From: Actinopolyspora halophila DSM 43834
Lineage (GTDB): Bacteria; Actinomycetota; Actinomycetes; Mycobacteriales; Pseudonocardiaceae
Direction of reading: 5' to 3'
NCBI RefSeq assembly: GCF_000371785.1
Contig: NZ_AQUI01000002.1
Coordinates: 3,203,276 to 3,267,275 of the forward strand
DNA length: 64,000 nt
The notes beneath the pieces are model-generated. The model was not told where the DNA came from, made no database searches, and saw nothing but the letters and a program-made list of their open reading frames with translations. Shown here piece by piece: positions 1-64,000 of this stretch. Position 1 is the first letter of the stretch. Each line of letters opens with the position of its first letter. Made by a program: the position numbers and the translations under genes.

Positions 1-946
1 TTCCCAGAGCGAAGCCGGCGGCCATGAACCCGACCTGAGTCACGATCAGCAACCCGAGAACCCGCCCGTGCTGTTTCGCCGCCACGGCCGCCACCGACGC
101 GAGCAGCAGGGTCGCGACGGCGACGACGAGAACACCGCTCCGCAGGACGCTCGAACCGTCGAAGGCCAGCAGCACCACCCGGTACAGCGCTGCCACACCG
201 ACGGTGGTCAGCGTGCCTGCGAACAACGCCATCGTGGTGCGCTGGGCAGCGGGATAACCAACAGCGAGCCAGCCGGAGAACGGCAGCAGACCGGCCTTGA
301 GCGTGAAGGCCAGCACCACCAGCACGGCCCCCGGCATGGCCCCGGAGTCGACCACCGGCTGCTGGGCCAGCCGCGCCAGGTTCACGGTGCCGGTCGCGGC
401 GAAAACACCGGCGATCCCGGTCAGCAGCAGCATCGTCCCGATCAAGTTGACCGTGACGTAGACGCTGGCCGCGCGCAGCTGGGGCAGTCCGCCGAGCAGG
501 ATCAGCAGCACGTAGCTGCCGATGAGCACCACCTCGAAGAACACGAAGAGATTGAACAGGTCACCGGCGATGAAGCTGCCGGATGCCCCACCGATCAGCA
601 CCAACATCAACGGCTGCAGGAAGGGCGAGTGATCGTCTCCGGTCATGGCCATCGTCGCGGTGACCACCGCCGCCAGCAGTCCGGTGGCCGCCACGAGCGC
701 CGCCCCGAACGGATCGGCCGTCAACGCGATGCCGGTCAGGGAACTCTTGCCACCCACGACCGTGGACACGACCCCCGAGGACAACGACTCGACGACGAGC
801 AGCACCCCCGCGGCGATCACCACCACCAGCGCCGCGATGGTGACCGCGCGTTGGACGCCGTTCCAACGTCGCCCGAGCGCCGCGAACGCCGCCGCGGCCA
901 GCGGCGCGATCAGCGGACTCAACAGCAGCAGCTGGGTAATCACCAT
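1..946 (-). CDS. mnhD: Na+/H+ antiporter subunit D (MnhD/MrpD), 3' end missing
   Basis: Membrane subunit of the multisubunit Mrp/Mnh cation/proton antiporter, of the proton-translocating NuoN/MrpD type. Reading starts at ATG 946 (MVITQLLLLSPLIAPLAAA) and stays open to the left edge for about 315 codons. The product is a chain of hydrophobic helices and includes the segment FLQPLMLVLIGGASGSFIAG followed by DLFNLFVFFE, typical of this family, and a later FTLKAGLLPFSGWL stretch with the family's intramembrane lysine. Its start overlaps the stop of mnhC by 7 bases, so the two are translationally coupled. The remainder of the gene, and probably mnhE, F and G, lie beyond the window. The family assignment is firm; transport specificity is not readable here. 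Confidence 0.9.
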   Translation of the reverse strand, partial: MVITQLLLLSPLIAPLAAAAFAALGRRWNGVQRAVTIAALVVVIAAGVLLVVESLSSGVVSTVVGGKSSLTGIALTADPFGAALVAATGLLAAVVTATMAMTGDDHSPFLQPLMLVLIGGASGSFIAGDLFNLFVFFEVVLIGSYVLLILLGGLPQLRAASVYVTVNLIGTMLLLTGIAGVFAATGTVNLARLAQQPVVDSGAMPGAVLVVLAFTLKAGLLPFSGWLAVGYPAAQRTTMALFAGTLTTVGVAALYRVVLLAFDGSSVLRSGVLVVAVATLLLASVAAVAAKQHGRVLGLLIVTQVGFMAAGFALG

Positions 947-1302
947 GATGCGTGGTCCCCTCCTTCCCGAGGGGCGTCGTCGACCCCGCTGCTGTTCCGG
1001 TCGGCCGGCCCGGCCGCGCGGGCCGCCCGCACGTACCGCAGCGTGAGCGCCAGCAGGAATATCACCGATGCGAAACCGATCACGATCGCGGTGAGCACGA
1101 ACGCCTGCCCGAGCGGGTCCTGCGGCACGGCCGCGGGCAGGATCGGCGCCTCGTCCCGCTGAGGAGAACGTGCGGTGACCAGCAGGAGGTTGACCGCGTG
1201 CTGCAGCAGCAGGAAACCGATCACCACGCGGACGAGACTCCCGTGGAGCAGCAGGTAGATCCCCGCCGCGGCGAGCGCTCCGGTCGCGATCGCGGCGCTC
1301 AT
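940..1302 (-). CDS. mnhC: Na+/H+ antiporter subunit C (MnhC/MrpC)
   Basis: Small three-helix membrane subunit of the Mrp antiporter, homologous to NuoK. At 120 aa it is of normal family length. The segment IYLLLHGSLVRVVIGFLLLQ followed by HAVNLLL is the MrpC/NuoK signature, and a second helix carries QAFVLTAIVIGFASVIFLLAL. The polar C-terminal tail (GPADRNSSGVDDAPREGGD) is ordinary for actinobacterial copies. ATG 1302 overlaps the mnhB stop as ATGA. The gene is part of the A-B-C-D operon. Confidence 0.93.
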   Translation of the reverse strand: MSAAIATGALAAAGIYLLLHGSLVRVVIGFLLLQHAVNLLLVTARSPQRDEAPILPAAVPQDPLGQAFVLTAIVIGFASVIFLLALTLRYVRAARAAGPADRNSSGVDDAPREGGDHASW

Positions 1303-1715
1303 CGCTCTCCCCCGAGTTCGTGAATGACGGCCACCACGATGCCCACCACGGTCAACGCGATCCCCAGTTCGAACAGCAGCGTCGAGGGCACCGTCACCTC
1401 ACCGAGAGCGGGAAGTCGCAGATGCAGCTCCGCCGAGGCGAAAAACCCGCTTCCCCACAGGTATCCCGCGAAACCGTAGAGAATCATCAGCAGTATCCCG
1501 GCACCGACGACATCGCCGGTTCCGCGGTCGAGGAGCCGTTCGACGGATTTCGCCCCGATCGTGATGTGGCGGAACACGGCGGCGATTCCGATCACCACGG
1601 CGGCGAGGAAACCACCGCCCAGCGTGAAATGCCCCCGCAGGTACAGCAGGATTCCCAGCGCCACGGCCAGCGGAGTGATCACGCGGGCGGCGATTCGGCT
1701 GATCAGCGTGTTCAC
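1299..1715 (-). CDS. mnhB: Na+/H+ antiporter subunit B (MnhB/MrpB)
   Basis: Membrane subunit B of the Mrp antiporter, 138 aa with about four transmembrane helices. The segment RGHFTLGGGFLAAVVIGIA followed by AVFRHI matches the MrpB signature, a glycine-rich motif after the first helix. The C-terminal helix is FELGIALTVVGIVVAVIHEL. The start is GTG 1715, which overlaps the mnhA stop as GTGA. The stop overlaps the mnhC start as ATGA, so the whole operon is translationally coupled. Confidence 0.92.
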   Translation of the reverse strand: MNTLISRIAARVITPLAVALGILLYLRGHFTLGGGFLAAVVIGIAAVFRHITIGAKSVERLLDRGTGDVVGAGILLMILYGFAGYLWGSGFFASAELHLRLPALGEVTVPSTLLFELGIALTVVGIVVAVIHELGGER

Positions 1716-4018
1716 GACCCCTCCCTCCGCATGCGCAGCACGGCGGCGACGCCGATCGCGGCCACCGCGATCACCGCGGTCTCACCGAGCGTGTCCAACG
1801 CGCGGTAGTGACTCAGGATCTCGGTGACCACGTTTCCGGTACTCGAGGAACGCGCTTCGGCGAGATAGGACTCGGAAGCCGGTGGCAGTGACGCGTTGCG
1901 CTGGAACAACGACAAGCCCGCGAACGTGACGCCCCCGGCGAGGGCCACGCCCGCGGCCCACACCCGCCGGGGCCACCGCACGTCGACGTACCTGCGCGGC
2001 AGGTGCCGGAGAACGAACAACGCCAGTATCACCGTCAGACCGTCGACGACGAGCTGTACGGCCGCGAGTTGCGGTGCGCCGAGCAGGACGTACCACGCCG
2101 AGACCAGAAACCCCACCGCGGCCAACGTCGCGAACGCCGTCAGCCAGTTCTGCGTCACCGCGACGGCCACGGCGGCGGCCGCGATCAGCACCGACACCAC
2201 CCAACGCGGTGCCGCCTCACCCTCGGGTCCGACCGCAGCGGAAAACGCGAGCAGCGCCACCCACACCACCACGGAGGACACCAGGAACACGATCGTCAAG
2301 TGGGTCGCCGGTACCGGGCTCACGAGGACCCGCTCGACGGGACGCCCACAGCTCCGCAGGAGACCTCCGAAGGCGTCGACCGCCCGGGAACCGACCTCGT
2401 CCGGCAGCAACCGCCACCAGCCCCGTATCCGCCACAGCACGAACAGCACCCCGCCCGCGCCGAAGATCCCCAGCGAGACGAGAAACGCCGGAGTGACCCC
2501 GTGCCACAGAGCGAGCGAGGTGCCGGGGGCAGCTCCCACCGCGACCTCGGTGGCGGCGTCCGTCAACGGCGTGAGCCGCAACGGTGTGAACGCCGCGGTG
2601 ACCGTCCCCAACCAAACTGTCGCCACGGACAAAACCGCAGGCCACAGCGCCATCGGCCACTCCGGGACTTCGGACGGCCTGCGCTCGTCGGGACGAGCGC
2701 GCGCCCCGTGCCGGAACGGGGCGGCTGCGAGACGAACACTGTAGGCGACAGTGAGCGCCTGCGCGACCACGATGCAGACCAGCACCGCGAAGCGCAGCGC
2801 GTCGGGAGGGTGCAGCACCCCCTTGAGCGCCGCTTCCTTGCCGACGTAGCCCAGCGCCGGTGGCAGACCGGCCATCGACAAGCACGCCAACACCATCGCG
2901 CCGGTGGTCAACGGCAGCCGGCGAGCCGACCCGGCTAGCTCGGGCAACGCCCGCGTTCCCACCGCGTGGTCGTAAGCCCCGGCGCACAAGAACAGCGCGC
3001 TCTTGTACGTGGCGTGCGCGAGGAAGTAGACGACAGCACCGGTGATCGCCTTCTCGGTGCCGATGCCGACCAGCGCCATCATGAAACCGAGCTGACTGAT
3101 CGTCGAGAACGCCAGCAGCTCCTTCATGTCTCTGCGGCGCACGGCCGCCGCCGCGGCGAACAGCGCGGTGACCGCCCCGAGCGCGGCGACAGCCGCCCCG
3201 ACAGCCGGTCGCGTGCCGATCGGCTCCGCGAAGCGCAGCAGCAGGTAGAGCCCCGCCGTTACCATCGCCGCGGCGTGCAGATAGGCACTGACCGGGGTGG
3301 GGGCCACCATCGCGCTCGGCAGCCACACGTGGAACGGCACCTGCACCGATTTCACCGCGGCGGCGACGACCAGCAGCACCAGGAACGGCATCAGCGGTGC
3401 CCCGACCCAGCGGGCCGGGTCGGTGAGCTCGGTCAGTGCCACGGTGTTCAGCCAGGCCCCGGCCAGCAGGATCGCGGCCAGCAGCGCCAGCCCGCCGACG
3501 AACGTGATCAGCAGGGCGCGCGTCGCGGCGCGGCGTCCGGCCCGCACCGACGCGATGAGCAGGTAGGAGGCCAGGGTCGTGATCTCCCACCCGACGTACA
3601 GCACGAGCGCGTCCCCGGCGAGCACCAGCAGTGTCATCGCCGCCGCGAATCCCGCCAGCGCACCGTAGTAACGCGACGGATCGGTCTCCCCACCGTGGAG
3701 ATATCGTGGCGAGTAGGCCAGCACCACCGCACCCACGAAGGTGACCACCAGGGCGAAGACGAGGCCCAACGCGTCGAGCCGCAGACTCCACTGTGCTCCC
3801 AGCGTCGGGAGCCACTCCCCCGCCACCGTGATCGGGTCCTCGAGCGCGTCCCCGAGCAGCGTCAACAGCAGGACCCCGGCACCCGCGGTGAGCACGGCCA
3901 GCGGATAGCCCGCACCGACACCGAACCGGCGGGCGAGTGGCACCGCCCCGAGCGTGGCCACCAGCAGCACACTCGGAACGGCGAGCAGCAGCGCTTCAGC
4001 CCGCACGACGCGAAACAC
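1712..4018 (-). CDS. mnhA: Na+/H+ antiporter subunit A (MnhA/MrpA)
   Basis: Largest, proton-translocating subunit of the Mrp antiporter (768 aa). The first 500 residues form the NuoL-like domain. They show YVGWEITTLASYLLIA (conserved Glu in helix 5), VKSVQVPFHVWLPSAMVAPT (conserved Lys and the antiporter signature), HAAAMVTAGLYLL and LAFSTISQLGFMMALVGIG. The C-terminal third contains a DUF4040/MrpB-like module (VQLVVDGLTVILALFVLRHLP), as in canonical MrpA. The start is GTG 4018; no better start with a ribosome-binding site is visible nearby. It is the first gene of the operon, which would exclude Na+ in exchange for protons. Confidence 0.94.
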   Translation of the reverse strand: MFRVVRAEALLLAVPSVLLVATLGAVPLARRFGVGAGYPLAVLTAGAGVLLLTLLGDALEDPITVAGEWLPTLGAQWSLRLDALGLVFALVVTFVGAVVLAYSPRYLHGGETDPSRYYGALAGFAAAMTLLVLAGDALVLYVGWEITTLASYLLIASVRAGRRAATRALLITFVGGLALLAAILLAGAWLNTVALTELTDPARWVGAPLMPFLVLLVVAAAVKSVQVPFHVWLPSAMVAPTPVSAYLHAAAMVTAGLYLLLRFAEPIGTRPAVGAAVAALGAVTALFAAAAAVRRRDMKELLAFSTISQLGFMMALVGIGTEKAITGAVVYFLAHATYKSALFLCAGAYDHAVGTRALPELAGSARRLPLTTGAMVLACLSMAGLPPALGYVGKEAALKGVLHPPDALRFAVLVCIVVAQALTVAYSVRLAAAPFRHGARARPDERRPSEVPEWPMALWPAVLSVATVWLGTVTAAFTPLRLTPLTDAATEVAVGAAPGTSLALWHGVTPAFLVSLGIFGAGGVLFVLWRIRGWWRLLPDEVGSRAVDAFGGLLRSCGRPVERVLVSPVPATHLTIVFLVSSVVVWVALLAFSAAVGPEGEAAPRWVVSVLIAAAAVAVAVTQNWLTAFATLAAVGFLVSAWYVLLGAPQLAAVQLVVDGLTVILALFVLRHLPRRYVDVRWPRRVWAAGVALAGGVTFAGLSLFQRNASLPPASESYLAEARSSSTGNVVTEILSHYRALDTLGETAVIAVAAIGVAAVLRMRREGS

Positions 4019-4391
4019 CGCCGGGCGTGCCGGAACCGCCGACGAGCTCTCGGGATGGAGGCTCCGGCGGGACGGTTAAGCGCGTACTCCTCGGCAACGA
4101 GACGGTGCCGACACCGGTGTCGAGGCACGTGTGGCGCGCCGTCCCGGTGGAAGGTACCGACTCAGCCCCGTACCGGCCAGACACGTCGCAGACCACTCCA
4201 GACGATGTGCGCGCAACCTCCTCGACCATGACCCGTCCGTACCCGGGCCGTGATGTTTCCAAACCCGGCTTACCCACCAGGACCACGAAGAAAGCCCTCC
4301 GAAAGGGCCCGTCCCGAACGGTGTGCCCGGCCCAAGGCACCGACTCACGCGACGGCTACCCGATCACCACGCAAAGCCCCGTCATGGATTC
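4019..4391. other. Intergenic region upstream of mnhA
   Basis: 373 bases between the mnhA start and the end of the GH115 pseudogene. It contains the terminator-like hairpin listed separately at 4285-4308 and must carry the mnh promoter, but no convincing -35/-10 pair could be picked. No credible coding sequence was seen on either strand. Confidence 0.5.
4285..4308 (-). terminator. Intrinsic terminator after the GH115 pseudogene
   Basis: On the minus strand GCCCT-TTCGG-AGGGC forms a short GC stem followed directly by TTTCTTC, about 85 bases beyond the GH115 stop. This is a Rho-independent terminator in sequence form. Confidence 0.6.
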
Positions 4392-7300
4392 TCAGTCGCG
4401 CCGCGTGCTCTCCGGCGGGCCGAGATAGCTGTAGCGCTCCCCTCCCGTGTCCACGACGATCTTCTGCACCACCACGGTCGGATCCACCATCCAGATCTTG
4501 ATCAGGTGCACGCCCGCTTCCGGGATCGTGTGCCCGGTGGTCGTCCGGTTGATGTTGTCCGAGGTGTTGCGCTGCCACTGACGATTCATCCTCGTGGCGT
4601 CCGCCCCGGTGGCCGCGGTGATGTTGACGACCTGAGGGGCTGCGTCGTCGACCGAGACGGCGTATCTCAGCCCCTCGGTGGCGAACACGTCGTTGCGCGG
4701 CGAGACGTGAACCGTGATGTCGACCTCACCGGTGGTGAACAGCGTCGTCCGGTACTCCAACCGTGGGCTCGCACCCCCCGGACGCTGGACGGCAGCGATG
4801 ACCGGGAACGGCTCCATCCCAGCCCCCGTGCGGCCGATGTCCGGGACGCGCTGCCAGCTCACCCCACGCGTGCCGACCGCACGCGCGTAGTTCTCGGCCT
4901 CGATGGACACGTACCCACCGGCCTCCACGAACCCGTTCCGCCGACGGCGGCCGAGCCGCCTGTTCTCCACGACCGCCCGCACCTCGACACGCGTCCCCTC
5001 TGATCCGGAGACGGTGATCGGCACCCGGCTCGTGCCCTCCGGGGCCTTCTTCCAGTCCACCCGCACGGTCGTCCGGACCTGCTCGACCACCCTCCCCGAG
5101 CTCGAGTCGACGGTGATCCACGGCACCGCCGGTTCGATGCTGTAGTCGAACGGCACCGATCCCCTGTTGAACACCTCGATGTACTGGGCAGGACCGCTCT
5201 GGTAAGGACTGAAGGCGGGGAGCACGGCCTCCTCCCGCGCGTGCGGCCACCAGCGCTCGGCCCCGTCGAGGGCCACGCCCATCTCGGCAAACCGCGGGCA
5301 GTTCCACGCGACGCACCGGGGGAAAGATCGCATCGGGGAGGGCCTTGTCGTCCCGCTGCGGCTGCTGCCACGAGGCCTGCGGACCGTAGCGCTCCACATC
5401 GCCGTACCCGATCTTCGGCTGGGTCTGGAAATCCTTCCACTTGCCATCGGCGAGCTCGTTGTTGTAGTAATCCGACATCGCCTGGTCGTCGGCGAAACGC
5501 GCCTCGGCGGTAGCGGCCAGGCCGTTCGTGGCCGCACGGCGCTGGCTCGCGTACAGGAGGTTGGTGAACTCGGCCAGCCGCAGCTCGTAGAGGTTGGCAC
5601 TCGCCCTGACGCGGTACAGCACGAGCTCGTAGTAGACCGTGCGGTCCGGCTCCGGCAGCTGCTCGCGGATGCGTTCGGCCTCGACGGCCAACCGCTTCCA
5701 CTCCTCGGTGACCCGCTCCATCTCCCGGTAGTTGGTCAGGCTGAACGGACTGGCCCGATCGTCGTAGACGACCGCCGACGGGTCGGTGGACGGGTCCTTG
5801 TCCGGGTCCACGGTGATGCGGCGGTTCAGCAGCTCCGGCTTGCGTCTCGCCTGCAGCACGGCGTAACCGTGCAGCACATCGGCGATGGGGCCTGCCTGCT
5901 GGCTTCCGAAGTTCTGCTCGACGAACCGGTGCTCCCACTCGGTCAGCCGCGACACCGGCCACCGCTGCGGCTCCCAGGCGTAGTCCAGGAAGAACTGCAG
6001 CGGACGTTCCATCCCCTTGAAATCGCCGACGTTGACCACCCAGAGCCGGTCCACACCGTAGCTGTAGGCCTGGTTGAGCTGGTCCCAGATGTTGGGCAGC
6101 GGGTTGGTGTCGACCCACTTGTAGTTCCGGCCCGCCCCCACGTAGTCGTAGTGGTAGTACAGCCCGTAGCCACCGGCGCGTTCCGGTAACGCCGGATCCG
6201 GCAGCTTGCGCAGGTTGCCCCAGTTGTCGTCGGTGATCACCACGGTGACGTCGTCAGGAGGCCGCAGCCCCTCGTCCCAGTAGTCCTGCACCTCCTTGTA
6301 CAGCGTCCACACCTGCGGAATCCCGGTGAGGTCGCCGTCCGCCGCGGAGCGCAGGACATTCCGCTGGCTGTCCACGATGCGGCGCATCAGCTCCTTCGAA
6401 TCACCATCGCCGAGCTCGAAGTCCCCGTTTCCGCGCATCCCGAGCGTGACCACGCCCTCGATACCGCGCTGCACCATCCGGCGGATGCCCTCGGTCCAGT
6501 ACGCCTCGATCGCGGCGCGATTCCGCAGGAAGCTCCACTCCCCCGTTCCCCCCGTAGGGATCGTGGCCCTGCTCCACGATGTTGCCCTGCTCGTCGCGTT
6601 CGGCGGGCACGGCGTGCCGGTTCCACTCCTCGATCCCGCGCAGCATCGGCTCGTTGTGCGCGGTGCCCATCACGATGCCGTACTTCGCCGCGGTCTCGTG
6701 GTTGCGCGGATCGTCCTCGGCGAAGGCACGTCCCCACATCGCAGGCCACAAGTAGTTCGCCTTGAGGCGCAGCATGGTCTCGAAGACCTTGGCGTAGAAC
6801 TCGTGGTTGAATCCGTTCGGATGTCCCGGTGCTTTCCCGGGACCGAAATGTTCGGGGCCCACCGGTTGAGCGCGGGAGCCTCGTCGTTGATGAAGAATCC
6901 GCGGTATTTCACCGTCGGTGGCCCCTGGGTGTGCCTTCCGGGCAGCACGAACAATTCTTCGTGCTGCCGCGCGGGCACATCGTTCCACCAGCACCAGGGC
7001 GATACCCCGATTCGCGCGGAGACATCGTAACACGCGTAGATCGTTCCGCGCTGGTCGCTTCCCGCGAGAACGAGCACGCGTTCCACCCCGGCGAACGGAT
7101 TCTCCACGATCTGTTCCAGGGATATTTCCCATTCTCCGGCGATGCCGTCCACATCGATTTTGCCGTTCTCGACCAGTCCGTCCACCAGACGACTCCGTCC
7201 GATCGTTCCGATCAGCACCGGGTGACCGCGCTGAGCGACCGCGTTCTCGACCCTCGGTTCCACACCGGTCACCGCACGCAGGTCCTTCCGCAGGTCATCC

Positions 7301-7527
7301 ACCACGCGGACGACACCTTCGTGGTCGTCTCCGTCGACGACCAGGGACGCGACTTCTCCCCGCGTGGCCAGCGGAAAGCCACCGCCAACAGCGTGATCCA
7401 CGATGTAGTCGGCACGGCCCGCGGACTCCGCACCGGCACTTGCCGCGGAAGTCGCGGACAGCACAGCCACCCCGGCGGCGGCCGCGCCCGTGGTCCGCAG
7501 AAAAGCACGACGATCGTGTTCGGACAT
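4392..7527 (-). pseudogene. Secreted GH115 alpha-glucuronidase, disrupted by three frameshifts
   Basis: GH115 enzymes remove (4-O-methyl-)glucuronic acid from xylan and some arabinogalactan side chains. The start is ATG 7527 with a Tat signal (SEHDRRAFLRTTGAAAAG). The product then follows the GH115 order: YRGFFINDEAPALNRW, NHEFYAKVFETMLRLKANYL, WPAMWGRAFAEDD, TAHNEPMLRGIEEW, VVITDDNWGNLRKLP, VDRLWVVNVGDFKGMERP, and a C-terminal carbohydrate-binding-like part ending YSYLGPPES. The reading frame changes three times: near the G4 run at 6854-6857 (one base missing), at the C6 run at 6548-6553 (one extra), and near AAA at 5289-5291 (one extra). Correcting these gives one protein of about 1040 aa, normal for the family. 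As written it encodes only an N-terminal third. It may be a young pseudogene or contain sequencing errors. Confidence 0.88.
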
Positions 7528-8003
7528 GGATGGATCCTCCAAAAAAACCGACGGGAAACACGTTTCCCCGATCCCGCGACTCGGTCGCCGACTCGCGAGT
7601 TCACGGAACCGCCCGGACGGGTCCCGCCGAACGAGACGAGCCGGCCACTTCCGAAGTGGAATTAGTTCAACGGTTATCCGAAATAGTGTGCAACGAGAAT
7701 CGCAACGCCGGAATACCACAGTCAACACTTTCACGATCAAGACGATTCCGGGGGAAAATTCCACTCGGCACACATCCGGCGGGATTCCCGCACGTCACCG
7801 ACGAGGCCCGACGCGAGGAACGCGCGGACACCAACGCCCCGACGTCCGATGGTTCCCGCCTCGGGGGAGGCCGACGCGGTGCCGTCGGAGCGGGGCAGCA
7901 TCGCACGAGCCCGCCGAAGCACTCGCAGCACCGCGGGAGGTTCCGCTCGGCGACCAGCTGCGACAGGCTGAACGGAACCCCGGAGGAGGAGCCAGGAGAC
8001 GAC
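7528..8003. other. Divergent regulatory region between GH115 and the LacI gene
   Basis: 476 bases with no credible gene. It holds a LacI-type palindrome next to the GH115 start (listed separately) and, on the minus strand, a TTGACT box at about 7717-7722 that could be a -35 element. A strong ribosome-binding site (GGAGGAGGAG) at 7982-7991 and AGGAG at 7994-7998 precede the LacI start. Confidence 0.5.
7553..7568. promoter_or_regulatory. LacI-family operator before the GH115 gene
   Basis: GGGAAACACGTTTCCC is a 16-bp near-perfect inverted repeat with the AAAC/GTTT half-sites usual for LacI/CcpA-type repressors. It lies 26-41 bases upstream of the GH115 ATG. The adjacent divergent LacI gene is the obvious candidate ligand. 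Binding is inferred. Confidence 0.65.
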
Positions 8004-9002
8004 ATGGGATCCCGAAAACCGACGATCTACGACGTGGCACGCCGCTGCGGAGTCGCCGCGTCCACAGTGTCCAGAACCTTCAGCGCACCGGGACGGGTCA
8101 ATCCGACGACGCAGGAACTGGTCCGAAACGCCGCCCAGGAGATCGGCTACGAACCCCGCCCGCTCGCCAGGTTCGAGTCCCCGGGGCGGATCCGCACGCT
8201 GATGCTGCTGATCCCCGACATCTCGAACCCCTACTACTCGGCGCTGATCAAGGCGGCACAGGCCCGGGCGAACCAGCACAACTACACGCTGACGCTCACC
8301 GACAGCGACGAATCACCGCAGGTCGAGGCGAGCAACCTGCGCCAAGTGCTCGCCGCCACCAGCGGTGGCATCCTGGCGACCTCACGGCTGTCCGGGGAGT
8401 TCGTGCGCCAGCTGGCCAGATACCGCCCACTGGTGATGATCAACAGGGAGATCGAGAGCGTCCCCAGCCTCGTCTGGGACACCGTCCGGGGAGTGCGCGA
8501 GGCGGTGGATCACCTGGCAGCACTCGGACACCGCCGGATCGCCTACCTGTCCGGCCCCCGCAACTCGTGGATGAACGGCACGCGCTGGCGCGCCGTGCAG
8601 GAGGAGACCGCCGCGCTCGGCATGCGGGCGGTGTTCCTCGGCCCGTTCACCCCCGACCGCAGCAGCGGGGCCGAAGCCACCGCCGCCGTCACCGCCGAAC
8701 CCGTGACCGCCGCCATCGCCTACAACGACCTGCTGGCGATCAGTGTCATGCAGCACCTCCGCGAGCGGAACCTGCACGTGCCCCGGGAGCTGAGCCTGAT
8801 CGGCTGCGACGACATCTTCGGCGCCGAGCTGACCGTTCCCGGCCTGACCACGATCTCGGGCCCGACCTCGGAAATCGGCAGGCGTGCCGTGGACGTGGTG
8901 CTGTCCGGGCCCACGGTGCGCGGCGCCCGCGACGAGACGACCACCTTCTCCTCGCACCTCGTGCTCCGGTCCTCCACCGCCCCGCCGATGAACTGCAACT
9001 AA
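8004..9002 (+). CDS. LacI-family transcriptional regulator
   Basis: Sugar-responsive repressor, 332 aa. The N-terminal helix-turn-helix reads PTIYDVARRCGVAASTVSRT followed by FSAPGRVNPTT, the classic LacI form. The hinge and the periplasmic-binding-like core follow (LMLLIPDISNPYYSALIKAA; LAALGHRRIAYLSGP; AIAYNDLLAISVMQHLRERN; LSLIGCDDIFGAELTVPGLT). ATG 8004 has an excellent ribosome-binding site, and the frame stays open upstream only by chance. It lies between GH115 (divergent) and uxaC (same strand, 47 bp on), so it probably represses this glucuronate module in response to glucuronate or a derived sugar. The inducer is an inference. Confidence 0.92.
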   Translation: MGSRKPTIYDVARRCGVAASTVSRTFSAPGRVNPTTQELVRNAAQEIGYEPRPLARFESPGRIRTLMLLIPDISNPYYSALIKAAQARANQHNYTLTLTDSDESPQVEASNLRQVLAATSGGILATSRLSGEFVRQLARYRPLVMINREIESVPSLVWDTVRGVREAVDHLAALGHRRIAYLSGPRNSWMNGTRWRAVQEETAALGMRAVFLGPFTPDRSSGAEATAAVTAEPVTAAIAYNDLLAISVMQHLRERNLHVPRELSLIGCDDIFGAELTVPGLTTISGPTSEIGRRAVDVVLSGPTVRGARDETTTFSSHLVLRSSTAPPMNCN

Positions 9003-9018
9003 CGGCAACTTGTTGCCG
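9003..9018. promoter_or_regulatory. Inverted repeat between lacI-type gene and uxaC
   Basis: CGGCAAC-TT-GTTGCCG gives perfect 7-bp arms with a 2-base centre. It starts immediately after the regulator's stop and ends 31 bases before the uxaC ATG. It resembles an operator (the loop is too small for a terminator) but differs in sequence from the palindrome at 7553-7568. Confidence 0.5.
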
Positions 9019-9049
9019 ATATTGCCGGCGGGTTTCGATCCTTCCCGGC

Positions 9050-10552
9050 ATGGATCACGTCACAGTCTCGGCGCGGCGGAACGAGCCGGACGAGACCGCG
9101 CACCAGCGCAGCTGCCCCGGCAGCGCCGTGGACACAACCCGCAAGCCCCTCCGACCACACCCCGACCGCCTGCTGCCCGGCGAACCCACCGAACGGGCGA
9201 TCGCCCGACGCCTGTACGAATCGGTGCGGGACCTGCCGCTGATCAGCCCGCACGGGCACGTCGACCCGGCGCTGCTCGCGCACAACACCCCCTTCGAGGA
9301 CCCGGCTTCACTGCTGGTCACTCCCGATCACTACGTCACCCGCCTGCTGCACGCCCACGGCGTGCCGCTGCACGAACTGGGGCTGGCCGACCAGGACGGT
9401 TCGGAGGTGGCTCCCCCGCGCGAGGTGTGGCGCAGGTTCTGCCGGCACTGGCACCTGTTCCTCGGCACCGCCTCCCGGCAGTGGCTGGAAGCCGAACTGC
9501 ACGACCTGCTGGGAGTCACGGTCCACCCCGGCGAGGACACCGCCGACGAGCTCTTCGACGAGTTGGTCGCCAAACTCGATCAGCCGGGAATGCGCCCGCG
9601 GGAGCTGTACGACTCGTTCGGCATCGAAGTGTTGGCCACCACCGACGACCCGGCCGACGACCTGCGCCACCACCGGGCGCTGCAGCAGGACCCGAGCTGG
9701 ACGGGTCGCGTGATACCGACCTTCCGCCCGGACCACTACCTCGACGCCACGGCAGCGGGCTGGCCGGACGCCCTCGACCGCCTCGCCGCGGCCGGCGGCG
9801 TCGACACCGGCACCTACGCCGGACTGATCCGCGCGCTGGAAAACCGCAGGGAGTTCTTCCGCGACCACGGAGCGACCGCCACCGACCACAGCGCCACCAC
9901 CCCCCGGATGGAGTTCCTGTCCGAACCGGAGGCCTCCCGGCTGTTCGACTCCGTGCGCGCCGGAACCGCCTCCACCGCGGAGGCCGAAACGCTCTCCCGC
10001 GTCCTGCTCGGGGAGATGGCCCGGATGTCCAGTGAGGACGGCATGGTCCTCACGCTGCACACCGGAAGCAACCGCAACCACCACTTCGAAACCCTCGCCC
10101 GCTACGGCCCCAACACCGGGCACGACATCCCCCTGCGGGCCGAGTTCACCCGGTCCCTGCACCCGATGCTGGAACGTTTCGGCACCAATCCGCGCTTCCG
10201 CACCGTGATCTGCACGCTCGACGAGACCGTGTTCTCCCGCGAACTCGCCCCACTGGCCGGTTTCTACCCCTCGGTCTATCTCGGAGCACCGTGGTGGTTC
10301 CTGGACGCCCCCCGGGCGATGCGCCGGTTCCGCGACGCCGTGACCGAAACGGCCGGTTTCCACCGCACCGCGGGATTCATCGACGACACCAGGGGCTTCT
10401 GCTCCATCCCGGCCCGGCACGACACCGCCCGCCGGGTGGACGCGGCGCACCTGGCGAGCCTGGTCGTCGAGCACGTGCTCGACGAGGACGACGCGGCCAA
10501 CGTGCTGCGCGACCTGAACGAACGCCAGCCGAGAACGGCCTTCCGGCTGTGA
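9050..10552 (+). CDS. uxaC: Glucuronate isomerase (uronate isomerase)
   Basis: Converts D-glucuronate to D-fructuronate (and galacturonate to tagaturonate), the first cytosolic step of uronate catabolism. At 500 aa it is slightly longer than usual (about 470), owing to an N-terminal extension before the conserved start HPDRLLPGEPTERAIARRLY. Metal-binding and family motifs are present: LPLISPHGHVDPALLAHNTP, LYDSFGIEVLATTDDPADDL, VIPTFRPDHYLD, MVLTLHTGSNRNHH and GFIDDTRGFCSIPARHD. ATG 9050 is the only early Met; a later in-frame start would remove the extension. It is followed 31 bases later by a symporter gene, forming a likely two-gene operon. No fructuronate reductase or mannonate dehydratase is in the window. 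Confidence 0.92.
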   Translation: MDHVTVSARRNEPDETAHQRSCPGSAVDTTRKPLRPHPDRLLPGEPTERAIARRLYESVRDLPLISPHGHVDPALLAHNTPFEDPASLLVTPDHYVTRLLHAHGVPLHELGLADQDGSEVAPPREVWRRFCRHWHLFLGTASRQWLEAELHDLLGVTVHPGEDTADELFDELVAKLDQPGMRPRELYDSFGIEVLATTDDPADDLRHHRALQQDPSWTGRVIPTFRPDHYLDATAAGWPDALDRLAAAGGVDTGTYAGLIRALENRREFFRDHGATATDHSATTPRMEFLSEPEASRLFDSVRAGTASTAEAETLSRVLLGEMARMSSEDGMVLTLHTGSNRNHHFETLARYGPNTGHDIPLRAEFTRSLHPMLERFGTNPRFRTVICTLDETVFSRELAPLAGFYPSVYLGAPWWFLDAPRAMRRFRDAVTETAGFHRTAGFIDDTRGFCSIPARHDTARRVDAAHLASLVVEHVLDEDDAANVLRDLNERQPRTAFRL

Positions 10553-10583
10553 CCTCCCACCCGCCCGAGGAAAGGACCACGAC

Positions 10584-12089
10584 ATGCATTTCTTGGATTG
10601 GGTGGTAATCGCGGGCTATCTGCTGGTGATGCTCGCCATCGGCCTGTGGTCGTATCGCCAGGTGACGAACTCGGCGGACTTCTTCACCGCCGGTGGTCGC
10701 ATGCCGTGGTGGCTCGCGGGCATCTCGCACCACATGTCCGGCTACAGCGCGGTGATCTTCGTGGCCTACGCGGGCGTGGCCTACGACCAGGGGATCGTCT
10801 CCTACGTCGTCTTCCTGTTCCCGCTGTCGGTGGCCACCGGGATCGGCGCGTTCCTGTTCGCGCCGAAGTGGAACAGGCTGCGCAGGACCTACGACATCGC
10901 CTCACCGCTGGAATACCTGGCGCGGCGCTTCAACGTGACCACGCAGCAGGTGCTCGCCTGGAGCGGTTCCCTGCTCAAGGTCTTCGACGTGGCGGCCAAG
11001 TGGTCGGCGATCGCCATGCTGCTCACCAAGTTCGTCGGGATACCGCTGATCTGGGGCATCCTGATCACGGCGACGGTCACGCTCGTCTACTGCGTGGTCG
11101 GCGGCCTGTGGGCCAACGCGCTCACCGAACTGGGCCAGTTCGTGATCCAGGCGGTGGCCGCGCTCGCGATGCTCGTCGCGGTCGGCTCCGCGCTGTCGGA
11201 CCGGGGGCTGAACTACCTCAACTTCTGGAGCGCGCTGCCCGAAGGCCACACCAGCCCGACCACCAGCACCTACCCGGCCTACTTCGTGCTGGTCTACATG
11301 CTGGTCAAGACCTTCGAGTACAACGGCGGCATGTGGAACCTGGCGCAGCGCTACATCGCAACGCGGGACGCCACGCAGGCCCGCAACACCGCGCTGCTGT
11401 CCAGTGTGCTCTACCTGCTGTGGCCCCTGGTGCTCATGCTGCCGATGTTCGCCGCGCCCCTGCTGATCCAGGTCGCCGACACGAACGACGCCTACGGCCA
11501 GATGGCGCTGCAGTTCCTGCCCGCCGGTCTGGTCGGGCTGGTTCTGGTGGGGTTCTTCTCGCACACGATGTCGATGGCCTCCTCCGACGCGACCGCGATC
11601 GCCTCGGTGATGACTCGCGACGTGCTTCCCCGGGTCTCACGCCGTGCCAGGGAGTTCACCGACTCCCAGTCGTTGATGGCCGGACGCGTCCTGACGGTCG
11701 TGTTCGTGCTCCTCAGCGTGATCATCGCGATCAACGCCGAGAACCTGGGCGGTGTGCTCGGCATCATCATCACCTGGGTGGGCGCGCTGATGGGACCGAT
11801 CTCGATTCCCATGATGCTGGGAATGCTGCGCCCGTTCCGCTGGGTCGGCCCCACCGCGGCACTGACCTCCTTCACCGGCGGGCTCGTGACCTACGCGCTG
11901 ATGAAGTACGTCTGGCAACTGGGCGACGCGCTCACCGTGGCCTCGCCCGTGCTGGTGTCGATGCTGCTGTTCGTCGTGGTCGGAGCGCTCCGCCGGGACG
12001 CCCCGCCCGCCGCGGCGGAGATCTGCGACGCGCTCACCCACGACCCCGACGAGGAACCACGCCCCACCCGAGTCGAGCACACCGTGTAG
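10584..12089 (+). CDS. Sodium:solute symporter family transporter
   Basis: Inner-membrane Na+-coupled solute importer of the SSS family (501 aa, about 13 helices). The segment SADFFTAGGRMPWWLAGISH followed by HMSGYSAVIFV is the SSS signature around helix 1-2, and PLEYLARRFN and EYNGGMWNLAQRYIATRDA are other conserved parts. It has a good ribosome-binding site (GAGGAAAGG) before ATG 10584. It directly follows uxaC, so glucuronate or a short glucuronate-containing sugar is the likely substrate; this is inference from position. The C-terminal tail is hydrophilic. Confidence 0.9.
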   Translation: MHFLDWVVIAGYLLVMLAIGLWSYRQVTNSADFFTAGGRMPWWLAGISHHMSGYSAVIFVAYAGVAYDQGIVSYVVFLFPLSVATGIGAFLFAPKWNRLRRTYDIASPLEYLARRFNVTTQQVLAWSGSLLKVFDVAAKWSAIAMLLTKFVGIPLIWGILITATVTLVYCVVGGLWANALTELGQFVIQAVAALAMLVAVGSALSDRGLNYLNFWSALPEGHTSPTTSTYPAYFVLVYMLVKTFEYNGGMWNLAQRYIATRDATQARNTALLSSVLYLLWPLVLMLPMFAAPLLIQVADTNDAYGQMALQFLPAGLVGLVLVGFFSHTMSMASSDATAIASVMTRDVLPRVSRRAREFTDSQSLMAGRVLTVVFVLLSVIIAINAENLGGVLGIIITWVGALMGPISIPMMLGMLRPFRWVGPTAALTSFTGGLVTYALMKYVWQLGDALTVASPVLVSMLLFVVVGALRRDAPPAAAEICDALTHDPDEEPRPTRVEHTV

Positions 12090-12612
12090 CAGGCAGCACC
12101 GGCCGCACGACAGCGACCACGTCGCCGACCGCGGGGTCCGTCCCGGGCCCCGCGGTCTCCGCACGAGCACCACCCCGCCTCCCGCGCCCCGGGTGATCAC
12201 GCAGTGAACACGACCGGTACTGCCATGATCCTCTTTCGGCGGTACCCGGCGCGCTCACCCGCGTGCTCTCCTGAGGACTCGACAGCACCGTCATCGGCCA
12301 CGGCGCCCGACGCACACGACCGGTCAGACGCGCAGCAAGGGTGGTGCACTTTCCGATGGGCACGCTCCACAGATCTCGTCGGCCGCACGGCGCTGACCGA
12401 GTCCGGTGACATGCACCCCAGCGAACCGACCACTCGCGTCCCCACCCCTCGGTGCTTCCCGGGCCCACCGGGCTCACTCCGAAGAGCACGTCGCTGACAC
12501 CGCCGTCGCACTCCGCGACGGTGGTGTCCGTGCGCTCCGGGAGCACCGAGCGCGACGTCGGAAACGTCACTCGGGTCGACCGCACCCCGTTCCCCCACCT
12601 CCGGAGTCAAGG
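12090..12612. other. Intergenic stretch between the symporter and the flavin oxidoreductase
   Basis: 523 bases. Apart from the hairpin at 12128-12156 I see no gene or convincing regulatory element. Open frames here are arginine- and proline-rich shadows typical of GC-rich noncoding DNA. Confidence 0.5.
12128..12156 (+). terminator. Hairpin after the symporter gene
   Basis: ACCGCGGGG and CCCCGCGGT pair perfectly (9 bp) around an 11-base loop, 39 bases after the symporter stop. There is no T tract, as is common in high-GC actinomycetes. Confidence 0.55.
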
Positions 12613-13869
12613 TTGAACCAGGACCGCACGGACACCGCGCTCCCCGTGGCGATCATCGGCGCAGGCCCCAGCGGCCTGGCGACAGCGGCCGAACTCGGAC
12701 GGCGGGGAGTGCGCGCCACGATCCTCGAGAGCTCCGCACACCTCGCGGCCGGCTGGCGGTACCAGTACGATCACTTACGGCTGCACACCACGCGCGAACT
12801 GTCCAACCTGCCCGGTATGCCGATCCCCCGCTCCTACGGACGCTGGGTCGCGCGCGACGACATGGTCCGCTACCTGGAGGAATACGCGTACCGCAACGAA
12901 CTCGACATCCGGTTGAACACACCGGTCGAGCACGTCCGCCGCAACGGCTCCGGCGGCTCCGGCTGGCAGCTGGACACCCCCGAGGGCCCCCTGGCCGCCT
13001 CCGCGGTCGTCATCGCCACCGGACTCAACCACACCCCGCGCCTGCCCGACTGGCCCGGCGCGGCAACGTTCCCCGGGTCCCTGGTGCACTCTGCCCGGTA
13101 CCAGAACCCCACTCCCTACCACGGCCACTCGGTCCTCGTCGTGGGAGCGGGCAACAGCGGCGCCGAAATCGCGGTCGCCCTGGCCCGCAACGGCGCGCAC
13201 AGCGTCTGGTGGTCCGTCCGAACACCACCGAACATCATCCCGCCCGCGGCCGATCGCTGGCAGCGAATGGGCATCCTCGTCGACAAGCTCCCCACACCGG
13301 CGGCGGACTTCCTCACCACCACGTTCGAACGCGTCTGCCTGCCGGACCTGACCTCCCGCGGGCTTGCCCGCCCCGACGAGGGGCTCTACACCCGGGCCCG
13401 GCGCGACGAGCTCAACCCGGTGCACGACCGCGGCCTCGTCGACGAGATCCGGCGGGACAGGGTGCAGCCGGTGCCCACCGTCGCCGCGATCGACGGCCCG
13501 CGGGTCCGCCTGACCGACCGGAGCAGCATCCAGCCCGACAGCATCATCGCCGCCACCGGCTACGCCACCGACCTCGAGAAACTGCTGGGGCCCGCACCCC
13601 TGCTCAGCCCGCGCGGGCTGCCCACCGTGCGCGGGTCCCGAACCAGCCCCCAGGCGCCGGACCTGTACTTCATCGGCTTCACCAACCACCCGAGCGGACA
13701 TCTGCGCTACGCCGGGCTGGAAGCCCGCGCCGTGGCCAAGACCATCCACCAGCGCCGGGAACGCGGGGGCGCCGCAGCACCGGCGCACCCACCGACGACC
13801 GGGCAAGTCCTGCCCCGGACGCCCGAGGGCACGTTCACGCCCCCGTCCGAGGAGAGCGCCAGTCGATGA
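12613..13869 (+). CDS. FAD-dependent NAD(P)-binding oxidoreductase (flavin-containing monooxygenase-like)
   Basis: Two-dinucleotide-binding flavoprotein (418 aa). The FAD site is VAIIGAGPSGLATAAELGRR near the N-terminus and the NADPH site is VLVVGAGNSGAEIAVALARN near residue 180. DSIIAATGYATDLEKLL is the C-terminal ATG motif of this superfamily, and YFIGFTNHPSGHLRYAGLEA follows. The start is TTG 12613, preceded at 7 bases by GGAG; it places the GxGxxG motif 14 residues in, as expected. It resembles CzcO/YczL-type putative monooxygenases, whose substrates are mostly unknown. It is convergent with the following gene. The substrate cannot be told. Confidence 0.85.
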   Translation: MNQDRTDTALPVAIIGAGPSGLATAAELGRRGVRATILESSAHLAAGWRYQYDHLRLHTTRELSNLPGMPIPRSYGRWVARDDMVRYLEEYAYRNELDIRLNTPVEHVRRNGSGGSGWQLDTPEGPLAASAVVIATGLNHTPRLPDWPGAATFPGSLVHSARYQNPTPYHGHSVLVVGAGNSGAEIAVALARNGAHSVWWSVRTPPNIIPPAADRWQRMGILVDKLPTPAADFLTTTFERVCLPDLTSRGLARPDEGLYTRARRDELNPVHDRGLVDEIRRDRVQPVPTVAAIDGPRVRLTDRSSIQPDSIIAATGYATDLEKLLGPAPLLSPRGLPTVRGSRTSPQAPDLYFIGFTNHPSGHLRYAGLEARAVAKTIHQRRERGGAAAPAHPPTTGQVLPRTPEGTFTPPSEESASR

Positions 13870-13990
13870 TGTCCACACTCACCGCGTCGTCGAAACTTTC
13901 CGCCTGCTCGTGAACGGGTGCTCCCGCCTGTCGGAAGACGGGATCACCCCACCTCGTTCGGATCGCGTCCTTCCCGCCGAACCGAAACGC

Positions 13991-14542
13991 TCACCCACCC
14001 AGGCCGGATGCGGCGGGCAGGTCCAGATCGGTGTGGACGAAATGGTTGAAGTAGTTCGTGAAGACGTTGACGATCACGTGCGTGAAAAGCTCGGTCAGCT
14101 CGACATCGCTCCATCCGGCCTCGCGGGCTCGGGACCACGTTCGCTCGTCGACCTCTCCCCCGTCACGCGCGATGGCGCGGGCCACGTCCAACAGGACGGT
14201 CAGCTTCGGATTCGCGTCGATGCCCCCGTCGCGGATCGCCACGGTGTCCTGTTCGGACCAGCCCGCGGCGAGCGCTCCCTGGGTGTGCGCGGACTGGCAG
14301 TAGTCGCAGTCGTTGGTGTTGCCGACGGCCAGCGCGATCGCTTCCTGCGTCGCCTGATCGAAGGTGCCGTGCCGGGCGATCGCGTCCTGGATCCCGCTGT
14401 AGGCGGCCAGGACCACGGGCGAGTGGGCCATTTCCCCGTGGATGTTGAGGACCTTGCCGAACTGCGCGCGCAGGGCCTCCAGCTGGTCACGCACTTCCTG
14501 CGGCGCGTTGTCGACCGAGTACACGGGAATCCGCGACATCAT
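13991..14542 (-). CDS. Carboxymuconolactone decarboxylase / AhpD-like protein
   Basis: All-alpha AhpD-fold protein (183 aa). The redox motif is CDYCQSAH (CxxCxxxH), the active form of alkylhydroperoxidase-like members, preceded by the conserved EAIALAVGNTND. It starts with a double Met (14542 or 14539). By family it would have thiol peroxidase or reductase-partner activity. It ends 121 bases from the convergent flavin gene, with no operon partner. Confidence 0.85.
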   Translation of the reverse strand: MMSRIPVYSVDNAPQEVRDQLEALRAQFGKVLNIHGEMAHSPVVLAAYSGIQDAIARHGTFDQATQEAIALAVGNTNDCDYCQSAHTQGALAAGWSEQDTVAIRDGGIDANPKLTVLLDVARAIARDGGEVDERTWSRAREAGWSDVELTELFTHVIVNVFTNYFNHFVHTDLDLPAASGLGG

Positions 14543-15035
14543 CGCTCCTGACCGTTTCGGTTTCGTTTCCCCACCGTGGGACTACCCCGAGATCCGCGGC
14601 GCGAATCACCACGGCGCCTCATCGGTGTCTCCCGCCCTCCCCTGCACCGGGTGGTAACTGAACGGAATCTCCCGCGGACTCTCGCTGCGAGTGCCCCGGC
14701 TTCGGGAAGCGTTGACAGACGTGCACGGTCCGGGTCGACCGTCCGGCGAACACGTCGGCGCCCATCGCAGGCGGCTTCGTGGATCACCTCACCCACTCGC
14801 CGGACGGCGATGTTCCCCCGAGCACATGCCCACCCCGAGAGGCCCCTGCACACGGGTCCGACCGCACCAGCGGGCCGCCCGCGTGCCGCCTCGGCCTCAC
14901 CACCGAGATCACCGGAATCGTGGCCCGGCAGGACGGGAAAACCGGCTCCGCCGGAACGGGCTCGGCCCGCGGCCGAACGGCCACGGGCCGAGCGGAGCAA
15001 CCGTCGCCCTCTCCGAGCCAGGCGAACCAGCCGAA
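14543..15035. other. Intergenic stretch downstream of the split transketolase
   Basis: 493 bases between the AhpD-like start and the transketolase C-subunit stop. It contains the hairpin at 14960-14993; nothing else could be supported. Confidence 0.5.
14960..14993 (-). terminator. Terminator hairpin of the C4-sugar operon
   Basis: GCTCGGCCCG and CGGGCCGAGC form a perfect 10-bp stem with a 14-base loop, 43 bases after the last gene of the operon. Confidence 0.6.
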
Positions 15036-16016
15036 CTAGCCCATACCGTCGAGCACACGGCGCACTATCCGATCCGTCGACAAGCCGTAGCGCTCGTGCA
15101 GCGTCGGCAGCGCACCGGCTTCGAGGAACTCGTCCGGCAGCCCGATCGGCAGCAGCCCCCTGGCCGCGTTGTTCCTGACCAGCGTGCTGGCCACCGATTC
15201 GGCGAGACCACCGACGACCGAATGGTTCTCCAGGGTGACCAGCAGCCGATCGGAGTCGGCCTCGTGCACCAGCGTCGCCTCGTCGAGCGGTTTGATCGTC
15301 GGGCAGTGCACCACCGCGACGTCCACGCCGTGCTCGCTCAGCTCCTCGGCGGCCTTGAGGGCCCGCATCGTCATCAACCCGCTGCTGACCAGCACCGCGT
15401 CCCTGCCGCCGCGCAACCGCTTGGCCTTGCCCAGCTCGAACCGGTAGTCGTACTCGTCGAGCACGGTGGGGACCTTGCCGCGCAGCAGCCGCAAGTACGT
15501 GGGGCCCGGATCGGCGGCCATCGCCGGAACGGCCTGTTCGGTGTCCACCGAGTCGCACGGGTCCACGATGGTCAGTCCGGGCATCGCACGCAGAATCGCG
15601 ATGTCCTCCGTGGCCTGGTGGCTGGGCCCGTACCCCGTGGTCAACCCCGGCAGACCACCGACGATGTTGACGTTGTGCCCCGGTTCGGCGATGTCCAGGC
15701 ACAGCGCGTCGTAGGCCCGCCGGGTGGCGAAAACCGAGTACGTCGCCGCGAACGGCACGTACCCGACCTCGGCCATGCCCGCGGCCGCGCCGAACAGCAA
15801 CTGCTCGGCCATGCCCATCTGGTAGTACCGCTCCGGGAACTTCTCGGCGAAGACGTGCATGTCGGTGTACTTGCCGAGGTCGGCGGTCATGCCGACGACC
15901 TCCTCGTTCTCCCCCGCCAAACGCGCCAGCGCGTGCCCGAACGGAGCCGGACTCGTGGGCTGGTCCGCATCGGCGAAGGAGGCGATCATCGCCGAGGTCG
16001 TGAGGCGCTTCGTCAT
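15036..16016 (-). CDS. Transketolase, C-terminal subunit
   Basis: Pyrimidine-binding and C-terminal half of a split, thiamine diphosphate-dependent transketolase (326 aa). The family order is clear: EEVVGMTADLGKYTDMH, ERYYQMGMAEQLLFGAAAGM (the catalytic Glu of the TPP site is in MAEQ), FAATYSVFATRRAYD, GLTTGYGPSHQATEDIAILR (conserved GPSHQ), and the C-terminal domain VDVAVVHCPTIKPLDEATL. It overlaps the N-terminal subunit by 4 bases, so the two are made together. Split transketolases in sugar operons often take special ketose donors. Here it is the last gene of an operon with a kinase and an isomerase that would supply erythrose 4-phosphate, a transketolase acceptor. Confidence 0.9.
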   Translation of the reverse strand: MTKRLTTSAMIASFADADQPTSPAPFGHALARLAGENEEVVGMTADLGKYTDMHVFAEKFPERYYQMGMAEQLLFGAAAGMAEVGYVPFAATYSVFATRRAYDALCLDIAEPGHNVNIVGGLPGLTTGYGPSHQATEDIAILRAMPGLTIVDPCDSVDTEQAVPAMAADPGPTYLRLLRGKVPTVLDEYDYRFELGKAKRLRGGRDAVLVSSGLMTMRALKAAEELSEHGVDVAVVHCPTIKPLDEATLVHEADSDRLLVTLENHSVVGGLAESVASTLVRNNAARGLLPIGLPDEFLEAGALPTLHERYGLSTDRIVRRVLDGMG

Positions 16017-16879
16017 GATTCGACACTTCCCTCCAGCTGCTCACGAGCGATCTGCCACTCGTGCTCGTCGACGCGCATGAAGTGCGCTTTTTCCCTGTTC
16101 TCGAGCAGCGGAACGCCTTTTCCGACCGTCGTGTCGCAGAGCAGGATCCGCGGCCTGCTCGACTCGTCCCGATCCAGCGACTCGAAACCGCGCAAGAGTT
16201 GGGAGAGATCGTTGCCGTCGACGCGAACGGCCCGCCAGCCGAACGACTCCCACTTGTCGACGAGCGGATCCGCCCGGAGTACCGAGTCGGTGGCGCCGTC
16301 GGCCTGCAGCGCGTTGAGATCCACCACCGCGACGAGGTTGCCGAGCTCGTAGTGGGCGGCACTCATCGCGGCTTCCCAGGTCGCACCTTCGTTGAGCTCA
16401 CCGTCGGAGAGGAAGTTGTACACCAGGGCCCGACTCCCCCGCTTGCGCAGCCCCAGGGCCATCCCGACGGCCAGCGGCATGCCGTGACCGAGCGAGCCAC
16501 CGGAAATCTCCATACCGGGGGTGTAGGTGGCCATGGCGGACATGGGCAGTCGGCTCCCGTCGGTCGCGTACGTGTCCAGCTCCTCGACGTCGAGGACCCC
16601 GGCCTCGGCGAGCGCGGCGTACAGCGCGATGGCGTAGTGCCCGATGGAGAGCAGGAAGCGATCCCGCTCCGGCCACTGCGGCTGCTCGGGCCGGAACCGC
16701 AGTCGATCCCGGTACACGGTGGCCAGGATGTCGCTGACTCCCAGCGCCTGCCCGACGTAGCCCTGCCCCTGGGCCTCGCCCATGTCGATGACGTGATGAC
16801 GCATGCGATGCGCGAACGCGGCGATGTCCGACTTCCTCACGTCCACCGCGTCTTCCGCTTCGTTCGTTGCGTACGACAT
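16013..16879 (-). CDS. Transketolase, N-terminal subunit (TPP-binding)
   Basis: Thiamine diphosphate/Mg-binding half of the split transketolase (288 aa). Motifs: DRFLLSIGHYAIALYAALAE, PGMEISGGSLGHGMPLAVGM and the Mg-TPP motif SDGELNEGATWEAAMSAAHY ending VDLNALQADG (the usual GDGE-N26-N with Ser in the first position). ATG 16879 is 45 bases after the rpiB-like stop, with AAGGAGAAGGGGAA just upstream as ribosome-binding site. See the C-terminal subunit for context. Confidence 0.9.
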   Translation of the reverse strand: MSYATNEAEDAVDVRKSDIAAFAHRMRHHVIDMGEAQGQGYVGQALGVSDILATVYRDRLRFRPEQPQWPERDRFLLSIGHYAIALYAALAEAGVLDVEELDTYATDGSRLPMSAMATYTPGMEISGGSLGHGMPLAVGMALGLRKRGSRALVYNFLSDGELNEGATWEAAMSAAHYELGNLVAVVDLNALQADGATDSVLRADPLVDKWESFGWRAVRVDGNDLSQLLRGFESLDRDESSRPRILLCDTTVGKGVPLLENREKAHFMRVDEHEWQIAREQLEGSVES

Positions 16880-16924
16880 TTCCCCTTCTCCTTCACCGGT
16901 GTCTTTGCCGAGGGATGGTCACGC

Positions 16925-17398
16925 TCACCGGTCGGATCTCTCGTAGACCGAGATCATGCGGACCTTCTCCGCCGAATTCGATTGCGGATCGAACCGGTAG
17001 TCGAGCCATTCCGAGGCCAGTCGACGGGCCGGCTCCAGGCCGATCACGCGCTGTCCGAAGGTGAGCACCTGGGCGTTGTTGCTCAGCACCGAGCGCTCCA
17101 CCGAGAAGCTGTCGTGCGCCGTCGCGGCGCGCACGCCGGGAACCTTGTTGGCGCTGATGGCCACGCCCAGGCCGGTACCGCATACCAGCAGCGCGCGATC
17201 CGCCTCCCCGCGAGCGACGATCTCCGCCGCGATGGTGGCGATGCGTGGGTAGGCGGTCGTCTCGGCTCCGTTCACGCCGACGTCCACCACCGATTCCACG
17301 CGGGAATCCGCCTCGAAATCGGCTTTGAACGTGTTCTTGTACGTCAATCCCGCGTCGTCGGACCCGACGACGATGCGCCACCGATTCATGTCACCCAT
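16925..17398 (-). CDS. RpiB/LacA-family sugar-phosphate isomerase
   Basis: Cytosolic aldose-ketose phosphate isomerase (157 aa) of the RpiB family. Motifs: [14 protein letters not shown] (the Asp-rich N-terminal site), [20 protein letters not shown] (active-site Cys and anion hole) and [20 protein letters not shown] followed by [11 protein letters not shown]. The usual HDHAG reads SDDAG, a change also seen in members that act on tetrulose phosphates (known family behaviour: D-erythrulose 4-phosphate isomerases EryI/DerI belong here). The start is ATG 17398, overlapping the kinase stop by 8 bases; the next Met (17389) is an alternative. Coupling with a DhaK-type kinase supports conversion of D-erythrulose 4-phosphate to D-erythrose 4-phosphate, but ribose 5-phosphate isomerase activity is not excluded. 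Confidence 0.85.
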
Positions 17399-19097
17399 GT
17401 GGGTTTTCCTTCCGTTCCAAGAATTCCGCGACGGTTTCCGCGAGCAGAGCGAAGGACACGGCTCCCGCGTCCGGGGTGCCGCGACCGCGCTCGGCCAGGT
17501 GCTTGGCGCGACCGGTGCCGGCCACGAGTTCGGCGGTCCGCTCCGCCGAGGTTCGCGCGACTTCCGCGGCACTGCGCCAACTGTGCGTGGTGCTGAAAGT
17601 GCTCACGAAGGGAACGAGCGCGTCGACCATCGTCTTGTCCCCGACCTCGGCCCGGCCGAGGCCCGTGATCGAGGCGGAAAATCCCTCGATCCCGGCGACG
17701 ATCTCCGCCGCGTCCGGGGACCTCCGATCGCTCAGCGCGGAGGCCAACGCGCGCAACCCCGCTCCCCAGAGGGCTCCCGAGGTCCCGCCCGCTTCGGCCG
17801 CCCAGGAGTCGGCTGCCCGCACGAGCACCGAATGCGCTCCGGCACCGAGCTCGCGGGCGGCCGCGGCGGCTCGGGCAGCCGCCGTGACGCCCTTCAACAT
17901 CCCCCTGCCGTGGTCACCGTCGGCGGCGACCGCGTCGATGCGGCCGAGTTCCTCCGCGTGGCGTTCGACGGCCGCGCGCATCTCGCCGAACGCGGCCGCG
18001 ATCGTGGCGGCGCACTCCCGCGAATCGGGGTCCGCCTCGGGAAGCTCTTCGTCACTGGTTTCCCCGCTGTCGACCGGTGTTCGCGTCTCCGGCGCACGAG
18101 CGACCGCTCCGCGGGCCTTTCCGTAAGCCGGCGTATCGGCCGGAGCGCACCACAACCGCTCGAGGTCCTCGTCGAGCCACGTCACCGTCAGCGAGACACC
18201 GCTCATGTCCAGGCTGGTCACGAGTTCGCCGACTTCCGGTTCGACGAGGATCAGCCCGGCATCGCGCAATCCGGTGGCGATCCGCGACCACAGCACGAAC
18301 AGCTCCTCGTGCCCGGTCGCACCGAGCCCGTTCAGGAGCACGGCGACACGTGAGGAGTCCAGGTGCGCGGTTTTCGCGAGCACCCCTTCGACCAGGGTGT
18401 CGGCCACCCTGTCCGCCTCCGCGCTGTCCACGTCGGAAATCCCCGGTTCACCGTGGATGCCCAGTCCCAGAGCCATTTTCCCGGCCGGGACGGTGAACAG
18501 GGATTCGGACTGGCCGGGAAGCGTGCACCCGTCGAAGGCGATGCCGAGGGAGCGGGTACGTGCGTTGGCGCGACGCGCCAGGTCCGCCACCTCGCTCAGC
18601 GCCAGTCCTTCCTCGGCTGCCGCCGAGGCGATCTTGAAGACCGCGAAGTCACCAGCTATACCGCGCCGCTGACTCTCGTCGTCGCTCGAGGCCACATCGT
18701 CGGTGACCACGATCGTCCGGCAGTCGACCCCCTCGGCCCGCAGCCGTTCCTGGGCGGAACCGAAGTTCATGACATCGCCCGCGTAGTTGCCGTACCCGAA
18801 CAGCACTCCCCCGCCGGAGTGCGCGGCCCTGGCCACGGCGTGAACCTGCTGCGCGGAAGGAGCCGTGAAGATGTTGCCCGCCACGGCACCGTCGGCGAAG
18901 CCGGACCCCACCAAACCGGTGAACGCGGGGTAGTGACCGGAACCACCGCCGATGACGACGGCGACCTTGCCCTCGGAGACCGGTGTGCTGCGCACGACAC
19001 CGCCGGTAACGGCCCGGACGCGGTCCGAGTGCAGATCGCAGAACCCCCGAAGGGCGTCGTCGGTGAAGCGAGCCGGATCGTTGTACAGCAAAGTCAT
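17391..19097 (-). CDS. Dihydroxyacetone/erythrulose kinase, DhaK-DhaL fusion
   Basis: ATP-dependent ketose kinase (568 aa) with both domains in one chain. The DhaK domain (residues 1-330) has [54 protein letters not shown] and [10 protein letters not shown], whose His binds the substrate covalently. The DhaL nucleotide-binding domain (about 370-568) has [15 protein letters not shown] (Mg-binding Asp) and [16 protein letters not shown] short variable linker rich in Glu, Asp and Ser joins them. Single-chain members phosphorylate dihydroxyacetone or, in polyol pathways, L- or D-erythrulose. With an RpiB-like isomerase next to it, erythrulose is the better guess. It follows the permease gene by 36 bases. 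Confidence 0.9.
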
Positions 19098-19133
19098 AAC
19101 CGCTCACAGAGTCGTCGGATGCTCATGGTCGAT

Positions 19134-20471
19134 TCAGGCGAAGACGCTGAGTCCCAGCACTACGACCAGCCCCACGACCGACATGACGGACTGGGACAGG
19201 GTGTAGACCTGGAAGGTTCCGCGCGTGGACAGCCCCAGCAGGGTGCGAAACATCCAGAAGGTGTTGTCGCTGACGTGCCCGCCGAAGCTCGCTCCGGCGG
19301 CTGCCGCCAGCAGGACGAGCACGGCGGCGGTGTCCAGACCACCCATCACGGGAGCGAGCAACGTGGCCGCCGTGATCGCGGCGACCGAGCCGGACCCCTG
19401 CGCCAGCCGCAGCAGCGCAGCCACGATCCACGCCAGCAGCAGCGGGGACAGCGAACTGGCCGTGAACAGACCGGAGATGATGTCGCCGATACCGGTACGA
19501 CTGATCACCTCGCCCAGCGATCCGGCCACACCGGTGAACAGCAGAATGGTCCCGCTGGTGGACGCCCCCTTGCTCAGGGACTTCTCCAGGGCGTCCCGGG
19601 ACAGCATGTAGACCGTGATCCCGCACGCCAGCAGCAGACCGATCAACAACGCCACGATCGGATTCGACAGGAACGCGATCGGACCGCCGGACACGCCGGC
19701 GGTGTCCGCGATGGTCCCGGTCACGATCAGGGCGAGCGGAACCAGGATCGGAAGCAGCACCACCGGAAGGGCGAGAGTCCGCCGGGGTTGCTCGGCTTCG
19801 GCCATGGTCATGCCGTCCACACCGCCGTTGAACGTGCTCTCGTCCTTCGCGGGCTTCCACGTCCGCCGCATCAGCGCGCTGTGCAGGAAGATCCCGACGA
19901 CGATGCACACGATCGCCACGGGAAGGCCGAACAACAGCATCGTCCCGAGCGACACGCCGAGCGCCCCGGCACCGGCCAGCGCGGCGGCACCGGGCAGGAC
20001 CATCAACAGCCCCGCCTCGAGCCCGATCGCCAACGCTCCCCCGAGCGAGGCGATGCCGACTCCCGTCCGCGCGGCCACGGACCGGGCGATCGGTGCCAGC
20101 ATCACCAGCGCGACGTCGAAGTAGATCGAGGGGAAGACGACCCCGGAGGTCAGCCCGAGAACGTAGGGGGACTTCTCGCGCCCGCACACGCGGAGAAAAA
20201 GTTCCACTATGCGTTGCAACGCCCCGGTCGTCGACAGCAGCGACCCGAGCAGGACTCCGAACCCGATGATCAGCCCCACGTCCGCCATGAGGTCGCCGAA
20301 TCCCTGGGCGACGGCGGTTGTGGTGGCGTCGAATCCGAGTCCGGTGGCAAGACCGAGATACAGCGATCCCACCACGAGAATGATGACCGGATTGATCCGT
20401 GCCACCACGATCAGCAATACGATGCCGACAACCGCGAGAGCGGTGTGCATCAGAATTAACGCGTCGGACAT
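19134..20471 (-). CDS. GntP-family permease
   Basis: Inner-membrane importer of the gluconate permease (GntP) family, 445 aa with about 12-13 helices. The segment LMADVGLIIGFGVLLGSLLS followed by TTGALQRIVELFL and GSVAAITAATLLAPVM are family features, and FPSIYFDVALVMLAPIARSV is the conserved central part. These carriers use proton symport for sugar acids or small polyhydroxy compounds. Within the operon it is the only transporter, so it should import the C4 substrate or a sugar acid that yields it. ATG 20471 follows AAAGACC, a weak ribosome-binding site. Confidence 0.88.
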   Translation of the reverse strand: MSDALILMHTALAVVGIVLLIVVARINPVIILVVGSLYLGLATGLGFDATTTAVAQGFGDLMADVGLIIGFGVLLGSLLSTTGALQRIVELFLRVCGREKSPYVLGLTSGVVFPSIYFDVALVMLAPIARSVAARTGVGIASLGGALAIGLEAGLLMVLPGAAALAGAGALGVSLGTMLLFGLPVAIVCIVVGIFLHSALMRRTWKPAKDESTFNGGVDGMTMAEAEQPRRTLALPVVLLPILVPLALIVTGTIADTAGVSGGPIAFLSNPIVALLIGLLLACGITVYMLSRDALEKSLSKGASTSGTILLFTGVAGSLGEVISRTGIGDIISGLFTASSLSPLLLAWIVAALLRLAQGSGSVAAITAATLLAPVMGGLDTAAVLVLLAAAAGASFGGHVSDNTFWMFRTLLGLSTRGTFQVYTLSQSVMSVVGLVVVLGLSVFA

Positions 20472-20581
20472 ACGAGAGGTCTTTCCATAAGCCTCACCGT
20501 TGAGGCGAATTCAAGGTGTTGTCGACACTCCACGAGTGTGCGCGGTTCGGACGGAGAATCGGTGCGACGCCGTTCCCGTCG

Positions 20582-21349
20582 TCAGTGGATGTGCGAACCA
20601 CCGTTCACGTCGAAAGTCGCCCCGGTGATGTAGCCGGCCTCGGGACCGGCCAGGAAAGTGATCATCCCGGCCACGTCGTCGGTGCTCCCGTTCCGTCCCA
20701 CCGGGATGTCGGCGATGAGCTGTTGCTTGCGCTCCCCCTCGAGCAGCCCTCCGGTGATGTCGGTGTCGATCAGCCCCGGTGCCACGGAGTTGACGACGAC
20801 ACCGTGCTGTCCGACCTCACGGGAGAGCGCACGAGTGAGCCCGAGCACGGCGGCCTTCGCAGCCGAGTAGTGCGTTCCGCCGAACACACCCCCACCGCGC
20901 TCGGCGCTGACGGAGGAGAGATTGACGATGCGACCGTACCCGCGCTCGACGAGTCCCGGCAGCACGCGGCGAGTGACCAGGTACGTACCGGTGACGTTGA
21001 CGTCGAACACCGCGTCCCACTCGGATCGCTCGATGTCGAGGAACCGTGTCGGCCGCGTGATGCCCGCGTTGTTCACCAGCGCGGTGATGTCGGGCAGGTC
21101 GGCCGCTTCGACCGTCCCGATCGCTCGGTCGACGGACTCGCCGTCGGTGACGTCGGCACCCACTCCGATCGCGGGCACCCCGTGCTCCTCGGCGGCGAGA
21201 TCAGCGGTGGCCTTGGCCGCGACTTCGTCGAGATCGAGCACCGCGACCGCGAAACCCGCCTCAGCCAGCCGCCGGGTGGTCCGCCTGCCGATTCCGCGCT
21301 CCGAGCCCGCACCGGTGATCACTGCCGTGGAGGTGGCGGAAAAGCCCAT
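20582..21349 (-). CDS. Short-chain dehydrogenase/reductase (SDR)
   Basis: NAD(P)-dependent oxidoreductase of the classical SDR type (255 aa). Cofactor motif TAVITGAGSERGIGRRT, then LVNNAG and the catalytic YSAAK in GTHYSAAKAAVLGLTRALS. The C-terminus GAEAGYITGATFDVNGG is standard. ATG 21349 has AAAGGA at proper spacing. A GTG at 21385, overlapping the upstream stop, would add 12 residues. In this operon it may oxidise a tetritol (threitol or erythritol) to erythrulose, or a related alcohol; this is inference. Confidence 0.87.
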   Translation of the reverse strand: MGFSATSTAVITGAGSERGIGRRTTRRLAEAGFAVAVLDLDEVAAKATADLAAEEHGVPAIGVGADVTDGESVDRAIGTVEAADLPDITALVNNAGITRPTRFLDIERSEWDAVFDVNVTGTYLVTRRVLPGLVERGYGRIVNLSSVSAERGGGVFGGTHYSAAKAAVLGLTRALSREVGQHGVVVNSVAPGLIDTDITGGLLEGERKQQLIADIPVGRNGSTDDVAGMITFLAGPEAGYITGATFDVNGGSHIH

Positions 21350-21381
21350 TCCGGGGATCCTTTCGTGTCGTTGATTCCTAC

Positions 21382-22194
21382 TCACGCCTGCAGGAGGGCC
21401 GAGATCGCGTCCCGGGAGCTCTCCGCGACCGCTTCCCTGTCGTCCTCGGTGACGTCGTGCGTCTCGAGTTCGAGAACGTAGCGGCCCGCGTAGCCCCGCT
21501 CGCGCAGCGCGTCGACGATTCCGGCGAAATCGGCGTCACCGCGACCGATGCTGCGGTTGATGTCGCCCGCCACGGCATCGCGCAGGTGAACGTGCTCGAT
21601 CCGTTCCACGAGCTCGGTGGCCAGTTCCACCTCGTCGACCCCACCGGCCACGACGTGGCTCACGTCGTAGACCAGCCCGGCCACATCGACCGGAACCAAC
21701 TCGAGCAGAGCTCGGACTCGCTCCACGCTGTGGCAGAACCGGTGATGGTGCGGTGCTTCCACGAGCAGACGCACCCCGTGGCCGGCTGCCACGGAACTCA
21801 GCACGCGCAAACCACGCGCCGTCCGGGCGAGGTCTGCCGCCTCGTCGACGAACGGCGTTCGCGACGGGGCACCGCACGGGACGATGAGAGCCGCACCCAG
21901 CCGACGGGCGTGTGCGGCCAGCTCGTCCCCCCTCGAAATCAGGGTTTTCTCGTCCAGGCCGGGATCGTTCAACGAGCCCGGCTCCACGTTGAGTCCCCAC
22001 ACGTCGACTCGGAAAGCCTCGACCGCCTCGACGACGTCCGCGACATCACGACCCCGCTCGACCGGGAAGTGCTCACAAACCCCGGGCAAACCGCCGAGGT
22101 CGATGCCCGTCATGCCGAGCCGCGAGATCGCTGCCAACGCCTCCGACAGCGTTCGGTGACGAAACGAGATCGTCGAACAGCCCAGTTCACTCAT
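21382..22194 (-). CDS. TIM-barrel sugar-phosphate isomerase/epimerase-like enzyme
   Basis: Member of the xylose-isomerase-like AP endonuclease 2 superfamily (270 aa). Metal-ligand positions are present: LLVEAPHHHRFC (Glu), GLVYDVSHVVAGG (Asp, His), IEHVHLRDA (His) and YAGRYVLELETHD (Glu). ATG 22194 has GGGAG 7 bases upstream; the open frame extends upstream through the operator and should be ignored. It is the first gene of the operon. The superfamily includes isomerases, epimerases and 3-oxo-isoapionate decarboxylase (OiaC), which produces L-erythrulose from a branched sugar acid. This last role would fit the neighbours but cannot be read from sequence. Confidence 0.83.
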   Translation of the reverse strand: MSELGCSTISFRHRTLSEALAAISRLGMTGIDLGGLPGVCEHFPVERGRDVADVVEAVEAFRVDVWGLNVEPGSLNDPGLDEKTLISRGDELAAHARRLGAALIVPCGAPSRTPFVDEAADLARTARGLRVLSSVAAGHGVRLLVEAPHHHRFCHSVERVRALLELVPVDVAGLVYDVSHVVAGGVDEVELATELVERIEHVHLRDAVAGDINRSIGRGDADFAGIVDALRERGYAGRYVLELETHDVTEDDREAVAESSRDAISALLQA

Positions 22195-22252
22195 CCGAGA
22201 CTCCCACGCAACAGGCACTTCACGAGTTAGTTGGCGCACAGTGAAACTTGTC

Positions 22253-22280
22253 GCCAGTTGACTGTCAACAGTCAACTGGC
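22253..22280. promoter_or_regulatory. 28-bp perfect inverted repeat, GntR operator candidate
   Basis: GCCAGTTGACTGT and ACAGTCAACTGGC are exact reverse complements around a CA centre. They sit between the divergent TIM-barrel gene (start 22194) and the GntR gene (start 22347). The core GTTGAC-TGTC-AAC style repeat is of the type bound by FadR-subfamily GntR regulators. It very likely controls both directions. Confidence 0.75.
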
Positions 22281-22346
22281 AGCAGGCGACCGCGGGATCG
22301 ATTAAACTGGGGCGGAACAGACACGTTCCTCAACGAAAGGCGCCCG

Positions 22347-23015
22347 TTGTCCCTGGATGTCCCGGCTCTCGGCGGCGTGGACCGCAACACGCTGCGCGAG
22401 CAGAGCCTGCACAAATTGCGCGAGGCGATCAGCAGTGGCCAGCTCGCCCCCGGAACGCGGCTCGTGGAGACCGAGCTCAGCGAGGCGCTGTCGGTGTCGC
22501 GCGGAACGCTGCGCGAAGCCCTGCGCCACCTCGTTCAGGAAGGGCTCGTGGTCACGGGCGAACGGGGCAGGCTCCTGGTCCGCGCGCTGACCACCTCGGA
22601 AGTGCGCGACATCTTCGCGGTCCGACGCTCGCTGGAGACACTGGCGGTCGAGACCCTCTGCGAGCAGGAGGAACGCACCGAACTCGTGCGAACACTGCGC
22701 GAGTCACTGGACCGGTTGAGCGACACCGGTCAGGACCTCGCGGAGCTGATCGAAGCCGATCTCGCCTTCCACCGGCAGCTGTGCGAACTGACGGGCAACG
22801 AGACCCTCGTCAACTCCTGGCAGCACATCTCCGGGCTGACCCGGGCCACGATCAGCCGCTCCGGCCGGGAGCTCGCGCTGCGCAACACGCACTGGCAACG
22901 CCACCTGCCGATCGTGGACGCCATCGAGGCAGGTGACGTCGAGCGGGCGCGCGAGGTCATCCGCACCCACATGCACGAAACCACCGAGCGCATCGTGCAG
23001 ATCCTCGAGGACTGA
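22347..23015 (+). CDS. GntR-family regulator (FadR subfamily, FCD domain)
   Basis: DNA-binding repressor or activator (222 aa). The winged helix is in residues 15-75 (LREQSLHKLREAISSGQLAP, GTRLVETELSEALSVSRGTL, REALRHLVQEGLV). The all-helical FCD ligand domain follows, with metal/ligand positions DLAFHRQLCELTGN and HLPIVDAIEAGDVERAREVI ending THMHETTERI (His-rich). The start is TTG 22347 with GAAAGG 6 bases before it; there is no ATG at the domain boundary. It faces the C4 operon across a perfect palindrome, so it is its likely local regulator. The effector may be a sugar acid or sugar phosphate. Confidence 0.88.
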   Translation: MSLDVPALGGVDRNTLREQSLHKLREAISSGQLAPGTRLVETELSEALSVSRGTLREALRHLVQEGLVVTGERGRLLVRALTTSEVRDIFAVRRSLETLAVETLCEQEERTELVRTLRESLDRLSDTGQDLAELIEADLAFHRQLCELTGNETLVNSWQHISGLTRATISRSGRELALRNTHWQRHLPIVDAIEAGDVERAREVIRTHMHETTERIVQILED

Positions 23016-23029
23016 CCTCCGTGTCCGGG

Positions 23030-23071
23030 GTACCGGTGCGGTGCTCAGCCTTCCGGCTCACGCACCGGTAC
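23030..23071. terminator. Bidirectional terminator between GntR and GNAT genes
   Basis: GTACCGGTGCG and CGCACCGGTAC form a perfect 11-bp stem, with an inner AGCC-TTCC-GGCT stem in the loop. It lies 15 bases after the GntR stop, between convergent genes. Confidence 0.7.
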
Positions 23072-23176
23072 GGCTCCGGCTCACCGCCAGCGCGGATTGG
23101 GATCGGTACCCGCTCGGCCGGGCCGACCGCCGGGGAAGCGGCGCAGCCGCTTGAGCGAACCTATCCGTGCACTCTC

Positions 23177-23515
23177 TTACCCGGTCCGTTCGCGCACCGC
23201 GGCCATCACGTCCGGTGTGACCTGGTCCACGAGGTCGTCGAAGTCGTGATGGCGCTCGAGATATCTCGCCACGAACGGGCACACCGGCACGATCCGGAAA
23301 CCGGCAGCTCCGGTGTCGGCCAGGGCGTGGCCGATGAGGCTGCTGCCGAGACCACGTCCGCCGAATTCCTCGTCGATCTCGGTGTGGTGGAAGACGCGCT
23401 GGCCGGCGCGGTCGAGGTAGGAGACGTGGCCCGCTTCCCTGCCGTCGACGGTGATCTCGTAGCGGTCCCGATCGGTGGACCGGGTGACCGCCACCTCGGG
23501 GGAATCATCAGCCAT
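23177..23515 (-). CDS. Small GNAT-family N-acetyltransferase (COG2388/NATD1-like)
   Basis: 112-aa acetyl-CoA-binding domain protein. After a beta-strand start (DRDRYEITVDGREAGHVSYL) it has HHTEIDEEFGGRGLGSSLIG, where GGRGLGSSL is the acetyl-CoA loop (R/QxxGxG/A), and VCPFVARYLERHHDFDDLV, the family C-terminus. The gene follows the FMN reductase by 9 bases and is probably co-transcribed with the flavin monooxygenase pair. Its substrate is unknown. Confidence 0.85.
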   Translation of the reverse strand: MADDSPEVAVTRSTDRDRYEITVDGREAGHVSYLDRAGQRVFHHTEIDEEFGGRGLGSSLIGHALADTGAAGFRIVPVCPFVARYLERHHDFDDLVDQVTPDVMAAVRERTG

Positions 23516-23524
23516 GGCTTTTCC

Positions 23525-24124
23525 TCAGTGCGCCGTGGTGTCCTGGAAGAGCTGCTCGAACGGTACCGGATCGTCGAACGGATCCGCCCTCTCGCGTTCC
23601 GGCTGGGCGCGCACCGCCGCGGCGAGCTCGCCCGCGGCGCGGGTGATGCGCTGCCCCAGCTCGGTGTCGTTGCCCCAGTCGGCGCTGGCGGCGTAGACGG
23701 CGGTGGGCACGGTCCGCGCACGCAGGTAGGACAACAGCGGACGCAGCGCGTGCTCGAGGACCAGCGAATGCCGCTCGGTCCCGCCGGTCGCGGCGAGCAG
23801 CACCGGCTTGTCCCGCACCGACTCCGGATCGACGACGTCCACGAAGGACTTGAACAGTCCGCTGTAGGAGGCCGTGAACACCGGACTCGCCAGCACGAAC
23901 CCATCGGCCCGGTCGACCAGGTCGAGCACCTGCCGCAGGCGCTGGTTGGCGAACCCGGTGAGCAGGTTGTCGGTGATGTCGTGGGCGTAGTCGCGGAGCT
24001 CGACCACATCGACCGTGACCTGCTCGCCCAGCTCGCCGCGCACGGCCGTGGCCAGCCGGTCGGCCAGCAGCCGGGTGGACGAGGGCTGCGACAGTCCCCC
24101 GGAGATCGTGACGATGCCGGTCAT
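23525..24124 (-). CDS. NADPH-dependent FMN reductase (CE1759-type)
   Basis: Flavodoxin-fold reductase (199 aa) that supplies reduced FMN to a two-component monooxygenase. Motifs: TGIVTISGGLSQPSSTRLLA (phosphate-binding loop with Ser/Thr), DGFVLASPVFTASYSGLFKS and LLAATGGTERHSLVLEHALR. The start ATG 24124 overlaps the monooxygenase stop as ATGA. The pairing and gene order are those of the CE1758/CE1759 family. Confidence 0.88.
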   Translation of the reverse strand: MTGIVTISGGLSQPSSTRLLADRLATAVRGELGEQVTVDVVELRDYAHDITDNLLTGFANQRLRQVLDLVDRADGFVLASPVFTASYSGLFKSFVDVVDPESVRDKPVLLAATGGTERHSLVLEHALRPLLSYLRARTVPTAVYAASADWGNDTELGQRITRAAGELAAAVRAQPERERADPFDDPVPFEQLFQDTTAH

Positions 24125-25215
24125 TCCGCGCTCCCTCCCGTGTTCTGCTGCTGCGCCCGGAGGGACTCGTGGGTGGGTGCCTCGGGCACGTGATCGGGTT
24201 TGCGAGCGGCGAACTCCTTGCGCAGCACCGGCACCACTTCCTCGCCGAGCATGTCGAGCTGCTCCAGCACGGTCTTGAGCGGCAGTCCGGCGTGGTCGAT
24301 CAGGAACAGCTGACGCTGGTAGTCACCGACGTAGTCGCGGAAGGACAGCGTGCGGTCGATGACCTGCTGCGGGCTGCCCACCGTCAACGGGGTGTCGGCC
24401 ATGAACTGCTCCAACGACGGCCCCCCGCCGTAGACCGGGGCGTCGTCGAAGTACGGGCGGAACTCGGCCACGGCGTCCTGCGAGTTGCGCCGCATGAACA
24501 CCTGCCCCCCGAGTCCGACCACGGCCTGATCGGCCGAACCGTGCCCGTAGTGCTCGAAACGCTGCCGGTAGAGCTCGACCATGCGCTGAGTGTGCTCCTT
24601 GGGCCAGAAGATGTGGTTGTGGAAGAACCCGTTGCCGTAGTAGGCGGCCTGCTCGGCGATCTCGGGACTGCGGATGGAGCCGTGCCACACGAACGGCGGC
24701 ACCCCGTCCAGCGGGCGCGGGGTGGAGGTGAACCCCTGCAACGGGGTGCGGAACTGGCCCTGCCAGTCCACCACGTCCTCGCGCCACAACCGGTGCAGCA
24801 GGTGGTAGTTCTCGATCGACAGCGGGATGCCCTGGCGGATGTCCTGCCCGAACCACGGGTACACCGGGCCCTGGTTGCCCCGCCCCAGCATCAGGTCGAC
24901 CCGGCCACCGGCCATGTGCTGCAGCATCGCGAAGTCCTCGGCGATCTTGACCGGATCGTTCGTGGTGATCAGCGTCGTCGCCGTCGACAGGATCAACCGT
25001 TCCGTCAGCCCCGCGATGTAGCCCAGCATCGTCGTCGGCGAGGACGGAACGAAAGGCGGGTTGTGGTGCTCACCGGTGGCGAACACGTCCAGGCCCACTT
25101 CCTCCGCCTTGCGGGCGATGGTCACCATCGCCTGGAGCCGCTCCCCCTCGGTGGGGGTCCGCCCCGTCGTCGGATCCGGCGTGACGTCCCCGACCGTGAA
25201 AACCCCGAACTGCAT
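24121..25215 (-). CDS. LLM-class flavin-dependent monooxygenase (CE1758-type)
   Basis: Luciferase-like TIM-barrel monooxygenase using FMNH2 (364 aa). Motifs: GLDVFATGEHHNPPFVPSSP (the EHH is typical), SPTTMLGYIAGLTERLILST, VDLMLGRGNQGPVYPWFGQD and PPFVWHGSIRSPEIAEQAAY. It is the first gene of an operon with its own FMN reductase and a GNAT protein. A MarR-type palindrome covers the region just upstream of ATG 25215. The substrate is not known for the family; detoxification of a xenobiotic or reactive compound sensed by the MarR protein is a reasonable guess. Confidence 0.9.
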   Translation of the reverse strand: MQFGVFTVGDVTPDPTTGRTPTEGERLQAMVTIARKAEEVGLDVFATGEHHNPPFVPSSPTTMLGYIAGLTERLILSTATTLITTNDPVKIAEDFAMLQHMAGGRVDLMLGRGNQGPVYPWFGQDIRQGIPLSIENYHLLHRLWREDVVDWQGQFRTPLQGFTSTPRPLDGVPPFVWHGSIRSPEIAEQAAYYGNGFFHNHIFWPKEHTQRMVELYRQRFEHYGHGSADQAVVGLGGQVFMRRNSQDAVAEFRPYFDDAPVYGGGPSLEQFMADTPLTVGSPQQVIDRTLSFRDYVGDYQRQLFLIDHAGLPLKTVLEQLDMLGEEVVPVLRKEFAARKPDHVPEAPTHESLRAQQQNTGGSAE

Positions 25216-25230
25216 GGCCGCGCTCCCAAC

Positions 25231-25248
25231 TACTTCAAATTTTAACTA
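25231..25248. promoter_or_regulatory. Putative MarR operator before the monooxygenase operon
   Basis: TACTTCAAATTTTAACTA is an 18-bp AT-rich imperfect palindrome (14 of 18 positions symmetric), 15 bases upstream of ATG 25215. It shares the TTCAAAT core with the palindrome before the neighbouring MarR gene. Confidence 0.65.
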
Positions 25249-25334
25249 GCGGGGAAACGGTAGCGCCGCGGTCGCTATTCCAGCTCGAGCACCCCCGGTG
25301 ACCCAGCACACGCGAACCACCGGGTCCCACGAGC

Positions 25335-25853
25335 TCACCCGCCGTGCTCTCCCGGAGACTCGGTCAGCGCCGGAGGCGGAGTTCCGTCGCTCGGCTGCTC
25401 GGCGGACTCGTGCAGCCGAGCCCGCAGCCGGGTGAACACGTTCGTGAGCACCTCCAGCTCGTGCTCGTCGAGATCATCGGTGAACAACCGCTGCACGGTC
25501 CCGACGTGGTGGTGGTAGGCAGCGCGCAGCGTTTCGAGACCGCTGGCGGTCAACACCGCGTAGTTGACCCGCTTGTCCTCCCGCGAGGGCTGGCGCAGCA
25601 CCCAACCGCGCTGCTCCATCACCTTGATCTGGTAAGTCAGCCTGCTCGGCGAGAACACCATGCGCGCTGCCAGGTCCCCCATCCGCAGCCGGTGCTCCGG
25701 CCCCTCCGACAGCACCAGCAGCACGTTGTAGTCCCGCAAGCTCAGCCCGACGGCCGCGCGCAAGTCCTCGTCGAGCCGGGTCTCCAACAGCAGACTCGCC
25801 TCGATGTACGGCCTCCAGGCTCGCCGCTGCGGCGAACTCTGCCAACTCCCCAT
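25335..25853 (-). CDS. MarR-family transcriptional regulator
   Basis: Winged-helix dimeric regulator (172 aa). The core is RDYNVLLVLSEGPEHRLRMG, DLAARMVFSPSRLTYQIKVM (recognition helix) and EQRGWVLRQPSREDKRVNYA (wing with the DKR motif). Two AT-rich palindromes with a common TTCAAAT core, one upstream of this gene and one upstream of the monooxygenase operon, point to autoregulation and repression of the neighbour. Confidence 0.9.
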   Translation of the reverse strand: MGSWQSSPQRRAWRPYIEASLLLETRLDEDLRAAVGLSLRDYNVLLVLSEGPEHRLRMGDLAARMVFSPSRLTYQIKVMEQRGWVLRQPSREDKRVNYAVLTASGLETLRAAYHHHVGTVQRLFTDDLDEHELEVLTNVFTRLRARLHESAEQPSDGTPPPALTESPGEHGG

Positions 25854-25869
25854 ACCAACAGCGTACTCG

Positions 25870-25890
25870 TTATTTCAAATACTGAAATAA
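25870..25890. promoter_or_regulatory. Putative MarR operator before the marR-type gene
   Basis: TTATTTCA and TGAAATAA are exact inverted arms separated by five bases, 17 bases upstream of the MarR start. The AT content is far above the surroundings. Confidence 0.7.
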
Positions 25891-26095
25891 ACTTGCTCCC
25901 GCGTGCGGACCACCACGTCTTTGACGCACGAGAGGAACCACCTGTGGCACCCCCTCGCGGGAATCCCGCGAAACAGCCGAGCATGCTTCCCGCGACACCG
26001 GGGACGAGCCCGGCAGGTGATCCGCCGACCGGCCGCGTCGCGACTCACGGACGCTTCTGCTGCCCGGGGTCACCGCTCACCCCCTGACGGAGCAC

Positions 26096-26725
26096 TCACG
26101 TCAGCAGCTCGTCGATCTGGGATTCGGTCAGCGGTCTGGCGCGGCGCCCTTCGAGCAGGAAGGCCAGCTGGGCGGAGGCTTCCAGCTCCTCGGAGGCGTT
26201 GACCGCCTCCTCCAGCGTGGACCCGGCCACGATGGAACCGTGGTTGGCCAGAATGATGGCGGGCCCGCGCTTTCCCGCGGCCACGATGTCGTCGAGTATG
26301 TCCTCCGAGCCGGGCTTGTAGTAGGGGACGGTAGGCACCTCCCGCCCCAGTCGCATCACGAAGTACGGGGTCAGCGGCGGGATGGCGTCCTCGTCGTGCA
26401 GGCAGCTGATCGCGGTGACGTAGGTGGAGTGCAGGTGGACGATCGCCGCTGACTCCGGGCGCGCCCGGTACATGGCCTGGTGCATGACCACCTCTTTGGA
26501 GGGCTTCGGTCCGGCGACGTGCTCGCCCTGCTCGTTGAGCTCGGAGAGCTGGTCCGACTCGAGCCTGCCCAGGGAGGAATTGGTGGGGGTCATCAGGAAC
26601 CCGCCCTCGACGCGCACGCTGATGTTGCCCGCACTGCCCGCCGAGTAGCCACGGTCGAACAGGCTCTTGGACAGCACGACGATCTGACGTCGCAGCTCGC
26701 TGTCTGCCAGGTTCTGGTCGGTCAC
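26096..26725 (-). CDS. otnC: Class II aldolase/adducin-family protein, probable 3-oxo-tetronate 4-phosphate decarboxylase
   Basis: Zinc-dependent class II aldolase fold (209 aa). Motifs: GYSAGSAGNISVRVEGGFLM (phosphate site), MTPTNSSLG, PSKEVVMHQAMYRARPESAA (catalytic Glu), IVHLHSTYVTA (HxH zinc ligands) and AIILANHGSIVAGSTLEEAV (third His). It starts with GTG 26725 overlapping the deoR stop (GTGA). With the DUF1537 kinase two genes upstream, this matches OtnC, which decarboxylates 3-oxo-tetronate 4-phosphate to dihydroxyacetone phosphate. Fuculose-type aldolase is the alternative. Confidence 0.85.
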   Translation of the reverse strand: MTDQNLADSELRRQIVVLSKSLFDRGYSAGSAGNISVRVEGGFLMTPTNSSLGRLESDQLSELNEQGEHVAGPKPSKEVVMHQAMYRARPESAAIVHLHSTYVTAISCLHDEDAIPPLTPYFVMRLGREVPTVPYYKPGSEDILDDIVAAGKRGPAIILANHGSIVAGSTLEEAVNASEELEASAQLAFLLEGRRARPLTESQIDELLT

Positions 26726-27522
26726 GGATTCTTCCTCTCGGATCGGCCGGCGGATCCAGTGATAAGCAGTTCGACCCCCAGGTTCTGCACGCGCTCCTGG
26801 GCGGTGTCCGGAAGCCCCGAGTCGACGACCAACCCCTCGAACGAGGCCATGGGGAGTGCTTTGAACGCGGCCACTCTTCCGTACTTGCTGCTGTCCGTTG
26901 CCAGGTAGGCCCGGCTCGAGTTCTCGACGATCGCTCGTTTCACCACCGACTTCGCCTCAGTGGGCACTGACAGTCCACGCAGGTCGAACGACGACGCCGA
27001 CACGAAGGCGACGTCGATGTTGAACTGGTTCAGCTCTTCGGCGGTGATGGTGCCGTGCGTCGACATGTTCGGACTGTCCAACTGGCCTCCGAGCACGTGA
27101 ACACGCGCCTGTTCCTGCTCTCCGAGGGTGAAGGCCACCATCAGATCGTTGGTGATCACGTCCAGCTGCGCCGCCCCCACCTGCTGAATGAGGGCGCGGG
27201 CCAGCGCCAGCATCGTCGTCCCGGCATCCAGGTAGATCAAACCCCCCGGCTGCACCAATTCCGCAGCTCGAGCGGCGATCGCGTCCTTTTCCCGAGTGTG
27301 CTGCCCGAGCTTGGCCTGCCGCGTGGCATCGAGGGCGATCCGCGACGGCATCGCGACACCGCCGCTGACCGAGATGATCCGCCCCGAGTCCTCCAGCACT
27401 CGGATGTCGCGCCGCACGGTCATGTGCGAGACGCCGAGCTCCTCGGTCAGGTCAGCCACGCTGGCCGAACCGCGCTCCTCCACGATGTGCATCAGGCGCC
27501 GTCGTCGTTCGTCAGGGATCAT
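26722..27522 (-). CDS. DeoR-family regulator of the tetronate cluster
   Basis: Sugar-phosphate-responsive repressor (266 aa). The N-terminal HTH is DERRRRLMHIVEERGSASVA followed by DLTEELGVSHMTVRRDIRVL. The C-terminal DeoRC sensor domain has LIYLDAGTTMLALARAL, the ribose-phosphate-isomerase-like phosphate loop, and IVENSSRAYLATDSSKYGR. It lies inside the operon between the kinase and decarboxylase genes, with 4-base overlaps on both sides, so it is co-expressed with what it probably regulates. Confidence 0.9.
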   Translation of the reverse strand: MIPDERRRRLMHIVEERGSASVADLTEELGVSHMTVRRDIRVLEDSGRIISVSGGVAMPSRIALDATRQAKLGQHTREKDAIAARAAELVQPGGLIYLDAGTTMLALARALIQQVGAAQLDVITNDLMVAFTLGEQEQARVHVLGGQLDSPNMSTHGTITAEELNQFNIDVAFVSASSFDLRGLSVPTEAKSVVKRAIVENSSRAYLATDSSKYGRVAAFKALPMASFEGLVVDSGLPDTAQERVQNLGVELLITGSAGRSERKNP

Positions 27523-28808
27523 GCGTGGGTCGTCACCTCCACTTGCGCGGCGCGGAAGAACTCCACGTCGCCGAAGTTGCCGGATTTCAACGCGATGTCG
27601 AGCTCACCATCGACAGAACGCGTCCACGGAACCCCCGGGGCGATCTGCGGACCAACCTCGAATCCGGAGACCTCCAGGGCTTGCGTGACCGCCCCCGAGG
27701 TCTCCCCACCGGCCACGATGAAGCGGGTCACCCCGTGCTCGCGCAGCTCGGTCGCCAAGTCCGCGAAGAACCCCTCGATGGCCCGGGACAGTTCTTCAGC
27801 TCCGTGTCGGCGCTGGAGGGTTTTGAGCTGCTCGGGCTCCACAGTGGCGTAAACCAGCGGGGCCAGCCCCTCCGGTGGTGTCTGCAGGACCCATTCCCGC
27901 AGTTCACTGCGGTAGGACTCGGCGTCGTCGAGCACTCGGGGGGCCTCCAGGGCTCGGGCGGGGGCCACTGAGCGGTAGTGATCCACCTGCCGGTTCGTCA
28001 TCTCCGAGGCCGATCCGGAGAGCACCACGCCTCGCCCTGAGGTGAACCGCCAACGGTCCGCCGCGGCGTGGCGAGCCCCCGCGGCTTCACGGCGGGTCAG
28101 CGCTCGAGCGATCCCCCACCCGATACCGGATCCCCCGGTGACCAACCGGAGGTCCTGGAACGCCTCCCCCAGGACGTCGAGGTGGTTGTCGTCCAGCGTG
28201 TCCGGCACCAGATACCGCACGCCATCGGAGGCGGCCTCCTGGAAGGCCTCATACACCGCCCGGTTTCCCCGGTTCACCACGCCGCACGGCACGTTGCGGG
28301 CGGTGCCACGGCCCTGCGCCTCGGTCAGGCGCATCAGGTTGGAGTCCGTCATCGGCGTGACCGGGTGGTGCCGCATCCCCGACTCGTGGAGCGGCACCCC
28401 CTCGACGAAGAGGTGCCCCCGGTAGACGGTGCGGTCGTTGACCGGCAGGCCGGGCACCATGGCAGTCGCCGACTCCTCCAGGGCCTCGAGGAGCGCGTCA
28501 GCGACCGGACCGATGTTTCCCCCCGCCGTGCTGTCGAAGGTGGAGCAGTACTTGAACAGGATCCGCTCGGCGTCCAGGTCCTGCAGGATCCGCAACGCCC
28601 GGAGACTCTCCTCGACGGCCGACTCGCGCTGGATCGAACGCGTCTTGAGGCTGATCACCACGGCATCGACGGCCATGTCTTCGGGCAGGTCACGAGCACT
28701 GTCGGGGCGGTTGAGCTGCACAGTGCGCAACCCTGCGGAGACGAGGAAGCCGGCGATGTCCGTGGCTCCGGTGAAGTCATCGGCGATCACGCCAATACGC
28801 AGCGACAC
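27519..28808 (-). CDS. otnK: Four-carbon acid sugar kinase (DUF1537), probable 3-oxo-tetronate kinase
   Basis: ATP-dependent kinase of the DUF1537 family (429 aa). The N-terminal substrate domain starts RIGVIADDFTGATDIAGFLV, then FKYCSTFDSTAGGNIGPVAD and GLPVNDRTVYRGHLFVEGVP ending LHESGM. The C-terminal ATP domain has GVTRFIVAGGETSGAVTQAL and PGVPW, then LALKSGNFGD-like IALKSGNFGDVEFF. The start is GTG 28808 with AGGAG 7 bases upstream; an upstream in-frame extension lacks any ribosome-binding site. It is the first gene of the kinase-deoR-decarboxylase operon. Confidence 0.9.
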   Translation of the reverse strand: MSLRIGVIADDFTGATDIAGFLVSAGLRTVQLNRPDSARDLPEDMAVDAVVISLKTRSIQRESAVEESLRALRILQDLDAERILFKYCSTFDSTAGGNIGPVADALLEALEESATAMVPGLPVNDRTVYRGHLFVEGVPLHESGMRHHPVTPMTDSNLMRLTEAQGRGTARNVPCGVVNRGNRAVYEAFQEAASDGVRYLVPDTLDDNHLDVLGEAFQDLRLVTGGSGIGWGIARALTRREAAGARHAAADRWRFTSGRGVVLSGSASEMTNRQVDHYRSVAPARALEAPRVLDDAESYRSELREWVLQTPPEGLAPLVYATVEPEQLKTLQRRHGAEELSRAIEGFFADLATELREHGVTRFIVAGGETSGAVTQALEVSGFEVGPQIAPGVPWTRSVDGELDIALKSGNFGDVEFFRAAQVEVTTHA

Positions 28809-29148
28809 GTGGGAACTCCTTCTACGTTGCGCCAACCCTCGAGGACTCCGCGAAGCAAACGAGCTGTTGCGGTGTTTCACAAAAACTAACACATCGACTC
28901 GACGACGACCACGAGACCTCCACCACCGAACTGACGGGGACAAATGCGCGCAACGAGACTTCCCTGTGTGCCCCAGGGCTCGTGACTGGCTTCACGTTCC
29001 CCCAAAGGTCATGGTACTTTCCGTTAACAATACGCGATGTGTTCACACAGAGAAACATTCGAGTGGCGACGAGTCGCCGCATCGACAGTTCGGGCACGTG
29101 GGCTCGCCCCAGGGCCACGCCTGCCTCAGTTCGTTCCCGAGGAGAAAC
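28809..29148. promoter_or_regulatory. Divergent control region of the tetronate cluster
   Basis: 340 bases between the kinase (minus) and permease (plus) genes, relatively AT-rich. GTGTT-N11-AACAC at 28872-28892 and TGTG-TTCA-CACA near 29038-29049 are candidate half-site pairs for the DeoR protein, but neither is strong. The permease ATG has CGAGGAGAAA as ribosome-binding site. No gene is seen inside. Confidence 0.45.
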
Positions 29149-30189
29149 ATGCCAATCCTTCGAGCAGTGGACAAGGTTCCCGGTGGGTTGATGATCATCC
29201 CCCTGCTGCTGGGAGTCCTGTTCAACACCTTCGCCCCCGGAGCCCTGGAAATCGGCGGGTTCACGCAGGCGCTGTTCAAGGACGGGGCAATGGCGGTCAT
29301 CGGGCTGTTCCTGGTCTGCATGGGTGCCCAGCTGCCCCTCAAGGCCGCGGCTCCCGTGGCGGAGAAGGGTTTCGCCATCCTCATCGGCAAGCTGCTGGCC
29401 GCCGTCGCGGTCGGCCTGTTCGCCGGGTTCGTCATGTCCGGTGGCACGCTCTGGACGCTGACGCCGCTGGCCATCGTCGCCGCCATGAGCAACTCGAACA
29501 CCGGACTCTACGCGGCGCTGACCCAAGAGTTCGGCAACAAGACCGACCGCGGCGCCGTCGCCGTCATCTCGCTGAACGACGGTCCGTTCCTGACTCTGGT
29601 GGTGCTGGGCGCGGCCGGTATGGCCAACATCCCGCTGCTGTCCTTCGTGGCGGTACTGGCCCCCGTCATCATCGGATTCGTCCTGGGCAACCTCGATCCC
29701 GAGATGCGGTCGTTCCTGAAGAAGGGCGAGCGCCTGCTCATCCCGTTCTTCGCCTTCCCCCTGGGAGCCAGCATCAGCCTGCCCGACGTCGTCGAGGCCG
29801 GCCCGCCCGGAATCCTGCTGGGCCTGTTCACCGTGGCCTTCTCCGGCGGCGGCGCGGTGCTGCTCCTGTGGCTGGTGCACGTCGTCCGTCGCCGCCCCAA
29901 GACGCGACGCAACGTCATCTCCGGCGCGGCCGAGTCCTCGACCGCCGGGGCGGCAGTGGCCACACCCGCCGTCGTCGCCGCAGCAGATCCCGCCTACGAG
30001 GCGCTGACGAACGTGGCCACGGTGCAAGTGGCCGGCTCCGTGGTGACCACTGCGGTCCTGACCCCGATCGTCACCGTGCTGATCCACCGCTGGCAGACGA
30101 AGCGCGGCGTGGATCCGTACCAGGAGTACGACGACCCGGCTCTCAACGGGTCCTCCGACGACGCCGCCGAAGAGCTGCAAACCTCCTGA
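29149..30189 (+). CDS. kdgT: KdgT-family 2-keto-3-deoxygluconate-type permease
   Basis: Inner-membrane sugar-acid importer (346 aa, about 10 helices). It begins with the family start PILRAVDKVPGGLMIIPLLL followed by GVLFNTFAPG, and carries VIGLFLVCMGAQLPLKAAAP, AAMSNSNTGLYAALTQEFGN, AVISLNDGPFLTLVVLGAAG and FFAFPLGASISLPDVVEAG. The C-terminus ends in a hydrophilic tail. Known family members carry KDG. In this setting with a tetronate kinase and decarboxylase, the likely cargo is erythronate or threonate. Confidence 0.87.
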   Translation: MPILRAVDKVPGGLMIIPLLLGVLFNTFAPGALEIGGFTQALFKDGAMAVIGLFLVCMGAQLPLKAAAPVAEKGFAILIGKLLAAVAVGLFAGFVMSGGTLWTLTPLAIVAAMSNSNTGLYAALTQEFGNKTDRGAVAVISLNDGPFLTLVVLGAAGMANIPLLSFVAVLAPVIIGFVLGNLDPEMRSFLKKGERLLIPFFAFPLGASISLPDVVEAGPPGILLGLFTVAFSGGGAVLLLWLVHVVRRRPKTRRNVISGAAESSTAGAAVATPAVVAAADPAYEALTNVATVQVAGSVVTTAVLTPIVTVLIHRWQTKRGVDPYQEYDDPALNGSSDDAAEELQTS

Positions 30190-30220
30190 TCTCCCTTCCC
30201 CGATAACCCGAGGAGAACCC

Positions 30221-31249
30221 ATGCGAGCGATGAAATTCGACACGGACGGCACCGCCACGGTCGTCACGGTCCCGCTCCCAGAACCCGGTCCGAAGGACGT
30301 CATCGTCAAAGTCCTCTCCACGGGCGCCTGCGGCTCCGACTTCGCTGCGCTGAAGGGCAAGCACCCGTTCCGCTTCCCCCCGCTGATCTCCGGCCACGAG
30401 GCCGGTGGGGTGATCTCCGCCGTCGGCTCGGACGTCTCCGAGATCAGCGTGGGGGACCGGGTGGTGATCGAGCCTCAGCGTCCCTGCCGGAACTGCAACC
30501 ACTGCAACGCGGGCAACTACCACGTCTGCGAGAGCAAGCAGATGTTGGGCATCACCGAGTGGGACGGCTCATTCGCCGACTACGTCAAGGTGCCCGACTA
30601 CACGATCGTTCCGGTTCCCGAATCCATCCCCGATCACGCGCTGGCCCTGGTGGAACCGCTAGCGGTCGCCGCCCACGCCGTGCGGCAGGCCGCTCTCGCC
30701 GAGAGCCACGGCGAGCAGTTCCACCACCTGGTGCTCGGGGGCGGGCCGATCGGCGCGCTGATCACCGCGGTGCTGTCCTACCAGCGTCCAGGCAAGATCG
30801 TCGTCAGCGAGCCGCGGGAGCAGAACGCGCGCGTGCTGCGCCGGCTGGGAGCCACCGACGTGCGCGCCCCGAACCAGGAGCGGCCCGCGGACGAGCCGTT
30901 CGACTCCGCGTTCGTCGCCGTCGGGGTTCCTGACCTGGTGTCCGAAGCCATCGACCAGTGCGTCTCGGGCGGCACTGTGGTGCAGGTGGCCGTCTTCAAC
31001 ACCGATGTGGCCGTGCCCGTCGGGCAGCTGCAGGTCCGCGAGATCAGCCTTGTGGGAACCGCCATGTACAACCGGCAGGACTTCATCACCGCCGCGCAGC
31101 TGCTGGCCGACCGGCCGGAAATCGCCGACGCGGTGATCACCGATCGCGTCAGCCTCGAAGAGGGCGCCGAAGCGATTACGCGAATCACCGCTGAGGGCCC
31201 GGGCGAAACCATCAAGCTGATCATGGAGCCCGGGGCGCAGTCGGCGTGA
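30221..31249 (+). CDS. Zinc-dependent medium-chain dehydrogenase
   Basis: Alcohol/polyol dehydrogenase of the MDR superfamily (342 aa). The catalytic zinc site is STGACGSDFAALKG with GHEAGG (residues about 37-64). The structural zinc site is CRNCNHCNAGNYHVC (four Cys), and the Rossmann motif is LVLGGGPIGALITAV. It lies 31 bases after the permease, with AGGAGAA before ATG 30221. In the tetronate cluster it could oxidise a tetronate directly to a 3-oxo acid, which would make a separate isomerase unnecessary (see findings). Confidence 0.9.
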   Translation: MRAMKFDTDGTATVVTVPLPEPGPKDVIVKVLSTGACGSDFAALKGKHPFRFPPLISGHEAGGVISAVGSDVSEISVGDRVVIEPQRPCRNCNHCNAGNYHVCESKQMLGITEWDGSFADYVKVPDYTIVPVPESIPDHALALVEPLAVAAHAVRQAALAESHGEQFHHLVLGGGPIGALITAVLSYQRPGKIVVSEPREQNARVLRRLGATDVRAPNQERPADEPFDSAFVAVGVPDLVSEAIDQCVSGGTVVQVAVFNTDVAVPVGQLQVREISLVGTAMYNRQDFITAAQLLADRPEIADAVITDRVSLEEGAEAITRITAEGPGETIKLIMEPGAQSA

Positions 31250-31277
31250 GCACCGTGACCGGCCTGACACGCGACGC

Positions 31278-31336
31278 GCAGAAGGACCGCAGACGAGACC
31301 CCCCAGGAGCAGGGGATCACCTGCGGTCCCTTCTGC
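31278..31336 (+). terminator. Long hairpin after the dehydrogenase gene
   Basis: GCAGAAGGACCGCAG at 31278-31292 pairs with CTGCGGTCCCTTCTGC at 31321-31336 (15 bp, one bulged base). A CCCC/GGGG inner stem lies in the loop. It begins 28 bases after the stop. Confidence 0.65.
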
Positions 31337-31565
31337 ACGGTGGTGCTCGGCGCTGGACTCGGACCGGACCGCGGACCGCGGGAGAACGGCGCTTTCCGAC
31401 TCGAAGCCGTCGTCGCCACGCTGCTGGGCGCAACAGCCGCTGCTCCCGGTGCGCGCCCTCGCCCGGCCACGGCATCTCCGGCCACGCAACGCGACGACCG
31501 AGCTGGTGCCTGGAGCGGTATCGCGCTGGGGATGCCGCGGGCGAACCACATGGCGCGTCCTTCGG

Positions 31566-31739
31566 ATGGCGGCTGCGAGGGCCATCACCACGCTGACGGC
31601 CGGTGTGATCTCGGTGATCGTTCTGCTGGTCGTCTTCGGACCGTTCACCACGCGGCAGCTCGTCGTCGTGGTGACCGGCGGCAGCCGCGGAATCGGCGCC
31701 GCGATCGCACACGCCCTGGCGGAAAACGGCAGCGCTTGA
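31566..31739 (+). pseudogene. N-terminal fragment of a short-chain dehydrogenase
   Basis: A 57-codon frame ends RQLVVVVTGGSRGIGAAIAH followed by ALAENGSA and a stop. TGGSRGIG is the complete SDR cofactor motif in correct context, but the rest of the 250-aa protein is absent from every frame downstream. The part before the motif is a hydrophobic stretch that is not SDR-like. It is read as a relic, though a small membrane peptide cannot be ruled out. The region 31250-31759 (510 bases) otherwise holds only the terminator above. Confidence 0.5.
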
Positions 31740-31759
31740 TCCGCACGTTCCCGGACGAC

Positions 31760-32545
31760 TCACCCCGCGCGCTGCCACCGCTCGAACCAGTCGGCAGCGG
31801 CGCGCAGCGGCACCGAGACGGGATCGATGGCCGGGTACCAGGCACGTTCCCACTCCAGCGAGATCCACCCCGACCACGACTGCAACAAGCGCCCGCACTC
31901 GGCGAGCGGGACATCCCCCTCACCCGGCGGGACCGGTGTCCAGGAATCCGCCCTCCGCGCGTCCTTGATCTGGAAATAACCGAGGTAGTCGCCCAGCAGG
32001 TTCCGGGTCTCCGTCGGGGACTCCCCCGTGCGCCACGGGTGCAGCGCGTCCCACAGCACGGCCACGGTCTCCGGCGCACCGAACGGCTCCACCAACCGGC
32101 GCGCCAGCCCGCCCGTGGGGTGCGAGTCGTGGGTCTCGACGAGCAACGTGACACCCTGCCGCTCCAGATCGGGCAGCACGGCACCGATCCGCTCCCGAGC
32201 GGGACCGTCCGCACCGGACTCCCCACCCGGGAAAACCCGCACCGCGGGCGCGCCGATCAACCCGGCCAGCTCGACGAGGGAACGCAGCTCCGCGATCGGA
32301 GGTTCGTCCGGGCCCGGCGCGCACACCTTGACGTAGCCCGCCAGGCACGCCACCTCGAGCCCCTCCCCCTCGAGCAGCCTGCGCGCCTCGGAGACCTCCC
32401 GAGGCGTCATCCCCAGCCGAACCTCCTCGTCCGGATGCACCCGCAGCTCCACACCGTGGCAACCGTGCTCCCGCGCGACCCGCGCGGCCTCCCGCACCGG
32501 TGTGCCCGGCATCCCGAGCGTGCTCACCGCGAACTTCCAACTCAT
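31760..32545 (-). CDS. Sugar-phosphate isomerase/epimerase family TIM-barrel protein
   Basis: Xylose-isomerase-like TIM barrel (261 aa). Metal positions: VTLLVETHDSHPTGG (Glu), VAVLWDALHPWRTGE (Asp, His), YLGYFQIKDARRADS (Lys in place of the common His) and WISLEWERAWYPAIDP (Glu). The N-terminus is KFAVSTLGMPGTPVREAARV. It has its own start (ATG 32545, with GGTGAGGGCTCC upstream) and lies 116 bases after the galactanase gene on the same strand. The substrate is unknown; in this sugar locus an isomerase or epimerase for an imported monosaccharide is likely. Confidence 0.83.
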   Translation of the reverse strand: MSWKFAVSTLGMPGTPVREAARVAREHGCHGVELRVHPDEEVRLGMTPREVSEARRLLEGEGLEVACLAGYVKVCAPGPDEPPIAELRSLVELAGLIGAPAVRVFPGGESGADGPARERIGAVLPDLERQGVTLLVETHDSHPTGGLARRLVEPFGAPETVAVLWDALHPWRTGESPTETRNLLGDYLGYFQIKDARRADSWTPVPPGEGDVPLAECGRLLQSWSGWISLEWERAWYPAIDPVSVPLRAAADWFERWQRAG

Positions 32546-32661
32546 GGAGCCCTCACCTCACTCATTCCCGGACAGCGCCCGCGGACGCGCGAGCGACACA
32601 CGGGACCGAACCGTTCGCGCGATCCCGGACAGCCGGCCCGCGCCGGACCACCGCACCACAC

Positions 32662-34131
32662 TCACACCGCGGCGCGCCGGAACCGCTGCCAGGCGGCACC
32701 GGAGCAGGTGTACTGGATCAGACGGGCACCGTCGGCAGTGGACTCGTCGGCCACGTCCAGGCACTTGCCGGAGTGCCGGGCGGTGAAGGTGACCGCCCCG
32801 CCGCCGGAGTCACTCACCCGCCACTGCTGCCCCTGCCCGGAGCCGCACCGCTGCTGGACCACGGCCGCACCGTCTCCTGTGGAGGCACCCTCCACGGCCA
32901 GGCACATCGAACTGTGCCGGGTGACCAGCCGGACGTAGTCACCACCGGCCCCCTCCAGCCAGAACCGCTGGTTGCCGCCGCCGTTGCAGGGGTACTGCGC
33001 CAACTGCTCGCCCGCGAGCTGGGACCTCGCGGGAACGTCCACGCACTTGCCGGAGTGCCGGGCGGTCAGGGTCTCGTAGGGCCCACCGCTCGTTCCGAGA
33101 GTGCCCGCCGCGGTGTCGACGGTCAGTTCCGGCGCCCAGTCCATCCGGAGGGTGCGGTCGTCGGGGAAACGCAGCGGCAACCACACGTAGCGCGAGTCGT
33201 TGACCGGCCCGCCCCAGGCGCCCGCCCAGCGGTCACCGAGGTAGAGGTAGGAGGTGGCCCCGGTGCCCTGGATCGGCAGCACCCAGGCGGTCTGCGACCC
33301 GTAGGCGGTGGAGCCGCCCACGTCCCGCATCCCGCTCCAGCCGCCGTCGAGACTGGTCGAGGTAGCGTACTGCTGCTGATTGGGATCCCAGCCCGTGGCC
33401 CCGGACGTGAGCATGAAGTAGACGCCGTCGCGCTTGAACAGCGCCGGGGCCTCGCGGTGACCCCCGGGCCACGGGTTGGCCACCAGGCTCTCCACCGCCG
33501 TGTAGTCCTCGGTGAGCCGGTAGATGTGCAGATCCAGGTTCTCGTTGGCGGCCGAGGCCATGTAGCCGGTGCCGTCGTCATCGACGAAGACCGTGAGGTC
33601 ACGGGACATGTTTCCCAGCGGCCGGAAACTGCCCTGCCAGCTGTAGTCCCCGTCGACGGTGTCGGCCACGGCCACGGCCGCGCGGGCCTGGCTGTAGTCC
33701 TGGTCGTTCTCCTTGTGCATCCACATGACGAACTGGCCGGTCGACTCGTTGTACACCACCTTCGGCCGCTCGATGTTGGCGCTTTCCAGCTCCGGGGCGG
33801 AGGAGGCGCTCAGCACGTGATTGCGGAACTGCCAGTGCTTCAGATCGGTCGAGCGGTACACCGAGACGTGCCCGAAGGAGTCGTCCGCGGCGCGGTTCTC
33901 CCCGAACCAGTAGTAGTAGCCGTCGACCTCGATGACGCCTCCGCCGTGCGCGTGCACCGGCTCGCCGTTCGGATCGGTGAACTGGGTGCCGTTCCGGACG
34001 GTGACGGGATCCGCCTGCGCCGCCGGGACCACGAGCACGGTGGCGCCGAGACTCAGGCACGCGGCCGCCACCAGCAACCAGAGACCGCGCGCACCCCTTC
34101 TCCGTGATCCGCGCCGTGCTGCCAGGGACAT
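32662..34131 (-). CDS. Secreted GH43 glycosidase with C-terminal CBM13, probable exo-beta-1,3-galactanase
   Basis: Secreted enzyme (489 aa). A signal peptide (basic start, then LWLLVAAACLSLGATVLVVP and AQA) is followed by a five-bladed GH43 domain. This domain has HAHGGGVIEVDGYYYWFGEN, LESANIERPKVVYNESTGQF with VMWMHKEN, DLTVFVDDDGTGYM, and HREAPALFKRDGVYFMLTSG, the Glu of which is the usual acid. The ANIERPKV and MHKEN pattern is that of GH43 subfamily 24 exo-beta-1,3-galactanases. The last 135 residues form a ricin-type CBM13 with three ARHSGKCLDV-like repeats. ATG 34131 with GGAAGGAG is preferred over GTG 34146. Family function suggests it trims the beta-1,3-galactan backbone of arabinogalactan. 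Confidence 0.87.
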   Translation of the reverse strand: MSLAARRGSRRRGARGLWLLVAAACLSLGATVLVVPAAQADPVTVRNGTQFTDPNGEPVHAHGGGVIEVDGYYYWFGENRAADDSFGHVSVYRSTDLKHWQFRNHVLSASSAPELESANIERPKVVYNESTGQFVMWMHKENDQDYSQARAAVAVADTVDGDYSWQGSFRPLGNMSRDLTVFVDDDGTGYMASAANENLDLHIYRLTEDYTAVESLVANPWPGGHREAPALFKRDGVYFMLTSGATGWDPNQQQYATSTSLDGGWSGMRDVGGSTAYGSQTAWVLPIQGTGATSYLYLGDRWAGAWGGPVNDSRYVWLPLRFPDDRTLRMDWAPELTVDTAAGTLGTSGGPYETLTARHSGKCVDVPARSQLAGEQLAQYPCNGGGNQRFWLEGAGGDYVRLVTRHSSMCLAVEGASTGDGAAVVQQRCGSGQGQQWRVSDSGGGAVTFTARHSGKCLDVADESTADGARLIQYTCSGAAWQRFRRAAV

Positions 34132-34159
34132 GACGACTCCTTCCACTGTGGAACTCCGT

Positions 34160-34190
34160 GGCCCCGCCGGGCCGACGGTCCGGCGGGGCC
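34160..34190 (-). terminator. Hairpin between the GH5 and GH43-CBM13 genes
   Basis: GGCCCCGCCGG and CCGGCGGGGCC pair perfectly (11 bp, 9-base loop), 83 bases after the GH5 stop and 29 bases before the next start. It may separate the two genes or attenuate read-through. Confidence 0.6.
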
Positions 34191-34272
34191 TGGTGAGACG
34201 GCGAGGCGGAGCGCGGAAAGTGCCTGGCGCGGGCTCGCCCCCGCGCTCCGTGCCCGGCAGCTCGTCAGCCCG

Positions 34273-35466
34273 TCACCGGCCCGCCGCCGGAGTTGAGGAG
34301 CGGTGCTCGCCTGCCGCGGGAGCCGTGTGGCCCGCGCCGTCCCAGGCGTGGCGGAGCCGCTCGATCATGCTGTCGTTGCGCACCCGCAACGACAGGTCGG
34401 TGCCGCTGCCCTCCAGGGCGTAGAGGGAGTACCAGTCGTAGTCGGGCCGGTAGGTGTGCTTGCCGCCCAGGGCGGGCCAGTAGACCGCCCCCATGTCGTG
34501 GGCGCGGACGGCGTCGGTGGCCGCGCGGATGTAGCGGACGAAGTTGTCCGTGCTGTCGGCCGCGCCGTAGTTCCTGCCGTCGTCCGTCGGGGCGCCGAAC
34601 TCGTCCAGCACGGTGCGGGAACCGCAGTCGCCGATCCGGGAGTCGAACAGCTCCCGCCACTGGTCGTAGCTCATCGAGTCGAACTGGAAGGCGTACAGGT
34701 GCAGCGACAGGTACGTCCCGGCGAGACGGCTGTCGTCGCACACGGAGGTGACGTCACCGTTGTAGCCGTGCCCGCTGACGAAGATCCGCTTCCGGGGAAC
34801 CCACGAGCGGTCGGCGATCCACTGGGCGGCCACGTCGGCCCACTCGGCGGCGCTGTAGCCGTGGGGCTCGTTCATCGGCTCGAAGTAGACCCGGCTGTCG
34901 AACCGCCAGCGGGAGGCGACCGCGTCCCACATCGCGTTGAAGGCCTCCGTGTCGGCGATCCGCCCGTTCGAGGACGCCCCGTCCGCCCAGTAGGACAGGA
35001 TCACCTTGAAGCCGTTCTCCGTGGCGGCGTCGATGGCCCCGGCGTAGGCGTCACCCCACTCCGTGCCGGGAACGGAATGAGTGTTGATCGGCAGCCGAAC
35101 GGTGTTGGCCCCGCTCGTCTCCCGGAACTCCTCGTACACGGCGGCTGCCTTGGCCTTGACCGTGGCGTAGTCGTCGGAGACGTTCAGTCCTTCGGGAACG
35201 ACGGGGCCGTCGACGAAGTTGTCCTCGGGCCTGGCCCAGTTCACCCCCTGGAAATCGGCGGCCGAGTGGGCCCGTCCCACCGCCTGCCCCGCGGACTGCC
35301 CCGCGGGGCGCTCCGCCGCGGTCGCCGAGGTGTACGACAACGCGGAGAACGGCACGGCGAGAAGCGCGGAGAGCGTGGCCGCCAGAACACGGCGACGGCG
35401 ACGCTCCCGAGCGGGGCCGGTGGGACGCCCCCGCTCGGGGGAGCGCTTGGCGAGCAACGGAATCAT
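34273..35466 (-). CDS. Secreted glycoside hydrolase family 5 protein
   Basis: Secreted clan GH-A hydrolase (397 aa). After a twin-basic start region (RERRRRRVLAATLSALLAVP) the (beta/alpha)8 domain begins FQGVNWARPEDNFVDGPVVP. RLPINTHS, SRVYFEPMNEPHGYSAAEW (acid/base Glu in NEP), LSLHLYAFQF and RTVLDEFGAP (nucleophile Glu) are in proper order. ATG 35466 with GGGGA is preferred; a TTG at 35478 would add four residues. The subfamily and polysaccharide target cannot be set by eye. The upstream DNA carries a copy of the ABC-operon control segment, so it belongs to the same regulon. Confidence 0.87.
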   Translation of the reverse strand: MIPLLAKRSPERGRPTGPARERRRRRVLAATLSALLAVPFSALSYTSATAAERPAGQSAGQAVGRAHSAADFQGVNWARPEDNFVDGPVVPEGLNVSDDYATVKAKAAAVYEEFRETSGANTVRLPINTHSVPGTEWGDAYAGAIDAATENGFKVILSYWADGASSNGRIADTEAFNAMWDAVASRWRFDSRVYFEPMNEPHGYSAAEWADVAAQWIADRSWVPRKRIFVSGHGYNGDVTSVCDDSRLAGTYLSLHLYAFQFDSMSYDQWRELFDSRIGDCGSRTVLDEFGAPTDDGRNYGAADSTDNFVRYIRAATDAVRAHDMGAVYWPALGGKHTYRPDYDWYSLYALEGSGTDLSLRVRNDSMIERLRHAWDGAGHTAPAAGEHRSSTPAAGR

Positions 35467-35640
35467 GGTTTTCCCCAAGGTCGGTGATGTCCGGGACTGT
35501 GCTGATCAGGCTGGTGACCAGTTGTCGAGAGGTCGGTTCGCAGGAACGCTCACGGCCACGGCACGGGGAAAGCTTCCCGGGAGTACCGAACCAGGAGTGA
35601 TCGGCGAACCGGGAAAAGTCCGGAAACTGTGGACACCGCA

Positions 35641-35766
35641 CTTCGTCCATGCAGCCTCCCACCGCCTTCCGTGCCCGGGTGACGACAGTCACTTCACCGC
35701 GCGACACAGTTCCAAGTCAACACAATCACACCCAAACGATCACAATCGATCAGAAACGAAACCGCC
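35641..35766 (-). repeat. Regulatory repeat, copy A (upstream of GH5)
   Basis: About 126 bases, roughly 80 percent identical by eye to 47357-47481. The two best kept blocks read, on the minus strand, GTTTCGTTTCTGATCGATTG followed by TGA, and GATTGTGTTGACT. GTGACTGTC(G/A)TCACCC is also kept. It even keeps GGGAGG-N4-ATGGACGAAG, the ribosome-binding site and first codons of the lipoprotein gene. TTGACT may serve as a -35 box. It is oriented toward GH5. Confidence 0.75.
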
Positions 35767-35839
35767 CCAGGCGACCGAGAGAAGAAGCACGGCAACACAC
35801 GAATGCCCAGCGGCCCCGACGACTGCGAAACCGAATCGG

Positions 35840-35851
35840 TAAAACGTTTTA
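35840..35851. promoter_or_regulatory. LacI-type operator 1 before the BNR_4 gene
   Basis: TAAAACGTTTTA is a perfect 12-bp palindrome with the central CG typical of LacI/CcpA-type sites, about 226 bases upstream of ATG 36078. It lies 145 bases from the second site, a distance compatible with looping. Confidence 0.65.
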
Positions 35852-35945
35852 TGAATAGCGTCGCGGATCGCGATGCGGACGTGGCGCCACTCCACGTGAC
35901 GACTTGATGAAGCCCGGAGCCATCTCTTCACGACCTCGGCGCCTC

Positions 35946-35974
35946 TTGACTGGACGCTGTGACTCACTTAACTT
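35946..35974 (+). promoter_or_regulatory. Sigma-70-type promoter of the BNR_4 gene
   Basis: TTGACT at 35946-35951 and TAACTT at 35969-35974 are separated by 17 bases. The second LacI-type operator starts 11 bases after the -10 box, covering the expected start of transcription. Confidence 0.6.
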
Positions 35975-35984
35975 CAGCACATCC

Positions 35985-35996
35985 TAAAACGTTTCA
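35985..35996. promoter_or_regulatory. LacI-type operator 2 at the BNR_4 promoter
   Basis: TAAAACGTTTCA is the same motif as at 35840-35851 with one half-site change. It sits at the probable +1, so a bound repressor would block transcription. Confidence 0.65.
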
Positions 35997-36077
35997 ACAC
36001 AGGAGGACGCATGCGCACGTGCTGGGAAGCCACATCCGAGTTACCGCGCTCAGCACCGCAGGAAAGGTCCGTCTGAC

Positions 36078-37514
36078 ATGCGCAGAGCCCTACTCACGAC
36101 CCTGCTGATCACCGCGGCGCTCGTGATGCCCACCAACGCTGCGGCCGATCCGCCGGACTTCGCCCAGAACCCCGGAAACGCCGAGCCCGACGCGACCCTG
36201 CTGTCGGACACGGTGCTCGACCAGTCCGCGCTGTACTTCGTCTCCTACGACGGAATCGTCAACAACAACTCGTTCCAGCAGGACGCCATCCGCACCTACG
36301 CCGGCTACCAGTACGCCGCCTGGTACACGGACAGCCGCAACGCCGTCGTGGGCCGCAAACCGTTGCACGGCAACGGCGGGTGGCAGACCGTGACGTTGCC
36401 GCACAAGCTCAGCGTCGACGACTCGCACAACGTCATCTCCATCGGGATCTCGCCCGCGGACGGCCGCCTGCACGTCGCGATGGACACGCACAACAGCCGA
36501 ATCCACTACGTCAGGTCCACCGAAGGGCTGGTCTCCCGACCCGCTGCCCACCCCTGGACCTCCGAGATGTTCGGCGAGGTCCGGCGCACGCTGGGCGACG
36601 AACGACTCGGGGCGATGACCTACCCGCGATTCATCGCGACTCCGCAGGGCAAGCTCCAGTTCAGCTACCGCACCGGGGGTTCGGGCAACGGCGTCAACGA
36701 ACTGGCCGAGTACGCCGACGGCTCCTGGGGCAAGCTCGGAGGCTGGACCTCGGCGACCGGAGCGTGGACCGCCCCGAACGGGGAGGTGTCGAACACCCGC
36801 AACATGTACCTGCACGGGTTGACCTACGACGACAACGGGCGGCTGCACGCGACCTTCACCTGGCGCGAAGGCGACCGGTCGGTGCTGTGCGACCCGGGTG
36901 GACTGACCAACCACGACACCGGCTACGTCTACAGCGACGACCAGGGCCGGACCTGGCACAACGGTGCGGGCGAGACCGTCGGCGTCACCGATCGAGACCC
37001 GGTGGCCGTGGACTCCCCGGGGATCGTGGCCGACCCGCTCGGTCCCAACCACGGGCTCATGAACCAGGAAAGCCAGGCGGTCGACTCCACCGACACGCCG
37101 CACGCGGTGATCAGCTACGTGCCCGGCCGGTTCACCCAGTGCGTGACGGACTACTCCGAGCAGCGCACCGACCACGGTCGCACGTTCCACCTCGTCCGTG
37201 GTGACGACGGCGACTGGACCAAACGGGAGGTCCCCGTCCCGCCGAACTCCACCCAGCGGACACAGCTGGTCTTCGACCAGGACGACAACGCCTACCTCGT
37301 CATGCCGAAGGGCAGGATCGTGGCGGCCAGCGCAGCCAGCGACTGGACCGACTGGACCGTGGTGTTCGACCGCCCCGACATGAACGCCTTCGGCGAGGTC
37401 AACGTGGACACCTTCCGGCTGGCGGCCGACGGTGTGCTGTCCGTGCTGTACCAGGAAGCGTCGACGGGAACGACCCCCTCACCCGTGCACGTCGCCGACT
37501 TCCGGCTCGGCTGA
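36078..37514 (+). CDS. Secreted BNR_4-repeat beta-propeller protein (possible rhamnosyl-glucuronate lyase or rhamnosidase)
   Basis: Secreted 478-aa protein with a clear signal peptide (MRRALLTTLLITAALVMPTN, cleaved near AAADPPD). The body is a BNR_4-type propeller: AGYQYAAWYTDSRNAVVGRK, DDSHNVISIGISPADGRLHV, TYPRFIATPQGKLQFSYRTG and MYLHGLTYDDNGRLHATFTW end each blade region. BNR_4 proteins include CAZy families GH145 and PL42, which remove L-rhamnose linked to glucuronic acid at the tips of arabinogalactan and gum arabic. This fits the neighbouring galactanase and GH154-like gene, but I cannot assign catalytic residues. It has its own LacI-type operators. Confidence 0.75.
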   Translation: MRRALLTTLLITAALVMPTNAAADPPDFAQNPGNAEPDATLLSDTVLDQSALYFVSYDGIVNNNSFQQDAIRTYAGYQYAAWYTDSRNAVVGRKPLHGNGGWQTVTLPHKLSVDDSHNVISIGISPADGRLHVAMDTHNSRIHYVRSTEGLVSRPAAHPWTSEMFGEVRRTLGDERLGAMTYPRFIATPQGKLQFSYRTGGSGNGVNELAEYADGSWGKLGGWTSATGAWTAPNGEVSNTRNMYLHGLTYDDNGRLHATFTWREGDRSVLCDPGGLTNHDTGYVYSDDQGRTWHNGAGETVGVTDRDPVAVDSPGIVADPLGPNHGLMNQESQAVDSTDTPHAVISYVPGRFTQCVTDYSEQRTDHGRTFHLVRGDDGDWTKREVPVPPNSTQRTQLVFDQDDNAYLVMPKGRIVAASAASDWTDWTVVFDRPDMNAFGEVNVDTFRLAADGVLSVLYQEASTGTTPSPVHVADFRLG

Positions 37515-37525
37515 GCCCCTTTACT

Positions 37526-37563
37526 CCCGCCGGCCGCAGCGCGCCACGCCTGCGGTCGGCGGG
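37526..37563. terminator. Bidirectional terminator between BNR_4 and GH43 genes
   Basis: CCCGCCGGCCGCAG and CTGCGGTCGGCGGG pair over 14 positions with one G-T, around a 10-base loop. It lies 12 bases after the BNR_4 stop and 61 bases from the convergent GH43 stop. Confidence 0.75.
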
Positions 37564-37624
37564 ACTTCCACCACTCCCTCAGCGGTTCGGCACCTCGGCC
37601 CCCGTTCAGCGGGCCACGCGGTGC

Positions 37625-38884
37625 TCAGACGGGCTCGATCCCGGAAAGCGTGGGCTCTACCGGGCGAATGGCGCCGTCCTCGGCGTGACGCAGGCGGTCG
37701 ATGGTGACTTCGCGGTGCGTGCCGTCCCCGTCCGGGATCGCGTGGCGGTGGTAGACGATGAACCACTCGCCGGTTTCGGGGTCCCGGACCGTCGAGTGAT
37801 GTCCGGTGCCGTAGATCCCGAGCGACGGCCTTTTGGTGAGAATCTCACCCCGATTGCGCATACCGTCCATCATGGGACTGGTGCCGGTCGCGTAACCGAC
37901 GCGGTAGTTCTCGCTGCGGGTGTCGTCGATGGACCAGCTCAAGTAGTAGATGCCGGCGCGCTCGTGCATGAACAGCCCCTCGCGGAACCCGTCCAGCCCG
38001 GTCAGGTGCTTCACCTCGGAGTGGTCGAACGAGACCATGTCGTCGTTCAGCGGCACCACGTAGGCGTGCCCGTTGCCCCAGTACAGATAGGACTGACCGT
38101 CGTCGGTGAACACGGCCGGATCGATGGCCTGCCCGCCGTGCGGATTGGCCGAGACCAGCGGCTCACCCGAATCGACGAACGGCCCGGTGGGGCTGTCCGC
38201 CACGGCGACACCGATCCTGGTGTCGGCGGTGAAGTAGAAGTAGTACTTGCCGTTCTTCTCGATCGCCGCGGGCGCCCAGGCTCGCCCGTCGGCCCAGGAG
38301 ACATCCGGTCCGAGGTCGAGGATCGTGTCGTGCTCGGTCCAGTCGACCAGGTTCGTGCTCGACCAGGTCTTGAACGAGTCACTGCCCCACCCCGGGAAAC
38401 CGTCCGTGGTGGCGTAGATGTAGTAGGTGTCGCCGAAACGCACGATGTTCGGATCGGCGTTGTAACCGGGCAGGCTGGGACTGTTCATCTCCACCGCGCG
38501 CACCGTCCAGGTCCTGGATTCGTGGTCCCCACCGCGCACTTCGTACTCCACCGGACTGGTGAAGTCCTGGGTACTGCCATTGCCGGGACGGATGGTCGAA
38601 CGCTCGGCGATGTCGAACTCCGGTCGCAGCTTGCGCAGCTCCGTACCGGGCTCGACGGGCAGCACCACCGTGCCCTGATCCCCGTCGATGAGCGGCTCGG
38701 TCTTCAGCGAGTCCAGCCGCACACCGGTGATCCTCGTCGCGTTGCCGTCGTGCCCGGACACCTCGTCGGTCTCGGCCGAAACCGCGGTCGGCGCGAGCAA
38801 CGAGACGTCCAGCAGCAGTGCCGAACCCAGCGCCAGGCACAACGGGACCAGTCGGAAAACGCGTGCGCGATGTTGTCTCACCAT
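37625..38884 (-). CDS. Secreted GH43-type glycosidase with N-terminal Ig-like domain
   Basis: Secreted 419-aa protein. The signal sequence (RVFRLVPLCLALGSALLLDV) is followed by a beta-sandwich of about 90 residues of the DUF5018 kind. The GH43-like propeller follows: LPGYNADPNIVRFGDTYYIY (catalytic Asp in the ADP), WAPAAIEKNGKYYFYFTADT, GGQAIDPAVFTDDGQSYLYW (pKa-modulating Asp), DGFREGLFMHERAGIYYLSW (acid Glu) and GTGHHSTVRDPETGEWFIVY with HRH. ATG 38884 follows GGAGGAG. It is the last gene of the big importer/glycosidase operon, 97 bases after GH42. An arabinofuranosidase or galactosidase role on side chains is likely. Confidence 0.86.
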   Translation of the reverse strand: MVRQHRARVFRLVPLCLALGSALLLDVSLLAPTAVSAETDEVSGHDGNATRITGVRLDSLKTEPLIDGDQGTVVLPVEPGTELRKLRPEFDIAERSTIRPGNGSTQDFTSPVEYEVRGGDHESRTWTVRAVEMNSPSLPGYNADPNIVRFGDTYYIYATTDGFPGWGSDSFKTWSSTNLVDWTEHDTILDLGPDVSWADGRAWAPAAIEKNGKYYFYFTADTRIGVAVADSPTGPFVDSGEPLVSANPHGGQAIDPAVFTDDGQSYLYWGNGHAYVVPLNDDMVSFDHSEVKHLTGLDGFREGLFMHERAGIYYLSWSIDDTRSENYRVGYATGTSPMMDGMRNRGEILTKRPSLGIYGTGHHSTVRDPETGEWFIVYHRHAIPDGDGTHREVTIDRLRHAEDGAIRPVEPTLSGIEPV

Positions 38885-38981
38885 CGGTCTCCTCCTCTCC
38901 GTTCCGCGCACACGCCGCAGCGCGTGCGCGGTGATCGGGGCTGCGACCGGGTTGCTGCGCCCCGATTGCGGCCACGCGGTC

Positions 38982-41033
38982 TCACTCGGACGTGCTCTCC
39001 AGCACCACCACGCCCCGGGCCGGGACCACGGACGCGGCACCGGAGTGCTGGGCACGCGCGCTGCGAGCGATCTCCGTGCCCGCAAGCCCGGCCAGCTCCA
39101 CGGGCTGCTCCGTACGGTTGATCAGGAACCAGTACTCGCGCTGCGCGCCGTGTCGCACCACCAGCTGCACGCGTCCCCGCAGCTGTTCGGGAAGCTCGCT
39201 GACCACACCCGCCCGGTCGAGGACCGTGCCCAGCACGCGCTCCAGCCCGGCCACGCCCAGCCGGGTGGACACGTAGCAGGCCGAACCGCTCCCCCGCGGA
39301 TTGCGCGTGATCGCCGGACGCCCCGCGTAGTCGCCGGTCCGGTAGGAGGCCAGCACCTCGACGGCCTCACCGGTGAGCTCGATCCGATCGGTCCAGAGCG
39401 TGCCGGTCGAACCGTCGTCGAGTTCCACCGATTCCTCCTCGAACAGGGGACCGAACTCCTCGATGCGGATGCCCAGCAGCTCGCGCAGCGCCCCGGGATA
39501 GCCACCGAGCCGGACGTGGTCGTTTTCGTCGACCGTGCCGGAGAAGTACGTGGTCACGAGATGCCCACCGGCCTCGACGAACCGGTGCAACCGCTCGGAC
39601 AGCTCGTCCGGCACGACGTGCAGCACCGGGGCGATGACCACCTCGTACCACTCGAGCGGGACGTCGGTGGGGACCACGTCGACCACGATGCCCAGCTCGA
39701 TCAGCGCCGAGTACCAGTCCAGGGCCTCCCGCCGGTAGTCCAGCAGGCAGGTGGGGTGCGAGTCGAACTCGCTGACCCACCACGACTCCCAGTCGAACAG
39801 CACGGCGACCCGCGCCCGAGCTCGGGACGAACCCACCACAGTGGACAACTCCGCGAGGACCCCGCCGAGTTCCCGGACCGCGCGGAACGTGTCGCTGTCC
39901 TCACCCGCGTGCGGAAGCATCGCCGAGTGGTACTTCTCCGCGCCCGCACGGGACTGCCGCCACTGGAAGAAGCACACCGCGTCCGCGCCGTGCGCGACGT
40001 GGACCAGCGAGTCGCGGCCCAGCTCGCCCGGCTTCTTGGGTTTGTTCACCGGACGCCAGTTGACCGCGCCGGTGGCGTGCTCCATGAGGAACCAGGGCCT
40101 TCCTCCCGCGATCCCACCGGTCAGACCGGCCGAGAAGGACAACTCGTCCAGCGCCCGCGGCCCCGGGTTCAGGTAGTGGTCGTTGGACACGAAGTCGACC
40201 TCACCCGCCCAGTCCGCGTAGTTCATCCCCTTGGCGTTGCCCGTGACCATGAAATTGGTCGTCACCGGAACCGTCGGGGTGACCGAGCGCAGCACGTCCC
40301 GCTCGGCGCGGAAGTGCTCCTTGAGCGAGTCCGAGCAAAAACGCTGGAAATCGAGCTGCTGAGTCGGATTCGGGAACGCCGCGGCCCACCGCGGCGGCAG
40401 GATCTCCTCCCAGTCGCCGTAACGCTGCGACCAGAAATCCGTCGCCCACACCTCGTTGAGCCGCTCCACGGTTCCGTAGCGGGAGCACAGCCAGCTCCGA
40501 AACGCACGCGCGGCGTCCTCGGAGTGGTCGTGGACGTTGTGGCAACCCAGCTCGTTGGAAACGTGCCAGGCGACCAGGGCCGGGTGATCGCGGTACCGCT
40601 CGGCGAGCACCCGCACGAGCCGCAGCGCGTAGTCCCGGAACACCGGTGAGGTGGGCCGCCAGTGCTGACGCCCGCCCGGCCACAGGGTCCGCCCCTGCCG
40701 ATCCACCGGCAGGATCTCCGGGTGGCGGGCGGCCAGCCACGGAGGTGGCGAGGCCGTGGCCGTGGCCAGGTCCACCGCGATCCCGTGCTCGTGCAGCAGG
40801 TCCATGATCTCGTCCAGCCACCCGAAATCGTGAACACCCGGCTCGGGTTCGACACGGGCCCAGGAGAATATTCCGAGCGACACGAGGTTCACCCCGGCCT
40901 CGTTCATCAGCCGCACGTCCTCCTCCCAGACGGGACGCGACCACTGCTCGGGGTTGTAATCGGCGCCGTAGGCGATTCGCCCCTCCCACCGGGTCCCGGT
41001 GAACCAGTTCGCCGAAAAAGGTCGGTACGACAC
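38982..41033 (-). CDS. GH42 beta-galactosidase
   Basis: Cytosolic clan-A beta-galactosidase (683 aa). The start is RPFSANWFTGTRWEGRIAYG and ADYNPEQW, the family signature. The acid/base Glu is in WHVSNELGCHNVHDHSED and the nucleophile in PWFLMEHATGAVNWRP. The trimer A-C domains follow (TYFSGTVDENDHVRLGGYPG and the C-terminal VVRHGAQREYWFLINRTEQP). The start is GTG 41033 with AGGAG 5 bases upstream; earlier in-frame codons lack this. There is no signal peptide, so it acts on imported galactosides. It lies 106 bases after the DUF2264 gene. Confidence 0.92.
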   Translation of the reverse strand: MSYRPFSANWFTGTRWEGRIAYGADYNPEQWSRPVWEEDVRLMNEAGVNLVSLGIFSWARVEPEPGVHDFGWLDEIMDLLHEHGIAVDLATATASPPPWLAARHPEILPVDRQGRTLWPGGRQHWRPTSPVFRDYALRLVRVLAERYRDHPALVAWHVSNELGCHNVHDHSEDAARAFRSWLCSRYGTVERLNEVWATDFWSQRYGDWEEILPPRWAAAFPNPTQQLDFQRFCSDSLKEHFRAERDVLRSVTPTVPVTTNFMVTGNAKGMNYADWAGEVDFVSNDHYLNPGPRALDELSFSAGLTGGIAGGRPWFLMEHATGAVNWRPVNKPKKPGELGRDSLVHVAHGADAVCFFQWRQSRAGAEKYHSAMLPHAGEDSDTFRAVRELGGVLAELSTVVGSSRARARVAVLFDWESWWVSEFDSHPTCLLDYRREALDWYSALIELGIVVDVVPTDVPLEWYEVVIAPVLHVVPDELSERLHRFVEAGGHLVTTYFSGTVDENDHVRLGGYPGALRELLGIRIEEFGPLFEEESVELDDGSTGTLWTDRIELTGEAVEVLASYRTGDYAGRPAITRNPRGSGSACYVSTRLGVAGLERVLGTVLDRAGVVSELPEQLRGRVQLVVRHGAQREYWFLINRTEQPVELAGLAGTEIARSARAQHSGAASVVPARGVVVLESTSE

Positions 41034-41139
41034 GACAACTCCTGTTCGGTCGGGACGGATCAGCGTGCTCGCTCGGTGGGACGATCCCTCGTCCCGAGAC
41101 GTCATCGCCGCCGGAGGGCGAGCGCATCGTTCGGGCGGA

Positions 41140-43173
41140 TCACCGCGCTCCCCGTGATCGTTGTTCTCCGTCGCCCGGTGGTGCCCGGCGCGAGCCGGGG
41201 CACGAGGTTCCGGGCAGCTCGACCGTGGTGCGCACCCCGTCGGGCCACTCCACGGTCACCTCGTGTCCACCTTCCCCGTCGGGGTGCGCCAGCACGGTGG
41301 GATCCACCGGTGGCGCTCCCCCGCGGTCGAGCAGCACACCCCCGGCCAGCACCTCGCCCACCGGAACACCGTCGGTGGCCAGCCACGGGACGGCCGTCCA
41401 CGCGGCGAGCGGACTCGTGCCGAAGTCCGTGGCGAGCCCGCAACCGGTGAAACCACGAATGCCGGACACCAGCGAGCGCAGCTCGGAAGTCTCGAACGAC
41501 ACCCGCGTCCGCCGCGTACCGTCCGGAGCCGCGGGTTCGCCGTCGGAGGCGACCGGCCAGCCGCCCATCCGGACGAAACAGCCCGGAGCGAGCGCGTCCC
41601 ATCCGGCGGCGTCCACCCGAACCAACCGCACCTCCGCGCCCGCGCGCAGCACCGAAGCGACCGTCAGCACCGGCCCTTCGACGACCGCACCGCGCCTGCC
41701 GTACCCGTGGTCGGCCGTCTCGTCGGCACGCGCATCGATCCAGCAGGCCCGGCCTCGGGTGGCCGCCGTCAGGACCTCACCGTCGGCTTCGCGCACGTAC
41801 AGCCGCTCGAACCCGGTCCGGTGCGTGGCGTTACCGTCCGCGTCGACGATCACCACCGTGTTGTCCACGGGATCGGCGACGGTGGCTCCGGTCAACGGGG
41901 GCACCGTCGCCGTGGAGTAACCGATCCTGGCGTACAGCGCGGAATCGGACCTGCGCTCACCGGGCTCGGCGTGATCGGTGCCGTGGTTGAGCACGATCAC
42001 GACACCGTCGGCGCGGCGATGGGCCACCAACCACCCCGGGGCGGCCACGGCCCGGCAATGATCGGAACTCTCGCTGGGCAGCGGTTCTTCGACCGCGTTC
42101 CAGACGGGGTGGTCCGCGGGCAGGGCCAGCCCGAGCATCCCCTTGCTCGCCCAGTACGGCGACCCCGCGCCGGAATAGGCCTGCCGCATTCCCGGCCAGG
42201 AGTCGTGCCAGCCCAGAGTCAGCAGACCGTCCGAGTCGGGAACTCCGTGGTCCGTGAAATGTCGCAGGACACCGCTGCACGCCCGACGCACCAGTCCCGG
42301 AGACCGGCCTCCGCGTCCGGTGATGGCACCGACCCAGAACGGTGCCGCGGCGGCGAAGCGGTAGATCAGGCTGCGCCCCTGCAACAGCGGTGAACCGTCG
42401 GAGCCCACGAGATGGACCAGGTCGTCCAGGTAGCGGGCCAGGTCGGCGGACCACGTGCGGTAGGTCCCGACCGGGCACAACGAACCGACGACGTCGAACC
42501 AGTGCGTCCACAGCATCGGGTACAGGTGCAGCGCCCAACCGACGTAGTGGTCGAAGGCCCGCTCCGGCCCGTCGCTGTACCAGCCGTCGCCGCGCCGCAG
42601 CGAGGCGTGCACGGCGAGGTCCTCCTCGATGTCGGCCGCGGACCAGGGCCCGCCCACCTCACGCAGGAAGGACTCCACGACGACGCGGAACCACACCCAG
42701 TTGATGGGCGGGTACGGCTGTCCAACCACAGTGGACAACCAGTCGACGACCCGTTGACGCACGCGGTCGTCGAGCTCGTCCCACAGCCACCGCCGCGTGA
42801 TCTGCAGGATCAGCGCGATCGAGGCCGCCTCGACCTTGGCCTGCCCCAACTCGTCCGGACGGGGCCAGCGTTCCGGCGAAGCCGGATCCGTGCCCGCGGC
42901 GAGTCCCTCGGCGTAGCGCTCCAGCGAACCGGTCGGATCACGCCCCTGCTCACCGACCACCCGGAACCCCTGCAGCAGGAACGTGCGCGCGAAGCCCTCG
43001 AGACCGTCCGCGCGCGACCCGTTCGCGCTGACCGGTCCCGGCAGGTCGAAACGCGCCCCCAGCGGGGAGCGATACCGCTGGACCGCGTGCAGCAGCCCGT
43101 CGGCCGTGCTCGCCCAGTGCTCTCGCGTCCAGCCCGTGTACGGGCTCAGCTCACGGTCCTCCACCGGTGTCAC
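41140..43173 (-). CDS. DUF2264 protein, GH154-like (probable beta-glucuronidase)
   Basis: Large cytosolic protein (677 aa), no signal peptide. The N-terminal alpha-barrel part has GLEGFARTFLLQGFRVVGEQ, PINWVWFRVVVESFLREVGG, RRGDGWYSDGPERAFDHYVG and HWFDVVG, and GWHDSWPGMRQAYSGAGSPY with WASKGMLGLALP; these are DUF2264 hallmarks. A beta-rich C-terminal half follows. DUF2264 is now the CAZy family GH154, whose characterised members release glucuronic acid from arabinogalactan side chains. The start is GTG 43173, overlapping the dehydrogenase stop as GTGA. Glucuronate released here would feed the uxaC module. Confidence 0.85.
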   Translation of the reverse strand: MTPVEDRELSPYTGWTREHWASTADGLLHAVQRYRSPLGARFDLPGPVSANGSRADGLEGFARTFLLQGFRVVGEQGRDPTGSLERYAEGLAAGTDPASPERWPRPDELGQAKVEAASIALILQITRRWLWDELDDRVRQRVVDWLSTVVGQPYPPINWVWFRVVVESFLREVGGPWSAADIEEDLAVHASLRRGDGWYSDGPERAFDHYVGWALHLYPMLWTHWFDVVGSLCPVGTYRTWSADLARYLDDLVHLVGSDGSPLLQGRSLIYRFAAAAPFWVGAITGRGGRSPGLVRRACSGVLRHFTDHGVPDSDGLLTLGWHDSWPGMRQAYSGAGSPYWASKGMLGLALPADHPVWNAVEEPLPSESSDHCRAVAAPGWLVAHRRADGVVIVLNHGTDHAEPGERRSDSALYARIGYSTATVPPLTGATVADPVDNTVVIVDADGNATHRTGFERLYVREADGEVLTAATRGRACWIDARADETADHGYGRRGAVVEGPVLTVASVLRAGAEVRLVRVDAAGWDALAPGCFVRMGGWPVASDGEPAAPDGTRRTRVSFETSELRSLVSGIRGFTGCGLATDFGTSPLAAWTAVPWLATDGVPVGEVLAGGVLLDRGGAPPVDPTVLAHPDGEGGHEVTVEWPDGVRTTVELPGTSCPGSRRAPPGDGEQRSRGAR

Positions 43174-44168
43174 GCCTGTACCTCCAGACTCCGCCGCGTC
43201 ACGGGGGCACGGGCCGGAAGCCCCGAGACGTAGCGATGCAACTCGTCCAGGGCCGCCGCGCTCATGCGCCGGGTCTCCTCACCGAGCGAACCCGCGACGT
43301 GCGGGGTCAGAACGACGTTGGACAAGCCGTGCAACGCGGAATCGGCGGGCAACGGCTCCGGATCGGTGACGTCGAGAATCGCGTAGACGTCCCGGCGGCA
43401 ACACGCCCGCTCCAGAGCGGCGGTGTCCACCAGAGCCCCCCGGGCCGTGTTGATGAGCACGGCACCGGGCGGCAGCGCCTCCAACTCGGACTCACCGATC
43501 ATCCCCCGGGTCCGCGGCAGCAGCGGCGCGTGCAGACTCAGCACGTCGGCCTGCGGCAGCGCCTGCTCCAACGTCGCCGGCACCGCACCGGCCGCGGTGA
43601 TCTCAGCCGGGTCGGCCACGGGATCGACCACCAGGATCCTGCTCGAGTCGAAATCCCGGAGCAGACCGACCACGCGCCTGCCGACCCGCGAGAACCCCAC
43701 CACCACGACGGTCTGCTCGTCGAGCATGCGCACCTGCCGATCACCGTCCCAGGGGTGCGAACGGCCGAGCAGGAACGGCACCTTCTTGCCCGACCAGAGG
43801 ACCGCGGCGAGGGTGTAACGCGCCACCGGCTCCGCGTTGACATCGGCAGCGGTCGTGACCAGCACTTCCCGGTCGAAGACCGCCTCGCTGACGTGTCCCC
43901 GCACACTGCCAGCGGCGTGCAGCACCGCCCGCAGTTCGGGAGCCGCCGCCATGACGTCCGCGTCCAGCGGGGGACACCCCCAGGACGTGATCAGCACCTC
44001 CACTTCGGCCAGCCGCCGACGCACCCCGGCCGAACTCAGTTCCGCACTGCTGACGGGATCTCCCAGCGAGGCCAGCTCACGCAAACGATCCATCTCCTGG
44101 CGACCGAACTGGGTGAACAGGGTTTTCCGATCCATCACCAGCAGCGCTTCCGGGCGCTCCGAACTCAT
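43170..44168 (-). CDS. D-isomer 2-hydroxyacid dehydrogenase family protein
   Basis: NAD(P)-dependent dehydrogenase (332 aa). The Rossmann part has QTVVVVGFSRVGRRVVGLLR (GxxxxG form). The catalytic Arg is in LINTARGALVDTAALERA, the Glu in AILDVTDPEPLPADSA and the His in NVVLTPHVAGSLGEETRRMS. ATG 44168 overlaps the ABC permease stop (ATGA) and the stop overlaps DUF2264, so it is embedded in the sugar operon. It could oxidise or reduce a sugar-derived acid. Its substrate is unknown, and the link to DUF2264 is the interesting part. Confidence 0.88.
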   Translation of the reverse strand: MSSERPEALLVMDRKTLFTQFGRQEMDRLRELASLGDPVSSAELSSAGVRRRLAEVEVLITSWGCPPLDADVMAAAPELRAVLHAAGSVRGHVSEAVFDREVLVTTAADVNAEPVARYTLAAVLWSGKKVPFLLGRSHPWDGDRQVRMLDEQTVVVVGFSRVGRRVVGLLRDFDSSRILVVDPVADPAEITAAGAVPATLEQALPQADVLSLHAPLLPRTRGMIGESELEALPPGAVLINTARGALVDTAALERACCRRDVYAILDVTDPEPLPADSALHGLSNVVLTPHVAGSLGEETRRMSAAALDELHRYVSGLPARAPVTRRSLEVQA

Positions 44169-45082
44169 TTCACACTCCCCGCGGTCAAACCGGACCGCCA
44201 TTGTCGTTGCAGCACCAAGAACGCGACGATGATCGGAAGCACGGCGAGCAGCGACCCCGTGATCACCAGGGGGTTGTACTGCGGAAACTGCGACACTCGA
44301 GTGCTCCACTGATACAGCCCCAGACTGAGCGGAAAGAGCCTGGGATCGGTCAACATCACCAGCGGAAGGAAGAAATTGTTCCAGATCTGCACGAACTGGA
44401 AGAGGATGATGGTCACGAATCCGGGGCGCATCATGGGCAGCGCCACCCTGAAGAAGGTCTTCAACTCGCCCGACCCGTCGATGCGCGCCGCCTCGAGCAC
44501 CTCGTCCGGCACCGCGGCCTCGGCGTAGACCCGCGCCAGGTACACCCCGAACGGATTGGTCAGCAACGGCAGGAACACGGCCCAGAACGTGTCGACCAGC
44601 CGGAACTCGGAGGCCATCAGGTACAGCGGCAGCGCCAGGGCCGTCGTGGGCACCAACACCCCGGTCAGGGTCACCGCGAACAGCGTGCGCCGTCCCGGGA
44701 AATCCAACTTGGCGACCGCGTAGCCGCACGCGGTGCAGATCAACGCCCCGAGCACGGCGCCGACACCCGCGTACAACACGGAGTTCCGCGCCCAGGCGAG
44801 GAAAACACCGTCCGCCTCGGAGAACAGGGCACGCAGATTCGCGGGAAGATTCCAATCAGCGAATTCGAACGCCGAGGTCGTGGAGAAGTCACCGAGCGAT
44901 TTCGTCGAGGAGGTGACCAGCCACATCAGGGGAAGTACGCTGTACAGCGCGGCGATCCCCAACATCCCGTGGACCACGGTCCGCGAGGTCCACGGCGAGG
45001 GTTCCTTCCGACCGCGCCGACCACTCCGGCCCGGTGGACCACCGACCGCGGACGTGACGCTGACCGTCGTTGACGCACTCAT
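44165..45082 (-). CDS. ABC sugar transporter permease (MalG type)
   Basis: Inner-membrane permease of a CUT1 sugar importer (305 aa, six helices). The EAA loop reads LEAARIDGSGELKTFFRVAL followed by PMMRPGFV, the surface that contacts the ATPase. WARNSVLYAGVGAVLGALIC and NFFLPLVMLTDPRLFPLSLG are family positions. It overlaps the MalF-type gene by 4 bases. No ATPase gene is in the operon; a shared MsiK-like ATPase elsewhere in the genome is the usual actinomycete solution. Confidence 0.92.
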   Translation of the reverse strand: MSASTTVSVTSAVGGPPGRSGRRGRKEPSPWTSRTVVHGMLGIAALYSVLPLMWLVTSSTKSLGDFSTTSAFEFADWNLPANLRALFSEADGVFLAWARNSVLYAGVGAVLGALICTACGYAVAKLDFPGRRTLFAVTLTGVLVPTTALALPLYLMASEFRLVDTFWAVFLPLLTNPFGVYLARVYAEAAVPDEVLEAARIDGSGELKTFFRVALPMMRPGFVTIILFQFVQIWNNFFLPLVMLTDPRLFPLSLGLYQWSTRVSQFPQYNPLVITGSLLAVLPIIVAFLVLQRQWRSGLTAGSVK

Positions 45083-46014
45083 CGTGACCTCCGGGCGGAA
45101 AACCGCATCACCACGGCCGAGAGCACCGCCGAAACCAGACCGAGCAGCACGGAGGCAGCCGCGGCCCGACCGTAGTCGCCGGCGACGAAGGCCGAGTCGT
45201 AGACGTAGAGGCTGGGGGTCCAGGTGCTGGTTACCGCCCCGGTGAAGCTCTGCAGCACGAGCGGTTCGGTGAACAGCTGCAACGCACCGATGATCGTGAA
45301 CACCAGCCCCACGAACAGGGTGGGTCTGATGGAGGGCAGCTTCACCGACAACGCGGTACGTATCGGCCCCGCACCGTCCACACGGGCCGCCTCCAGCAGC
45401 TCACGGGGAACCGTCCGCAACGCGGTGTAAAAAATGATCATGTTGTAGCCCATCCACTGCCAGGTGGCGATGTTGACCACCGACGGCAGGATGCCGTTCG
45501 CCCCCAGCGGGTCGATCGGAGCGATGGAACTGATCGGGCCGATGTCGGGGCTGTAGAGATACCCCCAGATCAGCCCGGCGATCACTCCGGGAACCGCGTA
45601 GGGCAGGAACACCGCGAGCAACCAGACCTGCTTCAACCGCGCGACCGCGGAGTCGATCAGCAGCGCCACGACCAGCGCACCACCGAGCATCAGCGGCACC
45701 TGGATCACGGCGTACAGCGCGACGTTGCCGACACCGTGCAGAAAATCGGGGTCGGTGACGACATCGGCGTAGTTGCCGAGGGCGACGAAAGCACGGCTGG
45801 GCCCCGAGAAACCCAATCCGCTCAACCGTTCGGTGAACAGACTCAGGTACAACGCGTACGTGACCGGGGCCAGCACCGTACCGATCAGCAGCAGGGCGAA
45901 GGGTGCGCACAACAGCGCCGCCGCGCCACCGAAACGCGGCATCCGCCCCGCCGTGGTTCTGCCGAGCACGGCTCCGCCGCCGGAACGCACACCACCGGAA
46001 GTGCTCCGGCTCAT
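45079..46014 (-). CDS. ABC sugar transporter permease (MalF type)
   Basis: Second CUT1 permease (311 aa, six helices). The EAA loop is ELLEAARVDGAGPIRTALSV followed by KLPSIRPTLFVG. LFTERLSGLGFSGPSRAFVA with LGNYADVV is the usual periplasmic segment, and WQWMGYNMIIFYTALRTVPR precedes the loop. The start ATG 46014 overlaps the binding-protein stop (ATGA). Confidence 0.92.
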   Translation of the reverse strand: MSRSTSGGVRSGGGAVLGRTTAGRMPRFGGAAALLCAPFALLLIGTVLAPVTYALYLSLFTERLSGLGFSGPSRAFVALGNYADVVTDPDFLHGVGNVALYAVIQVPLMLGGALVVALLIDSAVARLKQVWLLAVFLPYAVPGVIAGLIWGYLYSPDIGPISSIAPIDPLGANGILPSVVNIATWQWMGYNMIIFYTALRTVPRELLEAARVDGAGPIRTALSVKLPSIRPTLFVGLVFTIIGALQLFTEPLVLQSFTGAVTSTWTPSLYVYDSAFVAGDYGRAAAASVLLGLVSAVLSAVVMRFSARRSR

Positions 46015-47366
46015 GTCGATCCCCCCTCGATGACCGACAGCCCCGAACCGCGCATGGACCGCACCGAATCGTGCTGGACCCGCTCGATCGCCTCCACCAG
46101 CGTGCTTCCCCCGGCCGCGACCGGGCTGAACCGGTTCTCCAGGGTCGAGAAGAGCCCGAGTGCCGTCGGCCCCCAGGTCCAGTCGGACACCCGACGCACG
46201 GCCTCGTCCAGCACGTCGTAGATGGGCTCGCCGAGGAAGTAGCCGCTCCGGTAGCTCTCCCGGGCCACGGCACGGTTGGGAACGTAGGCTGGCAGCAGTG
46301 TGGTGAACGAAGCGGCGATCCTGGGCACCTCGGGATCGGTGCTGAGCCAGCGCAGGAAGGTCAACGCCGCTTCGGGCACGTCACTGTCGGCCGAGACCGC
46401 GAACGCGCTGCCGCCCTGCATGCCGGTCGAGGGAACTCCGTCCCAGGTCGGCAACGTCGTCACCGCCCACCGCCCCGAATCCTGCGGGATGGACTTGTTC
46501 AACGTTCCGGCGCTCCACGCCGCTCCCAGCAGGCTCCACAACCTGCCCTCGTGCATCGACGCGATCCAGTCCTGGGTACCGATTCCGTCGCTGCGCACCA
46601 GGTCCGCGTCGATCAGCTCCTGCCAGTAGCGCGCGGTGCGCACGGTGCCCGCACCGCCGATGTCGACCTCCCAGCTGTCCCCCCGGACCTGCCACCACGG
46701 GTCGCGCGCCTGCCAGGCCATCCCGGCGAAGAACGAACCGTCGTTGAGCGGAAACGTGGTGAACCGAGCCGCCGGATCGATCCGCCGCACCTCTTCGGCG
46801 GTCGTGCGGAACTGTTCCCAGTCGCTCGGCACCGCGAGCCCGTGGGCGTCGAACAGGTCCTTGCGGTAGTACAGGACCATCGGGGCCACGTCGAAGGGGA
46901 CCGCCCACGTCCGGCCGTCCGGCCGGACCGACCGCCACGCCGCGGAGGAGTAGCCGGAGGCGAGATCGGACATGTCCTCGGTGATCTCGCGCAGCCCACC
47001 GCTCGTCAGAACCTGCGGAAGCCCCTGGTACTCGACGTGCATGATGTCCGGCGCGTTGTGCGCGCGGATGGCGTTCGTCTGTTGGGCGTAGCCCCCGGAC
47101 AGTCCACCCGCGAGCACGTTCAGGTCGACGAAGACCTCGCGCTGCGACGCGTTGAAGGCCTCCACGTAGCGGTCCATGCCCGTCAACCAGGACCACATCG
47201 TGACCCTGGTGGCTCCGGAAGCGGCCGTGCGCGAAGCGCACCCGGACAGGGAACCGGCCAACATCGCTCCCGCACCCGCCGCACCCGCCGTGCGCAGCAG
47301 CGTGCGGCGGGAGACGGTCGCCGGCCGTTCACCGGAACGGGGCTCGCCACCTCTCGCTTCGTCCAT
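46011..47366 (-). CDS. Sugar-binding lipoprotein of the ABC importer
   Basis: Extracytoplasmic solute-binding protein, family 1 (451 aa). The N-terminus carries a Tat-type signal (VSRRTLLRTAGAAGAGAMLA) and a lipobox LSGC, so it is probably Tat-exported and lipid-anchored. The fold motifs are TMWSWLTGMDRYVEAFNASQ, AVPFDVAPMVLYYRKDLFDA and GMQGGSAFAVSADSDVPEAA with LTFLRWLS. ATG 47366 follows GGGAGG. It is the first gene of a seven-gene operon (binding protein, two permeases, dehydrogenase, DUF2264, GH42, GH43), transcribed from repeat copy B. The ligand is probably a galactose-rich oligosaccharide. Confidence 0.92.
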   Translation of the reverse strand: MDEARGGEPRSGERPATVSRRTLLRTAGAAGAGAMLAGSLSGCASRTAASGATRVTMWSWLTGMDRYVEAFNASQREVFVDLNVLAGGLSGGYAQQTNAIRAHNAPDIMHVEYQGLPQVLTSGGLREITEDMSDLASGYSSAAWRSVRPDGRTWAVPFDVAPMVLYYRKDLFDAHGLAVPSDWEQFRTTAEEVRRIDPAARFTTFPLNDGSFFAGMAWQARDPWWQVRGDSWEVDIGGAGTVRTARYWQELIDADLVRSDGIGTQDWIASMHEGRLWSLLGAAWSAGTLNKSIPQDSGRWAVTTLPTWDGVPSTGMQGGSAFAVSADSDVPEAALTFLRWLSTDPEVPRIAASFTTLLPAYVPNRAVARESYRSGYFLGEPIYDVLDEAVRRVSDWTWGPTALGLFSTLENRFSPVAAGGSTLVEAIERVQHDSVRSMRGSGLSVIEGGST

Positions 47367-47481
47367 GAAGCCTCCCGCTCTCTCCGTGGCTGGGTGATGA
47401 CAGTCACCTCACCCCGTGGCATAGTTCCGAGTCAACACAATCGCAACCAAGCGTTCACAATCGATCAGAAACGAAACCGCC
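47357..47481 (-). repeat. Regulatory repeat, copy B (upstream of the ABC operon)
   Basis: About 125 bases matching 35641-35766 in the same direction relative to the gene served. It covers the lipoprotein start codon, its ribosome-binding site, a TTGACT box and the fully kept upstream block GTTTCGTTTCTGATCGATTG. It lies in the intergenic region shared with the divergent DeoR/LacI-type regulator, which is the obvious binding protein. Confidence 0.75.
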
Positions 47482-47607
47482 TGCTGTGCGTTCGTGTTGG
47501 ATCCGCCTGCCCGATTCGGACGAACGGGTGCCACCAAACGGCCGGTCCGGCCCGATCGGACGGACGTTCGACGCACTCACCGGCGGTTGGAATCGGAAAA
47601 ACCGACC

Positions 47608-48720
47608 ATGACCCTCTCCGCCGAACGGCAGAAACTCATCCTCGCCACCGTTCGTCAGCACGGCGCCGTCCGGATATCCGACCTCGTCGAGCGCTTGGAG
47701 GTCACAGCCGTGACCGTCCGCCGCGACGTGAAGGAACTGGCCGACCGAGGACTGGTCGCACGCGTCCACGGCGGAATCACCCTGCCGCAGCGCCCCGAGA
47801 ACAATGACCGACCGGGCACCGGCGGCAACTCGGTGGGCGGCTCCACCAGGACCCTGGCCGGCATGGTCACCCCCTCGGTGGAGTACTACTGGCCCGCCGT
47901 GATCAAAGGCGCGCAGGCGACGATGGCCTCCTCCAACGGGAGGCTGGTGCTGCGCGCCTCCTCCTACGACTCCACGGAGGACAGAAGGCAGGTCACCAAA
48001 CTGCTGGAACACGGTGTCCAAGTGATGCTGGTAGCTCCGACGACCACGGGGCACGAAGGTGTCGAGCTGCTCAGATGGCTCGGCTCGCTGCGCGTGCCCG
48101 TCGTGCTGCTGGAACGCCTGCCACCACCCGAGCTCCCCACGCTGGCACTGGACGCAGTCACCTCCGCGCACGACGTGGGAGCGGGGTTGGCGATGCGCCA
48201 CCTGATCACGCTCGGCCACCGAAAACTGGGGATTCTCACCTCCCGGTCCAGCCCCACGAGCAGAATGCTGCGTCGCGGGTGGAAGGAGGCGCTCGACTCG
48301 TTGGGAATCCCCGAGACCGATGACCTCGAGGTCGAGGTCCCCACGTACGGCTCGACCGGGTGGGGCGACGCCTACGACGAGGTGCTGCGCCGCTGCAGCC
48401 GGGAGAACATCACCGGGCTGCTCGTGCACTCCGACCGCGAGGCGGTCGGCATGGTCGAGCGGGCGCGCGATCTCGGCATAGAAGTCCCCGGGGAACTCGC
48501 CGTGCTGGCCTACGACGACGAGATCGCGGCCGCCTCGGACCCACCGCTGACGGCGATACGCCCGCCGAAACACCGCGTCGGGGCGCTCGCGGCCGAACTG
48601 GCGCTGACCAGGACCGTGGAGAACGCCGACCGGCCGGTGCACCGCGTGCAGCTCTGGCCCACCCTGCACGTGCGCGAAACCTGCGGAGCCACCGATAACA
48701 CCGAGTCCCCGGCCGGCTGA
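47608..48720 (+). CDS. Chimeric regulator: DeoR-type HTH with LacI-type sensor domain
   Basis: 370-aa regulator. Residues 1-60 are a DeoR helix-turn-helix (SAERQKLILATVRQHGAVRI, SDLVERLEVTAVTVRRDVKE, LADRGLVARVHGGI). The rest is not the DeoR sensor but a periplasmic-binding LacI/PurR fold (PSVEYYWPAVIKGAQATMAS, DAVTSAHDVGAGLAMRHLIT, LGHRKLGILTSRSSPTS, LLVHSDREAVGMVERARDLG, LAVLAYDDEIAAASDPPLTA). ATG 47608 fits both domains; upstream starts at 47494 lack support. It is divergent from the ABC operon and likely senses the imported sugar and controls repeat copies A and B. Confidence 0.88.
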   Translation: MTLSAERQKLILATVRQHGAVRISDLVERLEVTAVTVRRDVKELADRGLVARVHGGITLPQRPENNDRPGTGGNSVGGSTRTLAGMVTPSVEYYWPAVIKGAQATMASSNGRLVLRASSYDSTEDRRQVTKLLEHGVQVMLVAPTTTGHEGVELLRWLGSLRVPVVLLERLPPPELPTLALDAVTSAHDVGAGLAMRHLITLGHRKLGILTSRSSPTSRMLRRGWKEALDSLGIPETDDLEVEVPTYGSTGWGDAYDEVLRRCSRENITGLLVHSDREAVGMVERARDLGIEVPGELAVLAYDDEIAAASDPPLTAIRPPKHRVGALAAELALTRTVENADRPVHRVQLWPTLHVRETCGATDNTESPAG

Positions 48721-48726
48721 CCCCGG

Positions 48727-48760
48727 TGAGCGGGGAAGCCCCCGATCTCCTCCCCGCTCA
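48727..48760. terminator. Terminator after the DeoR/LacI regulator
   Basis: TGAGCGGGGA and TCCCCGCTCA form a perfect 10-bp stem with a 14-base loop, 6 bases after the stop and 29 bases before the convergent remnant's end. Confidence 0.65.
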
Positions 48761-48789
48761 TCACCCGGAGCGGTCTCCCCGCGGTGGAC

Positions 48790-49105
48790 TCAACCGCGGT
48801 GGCCGGTCACCCGACCGATCCACGCGATGAACTCCTCCGGGTCCTCGTTGGCGCCGTGCCCGGCGTCCCAGTACATCGCGGTATCGACGTCGGCGCCCAG
48901 GTTCTCCAACCCCGCGGTGAGATTGCCGACGACCGTCAGCGAGGTGTCGGTGTCCTTGGTCCCGACCCGGATCCACCAGTGCTCGGCCCGACGATGGTGC
49001 CTGTTGCCGATGAAGTGCATCGGGTTCATCATGTCGAGCTTGGCCGGGATGTCCTCGGCGAGCCGCGCGGTGTCGTCACCGGTGGCGTGGCGCAGGCTGT
49101 AACGC
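48790..49105 (-). pseudogene. C-terminal remnant of an alpha/beta hydrolase (tannase-like)
   Basis: About 105 codons from the insertion-element end to a normal stop. The coding part reads RHATGDDTARLAEDIPAKLD, then HWWIRVGTKDTDTSLTVVGN, NLTAGLENLGADVDTAMYWD and AGHGANEDPEEFIAWIGRV. The last His and the Asp before TDTSLT are in positions of the catalytic triad's C-terminal members in subtype B tannase/feruloyl esterase-like hydrolases. The N-terminal two thirds, including the nucleophile Ser, are not found on the other side of the element. A start inside the element end (ATG 49143) would be accidental. Confidence 0.75.
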
Positions 49106-49236
49106 TTGACTTCCTCCCTGCCCTGAAGGGTGGGGATTCCCATCGGGCTCGCGCCCGATAGTTCCTGCTTCGTCGCCGACTGCTGAAGGGAGGACCCTTG
49201 CAGGCTGACACCGGCTCCACAGGCTTCGCCGGGGTT
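49106..49236 (-). ncRNA. Probable omegaRNA (reRNA) region of tnpB
   Basis: From the tnpB stop to the right end the minus strand carries 131 noncoding bases finishing in the family hairpin. TnpB nucleases use an RNA made from this part plus the flank as guide. The first flanking bases, 49105 downwards (GCGTTACAGCCTGCGC...), would be the guide. Confidence 0.5.
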
Positions 49237-50397
49237 CTACCCGGCTACCGCTCGACCAGCGGCCAGGATGTTCTTCGCGGCGTTGTGGTCCCGGTCGTGC
49301 CGGGTGCCGCAGTCGGGGCACGTCCAGTGCCGCACCGACAGCTTCAGATGGTTCAGCAGGAGCCCACAGGCGGAACACGTCTTCGACGAGGGGTACCAGC
49401 GGTCCACCACCAGCAGCCGTTTGCCCGCGCGGGCGGTCTTGTACTCCAGCTGACGCCGGAACTCGCCCAACGCCGCGTCCAGCACGCGCCGGTTCAGCCC
49501 GGCCTTGGCGCGCACGTTGCGGCCCGGCTTGTCCACAGTGCCCTTGGCCGAGCTGGTCATGCCGGACACGTTGAGGTCTTCGATCGCGATCGTGTCGGCA
49601 CGGCGCACCAGGTTCGTGGACGTGCGGTGCAGGAAATCCTGCCGCGCGTGGCGGACCTTGCGATGCGCACGAGCGACCTTGGTCTTGGCCTTGCGGCGGT
49701 TATTCGAACCGCGCTGTGTGCGGGCCATCATCCGCTGATAACGGGCCAGGTTGCGGGCCTTGCGGTCCACGTGCTTCGGGTTGGCGACGGTTTCACCCGT
49801 GGACAGGGTGGCGAAGTCGGCCACCCCGAGGTCGATGCCGATGGCCTCGCCGGTCGGTGCGGCGGGTTCGGGCTCGTCGGTGTCCACGGCGAAGGTGACG
49901 TACCAGCGCCCGTCCGGCTCGCGGGAGACGACCACCATCGTCGGGTTCAACGACGCCAGTAAGTCGACCTCCCAGGACCACACGAAGTCCAACGGCGTGG
50001 ATTGCTTCGCCAGCGTCAACTGCCCGGCACGCAGCTTGAACGCGCTGCGGGTGTAGTGCGCCGACTGGCGTCCGTTGCGAGACTTGAACCGTGGATATTT
50101 CGCGCGTCCGGCGAAGAAGTTCTGGAACGCGGTGTGCTGGTGCCGCAAGGTCTGCTGCAACGGCACGCTGGACACCTCGGACAAAAACGCCAGATCGTCC
50201 GTGCGCTTCCACGCCGCCAGCTGCGCGTCCGTCTCTGTGTACGAGGTGGTACGGCCTTCGGTGTGGTAGACGCGGTGCCGCGCATCGAGAGTCTTGTTCC
50301 ACACCAGGCGCACGCACCCGAACGTGCGGCCCAACTGGGTCGCCTGCTCGGGGGCCGGGTAAGCCCGAACCTTGTACGCCGTCCGCACACTGATCAT
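49237..50397 (-). CDS. tnpB: TnpB, RNA-guided transposon-encoded nuclease
   Basis: 386-aa TnpB (OrfB). It starts MISVRTAYKVRAYPAPEQAT at ATG 50397. The N-terminal RNA-binding part has NKTLDARHRVYHTEGRTTSY and PRFKSRNGRQSAHYTRSAFK. The RuvC-like catalytic residues are all present: GIDLGVADFATLSTGE (Asp), ADTIAIEDLNVSGM (Glu) and RDHNAAKNIL (Asp). The zinc ribbon is SKTCSACGLLLNHLKLSVRH followed by WTCPDCG. So the nuclease looks intact. An upstream frame extension to 50451 lacks family similarity. Confidence 0.93.
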   Translation of the reverse strand: MISVRTAYKVRAYPAPEQATQLGRTFGCVRLVWNKTLDARHRVYHTEGRTTSYTETDAQLAAWKRTDDLAFLSEVSSVPLQQTLRHQHTAFQNFFAGRAKYPRFKSRNGRQSAHYTRSAFKLRAGQLTLAKQSTPLDFVWSWEVDLLASLNPTMVVVSREPDGRWYVTFAVDTDEPEPAAPTGEAIGIDLGVADFATLSTGETVANPKHVDRKARNLARYQRMMARTQRGSNNRRKAKTKVARAHRKVRHARQDFLHRTSTNLVRRADTIAIEDLNVSGMTSSAKGTVDKPGRNVRAKAGLNRRVLDAALGEFRRQLEYKTARAGKRLLVVDRWYPSSKTCSACGLLLNHLKLSVRHWTCPDCGTRHDRDHNAAKNILAAGRAVAG

Positions 50398-50510
50398 TTT
50401 ACACGACAGTCGATCTTGAGTAAGCGCGGGTGCATGGCCACCCGGAACCACTCAGGACCGGCCCCTCCCCGGCGCGAACGCCGGAGCTTCCACCAATAGG
50501 AGAACTGGTG

Positions 50511-51191
50511 ATGGCACAGCAGCAGACCGACCAGCAGGCTGCACGATCGGAACCAGTGCTCGACGCGATCCGCGAGGCCATCACGAACGGCGAGTTCGCC
50601 CCCAACCAGCGCCTGGTCGAGATCGAACTCTCCGAGCGATTCGGAGCCAGCCGCGCCGCCGTGCGCAACGCCATCGTGCAGCTGGCGGGCGAAGGACTGG
50701 TGGAGCGCATCCAGAACCGTGGTGCGCGGGTGCGTGCGATCTCGCTGGACGAGGCCATCGAGATCACCGAGGTGCGCATGGCCCTGGAGGGACTCTGCGC
50801 GGCCAAAGCCGCCGAACGAGCCGCGGAGGAGGACCGCACACAGCTGCGCGAGATCGGCGAACGGATGCGCGATGCGGTCTCCTCGGGGGACCTGTTCGGC
50901 TACTCGGAGCTGAACAAGCAGCTGCACGAGCTGATCCTGCGGATCAGCGACCAGAGCACCGCGCGCACCGTGCTCGGGCGGCTGCGCGGACAGAACGTGC
51001 GCCACCAGTTCCGGCTGGCGATGCACCCCGGCCGACCGAACGAGTCACTGCCCCAGCACCTGGCGATCATCGACGCGCTCTGCGACGGCAGTCCGACCGC
51101 CGCCGAAGCCGCGATGCGCGAGCACCTGCGCAGCGTGATCGACGCGCTGCCCGAGGTCGACCGGACCCAGTCGCGAGGCTACGGTCGGTGA
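50511..51191 (+). CDS. GntR-family regulator (FCD domain)
   Basis: 226-aa FadR-type regulator. The winged helix is VLDAIREAITNGEFAPNQRL, VEIELSERFGASRAAVRNAI and VQLAGEGLVERIQNRG. The FCD part has EITEVRMALEGLCAAKAAER and ELNKQLHELILRISDQSTAR, with HLAIIDALCDGSPTAAEAAM and REHLRS. ATG 50511 is preceded by AATAGGAG. It lies beyond the left end of the insertion element and may once have controlled the now broken hydrolase gene; this is a guess. Confidence 0.9.
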   Translation: MAQQQTDQQAARSEPVLDAIREAITNGEFAPNQRLVEIELSERFGASRAAVRNAIVQLAGEGLVERIQNRGARVRAISLDEAIEITEVRMALEGLCAAKAAERAAEEDRTQLREIGERMRDAVSSGDLFGYSELNKQLHELILRISDQSTARTVLGRLRGQNVRHQFRLAMHPGRPNESLPQHLAIIDALCDGSPTAAEAAMREHLRSVIDALPEVDRTQSRGYGR

Positions 51192-51940
51192 ACGCGCGGC
51201 ACTGAGGCAGCCCACGGAACTCGGGCGACAGCGACCGCGATCGTGGCGGCCACATCGCCGCGGGGTTTCGACGACCGTGAACACCGAGCCGTGACCGAGC
51301 AGCGCGGCCGGCGCTCCGGCCCGTGACGGCCGGGGCGCGCCGACCTCAGGACACGTGCGGCGGAACCAGTGTTCCCGCGCCGGGTCGCCACGCCCCGTGA
51401 GCCCGGTGCGCCGCGGACCACCGATCGTGCTCGCTTCGGCCCTACCCGCACCAACGCTCCCCCGGGATTCGCACCAACGCTCCCCCGCGGTCGCTCCCCC
51501 GCGGTCGACCACACGAGAGCGCTCACCGGGATGCCCGGCTTCCCGAGTTCCCCGGAAACGAGAACGCGCAGCCGGGAATCAAAAGCACTCACTCCGCGCG
51601 GCGAATTCCTCCCCTTTCCGCTCCCCTCCGCGCCACCGAATCCTCGTGGATCGCGGCGGACGCGGAAACGGCACTCGACGAATCCGCGGCGGCAAACTCC
51701 GCTCCCGGCCGCGGATCTCGCCCCGCACACGCCTTCCGGGGCATCACCGCAGGTCACTGCGATGCAGGTACCACTCGACGGGACCCAGGTCGACGCATCA
51801 ACACCACCCCGTCATCCAAACCCGGTCAGATGACAGAGGCGAATACCGACCAGGCACCCCTAGATTCGAAGTTGTCAATCGAGAACACGCGGAGGCCATC
51901 GGAAAAGCCACCGCACCGCACCGAAACCGCGAGGCCGACT
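51192..51940. other. Long intergenic stretch with a short tandem repeat
   Basis: 749 bases without a credible gene. CGCACCAACGCTCCCCCG occurs twice (51447-51464, 51470-51487), followed by two copies of GCTCCCCCGCGGTCG. Frames here are Arg/Pro/Gly-rich. Confidence 0.5.
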
Positions 51941-52522
51941 ATGTCCGAGGAAAGTTTGCGTCTTGCCGTGCTGATGGGCAGCGTCCGCGAAGGGCGTTTC
52001 GGCCCCACAGTGGCGAACTGGTTCGCCGACCAGGCCCGTCAGCACGGCAGCATGGAGGTCGACCTGATCGACCTGGCCGACACACCGCTGCCGGTGACCC
52101 TGACGTCCCAGCCCGAGCCCGAGGTGGCCGAGATGCTGGCCACGCTCACCCCGCGTCTGGAAGCCGCCGACGCGTTCGTCGTGGTCACCCCCGAGTACAA
52201 CCACAGCTTTCCCGCCGCGCTGAAAAGCGCCATCGACTGGCACTACACCCAGTGGCGGGCCAAACCGGTCGGGTTCGTCTCCTACGGCGGCATGGGCGGT
52301 GGGCTCCGAGCGGTGGAGCAGTTGCGACTGGTACTGGCCGAGATGCACGCCGTGACCATCCGCGACGGCGTCAGCCTCCACATGGTCTGGGAGAAGTTCG
52401 ACCACGAGGGCCAGGCAGTCGACCCCAACAGCAACGCCGCGGCCAAGACCATGCTCGACCAGCTCACCTGGTGGGCCGCGGCCCTGCACACGGCCCGTAC
52501 CCACCATCCCTACACCGCCTGA
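51941..52522 (+). CDS. NADPH-dependent FMN reductase
   Basis: Flavodoxin-like reductase (193 aa). Motifs: LRLAVLMGSVREGRFGPTVA (the GSxREGR phosphate loop), DAFVVVTPEYNHSFPAALKS followed by AIDW (PEYN is the family signature), and KPVGFVSYGGMGGGLRAVEQ. ATG 51941 has GAGG 6 bases upstream. An upstream in-frame Met at 51830 adds 37 unrelated residues and is not preferred. The gene stands before a VOC gene. Quinone or chromate-type reduction is possible. Confidence 0.9.
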   Translation: MSEESLRLAVLMGSVREGRFGPTVANWFADQARQHGSMEVDLIDLADTPLPVTLTSQPEPEVAEMLATLTPRLEAADAFVVVTPEYNHSFPAALKSAIDWHYTQWRAKPVGFVSYGGMGGGLRAVEQLRLVLAEMHAVTIRDGVSLHMVWEKFDHEGQAVDPNSNAAAKTMLDQLTWWAAALHTARTHHPYTA

Positions 52523-52624
52523 GCGAGACGAAACGCTCGGACGATTCGCCCCTGTCCGGCCTCGGCGTCCGCCACCGCCCGGCACCGGACGCCCCCCGGT
52601 CCACGTGTGAAAGGAAACAAGACG

Positions 52625-52957
52625 ATGTTCGGCAAGTTCATGGTGCGCTTGGTCAAGTGCGACGACCTCGAGGCGATGACCACCTTCTACCGGGACAAGC
52701 TCGGACTCACGGTGACCAACGACCACAGTCCCGAATGGATCGCCTTCGACGACGGGATCGGAGGGGAATTCGTCCTGGGCAAGGCCAGCCCGATCGGTGA
52801 CGCCACGGTGACGCTGGCCTTCACCGGCTCCCCCGATCTCACCGCGGCCCGGCAAGCACTGCTCGACGAGGAACCGACCGAGATCGCCGGGCACGACACC
52901 GGAAAGAGTTTCTGGGTCCAGGACCCCGACGGAAACTACGTCGGCTTCGCCGACTGA
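52625..52957 (+). CDS. VOC (glyoxalase/bleomycin resistance) family protein
   Basis: Single-domain vicinal-oxygen-chelate protein (110 aa). It shows DDLEAMTTFYRDKLGLTVTN, PEWIAFDDGIGGEFVLGK and the C-terminal KSFWVQDPDGNYVGFAD, where the usual metal Glu is replaced by FAD. ATG 52625 follows AAAGGAA; GTG 52607 is an alternative start. Probably in one transcript with the FMN reductase. Its ligand is unknown. Confidence 0.87.
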   Translation: MFGKFMVRLVKCDDLEAMTTFYRDKLGLTVTNDHSPEWIAFDDGIGGEFVLGKASPIGDATVTLAFTGSPDLTAARQALLDEEPTEIAGHDTGKSFWVQDPDGNYVGFAD

Positions 52958-53064
52958 GACGACAGCACCCGGCCGACCTGTTCCCGCGTGGTCCGGCGCG
53001 TCGCAACCTCCCGCGCCGGGCCACGTGCGACCCACTTCTTCCGTTCTCGGGGCCAGGAGCTCAC

Positions 53065-53757
53065 ATGTCCGGAACCACCCTCTCCCTCCCCTTTGTCACC
53101 CGGAACGGCGCGGCACGACTGACCGGCTACCTGAGCGGGTGCCTCGTCTTCGCCTCCGGTGCGATGCTGTTCATCCACTCCGAGCTCGGAGCGGACCCCC
53201 TGGACGTGCTCTCCCTCGGACTGAAACGGCACCTGCCCGTCACGATCGGCATCGCCCAGGCCCTGATCGCCCTGGTCTGCATCGCCGTGTGGTCGCTGTG
53301 GAACCAACGGCGACCGATCGCGACCCCCTTCGTGACGTTCTTCCTCTGCGGCAGCCTGATCGACCTGGGTCTGCTGGCCGACCTGTCCGCGATCCCCCCT
53401 GTGCCCGCGGTGGCCTTCGGACTGGTGCTGTGCGCCTACGGATCATCGCTGATCATCATGAGCGGGATCGGCATCCGAGCCATGGACCTACTGGTCATCT
53501 CCCTGGTCACACGCTGGAAGTGGCCGTTCTGGGGAGCGAAGATCGCTGTCGAGGGGCTTCTGCTCGGGATCGGCTACCTCCTCGGTGGACCGGTCGGCGT
53601 CGGCACCCTGGTCTTCCTGGTCTTCGTCGACGGCCTGATCCAGCCCTTCATGACCCTGAACCACCGGGTACTGCACATGTCCAACCACGGAATCCCGACT
53701 CCCGCACCGGCGGACACGGCGCATCCCACCCCGGAACCCGCCGGAGGCATCCGATGA
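53065..53757 (+). CDS. YczE/YitT-like integral membrane protein
   Basis: 230-aa protein with five or six helices. YLSGCLVFASGAMLFIHSEL and GADPLDVLSLGLKRHLPVTI match the YczE/YyaS family (PWDVL position), then IDLGLLADLSAIPPVPAVAF and ISLVTRWKWPFWGAKIAVEG. The stop overlaps the next gene's start (ATGA), so it is co-translated with an MFS exporter. Its function is unknown. Confidence 0.85.
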   Translation: MSGTTLSLPFVTRNGAARLTGYLSGCLVFASGAMLFIHSELGADPLDVLSLGLKRHLPVTIGIAQALIALVCIAVWSLWNQRRPIATPFVTFFLCGSLIDLGLLADLSAIPPVPAVAFGLVLCAYGSSLIIMSGIGIRAMDLLVISLVTRWKWPFWGAKIAVEGLLLGIGYLLGGPVGVGTLVFLVFVDGLIQPFMTLNHRVLHMSNHGIPTPAPADTAHPTPEPAGGIR

Positions 53758-54974
53758 TCGCACAACGAAAGACCGCCCTGGTCACACTGCTGCTGGCCTC
53801 CACGCTCGCGGTGATGGCCGGCTCGATCCTCACCCCCGTCCTCGAGCTGATACGCGGCGACCTCGGCGTGACCGGAACGGCCGCCGGGCTGATCATCACC
53901 GCGCACAGCCTGGTCATCGCCCTCAGCAGCCCGCTCTGGGGATGGATGATCGACCGCTGGGGCACTCGTGTTCCACTTGCGGGAGGGCTCGTCCTGTACG
54001 GACTCGCCGGGGGCGCCGGAGTGCTCACCTCCTCCTACGTCGCCCTCCTCGCTTCCCGCCTGGTCTTCGGTCTCGGAGCGGCGGCAGTGTTCACCGGAAC
54101 CACCGTCGCACTGCTGACCCTCTTCCAGGGCGCGGAACGGGACCGCGTGATGGGGTGGCGCGCGACGGCGACCAGCCTCGGGGGCGTCCTCTGGCCGCTG
54201 CTCGGAGGAGCCGTCGGCGGCCTCTCGTGGCACGCACCGTTCGCGATCTACCTCGTCGGCGTTCCGCTCGGTCTGGCCGTACTGGCATCACTACCGTTCA
54301 CGTCGAGCACCGAGGCCGGCGGTGAGCGCGACGACGGCGGCCCCCGCAGAGGAATGGGCTGGTTGCTGCGCCGGCGTCCCACCCTGCTCGGGCTCTACGG
54401 ACTGCAACTCGTCACCGCCGTCCTGATGTACGCCCTGATCGTGTTCCTGCCCCAGCGATTGGCACAGGTCGGCATCGAAGCACCCTTTCTGGTCTCGCTG
54501 TACAACGTGAGCATGTCCGCGATCATGAGCTTGGTCGGCCTGCTCTATGCCACGATGCGCGCACGTCTCGGTTACGACGCGTTGTTCCGGCTCACGCTGG
54601 CCAGCTGGGTAGCGGCCTTCCTCCTGCTCGCCACCACGAGTCATCCGCTGCTGATCGCGGTGGCACCGGCACTGCTCGGCCTCGGCCAGGGCATCGCCCT
54701 GCCTGCCATCACCTCGCTGGTCGGGGACACGGCACCCCAGGAACTGCGGGGGCAGGCGACCTCCATGCTGGGGACGGTGACCTTCACCGGACAGTTCGTC
54801 TCGCCGTTGCTGCTCGGACCGCTCGCTCGGACCACATCCATCCCGACGGCATACCTGGCCTCGGCAGGCGTCGCCGGAGCCGTACTGCTTTTCCTGCTGG
54901 TCACACGATTCTCATTGGACTCAACGGCGGATGTCGAGCAGTCCTCGCCGGTGAATACCGCACCCGTGAAGTAG
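53754..54974 (+). CDS. MFS transporter (efflux type)
   Basis: 12-helix major facilitator protein (406 aa). The motif A region is PLWGWMIDRWGTRVPLAGGL (GxxxDRxGTR form). RLVFGLGAAAVFTGTTVALL and QGIALPAITSLVGDTAPQEL with RGQATSMLGTV are exporter-like positions (AxxxP in helix 11). It is translationally coupled to the YczE-like gene. Drug or metabolite efflux is likely; the substrate is unknown. Confidence 0.9.
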   Translation: MIAQRKTALVTLLLASTLAVMAGSILTPVLELIRGDLGVTGTAAGLIITAHSLVIALSSPLWGWMIDRWGTRVPLAGGLVLYGLAGGAGVLTSSYVALLASRLVFGLGAAAVFTGTTVALLTLFQGAERDRVMGWRATATSLGGVLWPLLGGAVGGLSWHAPFAIYLVGVPLGLAVLASLPFTSSTEAGGERDDGGPRRGMGWLLRRRPTLLGLYGLQLVTAVLMYALIVFLPQRLAQVGIEAPFLVSLYNVSMSAIMSLVGLLYATMRARLGYDALFRLTLASWVAAFLLLATTSHPLLIAVAPALLGLGQGIALPAITSLVGDTAPQELRGQATSMLGTVTFTGQFVSPLLLGPLARTTSIPTAYLASAGVAGAVLLFLLVTRFSLDSTADVEQSSPVNTAPVK

Positions 54975-54989
54975 TCCGTACCTCCCGCA

Positions 54990-55024
54990 CGCACTGAGCT
55001 CTCCGCCCCGGACGGCTCAGTGCG
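54990..55024 (+). terminator. Terminator after the MFS gene
   Basis: CGCACTGAGC and GCTCAGTGCG pair perfectly (10 bp) around a 15-base loop, 15 bases after the stop. Confidence 0.65.
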
Positions 55025-55160
55025 CGACGTCGTTGCCGGAAGCGACAGCACCCCGCCGCGACCGCCCTTACTCCGGCTACCCTGGCGAACACCACGGTGA
55101 CCCGCACCCGGGGGACGGGGTGCCGACACACCACCCGCGACTCTCTTCAGGGGCCCACAG

Positions 55161-57902
55161 TTGATCCTGCACGGACGGACAGAGGAAACGGCCACGATCG
55201 AGCGCCTTCTCGACGACGCCCGCACCGGCCGGAGCGGCTGTCTGGTGCTCCGCGGGGAAGCGGGCATCGGCAAGTCCGCGCTGCTGGACCACGCGGCCAC
55301 GGCAGCAAAGGGCATGCGCGTACTGCGCAGCAACGGCATCGCGTCGGAGTCCGAACTCCCGTTCGCGGGTCTGCACCTGCTTCTCGGCAGGGTCGTGGAC
55401 CGCGTCGACTCGCTCCCCGAAGTGCAGGCACAGGCCCTGCGGGGCGCACTGGGACTGGCCCCGGCGTCCGGAGGCGACCGGTTCCTGGTCGGACTCGCCG
55501 TGCTGACCCTTCTCGCCGACCTGGCCGAGGAAAAACCGCTGGTGTGTTTCGTCGACGACGCGCACTGGCTCGACCGCGAGTCCGCCGACGCGTTGCTGTT
55601 CGCGGCACGCCGGCTCCAGGCTGAAGGCGTCGCGCTGCTGTTCGCGGCCCGCGACCTCCACGCACCGGAGTTTCCCGCCTCCGGTCTGCCGGAACTGCGC
55701 CTCGCCGGGCTGGCCCGCGCGGACGCGAGCGAACTGCTGGCGGACAGCACCACGGACTTGTCCCCGCACGCCCGCGACTGGATCCTGAACGAGTCACGCG
55801 GCAATCCGCTGGCCCTGGTCGAACTGCCGTCGGCCCAACGCAACGACACGATGTACGCCTCGCCGTACAGCGTGGGCAACCTGTCCACACCCAACAGGAT
55901 CCAGCAGACGTTCGCCGAGCGGATCGCCGCCCTGCCGGAGCGTTCCAGGAACCTGGTGTTCGTCGCCGCGGCCGAGGAAACCGGTGACCTCGCACTCGTC
56001 CTCGCCGCGGCGGAACAGCTCGGGGCCTGCGTGGAGGATCTGGAACCGGCCGAGCGGCAGCTCCTGCTCCGGATGGACGGAAACCACCTGGCCTTTCGCC
56101 ATCCACTGATCCGTACCGCGGCGTACCGGAACATCCCGGCGAATCAGCGGCTTACCGTCCACCGCGCCCTGGCCCGGTCGCTCGACTCATCGGGCCCGTC
56201 CTCGGTGGCCGACATCGACCGCAGCGCCTGGCACTGGGCGGCGGCCAGCACCGGTCCGGACGAGTCCGTCGCGGCGAAACTCGAGCACAGCGCCGAGCGC
56301 GCCCGCGCCCGCGGCGGCCACGCCGCGGTCGCCGCCGCCTACGAACGCGCCGCCGCGCTCAGCCCGCACCCCCCGGACCGGGGACTCCGCCTGGAGGCGG
56401 CCGCGCAGGCAGCGGCCGACGCGGGCCAACTGGACCAAGCCGTCGCCCTCGCCGAGGACGCGAGCACGTACCGCACCGACGCGGCAGCGCTGGCACGGAT
56501 CACACTGATCCGCGCCGCGGTCGCCGATGAGCAGGACCGCTCGACAACCGCGCACACGATGCTGGTCGAGGCGGCGGCATCCGCCGCCGAGGAGGACCCC
56601 GAGACCGCGGGCCGGCTGTTCTTCCACGCGGCGGTGGCCGCCTGGAACGCCGACGACCTCGCGGCCGTGGACAGGACCGCCCAACGCGCCACGGCCCTGC
56701 AACTGCCCGGCACCGAACGTGTCCGTGCCCTGGCACGGGTGATCGCGGGGCAGAACCACCGGGTGCACGACCACGCCGCCGACGGAACCGTGGCGCTGCG
56801 CGAGCTGGTCGACAGCATGGACTCCGGGCACGGCATCGAGAAACTGCGGGACAAGACCAAGGTCGGCTGGTGGCACCTGCTGCTCGGTGAGTTCGAGGCC
56901 GCACACGAGCTGGCGACCACTCTGGACCGCGAATGCCGCGCTCAGGGAGCGATCGGCGTCCTGTCCCTGGTGCTGATGCTGCTCGCCCGAACGCAGCTCA
57001 GCATCGGCAAGCACCACGAGGCACTGGCCAGCGCCACGGAAGGGCTGCGTATCGCCGAAGACACCGGGCAGAGCAGGGTACGTGTCTACTTGTCGACGGT
57101 GCTGGCCCAACTCGCCGCCATCTCGGGAGACGAACAGCGGTGCGGTGCTCTCACGGACGAGGCCCTCTCGCGGGGAGTCGCCCCGGGGACCACCCACGCG
57201 GCAGGCGCCCTCAGCCTGCTCGACCTCGGCATGGGGCGCTACGAGTCGGCCGTGGACCGGATCGCCGAGGTCGTCGCCGGGCGGAACAGGCAGGGGGTGC
57301 TCAGCAGCATCCCCGACTTCGTCGAAGCCGCTGTCCGGCTCGACCAACCGTGGCGGGTCCGGCAGGCCCAGGAGTGGTATCAGGCCTGGGCCTCCAACAT
57401 CGGGAAACCGTGGGCGCAGGCGATCGCGCTGCGCTGCCAGGCCCTGCTCGGCGACGACACCGAGGCCGAACACCACTACGCGCGGGCTGTCGAGCTCCAC
57501 CAGCAAGGAGGCAACCCGTTCGATCGCGCCCGCACGGAGCTGCTCCACGGTGAGTGGCTACGTCGCGTGCACCGCCGCAGCGACGCGCGCTCGCCCCTGC
57601 GTTCGGCACTGGACGTCTTCGAGCGACTCGGTGCCGATCCGTGGACGGAGCGAGCCAGCATCGAGCTACGAGCCACCGGCGAGAGGATCACGACTCCCAG
57701 CGGTGAGCCCGACCTCCTCGGCAGGCTGACCCCCCAGGAACTCCAGGTCGTGCGGTTGGCCGCGACAGGGCTGAGCAACCGCGAGATCGGAAACCAGCTG
57801 TTCCTCAGCCCGCGGACCGTCGGGTACCACCTTTCCAACGCCTACCCCAAGCTGGGCGTCGCCTCCCGGCGCGAGCTCGTCGGGCTGGACCTGTTCCGCT
57901 GA
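55161..57902 (+). CDS. Large ATP-binding LuxR-type regulator (LAL family)
   Basis: 913-aa STAND-type regulator. The Walker A is LRGEAGIGKSALLDHAATAA (residues about 35-50) and the Walker B region is KPLVCFVDDAHWLDRESADA. A long helical TPR-like middle follows. The C-terminal LuxR HTH is LTPQELQVVRLAATGLSNRE, IGNQLFLSPRTVGYHLSNAY and PKLGVASRREL. The start is TTG 55161, 7 bases after AGGGG. LAL proteins often switch on secondary-metabolite or sugar genes. It stands alone between two terminators; the target is unknown. Confidence 0.92.
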   Translation: MILHGRTEETATIERLLDDARTGRSGCLVLRGEAGIGKSALLDHAATAAKGMRVLRSNGIASESELPFAGLHLLLGRVVDRVDSLPEVQAQALRGALGLAPASGGDRFLVGLAVLTLLADLAEEKPLVCFVDDAHWLDRESADALLFAARRLQAEGVALLFAARDLHAPEFPASGLPELRLAGLARADASELLADSTTDLSPHARDWILNESRGNPLALVELPSAQRNDTMYASPYSVGNLSTPNRIQQTFAERIAALPERSRNLVFVAAAEETGDLALVLAAAEQLGACVEDLEPAERQLLLRMDGNHLAFRHPLIRTAAYRNIPANQRLTVHRALARSLDSSGPSSVADIDRSAWHWAAASTGPDESVAAKLEHSAERARARGGHAAVAAAYERAAALSPHPPDRGLRLEAAAQAAADAGQLDQAVALAEDASTYRTDAAALARITLIRAAVADEQDRSTTAHTMLVEAAASAAEEDPETAGRLFFHAAVAAWNADDLAAVDRTAQRATALQLPGTERVRALARVIAGQNHRVHDHAADGTVALRELVDSMDSGHGIEKLRDKTKVGWWHLLLGEFEAAHELATTLDRECRAQGAIGVLSLVLMLLARTQLSIGKHHEALASATEGLRIAEDTGQSRVRVYLSTVLAQLAAISGDEQRCGALTDEALSRGVAPGTTHAAGALSLLDLGMGRYESAVDRIAEVVAGRNRQGVLSSIPDFVEAAVRLDQPWRVRQAQEWYQAWASNIGKPWAQAIALRCQALLGDDTEAEHHYARAVELHQQGGNPFDRARTELLHGEWLRRVHRRSDARSPLRSALDVFERLGADPWTERASIELRATGERITTPSGEPDLLGRLTPQELQVVRLAATGLSNREIGNQLFLSPRTVGYHLSNAYPKLGVASRRELVGLDLFR

Positions 57903-58013
57903 GGGACGGTTGCCGCGTTCGGCCTCAGCCGGGCACCGTGTTCCCCGCCGCGGCGGAGCCCCTCCCGAAAGCACGCCCACCCTGCGAGTCACGACGACCA
58001 TCCAAAAGCAGAA

Positions 58014-58038
58014 CCCCGGAGCCGTGGCGACTCCGGGG
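58014..58038. terminator. Terminator between the LuxR-type gene and a secreted protein gene
   Basis: CCCCGGAG and CTCCGGGG pair (8 bp, 9-base loop). On the minus strand TTCTGCTTTTGG follows, giving a T-rich tail for the minus-strand gene 42 bases upstream. Confidence 0.7.
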
Positions 58039-58079
58039 GGTCATCACGCGTCACCGCACCGCGACCGCGTCCTGACGTC

Positions 58080-59024
58080 CTACTCGACCCGGATGATCTC
58101 GTACTGTCCCTTGGCCCCGAGCCGGACACCGTCGTCGGCGTCCTTGATGAAGGTCAGCACGGCATAGCGACCGGGTTCCAGGGGAACCCGGAAGTCGACG
58201 GACTCGTCCGCCGACAGCGGCAGCGTTCCGAGCCCGCTCGCGAGGTCGACCGGGGGGTTCGGCGGGAACTCACCGTTGTCCCCGAAGGATTCGAAAAAGC
58301 GCTGGAGCCGCTCACGCGTCACCTCGTCACCGACGGGGAAGAACACGGCCTCGTTGATCTGCCTGTCCATCGTGTTCACGAACCGCACGGGTTTCCCGCC
58401 GCGCACCGTCCCGTCCACTTCGAAGCGTGGTCCCACACCGGGCACCGTCCTCGACACCAGGGTCGCGGAAGGTTTCGCGACGCTGCCCCGCGCCTGCCCA
58501 CGGACCGTGAGCTCGGTGTGCCGAGGCTGGGCGGTCCGCACGATGTCCTTGTAGTCGAACAGAACGTACTCTCCGGGCCGCAACCGTTGCGTGAAAAAGC
58601 CCGGATCGCCGGGATGGATGACAACGCCACCGAGCAGGTCGGCCGAACGGTTCAACTCGGCGCTTCCCTCGACGATGTCAGTGGGGTCGCTGGACAACGT
58701 ACCTTTCAGGGCGACCCGGAACTGCTCCCACGAGACACCGTCGTGCAGCCGGGCGAGCCCGACCCAACCGGAGTCCCCCGCGGTCGTCTCCGCCCGGAAC
58801 GTGGCCGGGCCGGGCTTCGCGGTATCCGGCGCCCGCAGCGAATCCGCGGTCGAGGTGATCCGGAGCATGCGCTCGTCACGGACGGCACCGGACGAGGACA
58901 CCTGCCGTTCTCCCCCGAGATCCGCGGACACCTCCGCGGCCGAGGAAACGCCGGATCCGGTACCCAGCAACAGACCGACAACCGCCATTCCCAAGACGCT
59001 TCGACACATTCTTGACGTGTTCAT
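58080..59024 (-). CDS. Secreted protein of unknown function
   Basis: 314 aa with a clear signal peptide (CRSVLGMAVVGLLLGTGSGV, cleavage near SSAAEVSA). The rest is beta-rich and soluble: YVLFDYKDIVRTAQPRHTEL, VGPRFEVDGTVRGGKPVRFV and LEPGRYAVLTFIKDADDGVR. I do not recognise a catalytic motif; the repeated VxLxPGRYxVLTF-like strands suggest immunoglobulin-like domains. ATG 59024 has GGGAG 8 bases upstream; a longer open frame to 59291 has no support. It is followed by a terminator, so it is monocistronic or ends a short unit with the next gene. Confidence 0.8.
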   Translation of the reverse strand: MNTSRMCRSVLGMAVVGLLLGTGSGVSSAAEVSADLGGERQVSSSGAVRDERMLRITSTADSLRAPDTAKPGPATFRAETTAGDSGWVGLARLHDGVSWEQFRVALKGTLSSDPTDIVEGSAELNRSADLLGGVVIHPGDPGFFTQRLRPGEYVLFDYKDIVRTAQPRHTELTVRGQARGSVAKPSATLVSRTVPGVGPRFEVDGTVRGGKPVRFVNTMDRQINEAVFFPVGDEVTRERLQRFFESFGDNGEFPPNPPVDLASGLGTLPLSADESVDFRVPLEPGRYAVLTFIKDADDGVRLGAKGQYEIIRVE

Positions 59025-59103
59025 ACGACAACTCCCGCGCTCTGTTCTCCCCATCGGAGAAAAAAGTGACCATCGGACGGACGAAAGCTCGGCGGATCGT
59101 TTC

Positions 59104-59715
59104 CTAGCCGGATTCACGCAGGGTGTCGAGAAGGGTCTCCGTCGACTGGAAACCGGCCAGCGTCCTTCCGCCGTCGAACCGGAACACCGGCACGCCGGTG
59201 ACACCCGACCTCTTGACCTCGTCGAGGTCGGCACGCACCTCGTCGGCGGGAACGCTCGCCCCGGTAACGCCGATCTCGGTGGCCAGCTCACTCAAGGCGT
59301 CGGGGGCGGCCACGTTCACACCGTCCTCGAAGTGCGCCCGGAAGAGCCGCTCGGCCATCGGCTCCCCCAGCCCCTGACGGGAAGCCAGCGCGATCAAACG
59401 ATGCGCCTCGAACGTGTTGGCCGCGACCGCGCGGTCGTAACGCAGTTCGACCCCTTCCTCGGCGGCGATCTCGACAGTGCGGTCCGTTTCGGCCACAGCG
59501 CCTTCACCGAACCGCTTCCGCAGCACGTCGAGCACGGGCTCGCCACGGGACGGCAGGTCCGGGGCGAGCTGATACGGGCGGAACGAGATCGTCACCTCGC
59601 CGCCCTCCTCGCGGTATCGCGACACCGCACCGGCAAGGCGGTTGTAGCCGAGATAGGACCACACGCAGATGACATCCATGACGAGTTGAACTCGCGTCGT
59701 ATTCGACGCTTCCAT
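59104..59715 (-). CDS. DsbA-family FrnE-like protein with altered active site
   Basis: Thioredoxin-fold protein of the FrnE/2-hydroxychromene-2-carboxylate isomerase group (203 aa). The N-terminus is VQLVMDVICVWSYLGYNRLA, where the usual CPWC is CVWS: one Cys only. ISFRPYQLAPDLPSRGEPVL, ANTFEAHRLIALASRQGLGE and RSGVTGVPVFRFDGGRTLAG (cis-Pro loop, TGVPVF) are present. ATG 59715 is the natural start. The change suggests a monothiol or glutathione/mycothiol-linked enzyme instead of a disulfide oxidoreductase. Confidence 0.87.
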   Translation of the reverse strand: MEASNTTRVQLVMDVICVWSYLGYNRLAGAVSRYREEGGEVTISFRPYQLAPDLPSRGEPVLDVLRKRFGEGAVAETDRTVEIAAEEGVELRYDRAVAANTFEAHRLIALASRQGLGEPMAERLFRAHFEDGVNVAAPDALSELATEIGVTGASVPADEVRADLDEVKRSGVTGVPVFRFDGGRTLAGFQSTETLLDTLRESG

Positions 59716-60309
59716 TCCTTACCGGCCCTTCCCAATTGTTCCACTACTGACCACCCCGGATCAGCACGGTCATTCCCGAAAGAGCGTAACAATTATTCCC
59801 GCGAGCCGAATTCATCTTCGTGTCAATTTTTCGTCAAATTCCGGTGCTACATTCGAATTCGACGTTCGACCAACCGCGCAGCACGGAGAAGTCGCCCCAG
59901 CACACCGAAGGCGGCGCAGGAGTCGTCCCGGTGGGCCCGCTCGTCGCCGACGGGTCGCTCGGGACACCAGAGGTCCAGCACCCCGGCTCGATCACCCCCG
60001 TGGAACCCGATCCGGAAAGGCTGGCACGGCACCTCTTCCTCCTGCTGGAGGGGCGTTCGCCCACCACGGCATCCACGGCAGGGAGCCGCCGGTCGAGTCC
60101 CGCGAGAGGACCGGAGGACTGCGCACACAACCACTCCGGACGTACGGAACTCGCCCCCGAGCGCACACCGCGGGCGCGGCGTCGCGAACGGCGGGCGCTC
60201 CCGTCGACCAGAACGCCGGAGTCGCCGTCACACCGGGCTGCCGGAACGACTGCCCCCGTGCGGTTCCCGCCGCCGAGCAGGGCTCATCGCACTCGTCCGG
60301 TTGGGCGCA
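59716..60309. other. Intergenic stretch with an AT-rich part
   Basis: 594 bases. 59780-59870 is noticeably AT-rich (AATTATT, AATTTTTC, ATTCGAATTCG) and may hold the promoter of the FrnE-like gene and other signals. The rest is GC-rich; no gene is supported. Confidence 0.45.
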
Positions 60310-60930
60310 TCACCCCTGGGCGGGTGGGTCCGCTTCCGCGCCGAACCGCATCTCGAAGTCGTGCAGCGCCAGGCTCACGAACGGCCTGCGGCCGTGCAGC
60401 CACCCCAGCGGGCCGTCCGGCTCCGGATGCCACGAGGCGGTGCGCACGGCCATGCGACCACGCACCCGCACCCGACTTTCCACGATGTCTCCGGCCAGCG
60501 ACTGCGCGATCCGGTATCCCAGCGGCCACTTCTTCGGCAGCGTCACCCGGTCGGTCATGGAGGCCGAAGCGATCCCGTGCGCCTCGATCCGCAACGGCTC
60601 CACGGACTCGACCCCGAACTCGGCCCGCTCCTTGGGAATGCCCCACAACGCGCGACCACCCCACAGGGAGGCAGCGCTGTCCACCCAGATCTGGGTGAGG
60701 CACGCGCGCAACCGGGCCCCACGCCGCACGAGCACGGCGACGAGCAGCTCGTTGTACTCCAGCACGCTGCCGGACCGGTAGAGCACCCACGCGGTGCCGA
60801 CCACGCCCGCCTCCCCCAGCAGCACCGGCGACAGTCCCTCCGGGACAGCGGGCAGCAGTCGCCGCGGCAGCCGCCACAGCGACACCGACAGCTCGCCGCA
60901 CAACCGCCACGGTGATGGCGGGTAACTCAT
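60310..60930 (-). CDS. Acetoacetate decarboxylase-family protein
   Basis: 206-aa ADC-like protein. LYRSGSVLEYNELLVAVLVR, IWVDSAASLWGGRALWGIPK followed by ERAEF match the ADC fold; the Lys in WGIPKERAEF is in the place of the Schiff-base lysine. Many actinobacterial members are called acetoacetate decarboxylase but have unknown substrates. It is followed, on the same strand, by no close partner (143 bases from the amidohydrolase gene before it). Confidence 0.82.
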   Translation of the reverse strand: MSYPPSPWRLCGELSVSLWRLPRRLLPAVPEGLSPVLLGEAGVVGTAWVLYRSGSVLEYNELLVAVLVRRGARLRACLTQIWVDSAASLWGGRALWGIPKERAEFGVESVEPLRIEAHGIASASMTDRVTLPKKWPLGYRIAQSLAGDIVESRVRVRGRMAVRTASWHPEPDGPLGWLHGRRPFVSLALHDFEMRFGAEADPPAQG

Positions 60931-61073
60931 CGTCCACCCCCGGCTCCCGCGCTGGGCGCACGCCGTGGTTCCTCACCGATCTCGCAGCCCCGCAGCCTAG
61001 CCCGACTCGACGCGCACCGAAATCCGGCAACCGGATCCCCGGGCAGGATCCGAGGAGTTGCCCCGACCGGGCG

Positions 61074-62279
61074 TCAGCCGACGGCGGCGTCGGGAGTGAC
61101 CGCACGCCCCCGGGCGAACACGAGCCGCTGCTGGTGCAGCGCGGTCACGTCGGCGAGCGGATCGCCGTCGACCACGAGCAGGTCCGCGGCGTGACCGGGC
61201 GCCAGCAGCCCGACCCGGTCCAGACCGAGCGCGCGGGCCGCCCCGCTGGTGGCCATGTCGATCACACGCGCCGGAGACCAGCCGACCGCGTCGACGTAGT
61301 AGCTCAGCGCGCCGACGTAGTTGTCGAACACCGACGTGGGCAGGCCGCCGTCGGTGCCGGGCACGAACCGAACACCGTGCTCGTCCATCCAGTGGAGCCG
61401 GTCCAGGGCGGCCTGCGAACGCTGCTCGCCGACCACGACCCGTTGGAAGGTCCTCCAGTCCGGAGGGTAGGCGTGGCACACGACGGTCCCCCGCTCGGCG
61501 ATCTCACGGGCGACCTCGTCCCGCAGGTCCGGGCCGGAGTCGTCCGCACCCTGCCACGAGCAGTGCTCGATGGTGTCCACACCGGCCGCGGTCGCGGCCG
61601 CGATCGCCTCGGTGCCGTGCGCGTGCGCGGCCACCGGCAGCCCGGCCGCGTGGGCTTCCCGCACCACCAGGGCCAGGTCCTCGGCGGAGAACTGGCTCTG
61701 CCAGGTGGCCGGCGAGTCGGGGGTCATCTCCCCGCCCGAGGCCATCACCTTGACGACATCGGCACCGAGGGCGGCGTTGCCCCGGATGCGCTCGCGGATC
61801 TCCTCGGGGCCGGAAACCTCGCCGCCGAAGAACCAGCAGTGCCCCTCCGGCGGAGTCAACGGCGGACCGGACCCGAGCAGGCGCGGGCCCGCGAGATCAC
61901 CGCGATCGATCGCGTCGCGCACCCGCAGCACCAGCCCGTCGCGGTCACCGAGGTCCCGCAGCGTCGTCACCCCCGCCCGCAGGGCCTGCTGCGCGCGACC
62001 GGCGATGCCGAGCAGCAGCTCCGCGTCGTCGGCCTCCCGGTAGCGCTCGAGCATGCCGAATCCGGCATCCCACGACAGGTGGACGTGGGCGTTGACGAGC
62101 CCGGGAAGCACGGTGCCGCCCACGGCGGTGTGGCGCCGCGCGTCGTCGGCGTGCGGTTCGACTTCGGCGCGGGGGCCGACGGCGATGATCGTGTCCCCGT
62201 CGACGAGCACCGCGCCGTCGGCGATCCGCTGCCCGGCCGGGCCGGGCACTATCTGATCGGCTGTGATGAGCTGTTGCAT
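61074..62279 (-). CDS. Metal-dependent amidohydrolase
   Basis: 401-aa amidohydrolase-superfamily enzyme (Sgx/prolidase-like group). The metal ligands are in order: GLVNAHVHLSWD (HxH), DVVKVMASGGEMTPD (carbamylated Lys candidate), PVAAHAHGTEAI (His), DTIEHCSWQGADD (His) and RFVPGTDGG (Asp). The N- and C-terminal beta parts close the fold (LAPGHAADLLVVDGDPLADV). It follows the membrane protein gene by 12 bases, so it is probably in the same unit. The substrate is unknown; peptide-like or carbamate amides are typical. Confidence 0.88.
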   Translation of the reverse strand: MQQLITADQIVPGPAGQRIADGAVLVDGDTIIAVGPRAEVEPHADDARRHTAVGGTVLPGLVNAHVHLSWDAGFGMLERYREADDAELLLGIAGRAQQALRAGVTTLRDLGDRDGLVLRVRDAIDRGDLAGPRLLGSGPPLTPPEGHCWFFGGEVSGPEEIRERIRGNAALGADVVKVMASGGEMTPDSPATWQSQFSAEDLALVVREAHAAGLPVAAHAHGTEAIAAATAAGVDTIEHCSWQGADDSGPDLRDEVAREIAERGTVVCHAYPPDWRTFQRVVVGEQRSQAALDRLHWMDEHGVRFVPGTDGGLPTSVFDNYVGALSYYVDAVGWSPARVIDMATSGAARALGLDRVGLLAPGHAADLLVVDGDPLADVTALHQQRLVFARGRAVTPDAAVG

Positions 62280-62291
62280 GAGGATTCGCTT

Positions 62292-63473
62292 TCAGTCGTG
62301 GGCGTCGAGGGCTCGGGCGAGCCGGACCAACTGGCTCACATCGGTGTCCACAGTGGCCGCGGTCGTGGCCGGTGCCGCCACCAGCAGGGGCGCCGAGGAG
62401 GAGGGGGTGTGCCCGCCCGCGCGCAACTCGAGTGCGCGGCGCACTGCGGCGGCCTGCTCGGCCGGAGCCGCCTCGGGATCGCAGCCGACGTCCCGCAGCC
62501 AGGGGCTGAGCTTGGAGAGGCCGTCGCGGCACTCGATCGCCCGGCGCCAGAACGCGCGGTGCACCTGTGCGGTGGAGAACCGGTCCCGCCAGAGCTGCCC
62601 CGGTTCCCGGCGGGTGTGGTCGAGCGCGTCCTCGGGGAAGGCCTGGTGCATCCGCTCCCACAGCGGCCGCAGAGCCCGGTACTGGCGCCGGTGGTGCAGC
62701 CAGACCCGCAACGTGGCCCACCGGGCGGCGATCCCGACCGCGAGCAGCCCGCTGATCCACAGCACCGCGCCGACCTCGATGAGCGAGGTGGCGCTGGTGG
62801 CCAGCGCGTCCGGGACCGCCAGCCCGCCCCCGGCGGAGGCGACGTACAACCCGCGCCCGGCCGAGGCGATGCCGAAGAGCACCATGCCCGCCGCCGCCAG
62901 CCGCAGTCCGAACCGCACGCGGGAGCTGGACTCGCGCCCGTAGCGCACCGCCCAGACCGCGGCAGCGCCGCAGGAGTACGTGAAGTAGACGAGAGCCACC
63001 GCGTAGAAGGTCACGACTTCGGGGCGGTCGAGGGCGGCATCCGGCAATCGGCCGCTGGCCGGGTAGGAAGCGGCCTGGAGCCGCGGCGGGGTGGCCGCCA
63101 TCGACAGGGACAGCACCACGCACACGGCCGCAGCCGCGGCACCGTCCCACCACCCCCGCAGCGGCACTCGCGGTCGTTCCTCCGCGCGGCCGGAGGCATA
63201 TCGCGTCCCGGACGCCGACAACAGGAAGAACAGCAGCACCGCGCAGAACCCGAGCACCAGCGCGCAGTTCTGGATGAGCTTGCCCATTCCCGCCGTGATC
63301 ACGCCGTCGCTCAACGCCCGCAGCGCGGTGATCACGAACGCCTCACCGAGCAGCAACAGCACCAGAGCGACCACGATGACCCACAACCCGCGGTCGCGGG
63401 GGCTGCGGACGAGGCGATAACCGAACCATCCGGTCATCACCAGTTCCAGCATCTCGATCGGCGTCACAGCCAT
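62292..63473 (-). CDS. MAB_1171c-type membrane protein (putative transporter)
   Basis: 393 aa. The first 240 residues hold seven or so helices (WVIVVALVLLLLGEAFVITA, GAAAAAVCVVLSLSMA, VTFYAVALVYFTYSCGAAAV). The cytosolic tail has YRALRPLWERMHQAFPEDAL and VHRAFWRRAIECRDGLSKLS, the DUF6545 type. Such proteins sit beside ImmA/IrrE-type peptidases in many actinomycetes. ATG 63473 overlaps the peptidase stop by 10 bases. The function is unknown. Confidence 0.82.
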   Translation of the reverse strand: MAVTPIEMLELVMTGWFGYRLVRSPRDRGLWVIVVALVLLLLGEAFVITALRALSDGVITAGMGKLIQNCALVLGFCAVLLFFLLSASGTRYASGRAEERPRVPLRGWWDGAAAAAVCVVLSLSMAATPPRLQAASYPASGRLPDAALDRPEVVTFYAVALVYFTYSCGAAAVWAVRYGRESSSRVRFGLRLAAAGMVLFGIASAGRGLYVASAGGGLAVPDALATSATSLIEVGAVLWISGLLAVGIAARWATLRVWLHHRRQYRALRPLWERMHQAFPEDALDHTRREPGQLWRDRFSTAQVHRAFWRRAIECRDGLSKLSPWLRDVGCDPEAAPAEQAAAVRRALELRAGGHTPSSSAPLLVAAPATTAATVDTDVSQLVRLARALDAHD

Positions 63474-64000
63474 TCGACCTTGTCTCCGAGCACACGCCGC
63501 AACCGGTGGTCACGGGCATCGTTCGACGGCAGGGTGACACCGTCCTGCGCGGCGGCACGGCCGAGCAGAACGGTCGCGATCGTCTCGGCCTCCCGCTCGA
63601 CGCGGGAGTTGTACGAGGTGCGGCGGAGTGTTCCCGTGCTGCCGTTCGGGTCGATCTCGGACAGATCGTTGACCGGCTCGAGGGGGTGACCGCCGAGAAC
63701 GTGCCCGAGTTCGTGCGCCACCACGTGCTGCTGGTGCAACGGGGTCGCCACCCGCTGGTACAGGATGTAGATCGCCTCGTCCCGCGGCTCCGGCGCGTAC
63801 CGGATGGTGAGCCCGAACGGTCCGTGCGCGGGCAGGTCGAACGGTGCGGCCACGATCGGCACCGGCCAGATCGCGCTGAGGCGCTCGCAGACCTCGAGCA
63901 TGTCGGTGGGCTCCGCGATGCCCGCCCGGCGCAGCGTCGAACGCAGCTGCCGCCGCAGCCGGGCCTCCTCCCGGTTTCGTCTCCAGACCTGCCGTAGTGA
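63464..64000 (-). CDS. ImmA/IrrE-type zinc metallopeptidase, start beyond the right edge
   Basis: At least 178 codons in frame to the window edge. The catalytic motif HVVAHELGHVLGGHP (HExxH form HELGH) and the third-ligand Glu region SRVEREAETIATVLLGRAAA are clear. A start at ATG 63901 gives 145 aa, but the upstream codons (RRQLRSTLRRAGIAEPTDML) look coding and match relatives, so the true start is probably outside. These peptidases often control a partner regulator. Coupled to the membrane protein gene. Confidence 0.82.
   Translation of the reverse strand, partial: SLRQVWRRNREEARLRRQLRSTLRRAGIAEPTDMLEVCERLSAIWPVPIVAAPFDLPAHGPFGLTIRYAPEPRDEAIYILYQRVATPLHQQHVVAHELGHVLGGHPLEPVNDLSEIDPNGSTGTLRRTSYNSRVEREAETIATVLLGRAAAQDGVTLPSNDARDHRLRRVLGDKVEWL

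Follow-up and report, generated by a model that had tools for sequence, protein, structure and literature searches.

Actinopolyspora halophila DSM 43834 appears to carry an inducible locus for type II arabinogalactan or arabinogalactan proteins (AGPs) with Rha-GlcA tips, in which a PL42-type lyase and a DUF2264 protein would both give unsaturated GlcA and a D-2-hydroxyacid dehydrogenase (HADH) would replace the GH88-KduD-KduI set; we put the probability of this reading at roughly 0.55. The locus lies at positions 31760-48720 of the window, the whole stretch of 64,000 nucleotides that was analysed. The protein families, catalytic residues, gene overlaps, shared promoter element, conservation, lack of a PF07470 match and either/or pattern within one clade are computed results; the activities, the substrate, the reaction of HADH and any assignment of the protein that cleaves the unsaturated glycosidic bond are inferred. 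The arabinogalactan reading offered by the initial annotation fits this evidence, with an exo-beta-1,3-galactanase homologue and a BNR_4 protein whose best match is FoRham1 pointing to the probable growth substrate.

Every family named in the initial annotation was recovered in place and above its Pfam cut-off, together with two genes that it had not listed, AP_endonuc_2 and HADH. Five genes on the minus strand are joined by 4-nt ATGA/GTGA overlaps: the extracellular solute-binding protein of the importer (46011-47366; PF13416, 94 bits; TAT signal of 18 bits, under that model's cut-off), two ABC permeases (45079-46014, PF00528, 67.5 bits; 44165-45082, PF00528, 60 bits), HADH (43170-44168; PF02826, 137.6 bits) and the two-domain DUF2264 protein, formerly GH154 (41140-43173; PF10022, 363 bits). 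The HADH start ATG overlaps the permease stop, and its stop overlaps the DUF2264 start by 4 nt. On the same strand are a GH42 beta-galactosidase (38982-41105; PF02449, 514 bits), a second GH43 (37625-38884; PF04616, 203 bits; PDB 3qz4, E 3e-74), a GH5 (34273-35478, with an in-frame ATG near 35466; PF00150, 71.6 bits), a GH43 with a C-terminal ricin-type/CBM13 module (32662-34146) and AP_endonuc_2, a xylose-isomerase-like TIM barrel of 261 aa (31760-32545; PF01261, 101.5 bits) with homologues in a few other DUF2264 loci (L110, L104 and L055 by phmmer across loci). The plus strand encodes the BNR_4 beta-propeller (36078-37514; PF15892, 293 bits) and a regulator with a DeoR-type HTH and a LacI-type periplasmic-binding sensor domain (about 47608-48720; PF08220, PF13377). 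Judged by eye on the translations, without a predictor, both GH43s, GH5 and BNR_4 have signal peptides and none is seen on GH42 or DUF2264, in agreement with the proposed split between outside and inside enzymes.

The GH43-CBM13 protein matches PDB 3vsf, which we take to be the C. thermocellum exo-beta-1,3-galactanase, over residues 49-490 with the lectin domain included (E 5e-130), and 7bys, named galactan 1,3-beta-galactosidase (E 6e-56). It is thus an exo-beta-1,3-galactanase homologue, probably of GH43_24 type, as had been suggested. GH5, whose nearest PDB match is only at E 2e-5 and in whose translation NEP and DEFG motifs can be read, is possibly a beta-1,6-galactanase, and the second GH43 is a candidate alpha-L-arabinofuranosidase.

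The BNR_4 protein had been called GH145/PL42-like, and only the PL42 half of that label survives. Its best PDB match is FoRham1 (7esl, E 4.9e-32, residues 61-477, the whole propeller), described as a Fusarium oxysporum PL42 lyase acting on Rha-GlcA of gum arabic; GH145-type entries match at about 1e-18 and PL24 at 1.8e-9. The former GH145 is itself described as now classed in PL42. Common to the bacterial protein and its fungal counterpart are the whole-propeller match and the active site, with 13 of 14 compared residues identical (including the Asp83-His85-His105 triad, the neutraliser Arg166, Tyr150, Tyr202, Arg220 and the Rha-binding residues); the exception is Tyr26, here Phe66. A GH145-type alpha-L-rhamnosidase was rejected because the position of the catalytic His48 of BT3686 is occupied by Tyr74, as by Tyr34 in FoRham1. 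The NCBIfam model for BT3686 gives 108 bits against a cut-off of 700. We read BNR_4 as a predicted PL42-type L-Rha-alpha-1,4-GlcA lyase.

The "GH154-like" assignment of the DUF2264 protein likewise stands for the family (PF10022, with 8oi4 and 9o4u as PDB matches), but the hydrolase enzymology attached to it is outdated, since GH154 is reported to dehydrate GlcA and not to hydrolyse it (PMC12269599). In the account given there, BT3677 dehydrates methyl-GlcA, the family has no hydrolase-like active site, and the 2025 reassignment rests on a GH88/GH105 partner. An AF2 model of DUF2264 (pLDDT 91.9) retrieved 8oi4 (E 4.8e-17) and 9o4u (7.6e-16) with Foldseek, followed by two-domain uronate lyases, and no GH88/GH105 entry was among the best 50 matches listed. 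Nine of the ten BcGDH residues whose Ala mutants are inactive are present and are invariant in 57 of 57 aligned sequences. The tenth, N176, is Ile157 here, in a variable column (of the 57 sequences, 30 have N, 12 C, 7 I, 6 T and 2 S). DUF2264 is predicted from these residues to be a beta-glucuronate dehydratase, and it and PL42 should both yield 4,5-unsaturated glucuronate.

The locus had also been described as coordinated, and a locus-specific element at both divergent promoters supports this. Copy P1 (47369-47481, with TCACAATCGATCAGAAACGAAACCG at 47455-47479) lies between the importer operon and the regulator, and copy P2 (35653-35766, with TCACAATCGATCAGAAACGAAACCG at 35740-35764) between GH5 and PL42; 96 of 114 columns are identical. 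The 22-nt core has exactly two sites in the 5.35 Mb genome at up to 3 mismatches (reversed control, 0) and recurs in A. righensis at the two corresponding positions; the element was not found in the Williamsia stretch L118. Co-regulation of the uptake and secreted-enzyme operons is thereby supported. Ten window proteins were matched at 91-97% identity in the A. righensis stretch (L116), where 99 of 300 residues of GH43-CBM13 are visible because the stretch end cuts the gene and where the AP_endonuc_2 position would fall beyond that end. The second GH43 had no match in this stretch, in which GH42 and PL42 are spaced about 80-90 bp apart. Eight of the ten proteins were matched in Williamsia sp. 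CHRR-6 (L118) at 42-75% identity. The gene cluster, on this sequence conservation, is not a chance grouping.

No evident unsaturated-uronyl hydrolase was found among the proteins of the locus, and the GH88/GH105 partner of the described dehydratase pathway was not found in the genome, with zero matches to both PF07470 (3 of 14 controls matched) and a divergent GH88-like (A3) profile. The gene translationally coupled to DUF2264 is instead HADH, in which Arg232 and His279 are invariant and Glu260 is present in at least 90% of 34 sequences; these are presumably the catalytic Arg-Glu-His residues. Of 83 DUF2264 loci, 37 have HADH close by, with a gap of <400 bp in 29 (stop-to-stop frames), 26 of them on the same strand, and in 16 other loci the HADH end and the DUF2264 start fall on the same base (start codons set by rule). 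In the reverse test, DUF2264 was found in 44 of 80 HADH loci, 25 of them adjacent; adjacent pairs include Rhizobium, Rhizobiales and Devosia. None of the 80 loci matched the GH88 or KduI profiles and, as a background check, those 1.56 Mb held no second HADH-family match scoring >60. The HADH family has other settings, because 36 of the 80 loci (25 of them Streptomyces) lack DUF2264 in the stretch examined.

An either/or pattern is seen in the DUF2264 clade of the window (21 rows, SH-aLRT 100), where every locus carries exactly one of two partners, HADH in 15 and a GH88-like gene in 6. All 6 GH88-like loci also carry KduD and KduI, and none of the 14 other HADH-type loci carries any of the three. 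PF07470 is unmatched in 12 of 14 HADH-type DUF2264 genomes of the clade, that of A. halophila included. Among the 13 other HADH-type genomes, G200 alone has a probable KduI, called from a PF04962 match whose E-value falls in the range of the confirmed KduI proteins. The pattern reflects few switches, with 3 independent pairs, 2 of them informative (sign test, p 0.5); a plain Fisher test (0/8 vs 37/73, p 0.007) ignores relatedness and predates the addition of two further loci. Beyond the clade the pattern is weaker: of all 83 DUF2264 loci, 38 have neither HADH nor PF07470 nearby, L230 being one of them although it has the same importer and regulator types, and in the two GH88-type loci that fall outside the clade (L076 and L080) KduD and KduI are missing.

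Outside the cell, PL42 would take off the rhamnose cap by beta-elimination to leave 4,5-unsaturated GlcA, the exo-beta-1,3-galactanase would strip the backbone to decorated 1,6-galacto-oligosaccharides, GH43 would remove arabinofuranose and GH5 would trim galactan. The acidic oligosaccharides would enter by the ABC importer; inside, DUF2264 would dehydrate terminal GlcA without rhamnose to the same unsaturated uronate as PL42 gives, and GH42 would take off galactose. Two divergent promoters with one common regulatory element would control the operons. The unsaturated uronate, once opened, would become the alpha-keto acid 5-keto-4-deoxyuronate (DEHU) and be consumed by HADH, which would pull the reaction and stand in for the GH88-KduD-KduI set of related loci. 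We propose that HADH is part of an undescribed route replacing that set. The broader idea that DUF2264 and HADH form a widespread, undescribed two-enzyme route for GlcA cap removal in Actinomycetota and Rhizobiales, in which dehydration with C5 hydration (by the second DUF2264 domain or another partner) gives DEHU, HADH reduces it, and GH88/GH105, KduI and KduD are replaced, is tentative, and we would sooner doubt than accept it.

We consider it unlikely that the two-domain DUF2264 protein is a true beta-glucuronidase whose freed GlcA takes the classical UxaC route, leaving HADH to an unrelated step. The genome's lack of a PF07470 match would suit this, as would a glucuronate isomerase UxaC in the same window (about 9194-10498); however, UxaC is about 21 kb off, in a part that also holds GH115, which fits glucuronoxylan. 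The dehydratase residues, the lyases among the listed fold neighbours and the published behaviour of BT3677 and its family (PMC12269599) also argue against a hydrolase, and the GH88-like, KduD and KduI genes of the 6 same-clade loci are sensible only after dehydration or lyase action.

Also improbable is an unrecognised hydrolase elsewhere that removes the unsaturated uronate, with DEHU passing through KduI and KduD and HADH being accessory, for instance in balancing cofactors or dealing with a side product. Away from the locus the genome does encode a KduI at 391 bits, over its cut-off of 250, and a KduD-like SDR at 328 bits, short of the required 338.85, beside an IclR regulator, and these could process DEHU in place of HADH. 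Against this stand the unmatched PF07470 and A3 profiles, the single KduI-band match among the other HADH-type clade genomes and the end-to-start contact of HADH and DUF2264 in 16 other loci. A target other than AGP or gum arabic, such as rhamnogalacturonan I (RG-I) side chains or another uronic-acid polymer, seems less likely still. RG-I bears arabinogalactan side chains, and some related DUF2264 loci contain rhamnogalacturonan lyases, probably PL4 or PL26-like; yet the genes of 31.8-48.7 kb that were scanned with Pfam include neither a pectin lyase nor GH28, GH78 or a sulfatase, and PL42 matches the gum-arabic Rha-GlcA lyase, with ulvan lyases scoring far lower.

Bacteroides uses SusCD and periplasmic enzymes. 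Like enzymes are described in B. thetaiotaomicron BT3674-BT3687, namely the GH43_34 arabinofuranosidase BT3675, the GH154/dehydratase BT3677 and the PL42/GH145 enzyme BT3686, presumably co-located with a GH105 (BT3687) and exo-galactanases of GH43_24. The A. halophila locus differs in its ABC importer, in DUF2264 and GH42 without a signal peptide seen, in a BNR_4 protein of lyase and not His48 hydrolase type, and in a D-2-hydroxyacid dehydrogenase coupled to DUF2264 with no PF07470 match. In the chondroitin pathway described for B. caccae PUL25, a dehydratase of the same family, BcGDH, makes terminal GlcA unsaturated, but it is single-domain and paired with GH88, whereas the protein here is two-domain and HADH-coupled in a genome without a PF07470 match (PMC12269599). 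The gum-arabic AGP system of Bifidobacterium longum is likewise actinobacterial, with a GH43_24 exo-beta-1,3-galactanase and GH43 arabinofuranosidases; its described limit product is Rha-GlcA-Gal-Gal, whose tip two enzymes are expected to attack here (PMC8939339). Streptomyces avermitilis has a known exo-beta-1,3-galactanase and endo-beta-1,6-galactanase (PMC8424115; PMC13431644), the latter GH30_5 and not GH5 as here, and the PL42/DUF2264/HADH set is not among the arabinogalactan enzymes described there.

B. longum, a gum-arabic degrader, halts at the Rha-GlcA tip, and this actinomycete locus aims enzymes at it. HADH beside a predicted dehydratase in a genome without a PF07470 match opens the assumed pathway for uronates to a direct test on one two-gene operon, with GlcA-beta-1,6-Gal as the substrate. 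Since the dehydratase family is said to exceed 6000 members (PMC12269599), the answer would change many annotations.

The arabinogalactan-type gene set that the initial annotation placed at 31760-48720 is real and conserved, and its families were confirmed by profile matches. The host genome (G000; 5.35 Mb in two contigs, completeness 99.75%) contains the window at G000:C2:3203276-3267275. Four gene runs of this arabinogalactan-tip locus are flanked by two divergent intergenic regions, P1 (47369-47481) and P2 (35653-35766). On one side of P1 lies a regulator on the plus strand and on the other a minus-strand run of binding protein, two permeases, a D-2-hydroxyacid dehydrogenase (HADH, 43170-44168), the DUF2264 protein (41140-43173), GH42, and GH43. 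P2 lies between the plus-strand BNR_4 gene (36078-37514) and a minus-strand run of GH5, GH43-CBM13, and AP_endonuc_2. Overlaps of 4 nt (ATGA or GTGA) occur at the binding protein/permease, permease/permease, permease/HADH, and HADH/DUF2264 joints, and DUF2264 and GH42 are ~35 bp apart; transcript boundaries are deduced from gene order. HADH is 93% identical to an Actinopolyspora righensis protein in a search of named genomes, and both DUF2264 and BNR_4 are absent from two other genomes of the host's family code. In the A. righensis locus (L116, ~20.0-20.96 kb, near the end of the stretch) the match to the GH43-CBM13 homologue is split over two open frames, possibly through a frameshift or an assembly fault.

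P1 and P2 are identical in 96 of 114 alignment columns and share a 25-nt core of the same sequence (chance expectation within the window 0.00). A 22-nt core allowing ≤3 mismatches was found at 2 sites genome-wide, both in the locus (reversed control, 0), and A. righensis has the core at both equivalent positions with 0 and 1 mismatch; it was not found in the Williamsia sp. CHRR-6 locus (L118) at 3 mismatches. Since the element is shared by P1 and P2, restricted to the locus, and kept in A. righensis, it supports a single locus-specific regulon that would unite uptake and secreted enzymes. The locus is probably co-regulated, with the neighbouring DeoR/LacI-type protein as the candidate factor acting on the element.

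Several other gene sets surround the locus. Immediately next to it is an IS605 OrfB/TnpB-type gene (49237-50451) whose product includes a Cas12f1-like TNB domain. Upstream, a 3-oxo-tetronate kinase and decarboxylase, DeoR regulator, KdgT-family permease, and zinc alcohol dehydrogenase (26096-31249) form an adjoining acid-sugar pathway, which was set aside as a separate set rather than part of the locus. A further sugar-acid/polyol set includes split transketolase halves, a Dak-type kinase, a GntP permease, an SDR, and a second AP_endonuc_2 (15036-22275), and GH115 (partial profile match) with the glucuronate isomerase UxaC (4726-10552) suggests glucuronoxylan use.

BNR_4 had been annotated as GH145/PL42-like, and only the PL42 half of this assignment holds. 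Among PDB entries, the Fusarium PL42 enzyme FoRham1 ranks top (E 4.9e-32 over the whole propeller), followed by GH145-type entries (1.1e-18 to 7.9e-18), PL24 (1.8e-9), and Uly1 (3.1e-5). Using catalytic residues from PMC8377490 and PMC10951650, we found 13 of 14 FoRham1 site residues identical in BNR_4 by pairwise PDB alignment, the exception being Tyr26, replaced by Phe66. The GH145 nucleophile position (His48 of BT3686) is Tyr in BNR_4, and on this position and the scores a GH145 hydrolase was rejected. An ulvan lyase (PL24/PL25) was also rejected, with E values of only 1.8e-9 and 3.1e-5 and no sulfatase among the scanned genes at 31.8-48.7 kb. BNR_4 is thus a predicted PL42-type lyase. Of 394 class genomes, 26 have a strong BNR_4 match (E ≤1e-60); DUF2264 is present in 21 of these 26 versus 63 of 394 overall (Fisher 3e-14, a p value that overstates independence, as about half of the 21 belong to one genus code).

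The description of DUF2264 as GH154-like was borne out. PMC12269599 reports dehydration of terminal GlcA by the Bacteroides caccae enzyme BcGDH and by BT3677, the founding member of GH154, proposes reclassification, and pairs the dehydratase with a GH88 or GH105 partner. The BcGDH residues were located by visual inspection of the alignment (chain number plus 5; verified on R285, Y289, Y229, and Y354), with E74 and R78, which precede the aligned stretch, positioned on the weaker basis of the invariant LEGFAR motif. Nine of 10 are found in DUF2264 and are invariant across 57 aligned sequences. An AF2 model (pLDDT 91.9, pTM 0.92) places an alpha/alpha toroid at residues 1-360 and a beta domain at 370-655, and Foldseek with this model returned GH154/dehydratase entries first and after them lyases acting on alginate, heparan, chondroitin, and hyaluronate, with no GH88 or GH105 among the best 50 of 77 matches (E up to 0.001). 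By sequence and model, DUF2264 is a predicted dehydratase-type protein. As for related names, 3qz4 is BT3675, 3vsf is the C. thermocellum enzyme, and BT3687 is a GH105 member.

The usual next enzyme was sought with PF07470, a profile that covers both GH88 and GH105. It gave 0 matches in the host genome, 3 of 14 control genomes being positive, and some match, several of them weak, in 26 of 65 genomes (the 63 that carry DUF2264 and two family relatives); it was absent from 9 of the 21 genomes with strong BNR_4 and DUF2264. A profile of divergent GH88-like proteins was positive in 10 of 39 genomes and negative in the host. Given these negatives, the unsaturated uronate predicted from PL42 and DUF2264 has no recognised removing enzyme in the host genome. 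A GH2 beta-glucuronidase was rejected for this step: the sole PF02836 match scores 179 bits (cut-off 544) versus 779 for the LacZ type, itself under the beta-galactosidase cut-off (999). GH79 had 0 matches in the host and none in any control genome, and is hence uninformative. The host does encode KduI, which at 391 bits exceeds its cut-off of 250, and a KduD-like SDR (328 bits, slightly below the 338.85 cut-off) beside an IclR regulator; they precede the window by ~85 kb and are 116 kb away from the locus.

HADH is recurrently coupled to DUF2264. In 83 loci (the window and 82 retrieved DUF2264 neighbourhoods; HADH at phmmer score ≥60, gaps from stop-to-stop frames), HADH is present in 37, with a gap <400 bp in 29, 26 of them same-strand. 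With start codons picked by rule, 16 other loci (L053, L055, L057, L060, L062, L066, L069, L077, L079, L085, L100, L102, L106, L107, L109, and L110) resemble the window in that HADH ends on the very base at which DUF2264 starts. Of the 80 named loci in the reverse search from HADH (the best 80 of at least 579 relatives), 44 contain DUF2264, and in 25 the two genes are adjacent, among them loci of Rhizobium, Rhizobiales, and Devosia; the GH88 and KduI profiles matched 0 of 80. The other 36, 25 of them Streptomyces, have no DUF2264 in the stretch compared, some stretches being incomplete. As background, no second HADH-family match >60 was seen in 1.56 Mb of HADH loci. HADH and DUF2264 are ~4 kb apart in Microbacterium arabinogalactanolyticum (L144), a species named after the substrate, and another locus (L230) has importer, regulator, and DUF2264, with HADH absent.

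Other neighbours were also observed. A PfkB kinase beside HADH in L090 was dropped as the next pathway step, as only 1 locus of 81 in one set and none of 80 in the other has it. A ~650-aa protein lies beside DUF2264/HADH at L050:5748-7700, at L079:5776-7776, and in another 26 loci (in the first set, 13 of 81). At E 1e-4 neither Pfam nor NCBIfam gave a match for single members, the consensus contains an HNHND motif resembling heparinase II/III lyases, and the protein was not seen in the compared window stretch. Eleven loci of one Streptomyces-like genus code, g28 (L073, L075, L078, L081, L082, L083, L089, L091, L092, L094, and L096), pair DUF2264 with GH43-CBM13, with HADH absent and, in some, a recurrent PL4-type lyase, GH43, and a secreted 731-aa protein without clear family; for 5 of these 11 genomes PF07470 gave no match.

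HADH and GH88-like genes show an either/or pattern. Eight loci (L067, L074, L076, L080, L084, L086, L095, and L097; positions compared by hand) have a PF07470 match no more than ~10 kb from DUF2264, and 0 of these have HADH; the remaining 38 of 83 have neither partner nearby. The window's DUF2264 clade (21 rows, SH-aLRT 100) divides into 15 HADH-type and 6 GH88-type loci, with 0 having both or neither; in L072 and L090 HADH is 3.6-4 kb from DUF2264. By tblastn, GH88-like, KduD, and KduI genes occur together in 6 of 6 GH88-type loci of the clade, KduD being 74-100% identical to the L084 protein, which passes the NCBIfam KduD cut-off, and KduI 71-100% identical to that of L097, itself above the KduI cut-off. 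The clade's 14 other HADH-type loci showed none of the three, and neither, at the same threshold, did L076 and L080, GH88-type loci outside it. PF07470 is absent genome-wide in 12 of 14 genomes with HADH-type DUF2264 of the clade, the exceptions being G200 (weak) and G209. L090, of the genus code of L074, L086, and L095, falls inside the GH88 group and carries HADH at the place of their GH88-KduD-KduI. With only 3 pairs of independent switches, 2 of them informative (p 0.5), the either/or relationship is a pattern that falls short of proof. Only four positions discriminate HADH-type from GH88-type DUF2264 (15 versus 6 rows), none a mapped catalytic residue. Residue 167 (42673-42675), near the mapped Asn158-Phe162 in sequence, is Gln in all 6 GH88-type rows, whereas 13 of the 15 HADH-type rows have Glu; the Gln looks derived, because BcGDH also carries Glu there.

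In the logic of GH88 and GH105, C5 hydration of an unsaturated uronoside opens the ring to give 5-keto-4-deoxyuronate, an alpha-keto acid, and D-2-hydroxyacid dehydrogenases reduce alpha-keto acids. Since HADH carries the Arg-Glu-His set of such enzymes, we infer that it would consume this ring-opening product as a chemically sensible sink. The second domain of DUF2264, in which Tyr414, Tyr419, and Arg516 are invariant in 57 of 57 sequences, is a candidate for hydration without GH88, and AP_endonuc_2 could act on the HADH-reduced sugar acid.

Among studied systems, the sources describe Rha-GlcA-Gal-Gal left by B. longum (PMC8939339), exo-1,3- and endo-1,6-galactanases of S. avermitilis with fungal GH79 glucuronidases listed (PMC8424115, in whose text GH105 and PL27 have 0 occurrences), and endo-1,6-galactanases characterised from fungi and bacteria as GH5_16 or GH30_5 (PMC12751061). 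A literature search with most subscription journals outside its scope found GH154 and hydroxyacid dehydrogenase together in no paper, and DUF2264 in none. The A. halophila locus may represent a new way of uronate handling.
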